DNA of 64,000 bases from Buxus sempervirens. Its lineage: Eukaryota; Streptophyta; Magnoliopsida; Buxales; Buxaceae. Of the stretch, positions 1 to 64,000 are shown in pieces. The position numbers and the translations under genes were made by a program. The notes under the pieces are model-generated. The model made no database searches. It worked only from the letters and a program-made list of their open reading frames with translations, and was not told the DNA's origin. The stretch lies in assembly GCA_947561395.2 (NCBI GenBank), contig OX387194.1, positions 31,754,036-31,818,035 of the forward strand, given 5' to 3'. Each line of letters begins with the position of its first letter. The first letter of the stretch is position 1.

Positions 1-604
1 TTGTGAATCTAATCCACTTGAAGCTAAAGCCATAACATAAGCCATTGGTAACTAACTACTTATTGGGAACCTTGGTTAATGTAGAAGAACGAGACAATGG
101 CATTAAATGGAAATCAATAAAGGGGCCTCTAGATGAATGAGATCATTTATTGTTTATTGAATCTTAAAGAAAAGGAAATATATCATTAATTATTAAATGA
201 ATCCTTCAGAAAATAAAATCCTCAGATACTTACTTTTCCTGATTATAGATACCACAGTAAATTTTCAGTTCAACTAATTATGGTATCACTTTATATCTGA
301 TGAAAGTGAAGTTACACCAACATAGCTTGAAGAGAGTATAAATAAATACCCAATCTTCTCTGTCGCAAATTGCAACCAGTATTTGAAACCAATATATTCA
401 AGATATATTTTGTCTTCGAGAATATTTAACTTTATCTAAGCAAGGTTCAGTTCTTCTTGGTCCTAAAAGGGTCAGTGGTAGGCCTTTTCCCTTCCTTTCC
501 ATTTTCACCCTTTCTTTTTATATTGGTTTGCGATGGATTGAGTTTGTTTATGGAGGCAACTTGGCAAAAAGGGTTAATTTGAGTTTTTTATATCAATTCA
601 AATA
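1..604. other. Spacer or intron, no gene seen
   Basis: AT-rich sequence with no open frame of note and no recognisable domain on either strand. It lies downstream of the last SRF exon found, so it may be intron or 3' flank of that minus-strand gene. No kinase motifs were found here. Confidence 0.5.
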
Positions 605-1098
605 TAACGCCTTGATTCCACCAGCAACGATATTGCCCACTTTGGCCCCATTGGCCCCCACAGTTTTGCTCTTGGGTTTTACCCTAAAAGGTCTCATTGC
701 TTGAAAGAGTCACAAGCCTACGTATATATAACATTCACTTTCTCCTCCCCGAGCAATGTGGGATTCTAGGATCACAAAATCCACCCCCTAGGTGTTGCAC
801 GTCCCCATGCAGTAGCCTGCCAAACCACTAATCTTAGCCGGCTCACATGGTACCCCGCTCACATGCACCAGCCAACGTCCGAGTCCCACATTTCCAGTTG
901 GGGTTTGGCTCTAATATCATTTTTGTAATGCCTTGATCCCACCAGCAATGATATTGTCCCCTTTAGCCCCATTGGGCCTCACGGTTTTGCTCTTGGGTTT
1001 TATCCCAAGGACTCATTACTTGAGGAAGTCACAAGCCTACATATATGGACCTTCACTTTCTTCTCCCCAAGCAATGCAGGATTCCAAGATCACACAAC
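605..1098. repeat. Direct repeat, two copies of about 173 bp
   Basis: Copies at about 605-778 and 926-1098 share blocks such as CTTGAT-CCACCAGCAA, CAGTTTTGCTCTTGGGTTTT and GTCACAAGCCTAC in the same order, roughly 85% alike by eye. The 147 bp between them is unrelated. This looks like part of a dispersed plant repeat (LTR or non-autonomous element). No protein is coded. Confidence 0.75.
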
Positions 1099-1214
1099 AA
1101 AGCCATTTTTTGTATCCCATTTACAGGTTGCTAACAATAACATTGTTTTAATTTTAAGCAAACCAAATTCAAATTTGCATCTAAGCTGTATCCTTCATAT
1201 GTTTAAATTGTTGT

Positions 1215-1530
1215 TAGGGTTGAGGTGAATTTGGAAAAAAGTATTGTGTTTGACTTGAACTTGGGTGGGAGGATACAAAAGCCTTGGTAGACAAACTTGG
1301 ATCCTAGGTGGGCTCTTGTCCAATGTCATGTCAAGCTCTTTCCCTTGGAGGATATCCTAGGAACCTTTCCTTTTGGGAACCTAGCATTGAGAGAATAGAA
1401 AAGAGGTTAGACTCATGAAAGTGGAATTATCTATCCTTAGGAGGGACGATCATATTAATTAAATAAGTCTTATCAATTCTTCCAGTATACCTTTTTGTTC
1501 AAATTTATAAGCCTTCTATTAAGTTATAGC
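1215..1530 (+). mobile_element. L1 LINE remnant (end of reverse transcriptase)
   Basis: Read on the plus strand this aligns block by block with the younger L1 at about 61,600-61,860: a VNLEKS segment, a SIER-EKRL segment, then YLSLGG-IILIK and LPVYLF. Several stops and frame changes interrupt it, so it is a dead, old fragment of the ORF2 C-terminal RT/thumb region. Confidence 0.7.
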
Positions 1531-1563
1531 TAAAAACTTTAATCAAATTTATTAAATTTTAAC

Positions 1564-1609
1564 AACTTAATTTGTTTTTTTTTTTTTGATGCATAACTTA
1601 ATTTGTTTT
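1564..1609 (-). mobile_element. Ultra-short LINE-type tail with target duplication
   Basis: AACTTAATTTGTTTT occurs at about 1564-1578 and again at 1595-1609. Between the copies lie a T run and GATGCAT, which on the minus strand reads ATGCATC followed by poly(A). That is the form of a LINE 3' end with almost all of the element missing (extreme 5' truncation). Confidence 0.6.
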
Positions 1610-2221
1610 ATCTTTATAAAGTTAATCATAATTGTTTAAATAAATGTGAAAAAAACTTCAAATATTTAATTTGAAGAAAGAGACACATGTAAAATGGAAA
1701 TAATGATTTAACTAAAATCTTAACTTTATAAAATGTTAATTAAACATAATTATATAAGGATAAATGCCTGACTGTAAATAAGGATAACAATGTGATGTAA
1801 TTAAATTCTTAACTTTATACAGGATAATGTTTATATTAGTTTATATAAAAAAATTATATACAAGGATAAATATGTGATTTAATTAAATTCTTAACTTTAT
1901 AAAGGCAAAATAATCCAAAACTTTCTACTTTGCCATTATACAAGTTGAATTATATAAGGGTAAAGGCCTAATTGTAATTTTCTAAATGGAGGTAAATGTA
2001 ATAACAACCTAATTATAAGGAAAGGAAATTGTTATTTTTAAAAATATGAAAAGGTATACTTGGAATTTTATATAATACAATATAAATTTGTGTAATTTCT
2101 TTTAACCTTAAATTTGTTTTTTGTTCGAATAAGATAGAACAATAAGGATAAGAACAACCATTGCTATTTTTATCTCCCTTGTCTTCAACAAACGAAGGCC
2201 AAATGGAAGGTCAAGGATGGA
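1610..2221. repeat. AT-rich stretch with degenerate direct repeats
   Basis: A block reading TGTGAT-TAATTAAATTCTTAACTTTATA recurs at about 1791-1822 and 1871-1904, with a poorer copy near 1700. No coding potential or known element was recognised. Confidence 0.5.
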
Positions 2222-2302
2222 GCCAGGTAGGTCTTTCTTCTTCTTCTTCTTTTCTTTTCTTTTTTGCTTTTTTTTTTCTGATGAATGCCAGGTAGGTCTT
2301 TC
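2222..2302 (-). mobile_element. Ultra-short LINE-type tail with 16-bp target duplication
   Basis: GCCAGGTAGGTCTTTC is present exactly twice, at 2222-2237 and 2287-2302. The 49 bp between them is T-rich and, read on the minus strand, begins ATTCATCAG then runs into A-rich sequence. This fits a nearly fully 5'-truncated L1 insertion. Confidence 0.6.
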
Positions 2303-3192
2303 TCTCTCCCTTTCTCATTTTTATCCCCTCTTTGTCATCTCGTCTTTCTTCTTTATCCTTTTTTTTTAAATATTCCACTCTATGTGGCATGCAAACCAAA
2401 GCTGCGCAAAATCATGCAATTTCAATAGCACAGAGAAGGTTCCGTTGATATTTCTCAGATTTTCAGATTTTGACCAGCACAAGGCAAAATACCACCTATA
2501 CCAGTCAAAATAAGGGGACTTCCCCCCACCCCCAACAAAAAACAAAAAAAAAAACGGAGTATGGTGGATTCCGTTTCAAAATCCATTGGAATTGCTGGTG
2601 AAATTTCATTAGAATGGAGAATCTCTGATGCAAGTAGTATTTGCCCAGAATTTTAGCGGTGACTTTTTGATTCGAATGACAATCACTATGAAAACCGAAT
2701 GTGCAATATGGAACTCCTTCCTCCTACTGCAATCCATTTCAACTATGGTATTTCCTAATTTTTGAGATATTCTAGACTAAAATCATGAGCAATTCTAGTT
2801 TGAACTTCAAAAACTAGACAGTCAGCCCCAGGTTCTTTGTTGTGTTTCAGATTTAAAACAGAAAGATTTGCATGTAACCATGTTTTCACATGATCGTGGT
2901 AGCATAGATCTTTTAGGAGAATGAATCAAGTACCTGAACTCTTGGCTGATTATTAACAGAGCAGTAGGAGCAAAATAATTTGAAGAAAAAATTTTGACAA
3001 ATAAAGTACAAAACTTTAAAGGATAACGAAAGAGAAACAGCAAGAAATAATTCAAAAGTACATGATAGGGCTTAGGTACATGGAACAAGGAAAATATTAT
3101 AATGAAATCACTAATTTTCTATTTTCTTTGTCATTTTAAGGATGACAAACACATGAAGAGCTTATCAAACAATCAAATGCAATTTCTTTCAC
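2303..3192 (-). other. Downstream part of SRF locus, no exon assigned
   Basis: This should hold the next SRF exons (juxtamembrane, then protein kinase), but no kinase motif (glycine loop, catalytic HRD or DFG) was found on the minus strand. It may be a long intron. A C/A-rich tract lies at 2521-2555. Confidence 0.4.
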
Positions 3193-3215
3193 CTGTAAGA
3201 TGCTGGTGTCAATTT
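3193..3215 (-). CDS. Candidate 23-nt SRF micro-exon
   Basis: On the minus strand a pyrimidine tract ending CCAG precedes 23 nt that end in CAG before GTGAAAG. The reading phase joins the phase-1 end of the exon at 3348, and would add about eight residues starting E-I-D-T-S. It is supported only by splice-site shape and phase, so it is tentative. Confidence 0.3.
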
Positions 3216-3347
3216 CTGGAAATACTTGAAAAGTGTGAAAAATTCATCAACCCCATTTTTAGTTAGGATATGACATTTTGCTACAGTAATGGTAGTTCAT
3301 ATAGAGAAATTTACACTCAAGGAATAATGGTGGGAAATATGGAATAC

Positions 3348-6300
3348 CTTGAATTTCACTTGAAGCCAGAGAGGTGAAAGGCCGATCAGTTTCAAGCTTT
3401 TCCACATCAGGGGATTGTCTCTTGGATCTTCTCTTAATAAGAAAGAATGCCACTATTGCGCCAACAACCAAAATTGTAATTACTATTCCTGCTACGCCAC
3501 CACCTCCTATACCTGATTTCTTCCCACCTCCATTATCATTAGATGGAGTATTATCACTGCCATGCTTGTGATTTGGGCTGGTCGGTCTGGTGGATGGAGG
3601 TGTACCAGGAGGAGGTGGTGGTGCTGGCTCTGAAGACCATGAGTTACCATCACTCCTGTTTGTTTGGGGTTTTTCCCCCCAATGAAAACAATAAAATTAA
3701 GATCAATTAAATGAATAACCTTCATAGACAAATCTTGAACTTTCAAATGCTTACTGAAGATTTATGTTTTTCAACTGATTAGGTATCCACCCAGTAAAAT
3801 GGTTATTTGCAACATTCCTGTGAGGGAAAGGATGAACGTGTGTTACTTACTGAGGTCAAATTAAAATTATCATACCAGATAAAAAGAAATATGTTACTGC
3901 CTATTAAATTAAATTGATGCACAAGATCACTCACAAATTTTCAAGGGGAAGATTTGCAAGAACATCAATGGGACCTGTGAACTGGTTATTTTGCAAATTC
4001 CTGCATTACAATAAACATTAAAAATAAGGGAGAAAATTCATTACTGAGTATATCAGATCACTAATTATTGTACTCACAAGGTAGTCACACTTGAAAGGGA
4101 GCTAAAGCTCTGAGGAAGCTTATCTGTAAAAGCATTAGAAGATAGATCCCTGAAGCACAGAAAAGGAAGTGATTATTGTCTTCTGGATGTTCAAAATCTT
4201 ATTAAGAGTTACGATGAGTATAACTGTCCATGTCTGTAATTATTCCTTCTTGTGCACATATAGCCATATAAGACAGACCATTTATAATCATTTGGATATT
4301 TTTACTATTTGATCATATCCGCATATTATTTGTTCCAGAAAAGCATGTATATGCTCATATGTATACGATATTTTCATTACTATTACTATTATTGGATTCA
4401 TTGTTGCTGTTGTCAGTTTTTAAAATACAATAGCAAAGTGCTTCTCGGTTTTCATGTTATTAAATTTTTGTTGCTTTCATGTTTCTTAATCATTCTTCTT
4501 ACTTCATCCCCTCCAATTGTACTCACCCAAAACATTGGACATCTTTCATGTTGGTGGCAAAGAAACTAAATTGACCAAGGATTCTTCATAGATCATAGAG
4601 TCGAGAGAAAACACAAGAAATTGTCACTGATGCCATCTTGATAGAAGCCAAGGGAAGCCGCAAATAATTGTTGATGATGCCAATCTGAGAGGACCAGTGA
4701 TTGCAAAATTAAGGTGCTCCAACTTGGTCAATTCAGGCATATCCCTCTCATCAGGAAATTTTATTTTTTTCGGTTTCTTTTAAATAGTAATCAGTGTTTT
4801 CTGAAATCTTGCTAAAGACACCTCACCATTTTTTAACACCCCTATGATCTTCTTGGGAAACCTAATAGGGACAAGATGTATAAGAGGAGATGCGCTAAAG
4901 ATGCTTCACTCGGCGTAATCTAACCACTATAAGATAAATAACTTCTTTCCAAAGAGCTAACTAAGTTCTTGTCCATCTCTTCAATAACAGGGTCCCAAAA
5001 ACTACTCTTCCTTGGATTTGCACCAAGAGGAAGATTGAGATGAGATATGAGCCATTCTTCATCTTAGTGCACTCTAATAAAATCTGACTTTCTACAGGAT
5101 TCCTACAAGCTGCTCTTATCCAAATTCACTTTGAGTCCCGAAAGTATTTCAAAGCATTTAATAATGCATTTAACCCAGAAAACTTGTTCTTTAGATGCCT
5201 AAAAAAGCAAAATTGTATCATCTGGGGATTAAAGATGAGAACTGAGAATCCGAGACCACCTCACTGGGAGGCTTTTAAATAAGCCTTCACCACCACCACC
5301 CCCCACCCCACCAACAAAAAAAATAAATAAATAAGAACCAATTGAGAACATCACTAACCATATAGAAGGCAAAACAAGCCTCAGGAATAAGGAAAAGAAC
5401 CTACCACTCATCTATTAAGTAAAATAAAGAAATGCATATTATGGAAGCAACCTTAGACCAACTGATGCCATTTAAGTCCAAAACCTTTCCACAGAAGTAC
5501 TAACTCTAAAAAATCCCACTCCACTCGATCGTAGACCTTTTCAAGGTCTAATATGCGTAGCAGTCACAACCTAACTGATCAAAAAATATAATTTTTACTC
5601 TCATTGACCACTAGAATGAGAGTAAAGAAATGCATATTATGCAAGCAACCTTTGACCCACTGATGCCATTTAAGTCCAAAACCTTTCCACAGAAGTACTA
5701 ACTCTAAAAAATCCCACTCCACTCGATCGTAGACCTTTTCAAGGTCTAATATGCGTAGCAGTCGCAACCTACCTGATCAAAAACTATACTTTTTACTCTC
5801 ATTGGCCACTAGAATGCTATCTAATATCTGTCCGTAACGAAGACACTTAGATTTTTCAAGACAACTAAACCCCAACAACTCTCTCATTCTCAACAATAAT
5901 AACTTCAAAATGATCATGAACAGTTCCGTAATAAGTTTTGCTAGGAGAAAGTTTTCGATCTGAAGAACAACTTTACTTTCAGGGATCGTCCTTAAAAAAA
6001 AGGCATTTGTGATTTTTTTAACAATCCCATAAGAGTATTAACTCCTTAAAACAGATATAAGATCCCAGCTTACGACATCCAAACATTCCTAGAGGAAGGC
6101 CATGGTAAACCCATCTGGACGAAGTGCTTTATCTCTACCCCGAACCTTATAGCCTTCCTGATCTCATCTACTTTGAAATCACTCTCTAACCATTCTTGAC
6201 GTCTCTTTCCAACTTAGGACCGTCAGTCCAATCCAGACTGAAACTAAATTGTTCTTCCGATTTTTATCAACTAGATTAGAAGGGCATAAAGCAATTTAAT

Positions 6301-9300
6301 ATCTCATATTCCTCATCAATCACCTTTCCATCCACTACTACCATTAATTCCATTTTTCCTTCTCCTTCCACTGGCCACCCTGTACGAGAATTTGGTATTT
6401 ACATCTCCCCTCCTTAAGCCACAAGGCTCTACACATTTTTGTCTCCAATTAATTTCCTCTGGCCCAATCACTTCCACCAGATCTTAGAGGTTTTCCTCAG
6501 ACTGAACTTCCTATCATCTAGCACCCTATCCTCCCCAGGTGACCGAACCTATCACTTAATTCTGTGAAAAGTCTTCCTTTTTCTCATTGACAAATCAGAA
6601 AATCTCACGACTCCAACACTTAATATTCACTCTCAGGCACCCAAGAAATTTCATGAAGGAGAAACCTCTCCAATCAGATCTATCACTAGAAAACTCAAAC
6701 CACCATCCCTCAATCAATGGTTCGAAAGATTTCTCATGTAACCACAAAATGGAAGAGAGGAAATTCAATCCTTCCTTTGCCTAAATTTGTTTTCCCCTCT
6801 TCTTCTACATCAAGCACTGTATGCTATTAATCGTTATGCTATCATTGATTGCTGTCTTCCAACTTGGTATCAGAGTAACACCAGATACAACAAGTAACCA
6901 GAGTTATTCTTCTTTCATTGCAGCTGTTGCATGGTGTTTGTCACTTGATCGATATATTATTTGTAACGAGTAGTTGTTTTCTTATCGTCAGGGATTCAAT
7001 TCCCTGGATTCACAGACTTCTCACATTTCCACTTTGGTGGGAACTGACTTATGATGACAATGATGACGAAGATGAGTTGATTTCTTACCACACGACTGTG
7101 GAATCTACCAATATGGTCAGCTGTTTATCCTAACTGAGAGCCCATATATTGAGGATAAATGACATGTGATTGAATGCTCGTATTTTTGTATTTCCTTCCG
7201 GTCAGCTAATAAACACACTAGTTGGTCAAACAAGAATGTTTTGGTCATCCTCTGAAGGAGAAGTTGCACGAGAGCATGTGTAAGCATCTTCTATTGTGGA
7301 TTTTTTCCCTATTTTATTTGTTTCCTTGTGGCCATGGATTTTTCCCTAGTTTATTTGTTTCCTTGTGGCCATCTTTTTGCACTTGTACTTCTGTTTGTCT
7401 GCTGTCTTCCTTTTGTCTTCCAATAAAATTTTCTTATTCAGGAATCAAAGTTATGGAATTTGGTTCCAACAGCCACCCCATGGTTAATTTGGGGAGAGGA
7501 AACAGAGAACTTTTCAGAATAAAGAGAGATTGGTGGCATTGCTTAAGCTCATCTTTAAATGGATTTCTGTATTTCTTGGTCCTTCTTCTTTGAACCTAGA
7601 AACCTTTATATCTTGCAATCACTTCTTGTATATAGGGGAGTTTCAGAAATAGGGGTGTTCGTATTTTGTGGGGCTTGGAAATTGGGATATCTTAGGTTCT
7701 TTTTCATTTCCTATGTTCTGGTTTTCTTCTGGTACACTGTTTGTGTACTCTAATTGAATTTGCCTTTTATATTAATATATCATATATTATTGCCAATCAA
7801 AAAAATAAAAATAAATATTTCTTATTCATCAAAAGAAGGTATGACAAAAAACTTCTCAAACGTATATCTCCATATATATACACATGACTATGAAATCTAG
7901 GCATATACAAAACATTTTGGAAGGCATACACATGTTTTCTTTCAACATAGTGGAAAGCAAACAACGGGATCACATGGAGAAAACAGAACTTTAACAGTTC
8001 TCCAAGAATGAAACAAGTGTATAATTCCCAGTATATGCTACAAAATTCAGCCACAACAAATAATTTTTCAAGAAAAGAAAAGGTAATCTCACAATGTGGT
8101 TAGGGCAGACAGCTGTCCAAGCATGTCACCCATTTGGCCCTGAAGTTGATTGTGACTGAGATTTCTACAATCATTGAACAATCACATTGCTTAGTTTCAA
8201 GACTTTCAGAATAAGTTAGTCAACAAAATGAACAAAACAGCACAGAAATCCATCTTTACTCACAGGTATTTTAGTGACGACATCTGAGAAATGGAATAAG
8301 GGATGCCTCCATTGAATGAATTTCCAGCAAGATTTCTACAAACAAGATCCAAGATGGTCATTATTCAATAATGGAGAAGAAATATCAGAAGGTAAAAACC
8401 AAACATATATTAATATAAATTATATTAAAGGAAGTAATAAAAGAAGAAACAAATAAGAAAACTTACAATCGCTGCACATTCGGAGGAAGTTGATAGGGTA
8501 TCTGGTTTCCAAGGTTATTATTGCTTATGTCACTGAAAATTTTGAGAAATTAATCCCACAAGATATTGAAAATATCTTTAAAGAAAAATAATTAAATATT
8601 GTTGAAGACCATGGATCATACAAGTTGGTCAATGATGATAGACTTGAGAGCTGATATCCCAGAGAGCCACTAAGTCCAAGACCTGATAATTTTCTGATGG
8701 AAAATGTATTGTGAAATATATATCAGAATTATGCAGCACTGATGATGCCTAAGCATCCACGGTACAAGACAAAACAACAGGAAAATAAAATTCACATTTC
8801 TGTAACTGCTGAGCCTGAGCATTGAACGCCTTGCCAAGACTGGCCACATGGATCATCACCACCTGCTCTCCAACCCGTTAGCTGACTTGGTGAATTTAGG
8901 CTACTATACATGGTCTTTAAAGCAGAAGCTGTGGATAACCCATGCCACAAAGAAAATATCAATATAGACTGTTGCACCTTTTTTGTTATTTTCTCTTAAA
9001 CTGATTGAGAACTCAATTAACCAGGTGTGTTCATTAATGTACCATTGCATTATATATAAAATGCAAATTTTAGTTGAGTTCTGTTTATGCTAATTTATCC
9101 AATTCAGTTGCAATGAATCAAGAATGATATATTCGTCTAAGCCAAACTTTGAATTCAACTAGGATATTACCAGTAATAGCTCATTATTTATTTTTTTTTT
9201 TTATCAGTAATCAAAGGGAAATATTATAAATAATTAGAAAAGTTACATAGTACACAAACTGTGTACCAGTAGTAAAACACATTACTGGCCAGTACTGAAA

Positions 9301-11239
9301 CACAATACTGGTACACAAACTGTGTACCAGTAGTACACAAACTTTGATCAGTAATAGCTCGTATTTTTTAGTAGGAAGACTAGCTTTTATGCTTTGCTAG
9401 TGAAACATATAGAAATAACAAACTTACTGTAAAGGTCAAATGCATTTTTGAGGGTAAACTTAATACACACTCAAATGACATCTTCAAGTCCAACAATGAT
9501 ATCTGTATCCAGGAATGTCTTTCTAGAACAAGGGAAATGCCTCAAAGATTTGCCCATGAAGACTTGCGTGATACAGAATAATGCAACAATTTGACATTTG
9601 TACCATATGAGATAAAGAAGACTGTGTATGCTAAATACAATTTAACTTCAAATATCCTCATCTCATAAAAACAATCACCTTGAACACATCCGAGTTTCTT
9701 TCATATTCCCAAATCCAACCAGAACAAACAAGAGAACATGGAATTGCAGAAAACAATTGTGAAATCCTTCACTACTTCTATTCCAGATGTAGTGAAAACT
9801 AAATCATTTGTCTAAATGGATAATAAAAGAACCTTTTGAGCCATTGAAAGGACACATATCAATGTATGACATGGATTCCATGCTACATCAAACCACAAGA
9901 GCAAAGAAAAAGATAAACCTGCTTTGAATACAGGAGAAATAATCAGTTCTTGAATTTTTCTTCTACATCCCAGAATCAAATCTGAATTTCACTGTCTCAA
10001 AGTATATTCACCCAAGTACAACAGCGAAAAACAAAAATGTTGCAACATTTTATCCACAATAACCACAAGAGTTGGACCTACCTTCAAAAATCCTCATTTT
10101 TAGAGCATTAACAATCTCTAGACACTTCAACCAAATGACAATCGGAGATTTAAAAAGCTAGACATCAGTATCATGAAAAGGAACTAATCATTCCACTGAT
10201 TTGGGAACAAAATTTCCACTTCCTGTCCATCTTCTAAACAGGTCCTCCATTTCCCTCCACAAGAGGGTCCAACGGTATAATTTACTGCCAAGATTATGAA
10301 AATGAAAATTACAATGTCTAACGGTATAATTTACTTCCATTATCTCAAAAATCAAATACTTTGAACCAAAATCCAGGATATTGTACTCCATATTCAATCT
10401 AATAATTGAAAGCTTTCACTTCCTACAATCAATATTCCCAAGTGAAAATGTCGACTTAATCCCATAATCTATTCTAAGGTTAAATGAAGAAAAAAATAGA
10501 AGGTAAATTAAAGTAAGCCATGGCATATATGTTTAGAACATTTTCCATTTTGAGAGATTTGAAAAATCACTATTTTGGAAGACATTTTCTTCAAGTATAA
10601 ACCAGTAGAAATGCATAGAAACAGAAATGATAAAGCGTCAAAACCAAGAATATAAAGACTTCATCTTCAGAAATGAGTACTTTCTGATTAAAAAAAATGA
10701 TGATATTTTTCATAAATCACAACCATCTCCATCGTCCTTTTCTTTTTCCCCTAATTAGTGAGGATAGTATTTATATTGAGAGAGAGTACGAACAGGCCAG
10801 AAAAGATCTGCAGTAAACCAGCAGTTTACATGAGGTTAACAAAAATAGAAGAGAAAGTACAACAGTACTTACAGATGCATACAAAGACTATCTCCATAAT
10901 CCTGTAACTTATTCCGGAAAACCCTCTAAATGTACCATGCCCCATCTTGCTAAAATAATCAAAACCCAGTCCAATTCGGATGAAATAAAGAAGTAAGATT
11001 ATAAGCAGGCTCGTAGTACTAAAACAATACCGATGCTTCTTATATACGCAGAGAGGAAAAAAAAAGCATTTACACCTACCATTTAATACAGCAGAAACAC
11101 AAGATTAAAAAAAAGGAAGACGAAAGAGAGAGAGTTGCAGGGGATTGTAATGCTCACCGTCGGTGGGATCCGTGGCGCCATTAACAGAACCGAGACTCGA
11201 AACAGCAATGCAGACGCCGATAACCCAAAACTCCATCAT
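3348..11239 (-). CDS. SRF: STRUBBELIG-receptor-family LRR receptor, N-terminal part
   Basis: Ten exons can be placed by GT-AG borders and phase: 11158-11239, 8796-8928, 8622-8693, 8467-8532, 8264-8335, 8093-8164, 4078-4149, 3935-4000, 3755-3817 and 3348-3655, about 335 codons. Start is the first ATG of MMEFWV; residues 1-21 form a signal peptide, followed by ATDPTD. Next come the SRF N-terminal LRR cap (LNSPSQLTGW, DPCG-SW-GV-C), six LRRs on 66-72-nt exons that all break in the same phase, a proline-rich spacer (PAPPPPPGTPP), a glycine run, one membrane span (GIVITILVVGAIVAFFLI), a basic stop-transfer and the SRF juxtamembrane motif EKLETDRPFTSLASSE. SRF proteins are plasma-membrane, often atypical (kinase-weak) receptors in cell-shape and organ development. 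Introns 1 (2.2 kb) and 6 (3.9 kb) are large and hold LINE debris. The kinase half is not found within the window. The subgroup resembles SRF4-8 rather than STRUBBELIG itself, but this is not settled. Confidence 0.9.
4790..6785 (-). mobile_element. Old L1 LINE ORF2 fragment in SRF intron 6
   Basis: On the minus strand, from 6785 downwards, the translation shows an endonuclease-RT linker (SFEPLIEGWWFEFS), the WRQK and LRRGDVNTKF blocks, an RT core piece (LDLEKVYDRVEWDFLE, WKGFG, WVKGCL) and a C-terminal NLPLGANPRKSSFWDPVIE segment. The order is that of plant L1 ORF2. Many stops and frame changes show it is long dead. It carries its own internal 198-bp duplication. Confidence 0.8.
5425..5820. 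repeat. 198-bp tandem duplication
   Basis: Two adjacent copies, about 5425-5622 and 5623-5820, are almost identical (TTTAAGTCCAAAACCTTTCC, ATCCCACTCCACTCGATCGT and AATATGCGTAGCAGTC appear in both). They duplicate part of the L1 RT remnant after its insertion. Confidence 0.85.
6786..7815 (+). mobile_element. Probable L1 3' region, plus strand
   Basis: The right end, about 7,400-7,815, is T-rich and finishes in TATTGCCAATC followed by A-rich sequence, the layout of plant L1 3' ends. A 37-bp block with TTTCCTTGTGGCCAT occurs twice near 7315-7370. The part 6,786-7,240 is not assigned; it contains TTGGTATCAGAGT near 6869, which resembles an initiator-tRNA primer site. Confidence 0.4.
9171..9360 (-). 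mobile_element. 5'-truncated LINE in SRF intron 1
   Basis: CAGTAATAGCTC is repeated at 9171-9182 and 9349-9360. Between them a T run starts near 9190, which on the minus strand is a poly(A) tail after TTTGATTACTGATA. The insert is about 166 bp and holds a small duplication around ACACAAACTGTGTACCAGTAG. It points against the direction of no gene but lies harmlessly in an intron. Confidence 0.65.
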
Positions 11240-11440
11240 CTCTCGCCAGAATCTGAGACAGACGACTCAATGAGCTATTTGCTTCCAGCTCCTCTTGATG
11301 ATATTTATATCACATCAAATATACCCCCATGCCAAATGCAAAGTAATGCTGGCACGATAGGCGAGAAGACTCCAAAGCCACAGAAACCCTTTTTTTAATT
11401 GCGAAAAACAACGCGGTTTTAGGTTTTTAGTCTCTCTTGG

Positions 11441-11463
11441 CTCTCTCTCTCTCTCTCTCTCTC
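11441..11463. repeat. CT/GA microsatellite in SRF 5' leader
   Basis: About eleven CT units on the plus strand, so GA on the SRF sense strand. It lies about 200 bp upstream of the SRF start codon, probably in the 5' UTR, where GA runs are frequent in plant genes. Confidence 0.8.
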
Positions 11464-11599
11464 TTCCTGTATCTCGCTTTCGTTGCCAGATTTCTTCTTT
11501 AGAGCAGACCAAACGCCGTCAGATCACCGACTAACGGACACTCCAACGGGTCACAAAACTTTTACTTTCTGCATGCAGAGCCGTTGATTGAACATCAAC

Positions 11600-11678
11600 T
11601 TTATATTTCCACGGATTAGAATTGCAGTCACTGTTTCCCAACGGATAGATAGTTGATCCGTCCATTGACGTCATGACG
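11600..11678 (-). promoter_or_regulatory. Putative SRF promoter: TATA box and twin TGACG site
   Basis: On the minus strand GGAAATATAAAG at 11,599-11,610 is a fair TATA box about 360 bp upstream of the SRF ATG. About 60 bp further upstream lie TGACGTCA (11,666-11,673) and an adjoining TGACG (11,674-11,678), an as-1-like arrangement bound by TGA-type bZIP factors in other plant promoters. Function here is inferred from sequence only. Confidence 0.45.
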
Positions 11679-12362
11679 TTCAGATTTCATTTCTCTGTCT
11701 TCTTCCTTTTAAATTTATTTTCTTATTAAATAATTCAAAATTAATTCGTAAAAGATTATTACTTACCTTGTAAGAATACCGAACAGAATTTTCGCTTATC
11801 GTGTCACAGTTCCTCAGAGTAGAAACTTAATCTCCGGCAGAAATCCCTGAAGAAAACTTCGCTTTCCGGCTACGATTTCACAGATCTGAAATGCAATCAC
11901 ATATTTTACCTTGTGTCCGGCAATGATTATTTCTTCCGCAGCTTCGGAACTCGTGATTTTGATATCTGCTCACTTCTCACTGGAGATTTTATTTTACTTT
12001 CAGGTTCGAAAGGCGTACTCGCCAAAGCTAGAAAACCATTTTTGGGCTCGAATGATCGATGATTCCTCTTCTTTCTGAAGTAAAGTTTAAGATCGTCCGA
12101 TCCAGCGTTGATGTTTTTTCTGCAAAGAAATTATTATAACTCATAGTGACGTCGAGTATCACTAAAAGACCAAGAACGATTACTAAAGCCTACCGACATA
12201 ATAATGTTTTCGGAGAATTGAAAAAGAAAAAGTTGGCACTTTGGCCCAAATCAAGCAGATCTGGATTCCATCTCTATTTAAATCTGATTTTCTTTACTGA
12301 TCCTGGTAACTCAACAAGAAACTCTCATAGATCTCTACCGGAAAGTCCTTCGCCGGCCAAGA
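11679..12362. other. Intergenic, no gene seen
   Basis: Upstream flank of SRF. The longest open frame (12,146-12,391, plus) has no recognised domain and no gene-like context, so it was not called. Confidence 0.5.
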
Positions 12363-12527
12363 GTCTCGGATCCAGAATTACTCTGTGTTAACAAGTCTAT
12401 TTTACCAACATTTGTTACTGTTCTTACCCTGCAAAACTTGATCCAGTCAAACACTAGCTAGTTATCATCCTTCAAAAATCGAAAATCTAATAACCAAGAA
12501 GAGTTTTTTGAAATTTCGTCTTTCCAA
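12363..12527. repeat. Dispersed repeat, copy A
   Basis: AAGAGTCTCGGATCCAGAAT through CTAATAACCAAG reappears at 13,581-13,609 continued at 15,004-15,165 (copy B), about 85% alike. Copy B was later split by a solo LTR. No coding capacity was seen. Confidence 0.75.
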
Positions 12528-13109
12528 AAAAAAAAAAAAAAACAAAACATCCCTAACAAATCTTTTAACTCAGATATAATATAAAAAGCTACAATTATTT
12601 GGGAACTTTCTCCTTTGCTTGAGGTAAAGCAAGCGTACGTGGATGCCCGTTCGGTGGTATGGTGATTGGTGAATGCGACGGTAGGTAGTATGCTTTTGGA
12701 TAGCAAGAACTGTGAAACGTGTCAATAGATAGCCTTTGTATTCCAAATTACAATTTACAGATGGCCAAGTCATTAGAGATTCTGATGTCAACATGTCCTG
12801 CTTGGTTTGACGAAATCCAAAGTAAAGGACAATCAACTTCCCATCTTGGGTCCACAGAAATTTTGGTCCCACCGAAAATAATTATTCCCCATTTTCCTAC
12901 CAAAGGGGTCTCAATGTTACTTTCATTTTTCAGCATAGTATTATTTTAAACTTTGCATGGATCGCTGGGGATCACAATGCTAATAGTTTGGAGGGATGTG
13001 CATTTTTGCACGTACGCATAGGTACTTAAGATTCTTTGGATGGTAGTAACTTAAGACTCTTTAGGTGATAGGTTTTTTGTCGATATATACACAGGCAATT
13101 ACTGAATGA
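12528..13109. other. Intergenic, no gene seen
   Basis: An A run opens this stretch. Short overlapping frames on both strands (12,570-12,949) lack any recognisable motif and look like chance. Confidence 0.45.
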
Positions 13110-13570
13110 TATAAAAAAGAATTAAACTACATAAGTTCTAGATCTAGGTGCATTCTCCAAATCTTTTTTTTTTTTTTAGATCTTATCCTCACGTTTTATG
13201 ACTAGAGAAAAGCTTGAGATACTCAGATCTAAATAAGGTTGTCAAGCACAAAGAGGCTCTAACCTATGAAAAGGGATTAGAAGAAGAGAAGCACTGAAAT
13301 TAGAAGAGAATTGCAGCAATTTAAATGAGAAAATACCTGTAGAAGAGCTTTCCTTAGCATAAGCAATCAAGGTGAGTAGGCAATTTGGCAAAATTTTCCT
13401 TCTTCAAGCAAAAGCTCCTTCTCTCCCAAAATTTTCTAGCCCTTAACAATAAGATATAGGCCTCTATTTATAGGCAAAATAAGGGACCAAAAAGTTTCAA
13501 ATGCATGGAAAAACATGTGCTGCAAATTTCATTGGCTGGAATTTCCTTAATATGATGTCATGTTCCATTT
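13110..13570 (-). mobile_element. Diverged Tat-type LTR remnant, minus strand
   Basis: Read on the minus strand it parallels the LTRs of the large element at 19-45 kb: a TATA box (TATTTATA at 13,465-13,472 on plus), then GAGTATCTCAAG, CATAAAACGTGA and CTAGATCTAGAACTTATGTAG in the same order. It is much more diverged, lacks the 25-bp palindromes of that element, and is a fossil piece. Confidence 0.55.
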
Positions 13571-13604
13571 TGCTCCTAGACCAAGAGTCTCGAATCCAGA
13601 ATTA

Positions 13605-15008
13605 CTGTGTGTTCCCATCATTTTCGGCTCGGCTCCGGAACGAGTGAGTGCGCGGGCGTGCCAGCAACTGTGCCAATGCAAGGAAGGAGTCGGAAACTTT
13701 TGACCCCGGCGCCGTTCGTACGCAAAACAAAAGGGGTTGCGGTTCAGATACGACCCGACCGCCTGTAGATTGGAAGACTTCTGATCCGGCGATTGTTAAG
13801 AAGATTGGGGTTTGTCCTCTAAGGTTCTTCCCCCAATTTTATGGCAATATTGACGACGGCCACGTTGGTGGTGGCCGTTTGATGTAGAATCTGCAGAAAT
13901 TGAGGGCCGTGTGGAATGACGGCCGTTTCAAGGATGGATGAGCCGTGTGGGGTGACGACCATTTCAAGGATGGGTGGTGATGAAAATCAATAAAAAAGTA
14001 AAAAAAAGACCAATAAAATCTCAGTACCTGCCGCCTTTTTTCCTATGGCCATGATCGGTAGCATAGAGAGAAGAGATCGGGGGCCACCTTAAAGATTACT
14101 GGTTTCGGGGCGCACATCGTGACTGCCCTTAGCTTTGCTTGAAGGGGTAAGCGAGATCGTACCTAGCGATCGGAGTAGGGCGTATCTTAAGATCGTACCT
14201 AGCCATGATCGGAGTAGGGTGTATCTTCTTAGCCTTGTCTAGGAGTAAGGGGGATCTCTATGTGTTGTTGCGACTGGAAGCAACAGAAGGATAGACTACT
14301 TCATGCTATGAGGATAGCATGAGAGTAGGGTGGTCTGAGAAAACCGAATAAGGGGTCTAAAGAGACCAAAATAGCTAGTGTAGTTGTGTGTTGATCGAGG
14401 GATCCTTTTCCCATGTCTGCAGGTCGCTATTTATTATCCGTTTTGCTTGACCACAAAGTCTCCCAACGACCCACTTTTAGGAAATTGAACCCCACCTTAT
14501 ATAACTACTCCACGTTTTTAAAAAGTGGGGGACCCCACTCTCCACGTCTTTAGAGAATTACTGGAGTATCTTTAATGAGCCGTAATTGGCCAAAAATAAC
14601 ATTTTCTTAAATAAAAGGTTATTCAAATACCTTCTATTAAAATAAAAGATACCAGAGTATCTTTAAAGGGCCGAAATCGGCCAAAAGGCATAATTGGTCA
14701 AATTTTGACCAACCGATTAAATCGCCCAGGAAATGATCATGGGGTTGATCAAGCGTCCAGCAATTTTCCTCAAACCCAATAAAGTAGCACATGCCATGTT
14801 AACTCCTTTAATGGCTTTAATGGCAAGAAGAAGTAATCATTCACTATCGCTTGACCAGTTTTTTTGATTTAAAAATTGGTCATGTTTGTGACCAATTATC
14901 TGAAAATAGTGATTAGCTAATTCACTCCAGAATTGATTTGGGGCTCTTATTTCGTAGCCACATGAGACTCCATTCTACCGCCGGGTTACGAAGGGTGTAA
15001 ACACTGTG
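13605..15008 (+). mobile_element. Solo LTR 1, family TGTTCC...GTAAACA
   Basis: The element spans 13,610-15,003 (1,394 bp), begins TGTTCC, ends GTGTAAACA, and is flanked by the 5-bp duplication CTGTG (13,605-13,609 and 15,004-15,008). It interrupts repeat copy B cleanly. Two further copies of this LTR lie at 19,173-45,505 and 47,882-49,327. No internal domain remains, so it is a product of LTR-LTR recombination. Confidence 0.85.
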
Positions 15009-15165
15009 TCTAATTCTATTTTACAAATATTTCTTACTGCTCTTACACCGCAAAACTTGATTCAATCAAACACTAATTATCATCCTTCAAAAATTGAAAT
15101 TCTAATAACTAAGCCCAAGTTTTTGAATGCTAGGATGGAAGTTTCATCTTTCAAAAGCATCCAAA
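15004..15165. repeat. Dispersed repeat, copy B (right part)
   Basis: Continues the 12,363-12,527 repeat after the solo LTR; the left part is 13,581-13,609. Shared words include GCAAAACTTGAT and ATTATCATCCTTCAAAAAT. Confidence 0.7.
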
Positions 15166-15228
15166 ACCAATCTTTCACATCCATAACAAATAACTCGCAT
15201 CACATAAACTAGCCGGATTGCACGTACG

Positions 15229-15746
15229 TAAATAAAAGGGATATTTACAGTTTACCACCTTGAGGTTTTAGGCAATCCTACTTTCCCCCTTGATATTTTT
15301 GAAATTCCAGTTTTCTACCTAATTTTTGTTGTATGTAATAATCTCCCCCTTCTAGAGATTGATTATTAAAACTTTAATATTGTTGATAAGATGGCAAGTG
15401 ATAGTACATAGTTTGATAATTTTGCCCCTCTTATTCTGATTATTTAAAACTAAATACCAAATTTACCCTTTAAAAGGTTGGTTCAATTTTCAAAACATTG
15501 GCCCAAATGAAAGAGAAAAACTAGAATTTTTTATACTCAATATATAAATAAAGTTTTTTTACTTTTAAATGTAAGTAAGGAGGGGCAAATATGTCAATTA
15601 ATATTTTCTCAATTATGAATTTAACTGTCAAACCTCTAAAAGGGAGAAATTGTTATGTAAAAAAAAACCCTTAAGGTGGTAAACTGATATTTTGAAAACC
15701 TCAAGGGGTAAAGTGGGATGTAAACTATAATTATCCCTAAATAAAA
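15229..15746. mobile_element. MULE-type MITE, 500 bp
   Basis: The element at 15,238-15,737 has inverted ends (GGGATA-TTACAGTTTACCACC... and ...TAAACTATAATTATCCC, with CCTTGAGG / CCTCAAGG further in) and an exact 9-bp duplication TAAATAAAA (15,229-15,237 and 15,738-15,746). Nine-base duplications are the mark of Mutator-like transposons. It is non-coding. Confidence 0.85.
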
Positions 15747-15876
15747 AAGGTTAGGACATGTAAGGGATAATAAATTGTTGAAGGGTATCTTTTGGAATTT
15801 GAAAAAAGATTGTTGGAAACCTCAAGGGGTAAATTGAAATTATCCCTAAATCGGAAACACCTGAGCACAACTTCTC
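15747..15876. repeat. Partial second copy of the MULE-MITE end
   Basis: AACCTCAAGGGGTAAATTGA and AATTATCCCTAAAT near 15,820-15,850 repeat the right end of the neighbouring MITE, suggesting a partial copy or local duplication. Confidence 0.45.
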
Positions 15877-16082
15877 TAAGGCTATGTTTGGAACCTTGGA
15901 TTTGGGGAGAAAAGAAAAGAAAATGCTAAAATTTTCTTTTCTCATGTTTGGTTTAGATGAAGGAAAATGAGATTTTCTCTCCAAATTTTCTCTTTCTCTC
16001 CAATGTAAAAAATTTTCTCTCCAAAAAGGTAAGAATTTTGAAAGAAAAGAAAATTCACCATTACTTATCACTATTCACACCA

Positions 16083-16322
16083 CCCACCAGCACTATCCAC
16101 CACCACCACCACCAACACCCACCACCACCACCTGTCACCACCACTACCTACCACCACCCACCACTGCCAACCACCACCAGCATTAGCCGCCACCACCACC
16201 CGGCACCACCACCACCCACTAGCCGCCACCACCACCCACCACCAACCACCACCACTACTAGTCGCCACCACCATCGCCTGCCAATACCACCACCCACTAC
16301 TGCCCGCCACCACCACCCACCG
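16083..16322. repeat. CCACCA-rich low-complexity tract
   Basis: Interrupted (CCACCA)n over about 240 bp, resuming at 18,319-18,350 on the other side of the solo LTR. Long open frames here (His/Pro- or Trp/Val-rich) are artefacts of the repeat. Confidence 0.8.
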
Positions 16323-18323
16323 TGTAACGCCCCGAATCCGAGTTACGTAGTTAAACCGTAACACGTCTCCAGAGGTTAGCATGTAACACAAGACCGCAAT
16401 ATCAAAGTGAAGGAAAACATGAATATAACAATAACTATATAAACAAAGTGCGCTAAAAATAATCTCAAATGAATAAACTCACATGTCAAAATAACTACCC
16501 GCAAGTATCGAGCTCTCCAAGAGGATCTGAAAACAAAGCGAAAACATCGGAATGAGATACGATATCTTAGCGAGTAGCATATGCATGCAAAAATAGTTAT
16601 CCTTAGTTATAAACATGCCACGATAAATAACCAGCACAAATAGTCGATAGAGCAAATCAACATCCCAATAACAGTTTCAAATCATAGATCACTCACAATG
16701 CCGATTAAACAACGAATGGTCAATGTCATGCATGTTGTTTACATCGGTTAATTGACATGCCAATGAGACATCCACACCTCCATGTACATAGTTACAGCCT
16801 ACTCAGGGTTTCGAAACTCTGAAATGACGGCCTACTTAGGGTTTCGTCATCCAATGCCGCCCTATTCCCAGGGTTTCGACATTAACAACCAAGCCTACTC
16901 AGGGTTTCTGGCTGCTCTACACCGGTCGTGGCAACACACAAGGTCATGCAATTACACCAACGAACAATACCATCACATTATTAAGCTTAGACATGGATCC
17001 AAGGGAAGCTAAACCAAAACAGAAAACAATTGCATAAACTCACACTGTCATCATCATGTATAACCCAAAACAATTTCATCACAGGTCACTCCGAACTAGC
17101 ATAGTATCTCATGAAAACCCAATAGGTGCTCTAAGCCCAAAACACAAGTCCATTCGGCAATAAAATCCCCATTACTCACACAAAACAATAGTCGTAAAAC
17201 CAACTCAACACTTTGATAAAATCACATAAACTCAGCTTAAACATGTTCACAACCAGAAACGATATTAAATCATAGATAAGATTTAAAATACTAACCTAAG
17301 GTATCAAGAATAGTAATTTTGCTTACCTATTGTCCTCCGAATATCTCTTCCGGAAACTCCTAAAATTCACCAATAATCGATCCAATACTCTCCAAAGGTT
17401 TTGAACAGATTAAATTATTTCTAACATCCTAATCTAGTTAGTGGGTAAAATATTTAAACCTTACAGTACCAAAAATATGCTCAAAAATAGAAAATCGCAC
17501 ATCTCTGGAAAATCATGATTGTACGCTGACCTCGGCCCAGTGGAACCAAAATTTTGGTTTGCGCTGAGCTGCCGCTGAAAGCCAGAAGGTTGGCGGCAGC
17601 TCGATGGATCCAACCTACGTTTTACGACTCTCTGTTAATGCGAAAACTCTATGACTGTCCTAGTTTTAAGCCTCTGTGACAATTTTCCCAGGCTTCTATC
17701 ATTCCCAAAAGATGTTTAAACATGATTTGAATTTAATCTACAAACACTGATATTACGCCTCAAAATTTCTTCATATAATCGACGTTCAAAAACTGTCCTT
17801 CTTCCACAACAAGCAGTTCGGCTAATCCAGAAAATAAAAACCCAAAACATAGTTTAAAACGATGCTACTCATAGTTTTATTGAGAACTTCTTCTAGCTTC
17901 CAACCCTTCTGCTATTCACCTCCAAAAGAAAATTTATCGGCCGATGACCCCAGGTCCAAGGCAGCATCCAGATCTAAATACATCTACGTTCGGCCTTTGG
18001 TTTCTCCCCTCTCCTCCGAAATTTTAACCTATTAGTCTATTTATAGGTTTCACAGACCCTTAACCTAATTTATTTATGGCTCGCCCTAATTCAACCTTCG
18101 AAATGTCATATTTACCCTCCCTTAATGTTTTAGAATAATATGAATTTGGATTTAAGATATGAATCACCATTAATTATATTTTACATACTTACAAAATTTA
18201 AATAAAACTTAAAATTTTCCTCTGCTACTCTATAGTCCGAGATCTCTACTCACAAAATTTAATTAAGCTTATTAGTTAATTCTTTTAAATAAATACTCAC
18301 TAAAACTAGGGTTTTACACACCG
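16318..18323 (+). mobile_element. Solo LTR, family TGTAACGCCC...TTTTACA
   Basis: The LTR is 16,323-18,318 (1,996 bp), begins TGTAACGCCCCG, ends GGGTTTTACA and has the 5-bp duplication CACCG on both sides (16,318-16,322 and 18,319-18,323). It holds a small minisatellite at 16,796-16,910 built on CCTACTCAGGGTTTC in four irregular copies. The lineage was not identified; no internal region remains. Confidence 0.85.
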
Positions 18324-18516
18324 CCAGCCGACGGCACCACCCACCACCCCAATCCATCATCTTACTAAAATATATTTTTCTTTTCTTCTCATTTCTCATC
18401 TCATCTAAACATCAGAAAAGGAAAGAACATCAGTATTTTTCTTTTCTCTTCTTTTCTTTTCCTTTTTAGCTTTCTTTTCTTTTCTCCTCAAATCCAAGGC
18501 TCCAAACACAGCCTAA

Positions 18517-18824
18517 GAGAAGTCTTCCGATCACTCTTAAAAAAAAATTCTCTCAAACAACTTCAGGATGAAACTCCTACACATTCTCCAAATAATCCTC
18601 AAAACGAATTTTTCTGGCCCCACTTCAAGGCCCTTTCAAGATTGGAGACTCTCCTTTTATAGAGAAGAGTCCGCCTCGCCTGCAAACTCTCCTCTCCCTC
18701 ATCTCATGAATGACTTGGCTTATCTCTCAAACGACTTGATCATCCCTTGTCTCCTTAACCACCTCTTCAAAAACATACTCCTAAACAAACCAAGTAGTTG
18801 GGAAACGAGAGACCCCTTCCTATG

Positions 18825-18911
<87 letters not shown>

Positions 18912-19167
18912 GAGTGAAAGTTATCTTGAACCTTTTCTTTTCTTTATTTTTGACTTATATTCCTAGAAAAGCCCTTTCTATGAGAGAAAGGATTTTGTTC
19001 ATTATCTATCTCCCTATTTTTGTTTTGTTTTTTTTCAAATTTTCTTGTCTAAATTCTATTTTTCTTTTTTTTTTCCTTTTCCTTTTTTATTAATTTTTAT
19101 TGACGAGGTTTATTGGGTCATGGAGAATGCCACCACTTCATCCACAACATCCGGCACACTACGACGC
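18517..19167. other. Spacer with long CT microsatellite
   Basis: No gene recognised. A (CT)n tract of about 80 bp, broken once, lies at 18,827-18,909; the open frames across it are repeat artefacts. T-rich sequence follows to 19,100. Confidence 0.6.
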
Positions 19168-19555
19168 CATATTGTTCCTCTCAAATTGGTCCTGGCTTGA
19201 CACGTGGTGGTAGGGATGCTGTGTCTTTGTGCAAACGTGCCAATATCTGTCGATACAATGATTCCGGTCGGATTCTGACCCCGGGCACCTATTCCGGATT
19301 TAAACCGAAGTCGGTCTAGCCACATTGCAAGTCACCTAAAATAAAACTGGTCAGACGAAAGAATAAAAACTAGGGGTTTGGTCTTCATTTGGGTTCTTAT
19401 TTGTGTTTGAAAATGACAAATAGCAATGATGAAGTACTATATTTAGATATCAGTTGCCAAAGACGTGTAGACACCCCAAATTGCACAAGCAATCATCAAA
19501 AATCACTATCTCCTTGAAAGCCAGCACAGAAATTGAAGAAAATGAATTTTTACCT

Positions 19556-19697
19556 GTATCCGGTAACTCAGGCCGGATACAAGCAGGCCTTGTCGTATCC
19601 GGTAACAAGTACCGGATACAAACAGTGCTTAACGTATCCGGTACCATGTACCGGATACCTTAAGGCCATTGTGTATCCGATCTGACATACCGGATAC
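19556..19697. repeat. Palindrome cluster 1 (LTR1 U3), four copies
   Basis: 25-bp inverted repeats start at 19,556, 19,595, 19,634 and 19,673, an exact 39-bp step. Consensus GTATCCGGTA-N5-TACCGGATAC. The last copy ends 156 bp upstream of the LTR TATA box. Confidence 0.95.
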
Positions 19698-19853
19698 CTT
19701 AAGTTTGCTCAAAATTAGGGTTTTCCGAGAGCTTTTCACTTTTACCATCATGTCCCTCATTAAATGAGGGGAAATCGCGGAAATAATCTTAGGGTTAAGG
19801 TTGGGGGGGTTCTAGACATTAAGTTGTGTCTACCAATGACCCTAGCCTTTGCC

Positions 19854-19861
19854 TATAAATA
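19854..19861 (+). promoter_or_regulatory. TATA box of LTR1
   Basis: TATAAATA, preceded by CCTTTGCC. The same box is at 40,460-40,467 in LTR2 and, reversed, at 44,257-44,264 in LTR3. Confidence 0.7.
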
Positions 19862-21765
19862 GGAGGCTCCTCCTCAAGCAAATGGCACTCAACTCTTGTT
19901 TTGAATTCTCGCAAAGAAGAACTCCAAGAGAAGAAGAAAACCGCCGCGGAATCGCCTCCAGAACTCAGGTAAGCCTCAACTTTTCTTTTTATTTTCTGTC
20001 TTTACATTCCTAGATCTAGATCTCTTCTTCTACCTTTCTGTAGTGTAAAGCCTTGTTTGTATATGTGGAAATCCTTCCCCGGCTCAAAGTATCTCAAGAC
20101 TCCCCTAGCCGTAAAACGTGAAAGCGGATCTAGGAGAAACGAGACTGGGGATTGACCCTAGTGCTAGAACCCATGTAGCCTAAGGCTTTTGAATGATTGA
20201 AAACCGTTCTATAATCAAAGTACCCTTGATTATCTCGAAGAACCGTGTTTAACGGGGAGAGAGAACAGAGGGAAACGATAATGAAACGGAACCCTAGGCT
20301 ATGCTAGAACCTATCTTGTTGAATCTATATGTATGATATGTGGTTGTATTAATCTTACTTGGTTTTTCACTCTTGCACACATATTACACTTTTTTGGTGA
20401 ATAGGCTCACATTTGGGGATTTATTACATTCATTGTGATAAATCTCCAATAAATGGCCTCAATCAAATTCTGGAGTGTTTTTAAATGTTTTTCAAAGGTT
20501 TTGGATTCATCCCACACGAATCTCACACACTTTATAAATTTTCGGATTTGATTTTCTTCAAAAATGGCCTAACTGGACAGCACCTGTACCCTTACTTCGG
20601 ACGCTCATAACTTCATCGTCCGGATGAATTTTGGAGCGATTCTAGAACCATGGGAAAGGTGAGGCTGTCTAGTTCTTGTCCACCAAATTTCATAAAGTTC
20701 CATCAAACGGATTTTTTACACCTCTCTGTCGAAGTTGAGTGGATAGTTCAGGTTCAAATACAGAACTTGTCACTTCGACGGAGCGCCATGTGTTCGATTT
20801 AAGTCCGATTCGAATGATTTTTGTTTCTATGCACTCCTTTATGAGTCTATTTTCAAATCCAGTTGGTTTCATAATTTTTGGATTCCATTTGAATTATTGG
20901 TAGCCGATTTACTCAGAATTGTCCATTTGTACTTTTCTGGGTAAATCTGTGATCTTCGGGGCCTGTTCGGGAGACCACCCAAGGCACGTCCGAAGGGATT
21001 TTTGTATGAGGCTAGTTTCTTTTGAAAGATGGCCATACAGACTTCAATCACACCAAATTTCGTGGATTTTTATGGAGTGGATTTTTCTAGACAATTTTCC
21101 AAAGTTGCCCACTTGTCACTTTTAAAAATCCCCAGCAGCAACTTCAAAGGAGCATAACTCCTAGGATTTTTATCGGAATGGATTGAAATTTTGCATGGAA
21201 CTCTTATTTACCCTAATCTTTCAAATGGATTTGGTTTGGTTCAATTTAAAATTGGATTTGAATGATTTCAAGGCAAATGGCATACTTTTTACCGAATTTT
21301 CCGGATTTGATTTAACTTGGTTTTGAGCAACTTGAGCTTTGATTTCCATCTTTTGAGATATTCCAGAAATGATATTGACATGAGAGAGGATTTAGAATCC
21401 ATTTAGATCTTCATGTGGAAATATCATACATTGGTCTTTTTTTCAAGGTTTTCTATGATTTTAGCAAGCTTTCTTATTTTTGCATGAACGTACACTTGGC
21501 TACCACTTCGTGTGGATGAATGGGGGTGCCTAACACCTTCCCCCGTTCATAATCTAATCCCCTTACCCATCTCTGGATTTGATTTTCAAGTAGGGTTATT
21601 TTTATCCTAGAATGTTTCTTTTGGCTATTTTTGCTTATTTTTGAATTCTTTGGTGTCCATTCTCACCCCCAAAATTATGAATGGTGGCGACTCTCCCACT
21701 TTTGCGTTGAGCCCGTGTGTTGACGGAGGGATGATCATTCCGATGATTTTCCCATGTCTCACAAC

Positions 21766-21784
21766 TGGCGACTCTGCTGGGGAC
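21766..21784 (+). promoter_or_regulatory. Primer binding site
   Basis: TGGCGACTCTGCTGGGGAC starts two bases after LTR1 ends. TGG at the start pairs with the CCA end of a tRNA; the tRNA species was not determined. Confidence 0.7.
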
Positions 21785-21999
21785 TTGTGGATTTAAGCCA
21801 TTTTGTGTATATTCATGCTTTTTCTTTACTTTTGAATGCTTGCTATTTTGTTTACTTTATTGGTGTATATTGGTATATTCTAAATCTGATTGGGATGCTT
21901 TTAAAATTTGACATTGATAAAGGCATGTGTGTATGGTTGGATTATGCTTAGGATCATGTTTATGGCCTTACCTTGTTGTGCATGCCTACTTGTTTTTTT

Positions 22000-22560
22000 G
22001 TGTACCTTGTTTTAGGAGGTTTTAGTACCATGTTTTGAGCATGAAAATAAAGTGCAAAAAATCCAGTAACTCAATGTATATTTTTAGGATTCCCCAAGCA
22101 TGTTTTCCCCCAATGCAAACCTTTTTTGCCATATGTTAGGTATTAAATTTTAGGCTTTGATTTGGGTATGAATGAAGCATGTTGAATACCAAAGATGAAG
22201 AATACAAAATCTGTAAATCCAGTAGCCAATTTGGGCTTTTTCAAGCATGTTTTCCTCAACAAAACACCTCTTGTACAATACATTTAGGTGCTGTATTTTT
22301 AGGCTTGGATTTGGGCATAAAACAATGTCATTTGAGCACACAAAAATGAAGAACAAAAATCTGGAAATTTCGGTGTATATTTGGGGGTTTTCAAGCATGT
22401 TTTACCTCATTGAAACACTTTTGAACCATGTCAAGTAGTGCTAAAATTTTAAGCTCCAATTTGGGTAGAAATGGCACACTTTGAGCATGAAAAAAGCATG
22501 AAAATATGGAATTTTAGGGAATGCTTTTGGGTTTCAAGCATGCTTCCATGGTTTAATTGT
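22000..22560 (+). repeat. Degenerate tandem repeat, about 147-bp unit
   Basis: CAAGCATGTTT/CTT recurs at about 22,095, 22,242, 22,392 and 22,535 (steps 147, 150, 143). Each is followed by a TTAGGCTT-GATTTGGG-type block and a TTTGAGCA-GAAAA block. It lies in the untranslated leader. Confidence 0.65.
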
Positions 22561-23306
22561 TGTTTGTACAAATGACATGTTTTGTATACTACTTTTTGGG
22601 CATGTAGTATTTTTGTGCATATTTAGTTGTTTTGGTGCTTGCTTGCTTGTATTTAGCTTCATTATTTTTGTCATATGTACCTTGGCTTGAAATTGAATGC
22701 ATGGCTACGAAAAAGAGTGGCAAGGGGCTGGGACGTTGTGAATGTTACCACAATTTAAAATTGCACTTGAGCACTTGAAACAATTTGCACAGCCTACCCT
22801 TTACCTATTAGGAAGTTGAACCATGAATGTGTGTAGCTTGGCGCACCGAGGTCATGACTTCGGAAAGCGAAAGTGAAAACATTTACCTTAGAATTTGAGT
22901 CAATGATGTGATGACAATGGGATCTGTGATTCGATTCCCGGCATCACTAGACTTGAGTTCTAAGTTGCCAATTAAGCCAAAACCCAAAAACCATACGCTT
23001 GAAGGTGGAGAAACACGTTTTCGGCTAAAAGCACACAATTGCGTTTGGGGAATTGGGTGTAAATGTGGGAAGGCCGTTTGCATGTTTTACAGGCCAAGGT
23101 ATAATGTGAATACCATATTGAATGAAGGTAATACAAGGTGGCAAGGTAAAGCCAGGTTCTTTTCCTAAATTTAGGGAATTTTGCAAGTATGATGTCCAAG
23201 CCCAATTTGGGGCAAGTTTTGAAGGTCAAATTAAGGTGAACATCAATTGGGAATGAAAAAAAACTAATCGGGGTGAAAAAATGAGTCAAAAAGGGCCATT
23301 TCGGCA
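22561..23306 (+). other. Tat leader, no gene seen
   Basis: Untranslated leader between the 147-bp repeats and the internal palindrome cluster. Short open frames on both strands have no recognisable domain. Confidence 0.5.
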
Positions 23307-23448
23307 ATAACCGGCAACTCAGGCCGGTTAATAACAACTCCATTCATATCCGGTATGTATTTCCGGATACAAAGACATATGCGTGTATCCGGTTAGGGTA
23401 ACCAGATACAATAAGGCATATTCTTATCCGGTATATTATACCGGATAC
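23307..23448. repeat. Palindrome cluster 2 (leader), four copies
   Basis: Copies start at 23,307, 23,346, 23,385 and 23,424, again at 39-bp steps. The first is a variant (TAACCGGC-N-GCCGGTTA); the others keep the TATCCGG arm, with a changed inner arm in the third. Confidence 0.9.
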
Positions 23449-23770
23449 GTTCAAAAAAATGCACAAATTGGCTGTTCAGCCCAAATTTTCAGAATAAAAT
23501 GCCTAAAACACTGTGGATAATCCTTAGACACCCCGAAAAGAACATAAGAAATGTTCCCAAAAATACAAAATCAAAAAAAAAATATATACAAAAAAAAAAA
23601 CAAAAAAGAATAAAATAAAATATTCTTTCAAGATTTAACCTAAGTTTGAAAATCAAAGAGGAAACCAAGGTGTCATATTTTTTTTGACACCAACTCAACT
23701 CAAACATGTGTCAGTCAAACTTTGGAACTTGAAAACTGAGAAAATTCAGCAAATTTGAAGAAAAAAAAAA

Positions 23771-24692
23771 GAAACCTTTGGTTGGTTATTTTTATCAATC
23801 AAATCAAAACATTTGTGGGACACTTGGAAGCCCTAGAATATTCCAAGAAACCTTTGGTTGGTTATTTTTATCAATCAAATCAAACACATTTGTGGGACAC
23901 TTGGAAGCCCTAGAATATTCCAAGAAACCTTTGGTTGGTTATTTTATCAATTAAATCAAAGCATTTGTGGGACACTTGGAAGCCCTAGAATATTCCAAGA
24001 AACCTTTGGTTGGTTATTTTTATCAATCAAATCAAAGCATTTGTGGGACACTTGGAAGCCCTAGAATATTCCAAGAAACCTTTGGTTGGTTATTTTTATC
24101 AATCAAATCAAAACATTTGTGGGAGACTTGGAAGCCCTAGAATATTCCAAGAAACCTTTGGTTGGTTATTTTTATCAATCAAATCAAAACATTTGTGGGA
24201 GACTTGGAAGCCCTAGAATATTCCAAGAAACCTTTGGTTGGTTATTTTTATCAATCAAATCAAAACATTTGTGGGATACTTGGAAGCCCTAGAATATTCC
24301 AAGAAACCTTTGGTTGGTTATTTTTATCAATCAAATCAAAACATTTGTGGGATACTTGGAAGCCCTAGAATATTCCAAGAAACCTTTGGTTGGTTATTTT
24401 TATCAATCAAATCAAAACATTTGTGGGATACTTGGAAGCCCTAGAATATTCCAAGAAACCTTTGGTTGGTTATTTTTATCAATCAAATCAAAACATGTGT
24501 GGGACGCTTGGAAGCCCTAGAATATTCCATGAAAACTTTGGTTGGTTATTTTTATCAATCAAATCAAAAAAAAAAAGAATTTTGGGACCTTTGGAAGCCC
24601 TAGAATATTCCATAAAAACCTTGGTTGGTTATTTTTATCAATCAAAGCAAAAAAAAAAATTTCGGGACCCTTGGAAGCCTTAGAATATTCCA
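23771..24692 (+). repeat. 76-bp minisatellite upstream of gag, about 12 copies
   Basis: Units starting GAAACCTTTGGTTGG begin at 23,771, 23,847, 23,924, 23,999, 24,075, 24,151, 24,227, 24,303, 24,379, 24,455, 24,531 and 24,614. Most are 76 bp and nearly identical; the last two are longer and contain A runs. Since 76 is not a multiple of three, the many short open frames across it are artefacts. Tat/Ogre elements are known to carry such tandem arrays in their untranslated parts. Confidence 0.95.
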
Positions 24693-24906
24693 ACACAAAA
24701 TCAAAACAACAAAAAAAACAAAAAAAAAAATAAAAAATCTGGATTGGTGTTCACCTAACCTACTGGTTTACATATATAGGGGTGTGTTTCAAATTAAATG
24801 GAAGCTGACTTGTGTCTTTGTTTTTCTTATCCAGGTACATTTACTTTCAACCCAGGTGCACTTATTTGCAGTCATTGCTCCCGTGACCAGATCCAAAGCA
24901 AGAGCC

Positions 24907-27900
24907 ATGAATACTAAAGAGAACCAAGCCCAAGCTACTGTCCCCGCTCAGGACTTTACTCAGCTGCAGGAGCAAGTGGCCGGTCTGGCCAAAATGCTGG
25001 GAGATTTACTGGCGGCTCAGGCCCAGCAGGCCCAAGCCCAAAATCAGGCGTCGACTTCTCATCAAGCACCACCACCTCAGGCCTACATTCCACCTCCGGC
25101 TCAGCCCATGCCTGAGCCCATTTCTGAACCAGTCCCTGAACCCATTCTGATCAGGGAAAATATAGCGGAATCTGAGAAAGAACTGGAAAAAGAAAAGGCT
25201 AGGGATGAGATGGAAAAGAAAATGCTGCTGAGGATAGAAAGAATCCAGGCAGAGCTGAAGGAAATGAAGGGGGGAGGCAGCCATGCAGGCACCACCTTTG
25301 AGGACCTGTGCATGTACCCGGATGTATGTCTACCGGCTAAGTTCAGGTGCCCAGACTTCGACAAATTTGATGGCACGGGCTGCCCATTAAGCCATTTGAA
25401 ACTATACTGCGGGGCCCTATGCCAATTTGGCCGGGAAGATGGCATACTGATCCAGCTCTTCCAGAGGAGTCTGACCGGGTCAGCCCTTCGGTGGTTCGCT
25501 ACAGTGGACCATGGAAGGATTAGGAGGTGGAAGGACCTAGCCGACGCTTTCCTGGACCAATACAAGTTCAACTCTGAGATCGTGCCGGACCGGTACGACA
25601 TGATGAGGATGACAAAGGGGAAAGATGAACCAGTACGGCAGTACGCCAAGAGATGGAGAGAGGCCGCCTCCCAGGTCAGGCCACCTATGCAAGAGCCGGA
25701 GATGATCTCCACATTTATGGGCACACTGGGCCAGCCATTCTACAACCATCTGGTGGGTCAGATGACCACCAACTTTGCTGCCCTGGTACAAGTGGCGGAC
25801 CGGATTGAGGAAGGGGTCAGGTCAGGAAGGCTGATAGACTACTCTACTCTGACTGGGCAGTCTGATTCCTCTGCCTCCATGGCCCAGAAGAAAGGGGCCG
25901 GATTTAAAAAGACGGGGGCCCGAAAAGAAGGGGAGGTGAACCTAGTCCAGGCTCCTCCAGCCAAGAAGCCACTTCATGTGAACATCTCGGCACCCCAACA
26001 GGCCCAGCAGGCCCAGCAGTCGTACCAGACCCCGCTGAATGTCAACTTCTCTCCCTCTGTGCCAGCTAACATAAGGAGGACTTTTTCCAAGGAAGAGAGG
26101 GAGGCTTGGTTCGCAGCAAGGAAGAACCGAGTCTTCACTCCTCTCCCGATATCTCTGTCCCAACTACTGCCAACCCTGCTGAAAGGGGAATACTTGACTC
26201 TGAAGGAGCCTAACCCAAATGCCCCGAAGGGGAGGAATTTTGATCCGGCAGCCACCTGTGACTTCCACATGGGTGCACCAGGGCACTCTACAGATAACTG
26301 TTGGGTATTGAAGCATGTGGTCCAGGACCTGTTGGACCAGAAGGCTTTGGTCTTTAACACTGCTGCACCCGCCCCATCGGGAAATGATATTGGGCAGAAC
26401 CCTCTGCCGTACCACAATGGGGCAGGCCCATCCAACTCCATCACAGCCATATCCACCACGAGAAGGGCCTTTGACCCATCTCAGCTTATAGCCCCCATGG
26501 GGACTACAGTCCAGGTCCGATTTTTCCCAGAAGAGGAAGAAGAGGAGATCAACATGGTCTCCCAAAAAAACAATACAGCTGCTGAGGACATAAGTTCCTC
26601 TTTAAACTGGGTCTCATCTCTTATGACCCAGATGAATACTGCAAGGCCCACGTTGGTCTTCAATTGCAGTCCACCCACTTATTCCCCATCCAAGCCGTCT
26701 AAGGCTCCACTGGTCATCAACCTTGACCCCACCACTGCTTCCATCACTTCTTCTGTCCCCCCGAAATCTAAACTTCAGCCCTTGGTTGTAAATGTGCAGC
26801 CAGCCCAAACTATCCCTAAACCGGCCCATACATCCCGGTCCAAACTCCAGCCACTAGTGGTTAACATCCCTAAACTAGCCTATTCTGAGGCCGCTGTACC
26901 ATGGAATTACAGCGAGGGAATCACGGCTACGGTTCCAGTGGTCAAGGACCAGAACCAGGAGGAGGTGAACCTCATGACGAGGTCGGGGAGATGTGCGACA
27001 GAAGCAGAAAAAGAAAAAATAGAAAAAGAAAATGAAAAAAGAAAACAAAAAGGAAAAAATAAAGTGGGAGAAGACACCCCCCAGGGTGCAGAAAATGAAG
27101 CAGCCGATCTCATAAAAATAATAAAGAAAAGTGAATTCAATCTTGTGGATCAACTGAACAAGGTCCCAGCCCAGATTTCAATACTGGGTCTTTTGCTGAA
27201 TTCTGAAAAGCACAGGGATGCATTGTTAAGGGTGCTACAGAGTGCACACGTATCCCAGACCATTGATCCAGACCAGCTTGGCAAAATGGTTGGTCAAATC
27301 TTGTCACATAATGTGATAAGTTTCTCAGAGGGTGAGATCAGCCCAGGTGGGTGTTATCATGTGGACCCTTTGCACATCACTGTGCTTTGTAAGGGCTGCA
27401 TGATTGCACGGGTTTTAATTGACAACGGGTCAGCGTTAAACGTTTGCCCGTTAATCACTTTTACCAAGCTGGGTCTGGACCAGTCAAGGATCAAACGAAA
27501 TGGGCGGATACTGAAGGCTTTGGATAGCTCCAAGACCCACTCCTTAGGGGAGATTGAACTGCCGGTCACAATTGGGCCGAATATCTTTAACATCACATTT
27601 GAGGTGATGGATATACCCCCAGCTTTCAATCTGCTCCTAGGAAAGCCGTGGATACATTCGGCTAGGGCAATACCATCCACGCTCCACCAGAGGGTGAAAT
27701 ATATAAGAGGGCAAAGGGTGATAACATTCCTAGCCGAAAACTTGGTGCCGCCCATCGTGTCACCTGATGTACCCTTAATCAATGTGGACCTAACTGTCGA
27801 CAAGATTGCATTCCACTCATTTCAATTTGAGGCGGTCAATTACATACCTGGGGGGTGTGAGAAAAAGAAGGAAAAGGGGACCACTGCAGAAAAAATGGTC

Positions 27901-28125
27901 AAGAAAGTGATGGAGAAATACCACTTTCACCCGGGGAAAGGCCTGGGGATCAATCTGCAGGGGATGGTGGAGCCAATCACGGCTAAGAAACTGATTCCCA
28001 AGGTAGGGTTGGGCTTCAAGCCCAGAGGCTGGAGAAGAATGAAACATGAAGAAGGGGAGAGCAGGAGCAGAGGAAAACTCCCGCATCTGAGGGTGAACTT
28101 CCCAAAACCCTCCTATATAATCTAA
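24907..28125 (+). mobile_element. Tat gag and protease region
   Basis: Likely gag start is ATG at 24,907 (MNTKENQAQA), after candidate splice acceptors (TTATCCAG, TTTGCAG) at 24,835-24,880. Early residues are glutamine-rich (AAQAQQAQAQNQ), then a charged coiled stretch. The capsid block FDGTGCPLSHLKLYCGAL-F...LRWFATVDHGRIRRWKDL lies at about 25,350-25,800. A CDFHMGAPGHSTDNC zinc-knuckle-like motif is near 26,260. The protease lies near 27,370-27,720 with ARVLIDNGSALNVCP (aspartate active-site type). A G-patch-like GKGLGINLQGM segment closes the region near 27,940. Gag builds the particle; protease trims the polyprotein. Confidence 0.85.
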
Positions 28126-31100
28126 ATTTCTCCTCCCATGAACCAGTCCGAGTCTCCTTACCGAAACATTAACCCATTTCAAAAACCTTTTGTTTCGGCC
28201 CTGCAACCCTACAACCCATCTCCAATACTGGAAGCAGTGGATGGGCCTGGGCCACAACCAGAGCAGCGGACAGACTTCTCTGAGGATATTGGGGCCTTTT
28301 TCGCCATGACTGAAGGCGAAAAGACTGATGGTGACATGGACCTGCCGTTCATTGACTGGACCGCAGTGAAGATTCCAGAAGAGGTCATTTCTGGATTGGG
28401 CCCCGTAGCAGAAAAGGGCAGTACCCACCCGGTGATGATGGCATCGGATGCTGGGCTTGAGGAGCAGGCTTTCCCCATTTCCCCTGCTCCCCAAAATTTT
28501 GTAATGAACAATTGGGAGGAAACTCCCCTTACCTTTGAAGCGGCGTTAGTTCGGCAAACTGACGCGGCTTCCAAAAAAAAACTCCAATAGTGGAATGCCA
28601 TTTCCCTGAAGGTTCTAATGGGCCTTCGTCTTCAGGGGAATTATGTTTAGAAGGCCCACAAAAAACCCAAAAAGATTTTTCTATTTTTTCTAGAAAATTT
28701 AAATTTTTCAAAAAGGTCCAAACCATTTATGAGCCATATAATCAGACCGAATTGGACCAGGTTGAATATGACTTCGACTTCGAGCTCGACTTTGACCTTA
28801 TGGGGATCGAAGAAGAGATCGAGGCCGAAGAAGAAGACGTTCCAAAAGAAATTGAATACCAATTGGAACGTCATGAAAAGGGGGTCCAACCTAATATTGA
28901 GGAGACCATATCCATAAATCTTGGGACCAAAGAGGACCCAAAAATTGTGAAAATCGGGTCATGCTTGTCTGATGTGCAGAAAAATGAAATGTCACAGTTC
29001 TTGGCAGATTACAAGGATGTGTTTGCTTGGTCATATCGGGACATGCCGGGGTTGGACACTGACATGGTGGTGCACAAGTTGCCAATTTTGCCAGGGGTTA
29101 AGCCGATTAAGCAGAAGCTGAGAAGATTGAAGCCTGAATGGACCTTGAGGGTCAAGGACGAAGTGGTCAAACAATTTCAAGCCGGATTTTTGGCAGTCTC
29201 TACATACCCAGAGTGGCTCGCAAACATAGTGCCAGTACCAAACAAGGACGGGAAGGTCCGAATGTGCGTGGATTATAGAGACTTGAACAAGGCAAGCCCA
29301 AAGGACGATTTTCCGCTTCAACACATCGACATTCTGGTCGATAATACTGCGGTACACAGCCTGTTCTCTTTCATGGATGGGTTCTCGGGGTACAATCAAA
29401 TCAAGATGGCTAAGGAGGATCAGGAGAAAACAGCATTTATCACACCTTGGGGCACATTCCACTATACAGTCATGCCATTTGGGCTTAAAAACGCTGGGGC
29501 AACATACCAGCGGGCCATGACTGCACTATTCCATGACATGATCCACAAGGAGATGGAGGTCTATGTGGACGATATGATTACCAAATCATGCAAAGAGGAG
29601 GACCACTTGATCAATCTGAAGAAAGTGTTTGATCGGCTCAGGAAGTACAGTCTACGGCTTAACCCGGCTAAGTGCGTCTTTGGGGCTACATCAGGGAAAT
29701 TACTGGGGTTTATAGTGAGCCGAAGAGGAATCGAAATTGACCCGGCAAAAGCCAAGGCCATAATTGAAATGCTAGCACCCAGAACTGAGAAGGAGGTTCG
29801 TGGTTTTCTCGGGAGAATTCAATACATAAGCCGGTTCATAGCACAGCTCACTGCTATCTGTGAACCAATTTTCAAACTTTTGAGGAAAGATAACCCGACG
29901 GTCTGGAATGAGCACTGCCAGCAGGCATTTGACACAATAAAGAGGTATTTGCTGAACCACCTGTGCTAGTGCCACCAACTCCAGGAAGACCACTGATCCT
30001 GTACTTGTTAGTGTTGGAAACGTCAATGGGATGTGTCTTGGGGCAACATGATGAGACTGGTAGAAAAGAAAGGGCAATTTACTATCTGAGTAAAAAATTC
30101 ACGGAATATGAAGCCAAATACTCACCATTGGAAAAGACTTGTTGTGCTCTAGTGTGGGCCACTCAGAGGCTAAGGCATTATTTCCTTAGTCACTCCACAC
30201 TATTGATATCCCGGATGGACCCGCTGAAGTATTTATTTGAGAAACCGGCACTGACTGGCAGGACGGCAAAGTGGCAACTGCTACTGTCCGAGTTTGACCT
30301 CACATACATCACCCAGAAGGCGATCAAGGGTCAAGCCATAGCTGATCACCTGGCTACACATCCTCTACCAGAATATCAACCCTTGAAGACCAACTTTCCA
30401 GATGAGGCAATTCTGTACACTGAAGAGGAGGACAGTGAGAGTTCTTGGCAGATGTTCTTTGATGGGGTCGCCAATATGAATGGGAACGGAATAGGGGCAG
30501 TCTTGGTTAAACCAGATGGTTCACACATCCCGATTGCAGTAAAGCTGAGATTCCAGTGCACCAATAACATAGCAGAATATGAGGCATGCATAATTGGATT
30601 GCAAGCAGCCATGGATCATGGAGTAGATGAACTTGACGTATACGGGGATTCGAGTCTTATCATCTTCCAAACAACTGGGGAGTGGAAAACCAAGGATCAC
30701 AAATTGATCCCCTATCACCAGTATTTGGAAGAAATAAGCACAAATTTCACTCGAATTTCCTTCAACTATATGCCAAGGGCCAAGAATCAGTTCGCAGATG
30801 CTCTAGCAACCTTGGCTTCAATGGTCAGCATACCAGAAGGAGTAGACATCAGACCGCTGGAAATTGAGGTTAGAGATGAACCGGCTTACTGTCTCGTTCT
30901 AGAGGGAGCACCAGAAGAAGAAGCACCATGGTTTCAAGATATCAAGAATTTCTTGAATAATCGGAGTCTGCCAGAAAATGCCACTGCTACTGAGAAGAGG
31001 ACAATACAGAGATTGGCTGGTCAATTTCTACTAAGTGGTGGACATGTGTACAAGAGGTCGCATAACGATATTCTGCTAAGATGTGTTGCCAAGGCTGAAT

Positions 31101-32180
31101 CAGAAAGGCTGATCGAGACCGTACATGGAGGAGTCTGTGGGCCCCATATGAGTGGGCACATGCTGGCTAAGAAGATCTTGAGGTTGGGATATTACTCGAC
31201 GACCATGGAACATGATTGCTGTATACATGTCAGGAGGTGCCACCAATGTCAGATATATGCAGATAACAAGCATGCACCCCCAGGTGAGCTGCACAACATG
31301 ACATCACCCTGGCCCTTCTCTATGTGGGGCATAGATGTCATCGGCATGATCTCCCCTAAGGCATCGAATGGACATAGATTCATCCTGGTGGCGATTGACT
31401 ATTTCACTAAGTGGGTGGAAGCAGCTTCATATGCGAACATCACAAGCAACCATGTTATTAAATTTTTGAAGCACAATATCATTTGTCGCTATGGACTGCC
31501 AAGTGCCATAGTATCAGACAACGCTTCAAATATTAAGAACAAGGACATGAAGAAGATGTGTGAGCAGTTTCAGATCATCCACCACAAGTCAGCTCCATAC
31601 AGGCCAAAAATGAACGGGGCAGTAGAAGCAGCAAATAAGAATATAAAGAAAATCATTCAAAAGATGGTAGTAAGTTACAAGGATTGGCACGAAATGCTGC
31701 CACTTGCTCTACATGCCTACAGAACCTCGATCCGGACCTCAACTGGGGCAACCCCGTACTCCCTAGTCTATGAGATGGAAGCAGTCTTGCCCGTAGAAGT
31801 AGAGATCCCCTCACTCCGAGTGCTCATGGAAGCAGAACTAGAAGAAGTCGAATGGGTCCAGTCGAGACATGATCAACTTAACCTGATAGAAGAAAAGCGG
31901 TTGAAAGCGCTTTGCCATGGACAATTGTACCAGAAGAGAATGGCCTGGGCTTACAATAAGAAAGTGAGGCCCAGAACTTTCCAAGAAGGAAACTTAGTGC
32001 TAAAGAAAATCTTACCATTTTTGGAAGATCCTCGTGGTAAGTTCAAGCCCAATTAGGAAGGCCCATATGTCGTCAAGAAAGTCCTGTCAGGGGGTGCACT
32101 CATCTTAGCAGAAATGGATGGGTCAGATTTTCCTGAGCCCATTAACTCTGATGCGGTAAAAAGGTATTTTCCTTGAGTGA
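28126..32180 (+). mobile_element. Tat pol region: RT, two RNase H domains, integrase
   Basis: A spacer (28,138-28,900) is followed by RT at about 29,020-29,760 with VRMCVDYRDLNKASPKDDFPL and EVYVDDMI (catalytic YVDD). A first RNase H, EAKYSPLEKTCCALVWATQ, lies near 30,110, and a second, archaeal-type one at about 30,430-30,830 (FDGVANMNGNGIGAV, NNIAEYEACIIGL, GDSSLI). The integrase lies at about 31,210-32,050: zinc-finger half HVRRCHQCQ, then the DDE core (GIDVIGMI, DNASN, MNGAVEAANK). A dual RNase H is typical of the Tat lineage. The region holds a few breaks and is called a recent fossil; no single product is proposed. Confidence 0.85.
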
Positions 32181-33173
32181 ATATTTCTAGGAAATGATCC
32201 GAGGCCATTTTTCTTTATTTCCTTCAAAAATTTTAATCCCTAGTCTAGCCAAGTTGAGCCGGTTCGTTTCTTTGATAAACCCAAACCGGATTTACAGTCT
32301 TAAATTGGGGCAAAACAAATTGGGGCAAAGTAAGGAAAGAAAAATAAAAAGAGAGGAAAAGCAATGGAAATGGCAAATGAAAGCCAAGTGTGAAAAAAAA
32401 ATGCAAAAAATGCAATTTGGGGGAAAAGGGTTAAATTTATCGTGACTGTAAATCCGGTTGACCTATTTCCGCACTTGAAAATTTTTGGGCCTTCAATACC
32501 CTTTCTTTCATAAATTGAGCCTAGCCTTTATTTCGTCCTATTTTTTAAGCCCTCGGTGATCTTAGCTTGTTCATTCAAATATCAGAGTAAGATGGGTGAT
32601 GACGGAATTCAGAAGCCAGCCCTAGTGAAAACCGTAACTGGCGCTAGGGGCAATATTGGCAAAAAGGCAAAAAAGGCAAAAAGAAAAAAATAAGAAAAAT
32701 GAAAGAAAATCATAGGTTGAGTTGATCATGGGGATCTAAGCCTTAAGCAAAGTTGGCATGAGCAGAATGGGGCAGTTTTGGCATTTGGGAATGACTCTAA
32801 GATGGACGGTTCTGATCCCTCAGTATTTTGTGGACTACCCTTTTCATTATTTAACCTGGTTTTAATTCCTTTAATTATAGGTGATTAAGTGCATGGACCA
32901 AATTTCAAAAAAAAATACAAAAAAAATATAAAAAGGAAAAATTATACTTTGGCCAGTGATGACAAATCAAATACTTTTCATAAAACCTTTGTTTTTACAA
33001 GCATCTGAGTATTCTGAGGCCAATAATATAAAAATTTTATTTTGAATTAGATCCTTTGTCTTTCCACTATTGGAGTTTGCTTGGGTACAAAGGTAGAAAA
33101 AAAATAATAATGCAGGAAATAAAGCTAATCTCTAATCTCCTAGCCGCTCCTCAAGCTCCCGAATCCGAGCTGC
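32181..33173 (+). other. Spacer between pol and antisense genes
   Basis: Non-coding, rich in A/G words such as GGCAAAAAGG. Nothing recognised. It is also the 3' flank of antisense gene A. Confidence 0.5.
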
Positions 33174-34809
33174 CTAAGCTACAATGACTCTTGAAGCCCC
33201 CTCTGCAGCGGGATCACTCAGGAAGGAAATGACCTCATCTGAAAGGGCCTGCTTGATCCTCATACTCCTGAGGCTGGCCAAAGTAGCCTGGTACTTCTGC
33301 CGGATCATACGGACCTCGAAGCAACGGGCCTGCCTCTGCTCCTCCAGCTTCTCTTCCACGGCAATACGGCGTGAGATCTGCTCCTCAAGCTGCCTCTCCA
33401 AATAAGTGCCCTGTATCCTGAGCTCCTGGGCCTCCCGTACCCATATCTGCTGAAGCCGCTTATGAGAAGCCCGCTCAGACTCTAGAATGTCCTCATAGGT
33501 GGGAGCCAAGACTACAGGAGGATCTTCGGGTACCGGGACCTGAGTCTGTATCTGTTCCTTGATCCAGAAGAGATAATCCTTCACATGGGCTTCTGAGAAG
33601 ACTGGACCATGCATGAAGCGGACATAGGACCACTCCTTCATCAACCAGGCATTCAGCTTCATAGAAAGGGGCCCAAGACGATCCTCATATCCACATGGGA
33701 TGATAATCCCCTGGGTCGCACGGAACTGACGAAGGACCCGCAGAGGAAGATACAACACTGCATGCTTCAGGCCCGCTAGGATCAAAAAGTTGCGGTCACG
33801 GAAGCTAATCACGGTCGCTGCGTTGGGCTGATAAGTGCTAGGCCATCTCACCTGGTCCTCCTGAAGTGAGCCCAAGAAAGTGAACCAGCCCTGTTTGCCC
33901 CCTGGAATATTGGGGCACCCCCTGTTGCTCATCAACAAGGGGACTTTTAGACTCGGGAAGAAGTGTCGATTAATCTCTTCAATCTGGCTCAAATGATCAA
34001 GTAACCAAAGCTGCAAAGGAGAAGGGATATTTCAGTATATTGTAAAAAAAAAAAAAAAAAGCCAAAAAGCAAGAAAAAAAAAAAGAAATTTTTTTTTTTA
34101 CCTGCAGGATCTGGGCACATGCTAAGAAGCGTTTTGACTTCCTGTTGTAGCAGTCGGTCAATGCCTGATACATCCCAGCCAAAATCATGGGGGCCAACCT
34201 CTCCCGCTCCCTAACCTGGCATATCACTGAAATCAAGGCCAAGTCCACCTCATCATCATCCCGTGGGAAAAGCAACTGATTGACCACTATCAGGGTCAAG
34301 GCGTTGAACCGGGCCTCCTTATCTTCCCCCCTCAAAAGCTTCTCAGTCAAAAAAGCCTTAGATAGGGTCAAAAGGGTGTCAGAATCCCCCAAGTCCTTCT
34401 TCCCTATGCCCAAAAAAGTAGAAGCTTCCTTCTTGTAACTGGGCCTAAGAGGTGGATTCACCACCTTCTCATCAAACCTCAAGCCCAAGATAGTTTCCAC
34501 CTCCTCAATGGTTGGGGTCATCTCATGGGTCCCAAAACGGAACAAGTTGAGGTCAGGAACCCAATGACCAATCATGGCCTCTATAATCTCCCACCTGAAG
34601 GGAACTTTGGGAATGAGCAGGGTATGGCCTAGATTAGTAGAACCCCATCTCCTCTCCTCATCTAGGGTCATAGAGTTAACCCACCTTGTGTAAAAGGAAT
34701 CCACGGGGTTGTACCTAGTAAGATTTGGGGGTTTTGATCTAAAAGGTTGTTTTGCAGGGGAGGCAGTGTGGACAGACAATAATGGGGCAGAAGATGATCC
34801 GGATTCCAT
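33174..34809 (-). mobile_element. Antisense gene A of the Tat element, PMD-like
   Basis: Two long open segments on the minus strand, about 34,809-34,100 and 34,014-33,174, are separated by a T/A-rich gap of about 90 bp with consensus intron edges (CAG|GTAAAA ... TTTGCAG|). The likely start is ATG at 34,809 (MESGSSSAP). The first segment has the block HWVPDLNLFRFG-EMTPTIEEVETILGL, characteristic of plant-mobile-domain (PMD) and related transposon proteins; the second carries FPSLKVPLL and a Glu/Arg/Gln-rich coiled coil to the end. A TATA box (34,921-34,927, minus) and five palindromes lie just upstream. Its role is unknown; PMD proteins of the MAIN/MAIL1 group act in silencing and genome stability. 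It looks whole. Confidence 0.7.
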
Positions 34810-34920
34810 TGGATGTGATGGGAGCAAGCTAGAACTCAAGAGAAGGAGGAAAAAGGCGAAAAAGGGGGTTTCTAAACTCAAAAACTCGTAAAAAATGCTC
34901 AAATCCCGAGGCTGGTTGCA

Positions 34921-34927
34921 TTTATAG
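34921..34927 (-). promoter_or_regulatory. TATA box of antisense gene A
   Basis: Minus-strand TATAAAT, about 110 bp upstream of the likely ATG and directly next to palindrome cluster 3. Confidence 0.5.
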
Positions 34928-34938
34928 CATCTTTTAAT

Positions 34939-35120
34939 GTATCCGGTAACTCAGACCGGATACAAAAGGGTTTATTAATATCCGGTTAAGTATACCGGAT
35001 ACAAAAGAGGCTATGAGTATCCGGTATAAGTATACCGGATACAAAAGAGGCTATGAGTATCCGGTATATTATACCGGATACAAAGACCAATCAATGTATC
35101 CGGTATGTCAGACCGGATAC
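34939..35120. repeat. Palindrome cluster 3 (upstream of gene A), five copies
   Basis: Copies start at 34,939, 34,978, 35,017, 35,057 and 35,096 (steps 39, 39, 40, 39). Inner arms here include GTATAAGTATAC and GTATATTATAC. The cluster occupies the promoter position of the antisense gene. Confidence 0.95.
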
Positions 35121-35320
35121 AAAGAAAAACAGCAAAAAAAGAGCCAAGGATGAAAAATCTGAATTTTTTACCTGTTTTACCTGTGTACAAGTCATAATTG
35201 CATAAATTTAAAAACAAAAGATGTGCAAGACAGGAGAGAATGAATCAAAGTTTTTTTCATATATATATGCAAGTTTTTGTACAATGATAATGGAAAAGAC
35301 ATAGAAATCCTAATCTACTG

Positions 35321-38028
35321 CTACTGTGCAGGATCATCCACACGGCCTCGGCCACGTCCACCTCTACGGCCCCTCCCTCGAAGCGCTCTGCCCCTAGAGT
35401 AGGCAAGAATACGCTCGGCTGCATGGCGAGGATGCCGACCCACCACCTGCTGGAGCTGATACTCCAAGCAATACTCCTCGATGTCTGGGGGCAGAGCAGG
35501 AGCAGAATCTGGGGAGGAGACCTCTGGCTCAATAGCAACCGGCTCAACAGGACCCTCAGCCATAGCAGGCTCTGCTCCCGCAGCTCCAGAAGGCCCGGCA
35601 TCAGAAGAAGGGCCAGGATCAGAAATATCTGTACCAAATGGGAAGAAATCAAGAATTGGGATACTAAAATGAATAAAAGAGAAGAAACTAAGGAAAACAT
35701 ACCAGCAGGCACTATGGGATCCGGATCCACTGGGTCAGCAGCAGGGGCCTCCTCTGACTCAGGAACCATCACTGGAGCATCACCAAGATCAGCAGCTGTG
35801 ACATCCACAGAATCCGTAGCCCGAACAGGAGACGGGTCAGGAATGAGGAAATCAGGCTCGAAGGCAGCATCCTGATCTGGGACCGGGCCCTGCACAAGGT
35901 AAACAAGCATATCAGAATAGCAGAAACAGGAAAATGAAAGAAATAAAAATATGAGAAGGCCAGATACCTGTCTAGCCTGAAGCTCAGCAACCAAGGCCTC
36001 CAGCTTCCTGATCCGGGCATCCCGCTGGGCCACGACGGCATCGTGCTCAACGATCAGATCATCGATCGCAGCCCGCTGGCTCTCGAACCGGTCCCGAATG
36101 GTGTTCAGCTCGTGTACCTGCCAACAAGAACAAAAGCATGGTCAGAAATGCATAAGGAAGGAAAAGGGGATGAAAATGGGAAGAGTACAAGGCTTACCGT
36201 GTCCTCGTGGATCCGGATACGGATCCCGCCGATCTCTATCACCCCGGCACGAGTGGGTCGATCCATCAAGCATCCAATAGATACCCTCTGGAACCAATCG
36301 TCATAATCTCCGGCTACTGTGAGCCCCTCTGCATCCAGGAAATGATCGAACTGATCCACGTCGAAGCCGGGAAGGAGAGTATCGGGACCCACAGGAGGAG
36401 GCGGAACGGGGATGCGAAGTGCGCCCGTGTGCTGGAAGTACAAACGCTCTCCTAAGTACATCACCCTACCAAGCTTCCCAAGGAAGCACTGGTAGGGCTG
36501 ACGTCGGAGATCTCTCTCAAAAGCATCCTGTACTGCCATCTCACGGGCAACTCCGACATCCACGTCATCTGGACGGGATAGAATGAGCTGCAAAGAAGCA
36601 AAGTGGTCAGATACAGTCAAGAGGCAGAAAAGTAAAAGGAAAAGATAGAAGGCTTACATCAGATCAGCGGGCACGGTCTAAGTGCACCCGGGCAGTACGA
36701 GGCTAGCTCCTATCAGCATCTCGAACCTGGGCCGACCATCGCAGGGCCACAGGGAAATCCGCAACCTCAGGAACCGGGGAGGGGCGGAAGAAGGTCATAT
36801 AGGTGTACATGAACACCTAGCAAAAGAAAAATCAGTCAAGAAAAGATAAAGCCTAAGGAATTAAACCAGACAGATGAATGCAATACCTGTAGAATCTGCC
36901 AGAAGAACCGGCTGCTGACTCCATCACCCCTCGGGGATGCCAGGCCTCGAACCGCTCGGCACAACCCGGCTAGGATGGTCCCATAGATGAGCCGACCCCA
37001 TGCTAGCTGACGGGTCTGATGGAAATCTCTCAAGGCGTCCAAGAAAAGTGGGCTGACACCGGTAGTATCCTCCGGGAAGAAGCAGCTCCCCAACATCAGC
37101 AAGAATACGTGCCGGAAGATAGGAACAAAAGCAGCATCCTACACAGCCACAGTCTTGTGCCTCCCCTCAAAATGTCGAGCCAGACTATCCCGCAGCCAAC
37201 TAATGGAGAGCCGGCCACTCCGCCCATCCCAAGCAGTAGGTGGCAGGGCCTGATATCCCAGAAGGAGGCCGATGTCCTCCGCGGAAGGTCGCTCCAAGAT
37301 GATGGTCCGCCCAGTCAATGGAATACCGGTGATCATCACAAAATCCGAGGGGCGGATCCCCAGCTCCACGTCCGGCAGATGGAATGACTGAGTCTCTGGG
37401 AAATACCTCTCCATCATGGCGAAGATGAGCGGACGATCAGCTCTGAAGGATGGGATGCTAAGAAAATGATCCAGGTGGCACCTCCCAAACTCCCGCCTGA
37501 GTGTCGGAGAAAGCGACTGAGCTAACTCACTAAATCTGCCCCAGCTACCTCGCAGATGAGAGGAGTGGTACGGAAGCGGCACATCTGCCCTGATGCACAT
37601 GGAAGGGTGGCTATACAAGCCACGGAGGAGCTCTGTATCGTGAACAGAGGCCCTCAACTCCTCAGAGACCCCTGCCAGAGCCACAGCAATCCCCTCCTGA
37701 GCCGTATCTCTGGCTCTGCCTCGGCCTCTGCCACGGCCTCTCTCGCCCTCAGGAGCCTGATCCGGAACTCTGCCTCGGCCTCGACCACGAGCGGGTGCAA
37801 CCACGGGCTAAATTTCAAAGGAACAGCGTGAAGATTTGTGTAGAAAGGAGAATAGAAGAAAGAAAAGAGAGAAAGGGCTTGAAAGTCTACCTCAGCAGAG
37901 CTCTCTCGAGAGTCGCCTAATGGCTCGGACAGGGTGGCACTAGAACTAGTCTCAATCCGAGCTCGAGAAGAAGAAGGCCGGTCGGCCGAGTCAACCTCCT
38001 CACGAACACGGGAACGACTCCTAGCCAT
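35321..38028 (-). mobile_element. Antisense gene B of the Tat element, PMD-like, multi-exon
   Basis: Open segments on the minus strand, separated by short gaps with intron-like edges, begin at ATG 38,028 (MARSRSRVREE, after TTGTAG). They show an Arg/Gly-rich stretch; a PMD-type block near 37,160-37,480 (SFRADRPLIFAMMERYFPE, SFHLPDVELGI, FVMITGIPLTGRTI); a second PMD-type block near 36,890-37,100; a coiled segment near 35,970-36,110 (RDARIRKLEALVAELQARQ); an acidic Pro/Asp/Glu stretch; and an RGRGRRGGRGRGR tail. PMD relatives are nuclear; the RG-rich tail suggests nucleic-acid binding. It appears lightly broken (one or two places). Function unknown. Confidence 0.65.
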
Positions 38029-38029
38029 C

Positions 38030-39465
38030 TACAACAGGGAAGTGTTTTATAAATTTCAGTTCAAATCTATCTGGAATCCTACTTTGCTCAGTTCAAATTG
38101 ATCAAAAAATTTCACTTTGATTGTATAGGTTCCAACTCTGGTTCATCAGGAATCTTATATGATTTTTCAGGAATTGTGTTTTAGTTCAAAGTTTTTTAGA
38201 AAATATTCCTATATTATTCTAAAACATTTTGTTTACAAGGCCTAATATCTGATAATTTACTGCAGGATCGCTACATGGGTGCAAAAGCAAAGGGTCTGAG
38301 CTAAATCAAGGATTGGAATAACTGTGGAGTCCAACCATAAAATGGTCCTGGCAGTAGAATACCAAGTGGATTAAGAGGAATAAACCCCCAGAGATTCAAG
38401 TCAAGGAAAATATAGCATGGTATGGACATCAGAAAAATTGCAGCATAGCATCAACAGCATACCATAAACCAAGCAATATTAAAGAATTGCTGGCAGTCAG
38501 TTCACAGGAATTGGCAACATCAAGTTGGAAGCCAAATCAAATTAGAATAGCATAAAAGTAATTCATTCGGTTAGAATTTCTCATTAGCGGGAATTCCAAT
38601 CAAATCCGAGCAGAAATCAAAACATGGCAATAGCATGGATTATCAGCAATTACAAATTCCAGCTCAAGCTTAGCAATGAATGAACAAATTTGAGCAATTG
38701 CTTGCAAAAGAACCAAATCCAACCAACAGTCAAAGCAAATTGTACAGCATGGTATTTACAGATTGAAAGCAACCAATTCAGTCGGAATTCCTCATCAGCA
38801 ACGATTCCAATCAAGGCAAGCAAGGGTCATGGCATCCCAAGGAAAAATTGAAGCATTGCAATTTGTACAAGGCAGTTGCAAGATTTGATGACCAACACCA
38901 AGCTCAAACTTAGCAAAAAATTCAGGAATTCAGGCAATTGGCAGCAATTCAGAATTGGCAGAAATTCAAGCTCAAGCTTGGGAGAAATTCAGAAATTCAA
39001 GCAATGGGCAATTTACCACAATCAAGAGAAATCCAAGGCATAGCAATTCAGAATCATGGCTTAACAGCCAAGGCAATGACACAGCAAACATTCGGCTTCT
39101 AACATTAAAGGAGTCAATACATATTTGAAACAGCAAACTAAAAGGAGAAGAATGCATGCTAAGATGCTCACTGACCTGGTCGGATTGAGTCGGGTTGGAG
39201 AAGAACAGGCGAATGGACAAGAAAGCCGAAAAAAATCGAGCTAGGGCTCGACTGTTGCCTTGAATGTGCGAACAGTGAAGTCGCCGGAGTTGCAGACTCT
39301 CGCCGGCAGCAATAGGGGGCACCGGAGTTGCTGGAGATCGCCGGAGAATGATGAAGAGCCGTCGGGTGAAGAAGAAGAAGGAGATGGCCGGTCTGAGTAA
39401 TCGGAGCAAGAAGAAAAGAAATGAAAAGTCGCGGTCGCGGTCGCGCGCGACTTAAGTAAACCTGG
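38030..39465 (-). other. Probable 5' UTR exon and first intron of gene B
   Basis: On the minus strand a CT-rich, Pro/Ser-coding stretch of about 39,180-39,430 ends at CCGACCAG|GTCAGTGAG, a good splice donor; about 1.15 kb later GTTGTAG precedes the ATG at 38,028. The 38,380-39,010 part repeats words such as AGCAATT, CAAATCAA and AATTCAG in a loosely periodic way. Inferred from splice-site shape only. Confidence 0.4.
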
Positions 39466-39466
39466 A

Positions 39467-39530
39467 GGATCCGGATACTCAGGCCGGATACCCGCAGACC
39501 CTTGATTATCCGGATATATATACCGGATAC
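39467..39530. repeat. Palindrome cluster 4 (upstream of gene B), two copies
   Basis: Copies start at 39,467 and 39,506, again 39 bp apart. Together they sit immediately 5' of the putative leader exon of antisense gene B. Confidence 0.9.
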
Positions 39531-39533
39531 CAA

Positions 39534-39662
39534 AGAAAAAAAAAAGAAAAAAAGAGAAAAAAGCAGAAAAAAAGAGAAAAGAATAGGAAAAAGAGAAAAA
39601 AAAAAAGAAGAAGAAGCAAATAGAAAAAAAAGAGAAAAAGGAAAAAAGAAAAAAAAAAGAGC
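39534..39662 (+). repeat. A/G-only tract
   Basis: About 130 bp of almost pure purine (AAAAAGAGAA-type) on the plus strand, upstream of the polypurine tract. Open frames here are Lys/Glu artefacts. Confidence 0.8.
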
Positions 39663-39689
39663 AAACTTGTGCTATAATTCTTACTATTT

Positions 39690-39930
39690 TCTCAAAATCC
39701 TATTGTTGTCTTGAAATCCACCTCACAGCCACGAGAGCTCTGTGGAATTTAGGACAACCTTGGGAAGTGTGCCTGGTCAAAAGGATGATATCCACTCAAT
39801 TTTCAACTTGGTTTGATAAAAAATCAGTTTTTCAAAAAAATCCTATTTTTGGGCTTAAAATCCACTTCATAGCCACGAGAACTCAGTGGAATTTAAGAAT
39901 TATTGGAGAAATGCCCCCCTTAAAGTTAGG
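39690..39930 (+). repeat. Imperfect 125-bp direct repeat
   Basis: TTGAAATCCACCTCACAGCC and TTAAAATCCACTTCATAGCC head two copies (about 39,711 and 39,856) that share CACGAGA-CTC-GTGGAATTTA. Confidence 0.6.
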
Positions 39931-40057
39931 GCTTTTGGCAAATTTCCACCCGAAAATTGTTTTCTACAGAAATTGAATTGAACCGAGCAAACCATGCTCA
40001 AGGGAATGCAATTTGGGCTTGTCTACTCTTTGCAGCTCACTGCTTCGCAGCTCCCGC

Positions 40058-40070
40058 AAAGAGGGGCAGT
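40058..40070 (+). promoter_or_regulatory. Polypurine tract
   Basis: AAAGAGGGGCAG lies directly before LTR2 (TGTAGACACC at 40,071), the usual place for priming plus-strand cDNA synthesis. Confidence 0.75.
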
Positions 40071-42369
40071 TGTAGACACCCCAAATTGCACAAGCAATCA
40101 TAAAAAATCACTATCTCCTTGAAAGCCAGCACAGAAATTGAAGAAAATGAATTTTTACCTGTATCCGGTAACTCAGGCCGGATACAAGCAGACCTTGTCG
40201 TATCCGGTAACAAGTACCGGATACAAACAGTGCTTAACGTATCCGGTACCATGTACCGGATACCTTAAGGCCATTGTGTATCCGGTCTGACATACCGGAT
40301 ACCTTAAGTTTGCTCAAAATTAGGGTTTTCCGAGAGCTTTTCACTTTTACCATCATGTCCCTCATTAAATGAGGGGAAATCGCGGAAATAACCTTAGGGT
40401 TAAGGTTGGGGGGGGTTCTAGACATTAAGTTGTGTCTACCAATGACCCTAGCCTTTGCCTATAAATAGGAGGCTCCTCCTCAAGCAAATGGAACTCAACT
40501 CTTGTTTTGAATTCTCGCAAAGAAGAACTCCAAGAGAAGAAGAAAACCGCCGCGGAATCGCCTCCAGAACTCAGGTAAGCCTCAACTTTTCTTTTTATTT
40601 TCTGTCTTTACATTCCTAGATCTAGATCTCTTCTTCTACCTTTCTGTAGTGTAAAGCCTTGTTTGTATGTGTGGAAATCCTTCCCCGGCTCAAAGTATCT
40701 CAAGACTCCCCTAGCCGTAAAACGTGAAGGCGGATCTAGGAGAAACGAGACTGGGGATTGACCCTAGTGCTAGAACCCATGTAGCCTAAGGCTTTTGAAT
40801 GATTGAAAACCGTTCTATAATCAAAGTACCCTTGATTATCTCGAAGAACCGTGTTTAACGGGGAGAGAGAACATAGGGAAACGATAATGGAACGGAACCC
40901 TAGGCTATGCTAGAACCTATCTTGTTGAATCTATATGCATGATATGTGGTTGTATTAATCTTACTTGGTTTTTCACTCTTGCACACATATTACACTTTTT
41001 TGGTGAATAGGCTCACATTTGGGGATTTATTACATTCATTGTGATAAATCTCCAATAACTGGCCTCAATCAAATTCTGGAGTGTTTTTAAATGTTTTTCA
41101 AAGGTTTTGGATTCATCCCACACGAATCTCACACACTTTATAAATTTTCGGATTTGATTTTCTTCAAAAATGGACTAACTGGACAGCACCTGTACCCTTA
41201 CTTCGGACGCTCATAACTTCATCGTCCGGATGAATTTTGGAGCGATTCCAGAACCATGGGAAAGGTGAGGCTGTCTAGTTCATGTCCACCAAATTTCATA
41301 AAGTTCCATCAAACGGATTTTTTACACCTCTCTGTCGAAGTTGAGTGGACAGTTCAGGTTCAAATACAGAACTTGTCACTTCGACGGAGCGCCATGTGTT
41401 CGATTTAAGTCCGATTCGAATGATTTTTGTTTCTATGCACTCCTTTATGAGTCAATTTTCAAATTCAGTTGGTTTCATAATTTTTAGATTCCATTTGAAT
41501 TATTGGTAGCCGATTTACTCAGAACTGTTCATTTGTACTTTTCTGGGTAAATCTGTGATCTTCGGGGCCTGTTCGGGAGACCACCCAAGGCACGTCCGAA
41601 GGGATTTTTGTATGAGGCTTGTTTCTTTTAAAAGATGGCCATACAGACTTCAATCACACCAAATTTCGTGGATTTTTATGGAGTGGAGTTTTCTAGACAA
41701 TTTTCCAAAGTTGCCCACTTGTCACTTTTAAAAATCCCCAGCAGCAACTTCAAAGGAGCATAACTCCTAGGATTTTTATCGGAATGGATTGAAATTTTGC
41801 ATGGAACTCTTATTTACCCTAATCTTTCAAATGGATTTGGTTTGGTTCAATTTAAAATTGGATTTGAATGATTTCAAGGCAAATGACATACTTTTTACCG
41901 AATTTTCCGGATTTGATTTAACTTGGTTTTGAGCAACTTGAGCTTTGATTTCCATCTTTTGAGATATTCCAGAAATGATATTGACATGAGAGAGGATCTA
42001 GAATCCATTTAGATCTTCATGTGGAAATATCATACATTGGTCTTTTTTTCAAGGTTTTCTATGATTTTAGCAAGCTTTCTTATTTTTGCATGAACGTACA
42101 CTTGGCTACCACTTCGTGTGGATGAATGGGGGTGCCTAACACCTTCCCCCGTTCATAATCTAATCCCCTTACCCATCTCTGGATTTGATTTTCAAGTAGG
42201 GTTATTTTTATCCTAGAATGTTTCTTTTGGCTATTTTTGCTTATTTTTGAATTCTTTGGTGTCCATTCTCACCCCCAAAATTATGAATGGTGGCGACTCT
42301 CCCACTTTTGCGTTGAGCCCGTGTGTTGACGGAGGGATGATCATTCCGGTGATTTTCCCATGTCTCACA
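40071..42369 (+). repeat. LTR2 of the Tat element
   Basis: Same ends, length and internal parts as LTR1. Palindromes at 40,161-40,302 and the TATA box at 40,460-40,467. It stops at TGTCTCACA, followed by only ACTT before the reversed LTR3. Confidence 0.9.
40161..40302. repeat. Palindrome cluster 5 (LTR2 U3), four copies
   Basis: Copies start at 40,161, 40,200, 40,239 and 40,278, 39 bp apart, as in LTR1. Confidence 0.95.
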
Positions 42370-42373
42370 ACTT

Positions 42374-44662
42374 TGTGAGACATGGGAAAATCACCGGTGT
42401 GATCATCCCTCCGTCAACACACGGGTTCAACGCAAAAATGAGAGAGTCGCCACCATTCATGATTTTGGGGTGAGAATGGACACCAAAGAGTTCAAAATAA
42501 GCAAAAAGTGCTAAAAGACAAATTCTAGGGTAAAAATAACCCTATTTGAAAATCAAGTCCAGAGATGGGTAAGGGGATTAGATTATGAACGGGGGAAGGT
42601 GTTAGGCACCCCCATTCATCCACACGAAGTGGTTGCCAAGTGTATGTTCATGCAAAAAATAGAAAGCTTGCTAAAATCATAGAAAACCTTGAAAATGGAC
42701 GAATGTATGATATTTTCACATGAAGATCTAAATGTATTTTAGATCCTCTCTTATGTCAATATCATTTCTGGAACATCTCAAAAGATGGAAATCAAAGCAC
42801 AAGTTGTTAAAACCAAGTTTGGGCAAATCCGGGGAATTTGGTAAAAAGTATGCCATTTGCCTTAAAATCATTCAAATCCCATTTTAAATCAAACCAAACT
42901 AAATTCATTTGAAAGATTACAGTAAATAAGGGTCTCATGCAAAATTTCACTTCATTCCGATAAAAATCCTAGGAGTTATGCTCCTTTGAAGTTGCTGCTG
43001 GGGATTTTTAAAAGTGATGAGTGGGCAACTTTGGAAAATTGTCTAGAAAAATCCACTACATAAAAATCCACGAAATTTGGTGTGATTGAAGTCTGTATGG
43101 CCATCTTTCAACAGAAACTAGCCTCATACAAAAATCCCTTCGGATGTGCCTTGGGTGGTCTCCCGAACAGGCCCCGAAGATCACAGATTTACCCAAAAAA
43201 GTACAAATGAACAGTTCTGAGTAAATCGGCTACCAATAATTCAAATGGAATCCAAAAATTATGAAACCAACTGGATTTGAAAATAGACTCATAAAGGAGT
43301 GCATAGAAACAAAAATCATTCGAATCGGACTTAAATCGAACACATGGCGCTCCGTCGAAGTGACAAGTTCTGTATTTGAACCTGAACTGTCCACTCAACT
43401 TCGACAGAGAGGTGTCAAAAATCCGCTTGATAGAAATTTGGTGGACATAAACTAGACAGCCTCACCTTTCCCATGGTTCTGGAATCGCCCCAAAATTCAT
43501 CCGGATGATGAAGTTATGGGCGTCCGAAGTAAGGGTACAGGTGCTGTCAAGTTAAGCCATTCTTGAAGAAAAACCAAATCCGAAAATTGATAAAAATGTG
43601 TGATTCGTGCAAGATGAACACAAATACTTTAAAAATCATCCAAAAGACATTCCAGAATTGATTGAGGCCATTTATTTGAGATTTATCACAATAAATGCAA
43701 TAAACCCCAAATATGAGCCTATCCCGCCAAAATAGTGATATGTATGTGCAAGTGTAAAAAAACCAAACGAGATCAATAGCATGCATACATATTCATCCAA
43801 ATAGGGTTCTAAGATAGCCTAGGGTTCTGTTCCATTATCGTTTCCCTCTGTTCTCTCTCCCCGTTAAACACGGTTCTTCAAGATAATCAAGGGTACTTTG
43901 AATATGGAACGGTTTACAATCAATCAAAAAGGCCTTATGCTACATGGGTTCTAGCACTAGGGTCAATCCCCAGTCTCGTTTCTCCTAGATCCGCCTTCAC
44001 GTTTTACGGCTAGGGGAGTCTTGAGATACTTTGAGCCGGGGAAGGATTTCCACACATACAAACAAGGCTTTACACTACAGAAAGGTAGAAGAAGAGATCT
44101 AGATCTAGGAATGTAAAGACAGAAAATAAAAAGAAAAGTTGAGGCTTACCTGAGTTCCGGAGGTGATTCCGCAGCGGTTTTCTTCTTCTCTTGGAGTTCT
44201 TCTTTGCGAGAATTCAAAACAAGAGTTGAGTTCCATTTGCTTGAGGAGGAGCCTCCTATTTATAGGCAAAGGCTAGGGTCATTGGTAGACACAACTTAAT
44301 GTCTAGAACCCCCCCCCCCCCCCCCAACCTTAACCCTAAGGTTATTTCCGTGATTTCCCCTCATTTAATGAGGGACATGATGGTAAAAGTGAAAAGCTCT
44401 TGGAAAACCCTAATTTTGAGCAAACTTAAGGTATCCGGTATGTCAGACCGGATACACAATGGCCTTAAGGTATCTGGTACATGGTACCGGATACGTTAAG
44501 CACTGTTTGTATCCGGTACTTGTTACCGGATACGACAAAGCCTGCTTGTATCCGGCCTGAGTTACCGGATACAGGTAAAAATTCATTTTCTTCAATTTCT
44601 GTGCTGGCTTTCAAGGAGATAGTGATTTTTGATGATTGCTTGTGCAATTTGGGGTGTCTACA
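42374..44662 (-). repeat. LTR3, inverted, joined tail-to-tail to LTR2
   Basis: Starts TGTGAGACATG, ends GGTGTCTACA on the plus strand, so it is a full LTR in reverse. Its outer 850 bp or so are nearly identical to LTR1/2, whereas the inner 1.4 kb is visibly more diverged (about 10% by eye, worst in the middle). It contains an 18-bp C run near 44,310. Confidence 0.9.
44431..44572. repeat. Palindrome cluster 6 (LTR3 U3), four copies
   Basis: Copies start at 44,431, 44,470, 44,509 and 44,548, 39 bp apart, mirror image of clusters 1 and 5. Confidence 0.95.
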
Positions 44663-45510
44663 AGACGCAACCGTTGATTACAACAAGCCTTTAAATAACT
44701 CAAAAAGAAATAAAACTAATGAAAACCACCAATGCTAACAGTATCGGCCTCCCCTGTCCTTATAGCCGTAATCGGAGTATAATATAGGGATATAGGGGGG
44801 CGGTTGTTAGTAAAGCTGATTCGGGGATTCACCCTAGAATACTATTTAACCGACGTTCTACTAATCACCTAGCTTGACCAAAGACGGCTTCGGTACCAGT
44901 TGTTCGTAACCCTATAGACGTAATCGGAGTACATAATTAGGAGACAAGGGCGGTCTCAACTTCCTTGCCGATGGCAAGGTTTTCACTTCAATCAGAGTAA
45001 ATAGTAACCTGGAATGTCACTACGATAGGAAGCAGTAAGAGGAGTCCTAAATTATCCCTTTTTACTACAATGTGGGTGTAGGAGACTGAATAGTGATCAT
45101 GGATGATCGGATTATAATCATAGTAACCAGTTGCGATTGAGTGGATGTTGTCCTTAGCCCTTCGCAACTGTGCCTTTTATAGCTGAACTTTGACGGTTGC
45201 TTATCGTCCCATGTTTGCACGACCTTCATGTCAATTTCGGAAGTTATCAACCTTTTCCACTTCATTCAAGTAAGACAACCGCTTGTCACGATCCCAACAA
45301 ATGACTTCCTTTTTCTCGTTGTTTATCCAGATGGTCTCAGTTGTTAGCCTTGTATTGATGATGACGCCATCCCTCATACGTATAGATATGATTTTCCTGC
45401 TTAGGCATATGTGTATACTTACGTGTTATTACCTGTGAAACTAGCCCATTTAGATGCCACGTGTCTTTTCTTCATTAATTTGCTGGGCTACGGCGGGTGT
45501 AAACACATAT

Positions 45511-46651
45511 AATGTCATGTTTCGTTTCATGCACGTAACATATGTTGCAAATAGACAACTAGACATGGCACCAAATTGGTGACATGTGGCATGCTATGTA
45601 GGTCTCACCTAGGTGCTCTAATTTGATGACACATGCCCATTTTAAAGGATTTAGAAACCTCCATTGAATTTATGATAATCTCAAAAAAGTTCTTATTTTA
45701 TAATTCTCTTTATATATATATATTATTTTAAGGACTTTTCAAGAGTGGCCTATATATATATTTTTTTTGTTGGCGAACTTTCATATTTTGAAACCCGCTC
45801 AGCCTAAAATTAATATTTATAAAATGATATTCTGTGTTTCAAAATTACCATTTTACCCCTCATTTATTGATTTTCTCAATTTCTTGCTCTTTTGAGGTTT
45901 TAGGATTTGTGGACATTTCCAGTTTTCAACCCATGCAAAATTAGGATGCTTACACCTGATTCAAAGGGATGATATAGCATAATAGTCATCGTGATTTACA
46001 AGGACAAGATCATGGCTAATTTATTGAAACTGCTCCCATGATTACAGTGATTTTTAATATAATAATGCAATAGGAATTACAAGAAAGTTTGTCGTGTAAT
46101 TATCTCTTATATTTTGTTTATAAAATTGAATTCTCTCAATGAGATATACACAAGAGAGAAGTTTACATCCTTTCTGTTTCTTAGTTTATGTCAAAAATAA
46201 AAATACCATTTTTCTATACCCTCTTTAATTCTTTAATTATAGTATATAATAAAGAGTGTGAAGTGATAATAGAAATAAAATATTATTGGGTTGAACGTCC
46301 CTCCAATTATGAGTAATTAAAGAATCAATCTCTTGTTTGGTGATGCCAGGCAAGGCAGGTCAAGTGGGTGAAAAGTCTTTCGAGCTTACGCGTAACGTCT
46401 CCGTAAAGGAAATCATTGTGGTGGGACCTTGAGATCAGCGTCACGGTGGGCACCACTTGTCACCATCTGGCGTAGGGCGAATGTATGAGAATCTGAATTG
46501 TCATGGCAAACATTTACAATCCCCAAATATTCTTGGGCATGGGAAGTCGTTTTTACTTGTAACATCTTTTATAAGGTTTTTTATTTTATTTTATTTTATT
46601 CACGTAGTATTAATTTAACAAATTTTCAATTGCTAATCTTCTTATCGAGTC
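45511..46651. other. Intergenic, no gene seen
   Basis: AT-rich spacer with a TA run near 45,714-45,723. Open frames are short and carry no recognised domain. Confidence 0.5.
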
Positions 46652-47264
46652 TGTGGTTGTGTTTGGGATTGCTTAATTAAGTGCTTATTTGAGCTTTTAG
46701 CTTAATAAAACACTTTTTTAAATTGTGATCTTGTTTGGTAATGCAAAATGGATAGATGCTTATCCATAAGGAATAGAGATAGGTTACCCATAAGGAGAAG
46801 TTCCTTTTACAGGAAGCCGGTGCTTATCGACCATTTGACCTTATTGAATTTCACCTTCTTCTCTCATTCACTAAGGCGAGTTGCTCAACCTGCCCATAAC
46901 CTCCGGCAAATTGAGTTATCGTTATCGAGAGAGTGGTTGTTCTTAAAATCACTACGTCTCTTCCTCCAAGCAAACATCCAAGAGATTTCTCTGTTAATAG
47001 ACAGAGTGGCTGTTCAGATCGGAGCTTGCAAATAGTTTTCAAGAGATTATGGATGTTTCATCCTCTTCATAGATTAAGACGAAACATCTGTTATTTGTCT
47101 TTTTCTTCCAAGAGAAAGAATGAGAGAGGCAAGGAGCGAGAGGGGGAGGTGAGGCCCGAGAGATGTGAAACCTAAACTGTGATATTGCAGCCTACAACAT
47201 TTGTAGATGTCCTATAGGCAGAGATGTAGGGGTCGTATAATTTTCAGCGTTTCCAGCAAGCCTT

Positions 47265-47515
47265 GATTCAGGCATCAACTTTGGCAATTCCAGATTCCGA
47301 CGATTTTGGATTTCATATAATTATCGATAATAATTATCTTTTCCTGTAAGTTTCGTATAATTATCGATTCTGGCAATTTCGGTAGTTCTCGATTTCATAC
47401 ATTTTTGTTTCCGGCAATTCTTGATTTCATATAATTCCAGCAAGTTTTCATATAATTCTCGTTTCCAATAAGTTTCTTATAATTATCGATTCCGGCAATT
47501 CTAGATTCCATGTCG
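47265..47515. repeat. Degenerate short tandem repeats
   Basis: Words TTCATATAATTATCGAT, TCCGGCAATTC and TTTCGTATAAT recur every 30-50 bp inside the TIR element. Confidence 0.6.
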
Positions 47516-47629
47516 TCTTCTAGAATGCGTAGTAATAGTACGTGCTTGAATATTAAAGATTACCAAACACAAATTTCTTAAATAAAGAGCTTTTAACAAT
47601 TATGGATAAACACTTAAATAAGCTAACTT

Positions 47630-47680
47630 ATCTAATAAGTTCTTGTTTACCGAAAAAAAAAAAAAATCTAATAAGTTCTT
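47630..47680 (+). mobile_element. 21-bp LINE-type tail with 15-bp target duplication
   Basis: ATCTAATAAGTTCTT is repeated exactly at 47,630-47,644 and 47,666-47,680. The insert is only GTTTACCG plus 13 A, a LINE 3' end reduced to its last eight bases and tail. It sits in the TIR element and is therefore younger. Confidence 0.75.
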
Positions 47681-47876
47681 ACCCATAAGCATTAGCAATC
47701 CCAAACGCCACCTGTACCATACACACGTCCGCAAACACATTAGTTTAAGCCGACCAACCAATCATAACCTCAATATTACAACCGCATGGTTAGATTTCTG
47801 TGGTTCATGACGCATAGTTAGGCATCCCTTTTCACATCATGTCATTCTCTTGAAGTTGGAATAGTAACGAATTTTC

Positions 47877-49332
47877 AATACTGTTTATACCCGCCGTAAC
47901 TTTGCGAATAAAAGGACGCCACGTGGCAGACATATAGATTGTGTTCATAAATGAAGAATATCCACATGAGCGAAACAGAGAAAATAAAATTCTACATGTG
48001 CGATTGCTAATGTTGCAACTCAATCAGATGAAATAGAGAACCATTTTTAACAGAAATAACCGAATTTGGCGCACAAGAAACTCAACTGCTTTAACGAATA
48101 ATGAAGAAGTGAACAGTTATCTGTTGAGTCGTTGATAGCCGTTACCTAGATTATAGAGTAGTGGGAAGTTAACAAACAATCCTAACCTCCATGAAGATCA
48201 TGCGCGAAGTGGGTCGTTGCACAAACATTTAGGATAAGCTATAAAAGGCATAGCTGCGAAGTAAACTAGGACAACATCTACTCAACTGCAACAGGTTATT
48301 ATAATTTTACCTTGATCATCCGTGAACACTATCTGACCTCCTACTTTCACACTGTAGCAAGAAGGATAATCTAAGACTTCTCTCACTGCTTCTTATTGCA
48401 GTGGCATTTCGGGCTACTATTTACTTTGTCCAGCGTGAAGACCTTGCCACTGACAAGGAAGTCGAGGCCATCCCTATTTTCTTAACTCTATACTCCAATT
48501 ATGGCTATAGAGCTAAGAGCAACCGATGCTAAAGCTATCTTTTGTCAAGCCAAGTGAGTAGCAGAGCATCAACAAAATAATACTCCTGGGTGAATCCCCG
48601 AATCAACTATATTACTAGACGCCCCCTATATCCTTATTCTATAATCTGACTACGGCTATAGAGTAAGGGGAGATCGATACTACTGGCATTGTTGATTTTC
48701 TTTTCCTTTGTTTCTTTTCATTTTATTTGGAGAATTGTTATAATAGACAGTTGTATGTTCAGTGATCAATATTTGCTTCATTGTTGCCATCTATTCTTTC
48801 AAACACAAATAAGAACTCAAACGAAGACTGAACTCCCAGTTTGTTAGGAATCCAACGTGATTCCTAGATATCGTGAGAATAAAGAAACAATAGAAAGAAT
48901 CAAACAAGAAGAAGAAGACATATAGATTTTATGCGGTTCACCCCAGAATAGGGCTACGTCCATGGCCGCTGGTGCTATTTTACTATAATCTCAGAGTAGT
49001 CGAAGTTGACCCCTCGAACCCCCACTTTACGAGCAGGGGGGCGCTACCCCCCGCGAGCTCACAATGGAGCTCGACCCGCTAATTGTAGCAGGGTGTCCAG
49101 TATGATCAGACTCCACACAACTCAACACAGTCTTCATTCTTTCGTCTAACCAATTATTATTACAGGTAACTTTTAGTACAGCTAGACGACTTTGGTTTAG
49201 ACCTAGAATAGGTACTCAGGGGTCAAGACCCAACCCAAATTTTGCATCCAAGGGTATTGGCACGCCTGCACACAGATACGTCATCCCAACCACCACGTGT
49301 TGAGCCAAACCCAATTTGGGAGGAACAAATAC
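47877..49332 (-). mobile_element. Solo LTR 3 (TGTTCC family), minus strand
   Basis: On the plus strand it runs from TGTTTATACCC (47,882) to GGGAGGAACA (49,327), flanked by AATAC at 47,877-47,881 and 49,328-49,332. The reverse complement follows solo LTR 2 throughout. It is split at 48,842-49,127 by a smaller solo LTR. Confidence 0.85.
48837..49132 (+). mobile_element. Small solo LTR (286 bp) nested in solo LTR 3
   Basis: TGTTAGGAATCC at 48,842 to CTCAACA at 49,127, flanked by CAGTT and CAGTC (4 of 5 match). The interior phrase TTTATGCGGTTCACCCCAGA is typical of short plant copia LTRs. Confidence 0.7.
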
Positions 49333-50688
49333 TTATAACCTCTACAAGAATGGGAAGGAGTTGCTATATATATGTTCAAATATTCCAACTTCTCTGTGCA
49401 AACCTACTTAGGGAGTAAAACTTACTCCCATATTGAGAATAAATGCCAAGTGATCGAGGCCTAAGTTTTTAATGTTTATGAAGTTTTAGACAAACAAACA
49501 ATGTTAGTCTACATGAACCCTTCGTAAAAAATGGAAATTTATTTTGATGTAAAACAAAAGGGTGGCCTATGAATGATTTATAATAAAAAAGGGGCTCTCC
49601 AAATAAGTTTTGTTAGTTAGTTACCTGTCACAACCTATAACTTTGTAGGCTCTAAACAATTGTTTCTCATTTCTTATTTATATGCCATGTTCAAATCAGC
49701 AAGTATTTCCTATGCTTTTACATTTTTTTATATCTTTTTTTTAAATTATTTTAATAATTATGAAAACCTAATCAGCATTAGTCTGCTTACCTCTTTTTCT
49801 ATGTCAATTATTACTTATTAGGACTAATAAAGTAAACCTACATGCCACTTGTTAGTGGGTCCTTTCACTATTAGTTTGTTGATCGATGTGATTAGTTTTG
49901 TAAATTAAAAATTTGGTCTTATTACACTAGCACTTGTTTGTCACTTTTGCATATAGACCTCCTGACATTTGACAAATGGCAAAAACCTTCCTTTACATAT
50001 GTACAAATGATCACATAACCCCCTACCAAGGATTTTATACCTAGAATGCCATTTAACTTTGAAGAAACTACTTCAACTTCGATGCTAAATGTCAAAATTA
50101 TCGATGCTTGTGTGCTTGTAAGTAAAACTTTTTGACAAAATTATCATTGTTTGTATGCTTAATTTTTTAAGTCCTATTAAGTTTTTTTAACCATTCGACA
50201 TTAATTTGGTATTTTTTTGGGATTATATTGACTTTGAAATGAATCTAATCTCAAGGGTTTGTTTGGTCTTGAATTTAACCTCAAGGATTTCCTTGGAAAC
50301 AGAGCTCTAAATGCTTGAAAGTGAGTTATCAGACATATAGTACCAACTTCATAAACTATACATTTCATCTCAACTACCGGCAGCATGCCTGCTTCTGTAT
50401 TTTACTTGGATTAGCAAGGCGAAAGGCTTCTCCTACCCCTTTTTAAATTACAAGATACCAAGAAAAAATACTTTTTTTTTTGATTGCTTTCGTTCTGATC
50501 AAATTTGGCAAGACAAGCTGCACAAAGATGATATGGATGAACAGCTAAAAAAGGAAAAAGCGGCTCATATGCTATAAACCATATACACGTGCTTGTTTCA
50601 TTCCATGGAGGAGAACCACACTGGGGCCACACAGCCATGTAAGTTTGATATATCACAGGAATTCATTTTTCAGAGATTGGTGGCAAAT
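49333..50688. other. 3' flank of the DUF3223 gene, no other gene seen
   Basis: AT-rich sequence. The part nearest 50,688 is presumably the 3' UTR of the minus-strand DUF3223 gene. No polyadenylation site was fixed. Confidence 0.45.
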
Positions 50689-50922
50689 TCATGCGTCTGA
50701 TGGAGTGAGAGCAGGAGATGCAGGTGTTCCTTGTTCTTGCTCATGGCCTCTTCCGGAACGAGGCCTTTTAAAGTATTTTCCAATGAAAGATTCAGCAATT
50801 CCGGGATACTTTATATTGATCATATTCTCCAGACATTTGCGATACGAAAAATCCTCCTTATGACCAGATTTGGAGACAACATAGAAGCACCTGCTATCTT
50901 GGAAACTGCTATGTTTGCTGAT
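50689..50922 (-). CDS. DUF3223 (DCL-like) protein, last exon
   Basis: After TTTGTTTTACAG on the minus strand, 78 codons run to a TGA at 50,689. The peptide reads HSSFQDSRCFYVV, DFSYRKCLENMI, IKYPGIAESFIGKYFKR, then a Ser/Pro-rich end. This is the C-terminal half of the DUF3223/DCL domain (tomato DCL: SRCLFVV, DFSYQKCL, KYPSHAERFI), found in plastid rRNA-processing DCL proteins and at the C-terminus of Pol IV/V largest subunits. Preceding exons were not found between 50,923 and 51,222, and the sequence further upstream is transposon out to the right edge, so the rest probably lies beyond the window across a large TE-filled intron, or the exon is an orphan. Intact in this exon. Which member it is remains open; the basic, short tail fits a DCL-type protein better than a polymerase subunit. 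Confidence 0.75.
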   Translation of the reverse strand: MSKHSSFQDSRCFYVVSKSGHKEDFSYRKCLENMINIKYPGIAESFIGKYFKRPRSGRGHEQEQGTPASPALTPSDA

Positions 50923-51222
50923 CTGTAAAACAAATACCAACGACATCAATTATTGACTACATCATACACTTTGCAGGAAACAAACATCCACCTAAAACAG
51001 CCAACCAGTGGTCAAATATTATGCTTAACATGAATGGAGAAACCTATGGTTACTCTCAAAAAGGAAATAAGTTGTGTGTGCATGCTCCAGATCTGGGGCC
51101 GGGATACACTAAATCCAAGGAAAATCTCAACTAAAAAGGTTGAAATGGCTTGGTGCTACATGCATAATTCCTTTCTTGGATTTAACAGAACTTTATTAAA
51201 CTGGAAAAATTACCTAAACCAT
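50923..51222 (-). other. Intron upstream of the DUF3223 exon, no exon seen
   Basis: No second DUF3223 exon could be recognised on the minus strand. Sequence is unique-looking. Confidence 0.4.
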
Positions 51223-51806
51223 TTTTTTTTTTTTTTTTGATAAGTGAAGAAATTTCATTAAAAAAAGGGGGAGAATGAAAGTACAACGAGAGAAATAGAA
51301 ACCAACTGAAACATAAAGAAGGATGTCACAAACCCGAGGACATCCTAAAAACTAAAGCAATCTAAACATTCAAGCAAAAAGGGATATCTCCACAAACTAG
51401 AGAGTGACTCAAAGCTCCAGCCTTGGTACATGTTTGAATGAGACATTCAAACACCTCACCAAAGATCTTGCTAACCTATCAGCTCCAGATATCTCCATGG
51501 ATCAGAAACTTCTCTACTCATCTATCCCAATATATTGGCAGCATCTCCCTCAATAACACACTCTGTAAAACCCAACATATGAATATGACGAATTCTCGTA
51601 ATAAGTGCCATCAACTCAGCCCGCGTAGAATCTGCTTCTCCAATAGGCCTATGAAAGGCAGACATAACTTTGACCCAAGTAGTTCCTAAAAACACCTCCC
51701 ACTCCTGCTAAATCTGGATTTCCAAAAGAAGTGGACAAGGCCAAAAGAATATCCATCAAAATTTAACTTTATGATCCCTTCAGGTGGTGGAGACCAAACA
51801 TGAGAA

Positions 51807-52112
51807 GGTATAACCAAGGTTTTAAATTTTGTATTTCGCCCAAATTTCATTGCGCATGGCCAGTGAAATTTTGGGGGTATGCTGGTGGCAATGCTGAGAA
51901 ATCTAGTGAAAAAGAATTTCCCAATTTTGGGGAAATCTGGAGAAATTTGGGGGAAATATTTCTCAAAAATTTCGTTGGCATGCTGTCAATTTTGCCGACA
52001 TGGAAGGGAAAAGCCACAGAAATGCCTTTTCCTTCCAATTTCGTGCCGCTACCACCTCAAAAGCAAAATTTTGCTGGCATGCCAGTGAAATTGGAAACTA
52101 TGGGTACAACCA
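51807..52112. mobile_element. Short non-autonomous element inside the L1 fragment
   Basis: The 286-bp insert 51,817-52,102 (AGGTTTTAAATTTTG ... GGAAACTATG) is flanked by GGTATAACCA and GGTACAACCA, a 10-bp duplication with one change. It is full of GAAATTTT/AAAATTTC words. Possibly a Mutator-type MITE; the ends are not clear inverted repeats. Confidence 0.5.
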
Positions 52113-52302
52113 CCATTGCAGAAGAAAAACAAACTGTAGCCTAGCTTCTTACAATGTCAGTACCATAAATAATATGGAATTCCATATACCACGTAGCCCA
52201 TGATTCAATCGATGACATGCTTCAACCACTGAATCTTTGGTAGATATCTTGTCATAAAAAATTCTGGAGTTTCTTTCCTTCCATATGAACCACAAAACTC
52301 AA

Positions 52303-52312
52303 CCCCCCCCAC

Positions 52313-52362
<50 letters not shown>
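52303..52362. repeat. Poly(C) tract with a 49-base uninterrupted run
   Basis: Cytosines from 52,303 with only A at 52,311 and 52,313, then 49 C in a row (52,314-52,362), placed within the L1 coding remnant. Confidence 0.95.
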
Positions 52363-52364
<2 letters not shown>

Positions 52365-53278
52365 TAAACAGGGAAATTTCCATTGAAAAAGCAAGTCGAT
52401 AACCTTCTCTGGCATAGCCCAACACTCCCCAATCTCTCTAAGGAAACAGCACAGCTCCATATCTCTAGCAATCTTACAATGAATAAAAATATGATCTATC
52501 TTCTCTCCCTGGCACATACATAAGATACAAAGTTGGGCGATATAGATAACCACTTTCTTCTATTTTGGAGATGATCTGATGTGTTTATCACATAGACTAA
52601 GATTCTCCAAACAAAAGCTTTGATCTTAGGGGGGACTAACGGCTTCCAAAGAGAGGAACAAGGGAAAGAACAAGTCGGGATAGGGGAGTCAGTCCTACAC
52701 AAAGCAAAAGATGACCGACAAGAGAAAGAACCAGAAGCTTCCGAACACCAAATGCGAATATCAAAGCAATCAGGATCAATGAACGAATCCCTAAGGGCTT
52801 CAAGCAGAGACAACAAATCCACTAACTCTGAGTCACACAATTCCCATCTAAAAGGGAGATGCCAATTTAAACATAGGAAGAAGGGGAGAGAACATCACAA
52901 ACAAGAGCATCCGGAAAGGAAACCACCCGAAAAAGATTGGGAAACTGATGAAATCATGATTATTTCGATTGATTGGGAACTATTAGGATCCCAACCAAGG
53001 TGGAATGATTTGTGTAATTGAGTTTCTAATTGGAGAGGATTGAGTTTCTATATTTCAGTGGACTAATTAGAAATAGAAATTGTTTGGGGATCTACTATAT
53101 AGATTTATTTTTATAGACAGATTTATTTTTTAGAAAGTCCCCAGATCAAAACATCTTTGGAGATTGCTTTCTTTTCTTTTCTTTTCTCAATTGTACTCTA
53201 AAAACAGAAATCAGCTGTGTATATTTCTACTTCAGAATATACAGAAAATATAATTCTTCATCTTCTTCATTTTCTTCA

Positions 53279-53291
53279 TGGTATTAGAGCC
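53279..53291 (+). promoter_or_regulatory. Copia primer binding site
   Basis: TGGTATTAGAGCC directly follows the LTR; it differs by one base from the usual match to plant initiator methionine tRNA (TGGTATCAGAGC). Confidence 0.8.
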
Positions 53292-56200
53292 ATCCTTTCT
53301 CTAACTCGTCTTCAATGGCGCAAACTATCGTAAACAGTAGAAATTCAATATTGTCTGAAAATCTCGATGGTGAGACAGAAACTATCTCCACCATGGGATC
53401 AAACAGATTTTACAACTCTTCCTTTCAACTTATGGTGGAGAAACTCAATGGAAAAAAACTTGAGTGAGTGGGCTCAAACAATCAAACTTGTGAATGATGG
53501 CAAAGGTAAACTGGGTTACCTTACTAGAGAAACGAAGAAGCCGGCCTAAACTGAAGCTATTGCTTTGCAAAGATGGAAGTCAAAGAACTTAATGATGATT
53601 GTGTGGCTTATTAATTCCATGAAATCGTCAATTGGAAAGACGCATCTATTCTTGCCAACAACAAAAGACGTTTGGAAGGTAGTACGAGAGACATATTCAG
53701 ACGTTGAAAACTCTTCTTCGATATTCGAAATTAAAACCTGAGTGTGGCAGATGAAGTAAGGGGAGAGAGAAGTCATAGATTACTTCACGGAAATGACAGC
53801 TCTCTGGCAAGAGATTGACTTGAGTTTCAAAGAAGAGTGGTAGTGTTTTGTTGACAGTGTTCCATACAAGAAGGCTTGAAAATGAAAGAGTATGAATTTT
53901 TTTCTGGGCTTAACCGAGACTTGGATGATGTTAGAGGAAGGATTTTGGGCCGTCATGCTTTGCCTTCAATACGTGAAGTTTTATCAGAAGTAAGACGAGA
54001 AGAAAACAAGCGAAGGTGATGCTGAAGGAGAATGTTAATACTAAACCTGAGATATTTGCCTTGGTGTCTAAAGGATCATCAGTTGGACCTGGTCCGAGAC
54101 AACAGAAAGGTCGTCCCTGGTGTGAGCATTGCCGCAAGCCTGGACACACAAAGGATACATGCTGGGAGATACACGGGAAGCCGGCTAACTGGAAACCAAG
54201 GCAAAACAATAGGAATCATGGCTATCAAGCTGCGGTTGGTCATCAAGTTGAGAAACCTCAAGAGGAAAAAGGCAATAATCAGATTTTAAGTGGTGCATTT
54301 AATTCTGAACAATTGGGGCAACTCTACAAAATTTTTCTAGCTTCCAAACATCTGGTTAGTTTTCCACAAGCAATCATTCAGGTTCCTTAGCTCAAAGAGG
54401 TAATTTTTAGAGAGCTTTAAGCACTATCTCTCGATCTAAAACACCTTGGATTAATGGCTCTGGTGCTTTCGATCATATGACTGATTCTTATCACCTTTTC
54501 TCCTTATACTTGCCTTGTGCTAGCAATCTTAAGGTTAAAATTGCAAATGGGTCACTCTTATCTGTTGCAGGAAAATGAAATATTTGAATCTCAGACACTA
54601 TAACATTAGAATCTGTCCTTCATGTTCCAAAATTATCTTGCAATTTATTGTCCATTAGCTAGCTGACAAAGCATTCCAATTGCCCTGCTAAATTTCTTCC
54701 CTCTCATTGTATTTTTCAAGACCTATCATTGGAGAAGATGATTGGCAGTGCTAAGGAATGAGAGGGACTCTATTACTTTGATGAGGTTAATATGGATGAA
54801 CAATGTTGAGTGGTAATTTGTGATTTTGCTTCTGTTTCTGAAAATACTGAAAATTTTTTATGGCATTTTAGAATGGGTCATCCCAATTTTCAATATTTGA
54901 GACGTTTATTTCCTTCTATCTGTTCAAATACAAAGTCCTTTGATCTTCAATGTGAAATCTGTGAACTTGCAAAACATCAGCGTACTTAATTCCCAAATCC
55001 ATTTATAAGCCGTTCAAACCATTCATCATGATTCACAGTGATGTGTGGAGACCTTCTTGTATTCTTAATCGCACTAACACAAAATGGTTTGTTACTTTTA
55101 TTGACAATCATACTCATATTTGCTGGGCTTATTTGTTGAAAGAAAAATCTGATGTCAGATCTGTTTTTATTCCATTCAATGACTCAAACACAATTTCAAA
55201 CTTAAATTCAAATCCTTCGTACTGATTATGACACAGAATATTTCAATGCTTCTTTGGGTGATTGTCTATTAAAGAACAGGATAGTTCATCAAAATTCATG
55301 CGTTGACACTCCCCAACAAAATGGAGTTGCTGAACGCAAAAATCAACTTCTTGAAGTTGCTCATGCCTTATTGTTCACTACCAACATGCCCAAAATATTC
55401 TAGGGAGATGCCATTTTAACAGCCACGTATCTCATAAACAGAATGCCCAGCCGTGTTCTTTCATTTGAAACACCTCTCCAAAAATTCCAGAATTTTTTTC
55501 CAACCCCTTGTCTCAGTCCTAGCCTACCCTTCAAAGTGTTTGGTTGTATAGCCTTTGTTCATGTGCATTATCATCATGGAAGTAAATTGGATCCTAGAGC
55601 TCTTAAATGTGTTTTCATTGGGTATTCTCCCACTCAAAAAGGCTACGAGTGCTATGATCCATCCACAAAAAAAGGTATTTGTTAGTCTTGATGTTACATT
55701 TTTTGAAAACACTCCTTCAAAAAATCTTCTCTTAATGAGGAGAATTTGAATGAAGCTTGTTTTTTGGAACCTGATATTTTTTCAGTTGATACCTCAAATT
55801 CTGAATCTATCTTATCACCTCACTCTAATATGCTATGTACAGAAGGAAACTTGAATACAGGGGGAGATGTAGAAAAAGAAAATGACAATGAGATACTTGT
55901 TTATTCAAGGAAGCCAAAATTAAGGGACAAGGAGAACCTCACTCCTGAGGCACCAAGATAGTTGGAACCGGTGATAGATCCAAGCGTCCATGAATTCCCT
56001 TCTCCAAGCATTCATGAGTCTTTTTCCAACTCAGATAATTCTGAATTTTCTGATATGGATTTACCCATTGCTCTTAGGAAAAAAACTTGGTCATGTACTC
56101 ACCATCCTATCCAAAAATCCATATCTTATAATGCCCTATCTACAAAGTTTCGTACTTTTACCTCTAATCTTGATAGTGCAGAAATTCCAAAGAATATTCA

Positions 56201-56685
56201 GGAAGCTTTGGAGGTTCTAAAATGGAGAGAAGCGGTAATGGAAGAAATGCAGGCTTTGGAAAAAAATGAAACCTAGGATGTGATGGATTTACCAAGAGGA
56301 AAGAAACCGGTTGGCTCTAAATGGGTTTTTGCCTTGAAATATAAAGTTGATGGGACTATTGAAAGGTACAAAGTTCATCTTGTAGCAAAAGGGTTTACAC
56401 AAACCTATGGAATTGACTACAAAGAGATGAATTTGCACCGGTTGCAAAAATTTAATACCATTCAGGTCAATCTGTCATTGGCAGCAAATTCAGATTGGCC
56501 TCTTCATCAACTTGACACTAAGAATGCATTTTTGAATGGTGAACTAGAGGAAGAAGTCTACAGGTCAATACCACCAGGTTTTTGTATATAGGGTAAAGAA
56601 AATCGAATATGTAAACTCAAGAAATCTCTGTATGGTCTCAAACAGTCACTGAGAGCATCTGCAAATTTCTGTATTGTTTTCGACT

Positions 56686-59422
56686 ATGGCAGGTGTCTTG
56701 GGAAGAGGTGGCGGCCATTCCAGTGGCTGTGTAGATGTGGAGGGGGTCGAACAAAATGACGGAGGGATTTCGGAGCATTCTTTGGAGTCTCGTATTGTGC
56801 CCCGATTCCAATCTCAGGCCATTTCGAGGGGAAGGGTGAGGTTGACGATGCGGGATGTCAAGATTTTTAACAAGGTTTTTGTCTTTGCATCTGCAAATTT
56901 ATCGAATCGAAGGGCATTGAAGATTTCCGAAAGGAGCAGGTGGTATTCGGATAGCATCTTGCGAATTGTCGAAGGCATCGATTGGTTATGTTCAAAGTTT
57001 CAAGGGCTTAGGGTGAGAGAGAAGATTGGTTGGCTGGGTTCTTTCCGTGAAGGTAGTATTTCTTTTGCCATGGAGCTTAGGAAGAATGCTAGGGGTAGAT
57101 TTGTTTAGTTGTCGGCTCTGTCTCGAGCCGGGAGGAATGCTATAATAGCTTTTCCCAAAGAGAACGATTTATCAGGGTGGGAATATGTTCTATGGGGATG
57201 TGGTATTTTCCATTTGTGGTCTGGTTTGGCGATCACGGAATGTATCGAAAGTTCGTGGTTCAAGGGTAATAGCACCAGCTGTTTGTCCCAGGTTATGGGT
57301 GAGCCTCCGGCTGTTGTCTTGAGGCAAGATGGTTTTAAGAAAGATAATCGATGGAAGTTTCCTTTGCTCTGTTCGTCCGGTGTTGATGTGCGCAATTGGG
57401 AGAAGGTGATGATGGAGGTGGGGAAGGAGGGCCTCACGCTATGTTTTTTCCCGATATCTTCCAGGGCGGCGGTTGTTTGCTCGGAGTCCGCGGAGGAGGC
57501 TGATGCTCTGATGAAGAGTATATATGGCGGTTGGATTGAAAGTTCGGTTTTCTTAGTGGAAGGGAGGAATGGATCATGGTGTTGACATAGGAAGTGTTGG
57601 TGGAACTTGGGTTTTGCTTTCGGGGATTCTAGTTCATCTTTGGGCTGAATCATCCTTGATGGCGATTGGAGAAGCTTGCGAAGGTGTTCGGCAGCTGGGA
57701 TCTTTCCGATCGTCAGGGAGGTTTGCTGGAGGCTTCTTCAAGGAGGAAAATCATATGAAGATACCTAGGGTGGTCAACGTTTGGGATGGAAATTTGAAGG
57801 TTGGGGTTTGGGTTCATATTATCAGCGGAGGGCAACCGCTTTATGGAGTGGCGGAGGGGTCGACGAGTAACCTTTCAGGAGAGGGAAGGTTTGGTAGCAA
57901 GAGTTTTAGAGAAGCTGTCATGAGTGGGTATAATGGGCCGGCATGCGACAGGGAAGACAGGCGTTTGGGGGCAGGTTCTAGCTCTAGTGGGGGAGTCACC
58001 AATCAAGGTGGGAATGGAGATAAGGGGAGTGGGCTTGGTCATGGATCTACTAAGGTAGGTTTAAGCTTGGAGGGCATCAGTCGCTCGTTTGGGCCCATTA
58101 GGAGGGGGTCCGATGGTGCGATTAGTGAATACGGGCTCTCATTAACCGGCAATAGAAGTTCGCAGGGGTTTAGAAGATGCGGGCTGGAGGTGGGTTCGCA
58201 TGGCCCGTCCAATGATTTCTTGAGAAGGGCTTTAGGGGATCAGGTCCAAGGTGGGCCTGGGCTACTGGGTTCTCATCCAAGTGTTGTCTCGACCCATTTG
58301 GAGGAAGTGAGGGTCGGGGAAGGGGTCTCTGCATCGACGGGGGAAGGAAGGTGCAGGGATGGAGGCCGACAACTTTCAGGCGATCATCGGGGGGCGTTGT
58401 CGTCGAAAGAGGTAGGCGATAAGCTTATGATGGGTCGCATAAGTGTTGGGGCAACCTTTGCGCAAGATGATGCCAACATGAATAGCCAAGCAAAGGGTCC
58501 GGAGATGGAACAGCCTTCTTCTTCTGCGGCAAGGGAGGTGAGCAATATGGTTAGGTCTGTCCAGCGTGATCTTGAGGTAGTGCAAGAGAGGTGGAGGGGT
58601 CAGATTGAGCAATGGGTGGAGGAAGTTATGGTGAATTTTTTTTAGAAAGTCTCGGACCCTCGGTCTTGTAGTAACGGCATCATGCAGCCTGTGACGGCAC
58701 CTAATTCTCCCAAGGATTCTATTAGAAGTTAGGAAGGTGAGAGAAAGGTTACCGTGATTGATGAAGATGGTAAGGAGGAGGAGGCGACGAAGGTGGACGC
58801 TCATCTCGAGCTTGGTGAACGAAGACCTGAAGCTCCAGAAGTAGCCACTCCTGCTTTCTCCTTTCAGAAAGTTTATTCCAGGAGCTCGAACTTGCGGGGT
58901 AAGGTTCCTGATTCATCGTCCTTGGAAAGGATTAGCTGGCGTAAGTCCTGGGTAGAGGCGGAGATCTTGAGAGGTGATCCACAGGCTTATTCTTTGTCGG
59001 AACCACCTACCGACTTTCCTATTCCTTCTCATTTCGAGTCTTTTATTTCTGGTCATTCTTCCAATCATCAAGAAGGCTCCAATCAAGGTATGATTTCTGT
59101 AGGTTGTTCCATTTTGAATGAAAGTCTTGTATCTTCCCTTCCAAATGTTGTTTTTACCAAGTGCTGCGGAGATTTCAATGAAAATGCTGAAACGCCACAG
59201 CAGTTGGGTAATGAAGAGGGGAGCTCAGGGGCTGTTGACACCCAAAGAGGTGGGGAGGAACAGGGTAGTAGGAGTGAGGGATGTGAGGGGGTGGAATCAA
59301 ACATAGTATGGAATAGAGTCTCGTCCTTTGCTGAGACGGTTCTTGAGGAGGGTGTTCCTTTGAGTGGGGAGCCAGTGCCTATATCTAGGGCAGTTGAAGT
59401 GTTCAAAGGTAAGTTTGGGTAA
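56686..59422 (+). pseudogene. L1 ORF1
   Basis: ORF1 of plant L1s codes an RNA-binding chaperone that packs the element's RNA. The first ATG is at 56,686. Segments seen are RGRNAIIAFPKENDLSGWEYVL (from 57,130), an LHLWAESSLMAIGEACEG block near 57,640 and VVNVWDGNLKVGVWVHI near 57,770, which match the N-terminal (DUF4283-like) region of plant L1 ORF1; a long Gly/Ser-rich, low-order stretch follows. In-frame stops lie at 57,106-57,108, 58,643-58,645 and 58,730-58,732, and a frame change lies near 57,575. No CCHC knuckle was recognised. The last segment ends at 59,422, about 20 bp before ORF2. Confidence 0.7.
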
Positions 59423-59442
59423 AGGGGCCTGCCTAGTGATCC

Positions 59443-62400
59443 ATGAAGATGCTATGTTGGAACGTTAGAGGGTTGGGAGGAAGCGATAAAAAGCGTGCGG
59501 TTAGGGAGATGTGCAATATTAGGAAGCTAGATGTGGTTGTTTTAGTTGAATCTAAGCTAGAAACGGTGGATGTGAGGGCGGTGAGAGGGTTGTAGCCTTT
59601 ACGAGGTGTTGATTGGGTGTTTCTCCCTTCTTCTGGTAGATCTGGTGGGATTGTTGTGTTGTGCGATTCTCAGTGTCTCAGTAAGGTTGATAGTCAATTG
59701 GGCGTTTTCTTGGTTACCATGGGGTTCGAGTCGATTAGTGATAAGTTCAAGTGCACTTTAATGGTAGTTTACGGTCCCTATAGGGCCAGGGGGAGGGAGG
59801 TCTTTTGGCAAGAGTTGGATGATCGGAATCCTAGGGATTCCATACCTTGGGTGGTTGTGGGAGATTTCAATGTGTATTCTCCCATGAATCAAATAAGGGA
59901 AGGAGTCGTGTTTCTAGAAGTATGAGGGATTTTTCGAATTGGATCCAGCAGAGTGAGCTCATTGATTATCCTTTGAAGGGAGGGCAGTTTACATGGTCTA
60001 ACCTCCAGTTCCCTCCACTTTGCTCTAGGTTAGATAGGTGTCTTGCTTCGGGTTCCTAGGATAATCATTTTATGCCAATTGTTCAAATGGCTCTTCCTAG
60101 ACCTATCTCAGATCACTCTCCCTTGTTCTTGACTAATGAGCCTTTGCATGGTGGTCCTACCCCATTCCGTTTTGAAAATATGTGGCTTCATCATCAATCT
60201 TTTCAGAATTTAATCCAAGGCTGGTGGGCTGATGGTAATAATGTAGTTTTTGGGTGGGCTGGTTTTAGATTCATGAGATGTCTTCGGGAGGTTAAGAATA
60301 AATTAAAGGAGTGGAATAAGCAATCTTTTGGTAGGGTGGAGACTCAGAAAAAAGCGGCGTTGGATGAAATAGCCAATTTGGACCGAAAGGAAGGGAGTGG
60401 GGATTGGGGTCCTTGTGATAGGGAAAGAAGAATGGAGGTTAAAGCATCCTTGGAAAGGATCTTGAAATACGAGGAAATGCATTGGAGGAAGAAATCTAGG
60501 ATAAGATGGTTAAAGGAGGGTGATGGAAATACTGCGTTTTTCCACAGGATGGAGATGGGAGAAGAATAAAAAACTCAATTTTGCGGCTGGAGGTGGATGG
60601 AAGATTTATTGAGGATAGTGAGGAAATTGGTCTGTCTCTTTGTCAATTCTATGCCAATCTTTACAAATCCGAGCAAGAGTTGTACTTCAATCTAAAAGAC
60701 AGCAATCAATCAAAGCTTTGTGAGGAGATGAGTGGATGGATTGAAAGAGGGTTTGAGATGGAGGAGATTAAGGAAGCTCTTTGGGAGATGGAAGGGGAAA
60801 AGGCGCGCGGGCCTAATGGTTTTACAATTGAATTCTTCATATTCAACTGGGAGATTGTCAAGGAGGATTTGTTTAAGGTGTTCCAAGAGTTTCACAGGAG
60901 TGGAATTATTCATAAGGCCACAAATGCGACCTTCCTTGTTCTAATTCCCAAGAAAGTAGGGGCAATAGGGATTAAACAATTCAGGCCTATTAGTCTAACT
61001 ACTAGTGTGTATAAGATCTTGGCGAAAGTCTTATCTATTAGGATGAACAAGGTATTGCCTTTGATTATATCTTCTAATCAGAGTGCTTTTGTGGAGGGTC
61101 GTCAAATCATGGATTGTGCTCTAATTGCAAATGAGTGTGTGGATAGTAGGAAGAGGGCTCGAGAGCTAGGTGTAGTGTGTAAATTGGATATTGAAAAGGC
61201 ATATGATAAAGTTGAATGGGCCTTCATTGATTCTGTTTTGAAATGGAAAGGATTTGGGGAGAGGTGGAGGTTGTGGATGCGGGGGTGTTTGAGAAATGTG
61301 CATTTCTCTATTTTGGTTAATGGAGGGGTGAGAGGTTTCTTTCCGTCTTCTAGGGGTATCCGGCAGGGGGATCCGTTATCCCCCTTCTTATTCACTTTGG
61401 TTGCTGAGGTGTTGCATAGCTTTCTCATGATTGGTAGGAGTTGGGGTTTGATTAAAGGCTTCAAGGTCAGAAGAAATGAGGTAACAATATCCCATCTTCA
61501 GTTTGCTGATGATACATTGGTCTTCTTGGAAGCTTCTATGGACCAAATGATGTGGTTGAAAAGCATTTTACATACCTTCCATATGGTTTCAGGTCTTAAG
61601 GTTAATTGGGAGAAGAGTTCCATTGTGGGGTTGAATATTGAGGACGATGAGACCCGTGCTATTAGTCGTATTTTAGGGTGTCAGGTGGGTGTGTGGCCAA
61701 TGTCGTATCTTGGTCTTCCTCTTGGGGCGTCCCCTCGTAATGTCAGTTTTTGGGAGCCAATTATTGAAAGAGTGGAGAAGCGTTTGACTTTATGGAAAAG
61801 GAATTATTTATCATTGGGGGGAAGGATAATCCTAATCAAGGCTGTGCTTGCAAATCTTCCTGTGTATTTCATGTCTCTGTTTAGGATGCCTAGAAGAGTT
61901 GTGGCTATGATTGAGAAAGCCCAAAGGGACTTTCTTTGGGAAGGTGGGGGGAGAAGGAAGAACCATTTAGTTAGGTGGGATAAGGTCTGTGTCGATAAGG
62001 AGATGGGAGGGATTGGGGTGGGTATGATAGCCCATCAAAACTCTTCTCTTCTAGCTAAATGGTTGTGGCGTTTCAGCATGGAAAAAGAGAGTTTGTGGCA
62101 CCAAGTGATTACAAGTAAATATGGAAGTGATGATAATGGATGGTTCATAAACTTAAGGGCACGACCTCCAGGAAACTGCCCGTGGAAGGCCATCATGAAT
62201 CTTGCTTCATGTTTTTACCCGCATATTAGATTGAGCTTAGGTTTTGGATCATCGATTCGCTTTTGGCATGATATATGGTGGGGAAATTAGATGTTATCTA
62301 CCCAATTTCCTCGTTTATTCTCCATTGCTCTCCTTCCTAATGCTACCGTGGCTGATACTTTGCCGTGGTCTTCCTCAGGCTCCTCTTGGAATCTTCCTTT

Positions 62401-63159
62401 CAGGAGAAATCTTCGCCCTCCTGAGATGGAAGAAATTGCTACGCTCATTGATGGGCTAAAGGATAAAACCCTTGATCCCTTAGGCTCTGACACAGTTTCT
62501 TGGTCCCTATCACCCAATAGCCTGTTCTCTTGTAAATCGTTTTTCAAGCTAGTTTCAAGGGGTTCGTCACATCCTATGATCTCTTTCCTAGTTGGTTAGC
62601 TGTGGAAGCCTAAGGTCCCTCTTAAGATTAAGGCTTTCTTATGGACTGCCATTTTATACAGGATAAACACGGCGGATCTAATCCAAAGAAGATGGAAAGG
62701 GTGCATTTTATCCCCGCATGTTTGCTTCATGTGTATGAAACAAGGAGAGAGTATTGACCACTTTTTCTTCATTGTCGTTTCGTTGGTATTATATGGAGGT
62801 GGTTGTTTGACATGATTGATGTTCCTTGGGTGTTTCCAGACACTTTTGAGGCATGGTTTAATCAGTGGAGAATCACAGGACTGAGAAGGAGGGGAAAAGT
62901 GTTGTATGATATGCTGTTCCATGCAGTTGTATGGTCCATTTGGATGGAGCGTAATAGTAGGATTTTCAGGGATATCAGGGTATCAGTGGATCAGGTTTTT
63001 GACTCCATGATGATTGCTGTAGCATCGTGGGCTGCGGTTATTCCTGAATTTCAAGGGTTATGGCCTTTAGAGATTGTCAAGGAGTGGAAAAAATGGTGTT
63101 TTTCGTCTATTTGTGTGGAGGATGGCTTGGTGAGATGGAGGGTATCAAGTATGAGGTAG
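59443..63159 (+). pseudogene. L1 ORF2 (endonuclease, reverse transcriptase)
   Basis: ORF2 nicks the target and primes reverse transcription. ATG 59,443 (MKMLCWNVRGLGG) opens an AP-type endonuclease: VVLVESKLE, VYGPY, VVGDFNV, then ISDHSPLFL near 60,105. The RT lies at about 60,800-61,760: KARGPNGFT (usual form K-PGPDG), FRPISLTTSVYKILAKVL, CKLDIEKAYDKVEW, GIRQGDPLSPFLF and the catalytic FADD at about 61,502. A zf-RVT domain follows (KIKAFLW near 62,625). Lesions: TAG at 59,593-59,595, frameshifts near 59,900 and 60,560, stops at 60,057-60,059, 62,288-62,290 and 62,597-62,599, frameshift near 62,780. The block 60,581-62,290 is open for 569 codons. It ends at 63,159 without an RNase H domain, unlike the L1 piece at 51.2-52.9 kb. 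Confidence 0.85.
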
Positions 63160-63904
63160 GAGAGGAGGAGAGAGGGAGTGCGTCTTGGTGGTGGTTTCAA
63201 GTTGAACTGCTAGTTCAACTTGTGCGTTATTAGTTTTGGTCGGGTTTTATAGCATTTTGTTTTGTATAGTGGGTCTTCAGGGGTGATGTTTTTTTGGGCT
63301 TATTGGAGGGTTTTGAGGTGGTTGTAGAGTGACCTTTTGGTTTTACGTTTGTATACTTCATTTACTATACCCTATACTTTTACATACACATAATATATAC
63401 TTCACATTTTCATTATTCATAAAAAAAGAGAGCATGGTTTGATAGATTTACAAAGGAGATAAAAGGTCAAGGATATCAGCAAGGGCAATCACATCACACT
63501 ATGTTCTTCCAACAACCTAAAGATGGAAAGAAGACAATTCTAATTGTATAGCTTGATGATATTATTCTAACCGCAAATAATATAGCGGAGTTGGAAAGAC
63601 TGAAGAAAGTCCTAGCCATTGAATATGAAGTAGAAGACCTGGGGCAGATGCGATATTTCTTGGGAATGGAAGTTGCAAGATCAAAACATGTGATTAGTGT
63701 CTCTCAACGAAGGTATCTTCTTGACCTTCCAGCTGAAATTGGTATGCTTGGATGTAAACCAAGTGACACACCCATCAAAGCAGGGAAGAAACTAGAAGAT
63801 GTTGGAAATCTAGTTGAAAAAAATTAATGTCAGAGACTTGTTGGCAAGCTAATCTATCTACCACACACTAGGCTTGACATTGCTTTTGCATTCAATGTTG
63901 TAAG

Positions 63905-64000
63905 TTGTTATAGAAAGTAGTGATTTATGGGTGTGTGTTATGGAAAGTCTTGTTATAGAAAGTAGTGATTTATGGGTGTGTGTCATGGAAAGTTTGAGAG
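63905..64000 (+). repeat. Start of another repeat at the right edge
   Basis: TTGTTATAGAAAGTAGTGA and the following GGGTGTGTGT-ATGGAAAGT occur twice, 46 bp apart (63,905 and 63,951), and break into the copia sequence. TGTTATAGAAAG is a plausible LTR start. It is cut off by the window. Confidence 0.5.

Follow-up and report, generated by a model that had tools for sequence, protein, structure and literature searches.

The closest described counterparts of the locus analyzed here are plant transposable elements with regulatory genes of their own and host genes sharing a protein domain with them; what follows is taken from the openly accessible parts of the respective papers. VANC proteins bind tandem motifs in the non-coding regions of transposable elements (PMC5735166). 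The antisense genes of Retand and Grande elements, which encode Transposase_28, have been suggested to regulate their elements (PMC11963269, PMC7264820). Extra ORFs bearing the Plant Mobile Domain (PMD) were reported for 57% of Ogre elements (PMC6317226), and Gypsy elements encode PMD-A clades (PMC5418596). The PMD proteins MAIN and MAIL1 have been linked to a promoter motif (PMC7156037), and for MORC1, whose promoter is a PMD-dependent host promoter, the motif instance was reported as CATGCAGTTT (PMC9899485). The function of antisense and PMD genes of large Ty3/gypsy elements is called unknown in this literature (PMC7264820, PMC9289625, PMC11963269).

The window, i.e. the whole 64-kb stretch of DNA that was analyzed, contains what looks, from its sequence, like a Ty3/gypsy retrotransposon of the Tat/Ogre type that carries two antisense genes. 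It comprises the following features:

19461..19465, plus strand: left target-site duplication, AGACG, 5 bp, from sequence
19466..21763, plus strand: 5' LTR (TGTAGACACC...CTCACA), 98.8% identical to the 3' LTR
24907..28125, plus strand: gag ORF (Retrotrans_gag, G-patch)
28800..29969, plus strand: reverse transcriptase (RT) ORF (RVT_1)
30026..32056, plus strand: RNase H, second RNase H-like domain (RVT_3) and integrase, in another frame than the RT ORF
33174..34809, minus strand: antisense gene 1, with exon 1 (34809-34102, DUF7745/PMD), a GT-AG intron and exon 2 (34010-33174)
35319..38028, minus strand: antisense gene 2, multi-exon, with PMD pieces at 37142-37807 and 36836-37138
40071..42369, plus strand: 3' LTR, repeat of the 5' LTR
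42374..44662, minus strand: third LTR, inverted, 92.5% identical to the 5' LTR, with mosaic divergence
44663..44667, plus strand: right target-site duplication, AGACG, from sequence

The pol domains follow the Ty3/gypsy order, with RVT_1 in one ORF and RT_RNaseH, RVT_3 and rve in the next. RVT_3 spans residues 145-263 (E = 3.1e-21), besides RT_RNaseH at residues 1-90, and we infer that it is the aRH (additional, archaeal-type RNase H), a domain diagnostic of Tat. Another ORF lies between the end of the gag ORF (28125) and the start of the RT ORF (28800), and the frame changes later. The sequence TGGCGACTCTGCTGGGGA, located 2 bases past the 5' LTR and with a probable resemblance to tRNA-Arg, is a candidate PBS. 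The inverted LTR meets the 3' LTR tail to tail via ACTT and is a mosaic, of which the first ~700 bp are nearly identical and the U3 is ~1-2% diverged.

Splice sites of antisense gene 1 and the exon structure of antisense gene 2 were assigned by eye. Both exons of gene 1 are open, and exon 1 matches the profiles of PMD (E = 1.6e-12, above the Pfam cut-off) and DUF7745 (E = 2.1e-17). The PMD pieces of gene 2 (E = 9.1e-8 and 0.0074) are both under the Pfam cut-off but neighbor each other along the profile as well as in the reading frame, where a TAG at 37139-37141 separates the two consecutive pieces. For the antisense pieces tried, PMD and DUF7745 were the sole Pfam profiles to reach E 0.01, with neither DUF1985 nor DUF287 among the hits, and a PDB sequence search with one PMD piece per antisense gene gave no match.

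The original prediction had placed 23 palindromes of 25 bp in six clusters across one retroelement. All 23 copies of the palindrome, GTATCCGG-N9-CCGGATAC, were present in the window, and all six intervals were right; the sixth cluster, however, lies in the third, inverted LTR (42374-44662), which is not a standard part of the element. Clusters (no strand) and neighboring TATA boxes are:

19556..19697: U3 cluster of the 5' LTR, 4 copies (cores at 19557, 19596, 19635 and 19674, the fourth with one core base changed from G to A)
19854..19860, plus strand: LTR TATA box, TATAAAT, 156 bp downstream of the U3 cluster
23307..23448: leader cluster, 4 copies (23308, 23347, 23386, 23425)
34920..34926, minus strand: TATA box of antisense gene 1, TATAAAT, 12 bp from the gene 1 cluster
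34939..35120: antisense gene 1 cluster, 5 copies (34940, 34979, 35018 with a 10-bp loop, 35058, 35097)
39467..39530: cluster upstream of antisense gene 2, 2 copies (39468, 39507)
40161..40302: U3 cluster of the 3' LTR, 4 copies (40162, 40201, 40240, 40279)
44431..44572: U3 cluster of the inverted LTR, 4 copies (44432, 44471, 44510, 44549), one core being CTGG in place of CCGG

As predicted, neighboring palindromes follow each other in steps of 39 bp (16 of 17) and once of 40 bp. The longer step arises because the extra base sits in the loop of copy 35018-35041, which is 10 bp long as opposed to 9 bp in the other 22 of the 23 palindromes; the gap separating adjacent palindromes therefore stays constant. 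The palindromes were also enriched over shuffled sequence within the 64-kb window. Scanning all of it for TATCCGG-N9-CCGGATA with at most three mismatches returned 24 matches, namely 22 of the 23 copies in the clusters and two isolated three-mismatch ones (10898 and 33284), against 1.08 on average and no more than 4 in shuffled controls (n = 100). The copy with the 10-bp loop escaped the fixed N9 pattern and was counted as the 23rd. A matrix of the 16 arm positions, trained on 14 copies, scored all 22 copies with nine-bp loops at 18.5 to 31.2, compared with 10.7 for the best site elsewhere in the window. In a motif-free scan for perfect 8-bp inverted repeats (arms with at least 3 G/C, loops of 3-13), all neighbor pairs less than 60 bp apart fell within the palindrome clusters, five of which were recovered, the two-copy cluster at 39467 being missed. 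The LTRs carry 12 of the 23 palindromes, spread over three copies. Since three of the six clusters are thus LTR copies, 15 palindromes in 4 clusters are independent when the LTR is counted once.

Over 11 units from 4 clusters, identity was 0.92 for arms, 0.42 for loops and 0.39 for spacers, and between clusters it was 0.91, 0.40 and 0.37, respectively, in line with the earlier claim that the arms are kept while loop and spacer vary. None of the 11 independent gaps departed from the 16-bp core-to-core distance, although 66 of the 154 spacer letters deviated from the consensus. At the ratio seen in the LTRs, where 12 gap events accompany 150 mismatches, the spacers should have gathered ~5.3 indels (P ~0.005, a rough value on the generous side, as a star count scores inherited changes more than once). 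The contrast between arms and loops or spacers supports selection acting on a sequence-specific site. In the one further LTR copy of the window, the inverted one, all four sites are retained, with a core change in one of them; as evidence of selection on the U3 it was rejected, its U3 being only ~1-2% diverged.

The original prediction had left open whether a binding site or a hairpin was selected. Because the arms are ~92% alike, loops and spacers only ~40%, and successive palindromes keep an invariant distance, the data favor a DNA site bound by a dimer rather than a hairpin in RNA. Within the genomic RNA, hairpins could aid packaging, dimerisation or stability, or help to form the 3' end; the four clusters do fold into extended paired forms on both strands (folded without a shuffle control), and the leader, antisense-promoter and 3' U3 copies fall inside the full-length RNA. 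However, the arm letters themselves are kept and not their pairing alone, with one clear compensated arm pair (the symmetric double arm change of leader copy 23308) among 15 units, and pairing of the loop flanks did not significantly exceed that of shuffled sequence (P 0.05 to 0.15). Moreover, the copies in the 5' U3 and at antisense gene 1 are located upstream of their own TATA boxes and hence, by position, outside those transcripts. We regard an RNA structure as unlikely.

The spacers are weakly alike between units and between clusters, and common descent by duplication is therefore likely. A 39-bp slippage repeat could have been copied around the element, leaving functionless palindromes, and tandem arrays occur in about half of the recently active elements of the Retand survey, where their origin and function are given as unknown in the accessible part (PMC11963269). 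Such neutral spread is very improbable given the excess of arm over loop and spacer identity and the unchanged spacer length, and CpG-bearing arms would not survive neutral decay.

The clusters are richer in CpG than their flanks; in the leader, CpG versus TpG plus CpA counts are 8 versus 13 inside the cluster and 21 versus 451 outside. This is as expected if the CCGG cores were retained for CG/CHG methylation, through which the element would be silenced or timed; CG/CHG methylation was a possibility raised with the original prediction. Relative to the consensus, each of the three changes within CCGG cores (19674, 23386 and 44471) is G to A or C to T, as methylated cytosine would produce, and so are 16 of the 26 LTR differences that could be polarised by the inverted LTR (G>A or C>T). 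A methylation sensor or trap nevertheless appears quite improbable, as the non-CpG letters GTAT and ATAC are conserved too and the CpG enrichment follows partly from the CpG of the motif itself.

The palindromes had been proposed to lie at every likely promoter. This is borne out at the LTR and at antisense gene 1, where the clusters are located upstream of the respective TATA boxes, and for antisense gene 2 by its presumed start only, which the 39467 cluster adjoins; no TATA word was found there in 39200-39466. The leader cluster is followed downstream by TATATA words only (at 134 and 1324 bp) and has no convincing promoter. At least three of the four independent clusters fall within three 500-bp promoter windows (P = 0.0007, for windows picked post hoc). 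A diverged relative at 13,110-13,570 had been cited as lacking the palindromes, but it is uninformative as a negative control. Its best local alignment (13071-13478 of the window versus LTR positions 40454-40850) covers the LTR only from the TATA box onwards, excluding the cluster region, and therefore cannot show that a U3 cluster is absent; when 13600-14600 was compared with the LTR, its plus strand gave a lower score than shuffled sequence.

Taken together, we propose that the palindromes are operator or enhancer DNA sites, most plausibly read by a PMD factor encoded by the element, and assign this reading a probability of roughly 0.5. That they are DNA-binding operators is highly probable. 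Each 25-bp unit would present two inverted GTATCCGG half-sites ~16 bp apart to a sequence-specific dimer. Rows of two to five units with a constant gap lie next to the promoter in the LTR and to each antisense gene, and also occur in the leader, so that a single trans-acting factor could switch the whole element.

Chances are even or slightly lower that the sites are bound by a product of the element itself. The likeliest factor would be the antisense gene 1 product, with its PMD/DUF7745 domain and a predicted long C-terminal helix through which the protein could dimerise. This helix (exon 2 residues 172-249; 10-residue block means of 81-96 over 191-240) is the only confident part of the exon 2 model, which has an overall pLDDT of 50.0. 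The model of exon 1, with a mean pLDDT of 37.9, was unusable, and DNA binding by the PMD is therefore unsupported here. The protein may act on its own promoter and on that of the genomic RNA, as a trans-activator or as a VANC-like anti-silencer. Anti-silencing, as opposed to plain activation or repression, is a possible but rather unlikely outcome. Still more doubtful is the full scenario in which helix-dimerised antisense PMD proteins bind the arrays and, acting in trans, relieve the entire element of silencing, which would make this an independently arisen class I VANC-like system and such regulation the ancestral PMD function.

Alternatively, the element could exploit sites of a host transcription factor as an enhancer shared by the antisense genes, the binder then not being supplied by the element. 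Repeated host-factor boxes in the U3 are frequent among plant LTRs, a host factor would account equally well for the site and promoter data, and the failed exon 1 model leaves PMD binding to DNA without support. This explanation is possible but doubtful, as a site with 16 arm positions is long and nothing else in the 64 kb matches it closely, which exceeds the usual specificity of host boxes, and as the palindromes also flank both regulator-like genes of the element.

Beyond the window, the motif had no match in viral contigs, and in prokaryote genomes three stretches, from bacterial MAGs, carried isolated matches only. Viral contigs contained no relatives of the gene 1 exon 1 protein (one pattern match, unconfirmed) or of the RT ORF protein (seven pattern matches, none confirmed), and the first 690 bases of the 3' LTR had no relative among plasmids. 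Among the matches listed by word searches of open-licence literature, a scope outside which most subscription papers fall, none reported these palindromes. Among the literature matches listed for the motif letters, the titles indicate constructs, primers and other organisms. Equating the palindrome with the 'DOWN' motif of PMD-dependent promoters is unsupported, as the MORC1 instance, in the accessible part of its source, differs (PMC9899485).

Antisense and PMD genes are widespread in large Ty3/gypsy elements, and operator-like sites common to the LTR promoter and the antisense genes make binding cheaply testable. If the antisense protein binds the palindrome, antisense genes would regulate the very element that carries them, and MAIN and MAIL1, which are silencing proteins of the host, would be related to a transposon regulator.

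Like the Ogre lineage of Tat Ty3/gypsy elements, the element is very large (~22.9 kb), with LTRs of 2.3 kb, and appears to share with them a further RNase H-like domain, placed between RH and integrase, as well as PMD-bearing extra ORFs; its pol frames are broken in the present copy, and palindromic arrays are not described in the accessible Ogre text. With Retand and Grande it shares the location of antisense genes, which follow pol and precede the 3' LTR, but their domain is Transposase_28 and here it is PMD/DUF7745, and promoter-side operator-like arrays are not described for Retand/Grande in the parts accessible. MAIN and MAIL1 contain the same Pfam domain (PMD) but are host genes. VANDAL21, the Arabidopsis Mutator-like element of the VANC system, is a DNA transposon and not an LTR retrotransposon; its motif is the 9-base YAGTATTAY in one orientation instead of a 25-bp dyad; and VANC carries DUF1985/DUF287 according to a figure legend, whereas the antisense proteins here match PMD/DUF7745, demethylation being, in the accessible text, a trait of the VANC system. 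Both elements nevertheless have regulatory genes of their own, tandem short motifs in non-coding regions including upstream parts, and a motif concentrated in the element, here as judged within the 64-kb window.

A search of the window for TATCCGG-N9-CCGGATA that tolerated three mismatches at most gave 24 matches, of which 22 lay inside the six palindrome clusters reported in the original prediction, whereas shuffled sequence gave a mean of 1.08 and a maximum of 4 matches. Together with a 23rd palindrome, whose loop is 10 bp long, this bears the six clusters out. Scored with a matrix built on the 16 arm positions, the 22 palindromes with nine-bp loops reached 18.5 to 31.2, and no other place in the window exceeded 10.7; the matrix favours these palindromes because 14 of them went into building it, but the gap in scores is nevertheless wide. 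When the motif was disregarded and perfect 8-bp inverted repeats (arms with at least three G/C, loops of 3–13) were scanned for, neighbours less than 60 bp apart were confined to the palindrome clusters, five of the six being picked up. The half-site TATCCGG also falls within the clusters in 19 of its 20 plus-strand occurrences in the 64 kb. Two short repeats at 14154–14227, with steps of 36 and 39 bp (AGATCGTACCTAGC... and GATCGGAGTAGGG...), bear no relation to the palindrome. The arrays are thereby real and regular, and they are probably functional.

The clusters belong to a composite insertion (19461–44667) that consists, in this order, of a 5' LTR, an internal part, a 3' LTR, the letters ACTT and, in tail-to-tail orientation, an inverted third LTR.

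LTRs and first antisense gene of the composite insertion
19466–21763, 5' LTR
40071–42369, 3' LTR
42374–44662, third LTR, inverted
34809 to 33174, minus strand, antisense gene 1, with two open exons as delimited by GT-AG splice sites read by eye

The three LTR copies account for twelve of the 23 palindromes. All six clusters are present, but the fifth and sixth are LTR copies of the first, so that four are independent; with the LTR counted once, 15 palindromes remain (U3, 4; leader, 4; antisense gene 1, 5; antisense gene 2, 2).

The insertion terminates in U3 at either outer end and is flanked on both sides by the 5-bp sequence AGACG; this arrangement fits a joint integration of two cDNAs connected U5 to U5, the second of which would later have been reduced to a solo LTR. 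The inverted LTR, the only second family member compared, keeps all four palindromes, with one CCGG changed to CTGG (plus strand). It differs from the 3' LTR by ~1% over the first ~700 bp, then by as many as 34 mismatches per 100, then by 1–4 and finally by about 4–12, a mosaic that suggests recombination between LTR subfamilies. The diverged relative at 13,110–13,570 aligns to the LTR only from the TATA box onwards. No relatives of the element pieces tried were found in viral and plasmid collections, and prokaryote genomes contained three stretches with isolated motif matches only. Immediately outside the insertion lies an inverted pair of ~490 bp, 75% alike (44703–45184 and 48237–48718); farther along are a run of ~60 C (52303–52362, 93% matches), possibly an assembly artefact, and ORFs resembling a non-LTR (LINE-like) retroelement in a translation judged by eye (57569–62290).

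The element encodes a gag ORF with a G-patch, reverse transcriptase (RT), RNase H, a second RNase H-like domain and integrase. The RT ORF and the RNase H/integrase ORF occupy different frames, and pol therefore looks broken in this copy. The leader contains, downstream of its palindrome cluster and upstream of gag, a tandem repeat of 76-bp units (23769–24693; 12 copies at 95% matches). Exon 1 of antisense gene 1 matches DUF7745 (2.1e-17) and the Plant Mobile Domain (PMD; 1.6e-12), and exon 2 shows a weak DUF7745 continuation (0.038, under the cut-off). Antisense gene 2, with several exons as judged by eye, has two adjoining PMD pieces in the same frame (9.1e-8 and 0.0074, under Pfam's cut-off); four further pieces tried gave no domain match under E 0.02. 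An in-frame TAG (37139–37141) separates the two PMD pieces, and antisense gene 2 therefore looks broken in this copy, in contrast to antisense gene 1, whose two exons are open. As PMD is reported in 57% of Ogre elements (PMC6317226) and PMD clades encoded by Gypsy are described (PMC5418596), we provisionally assign the element, on PMD occurrence, to Ogre or a lineage close to it.

The clusters had been proposed to lie at every likely promoter. The U3 cluster ends 156 bp upstream of a TATAAAT at 19854, and the antisense-gene-1 cluster 12 bp upstream of a minus-strand TATAAAT at 34926. TATATA words follow the leader cluster at distances of 134 and 1324 bp; the more distant one stands ~130 bp ahead of the gag ATG. 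The proposal holds less firmly for antisense gene 2, where the cluster adjoins a start region that is only presumed and where no TATA word was found in the adjacent 39200–39466. The placement of at least three of the four clusters within three 500-bp promoter windows has a P of 0.0007, with windows set after the data had been seen and one of them dependent on the presumed start. The unit with the ACTCAG loop is leftmost (plus strand) in both the U3 and the antisense-gene-1 arrays despite their oppositely directed promoters, and the arrays may therefore work irrespective of orientation.

The palindromes had been read as either a binding site or a hairpin. Among 11 units with their following spacer, arms shared a mean pairwise identity of 0.92, against 0.42 for loops and 0.39 for spacers (0.91, 0.40 and 0.37 between clusters); the rank test (P = 1e-7) is of descriptive value only, because positions were taken as independent and the arms had been picked for conservation. 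All 11 core-to-core gaps measured 16 bp, yet 66 of 154 spacer letters deviate from the consensus. In the LTRs, 12 gap events accompany 150 mismatches, and the same proportion would predict ~5.3 spacer indels (P about 0.005), a generous estimate because the star count scores inherited changes more than once. The CCGG cores carry three changes, all G to A or C to T, and CpG was enriched over the surroundings in all four clusters (Fisher P 6e-6 to 0.009), in part because of the motif itself. Both arms of the unit at 23308 are symmetrically changed, but pairing of the loop flanks barely exceeded shuffles (31/60, P = 0.053; other sets 0.09 to 0.15), which speaks against the hairpin. Letters rather than pairing are kept, which points to recognition of a putative DNA site by a protein rather than to RNA structure. 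These operator-like arrays, common to the LTR promoter and the antisense PMD genes, are probably functional.

Two 8-bp half-sites in a dyad suggest a dimeric protein, and the fixed gap between dyads could reflect contacts between neighbouring dimers or mere inheritance by duplication. A candidate binder encoded by the element is the gene 1 protein, whose model shows a long helix close to the C-terminus (exon 2 residues 172–249, confident over about 191–240), as in a dimerising coiled coil; the part carrying the PMD match gave no usable model. VANC proteins, the anti-silencing proteins of VANDAL elements, are reported to bind motif arrays in non-coding regions of the elements that encode them and to demethylate those regions (PMC5735166, PMC10398659). 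By analogy, an element-encoded regulator may act on all promoters of the element, and anti-silencing would be one of its effects. PMD-dependent host promoters are reported to bear a different motif, exemplified by CATGCAGTTT in MORC1 (PMC9899485), and the palindrome therefore does not have the same binding letters. Motif arrays in transposon control regions are a known kind of feature; the present setting and form appear new within the literature that could be searched.
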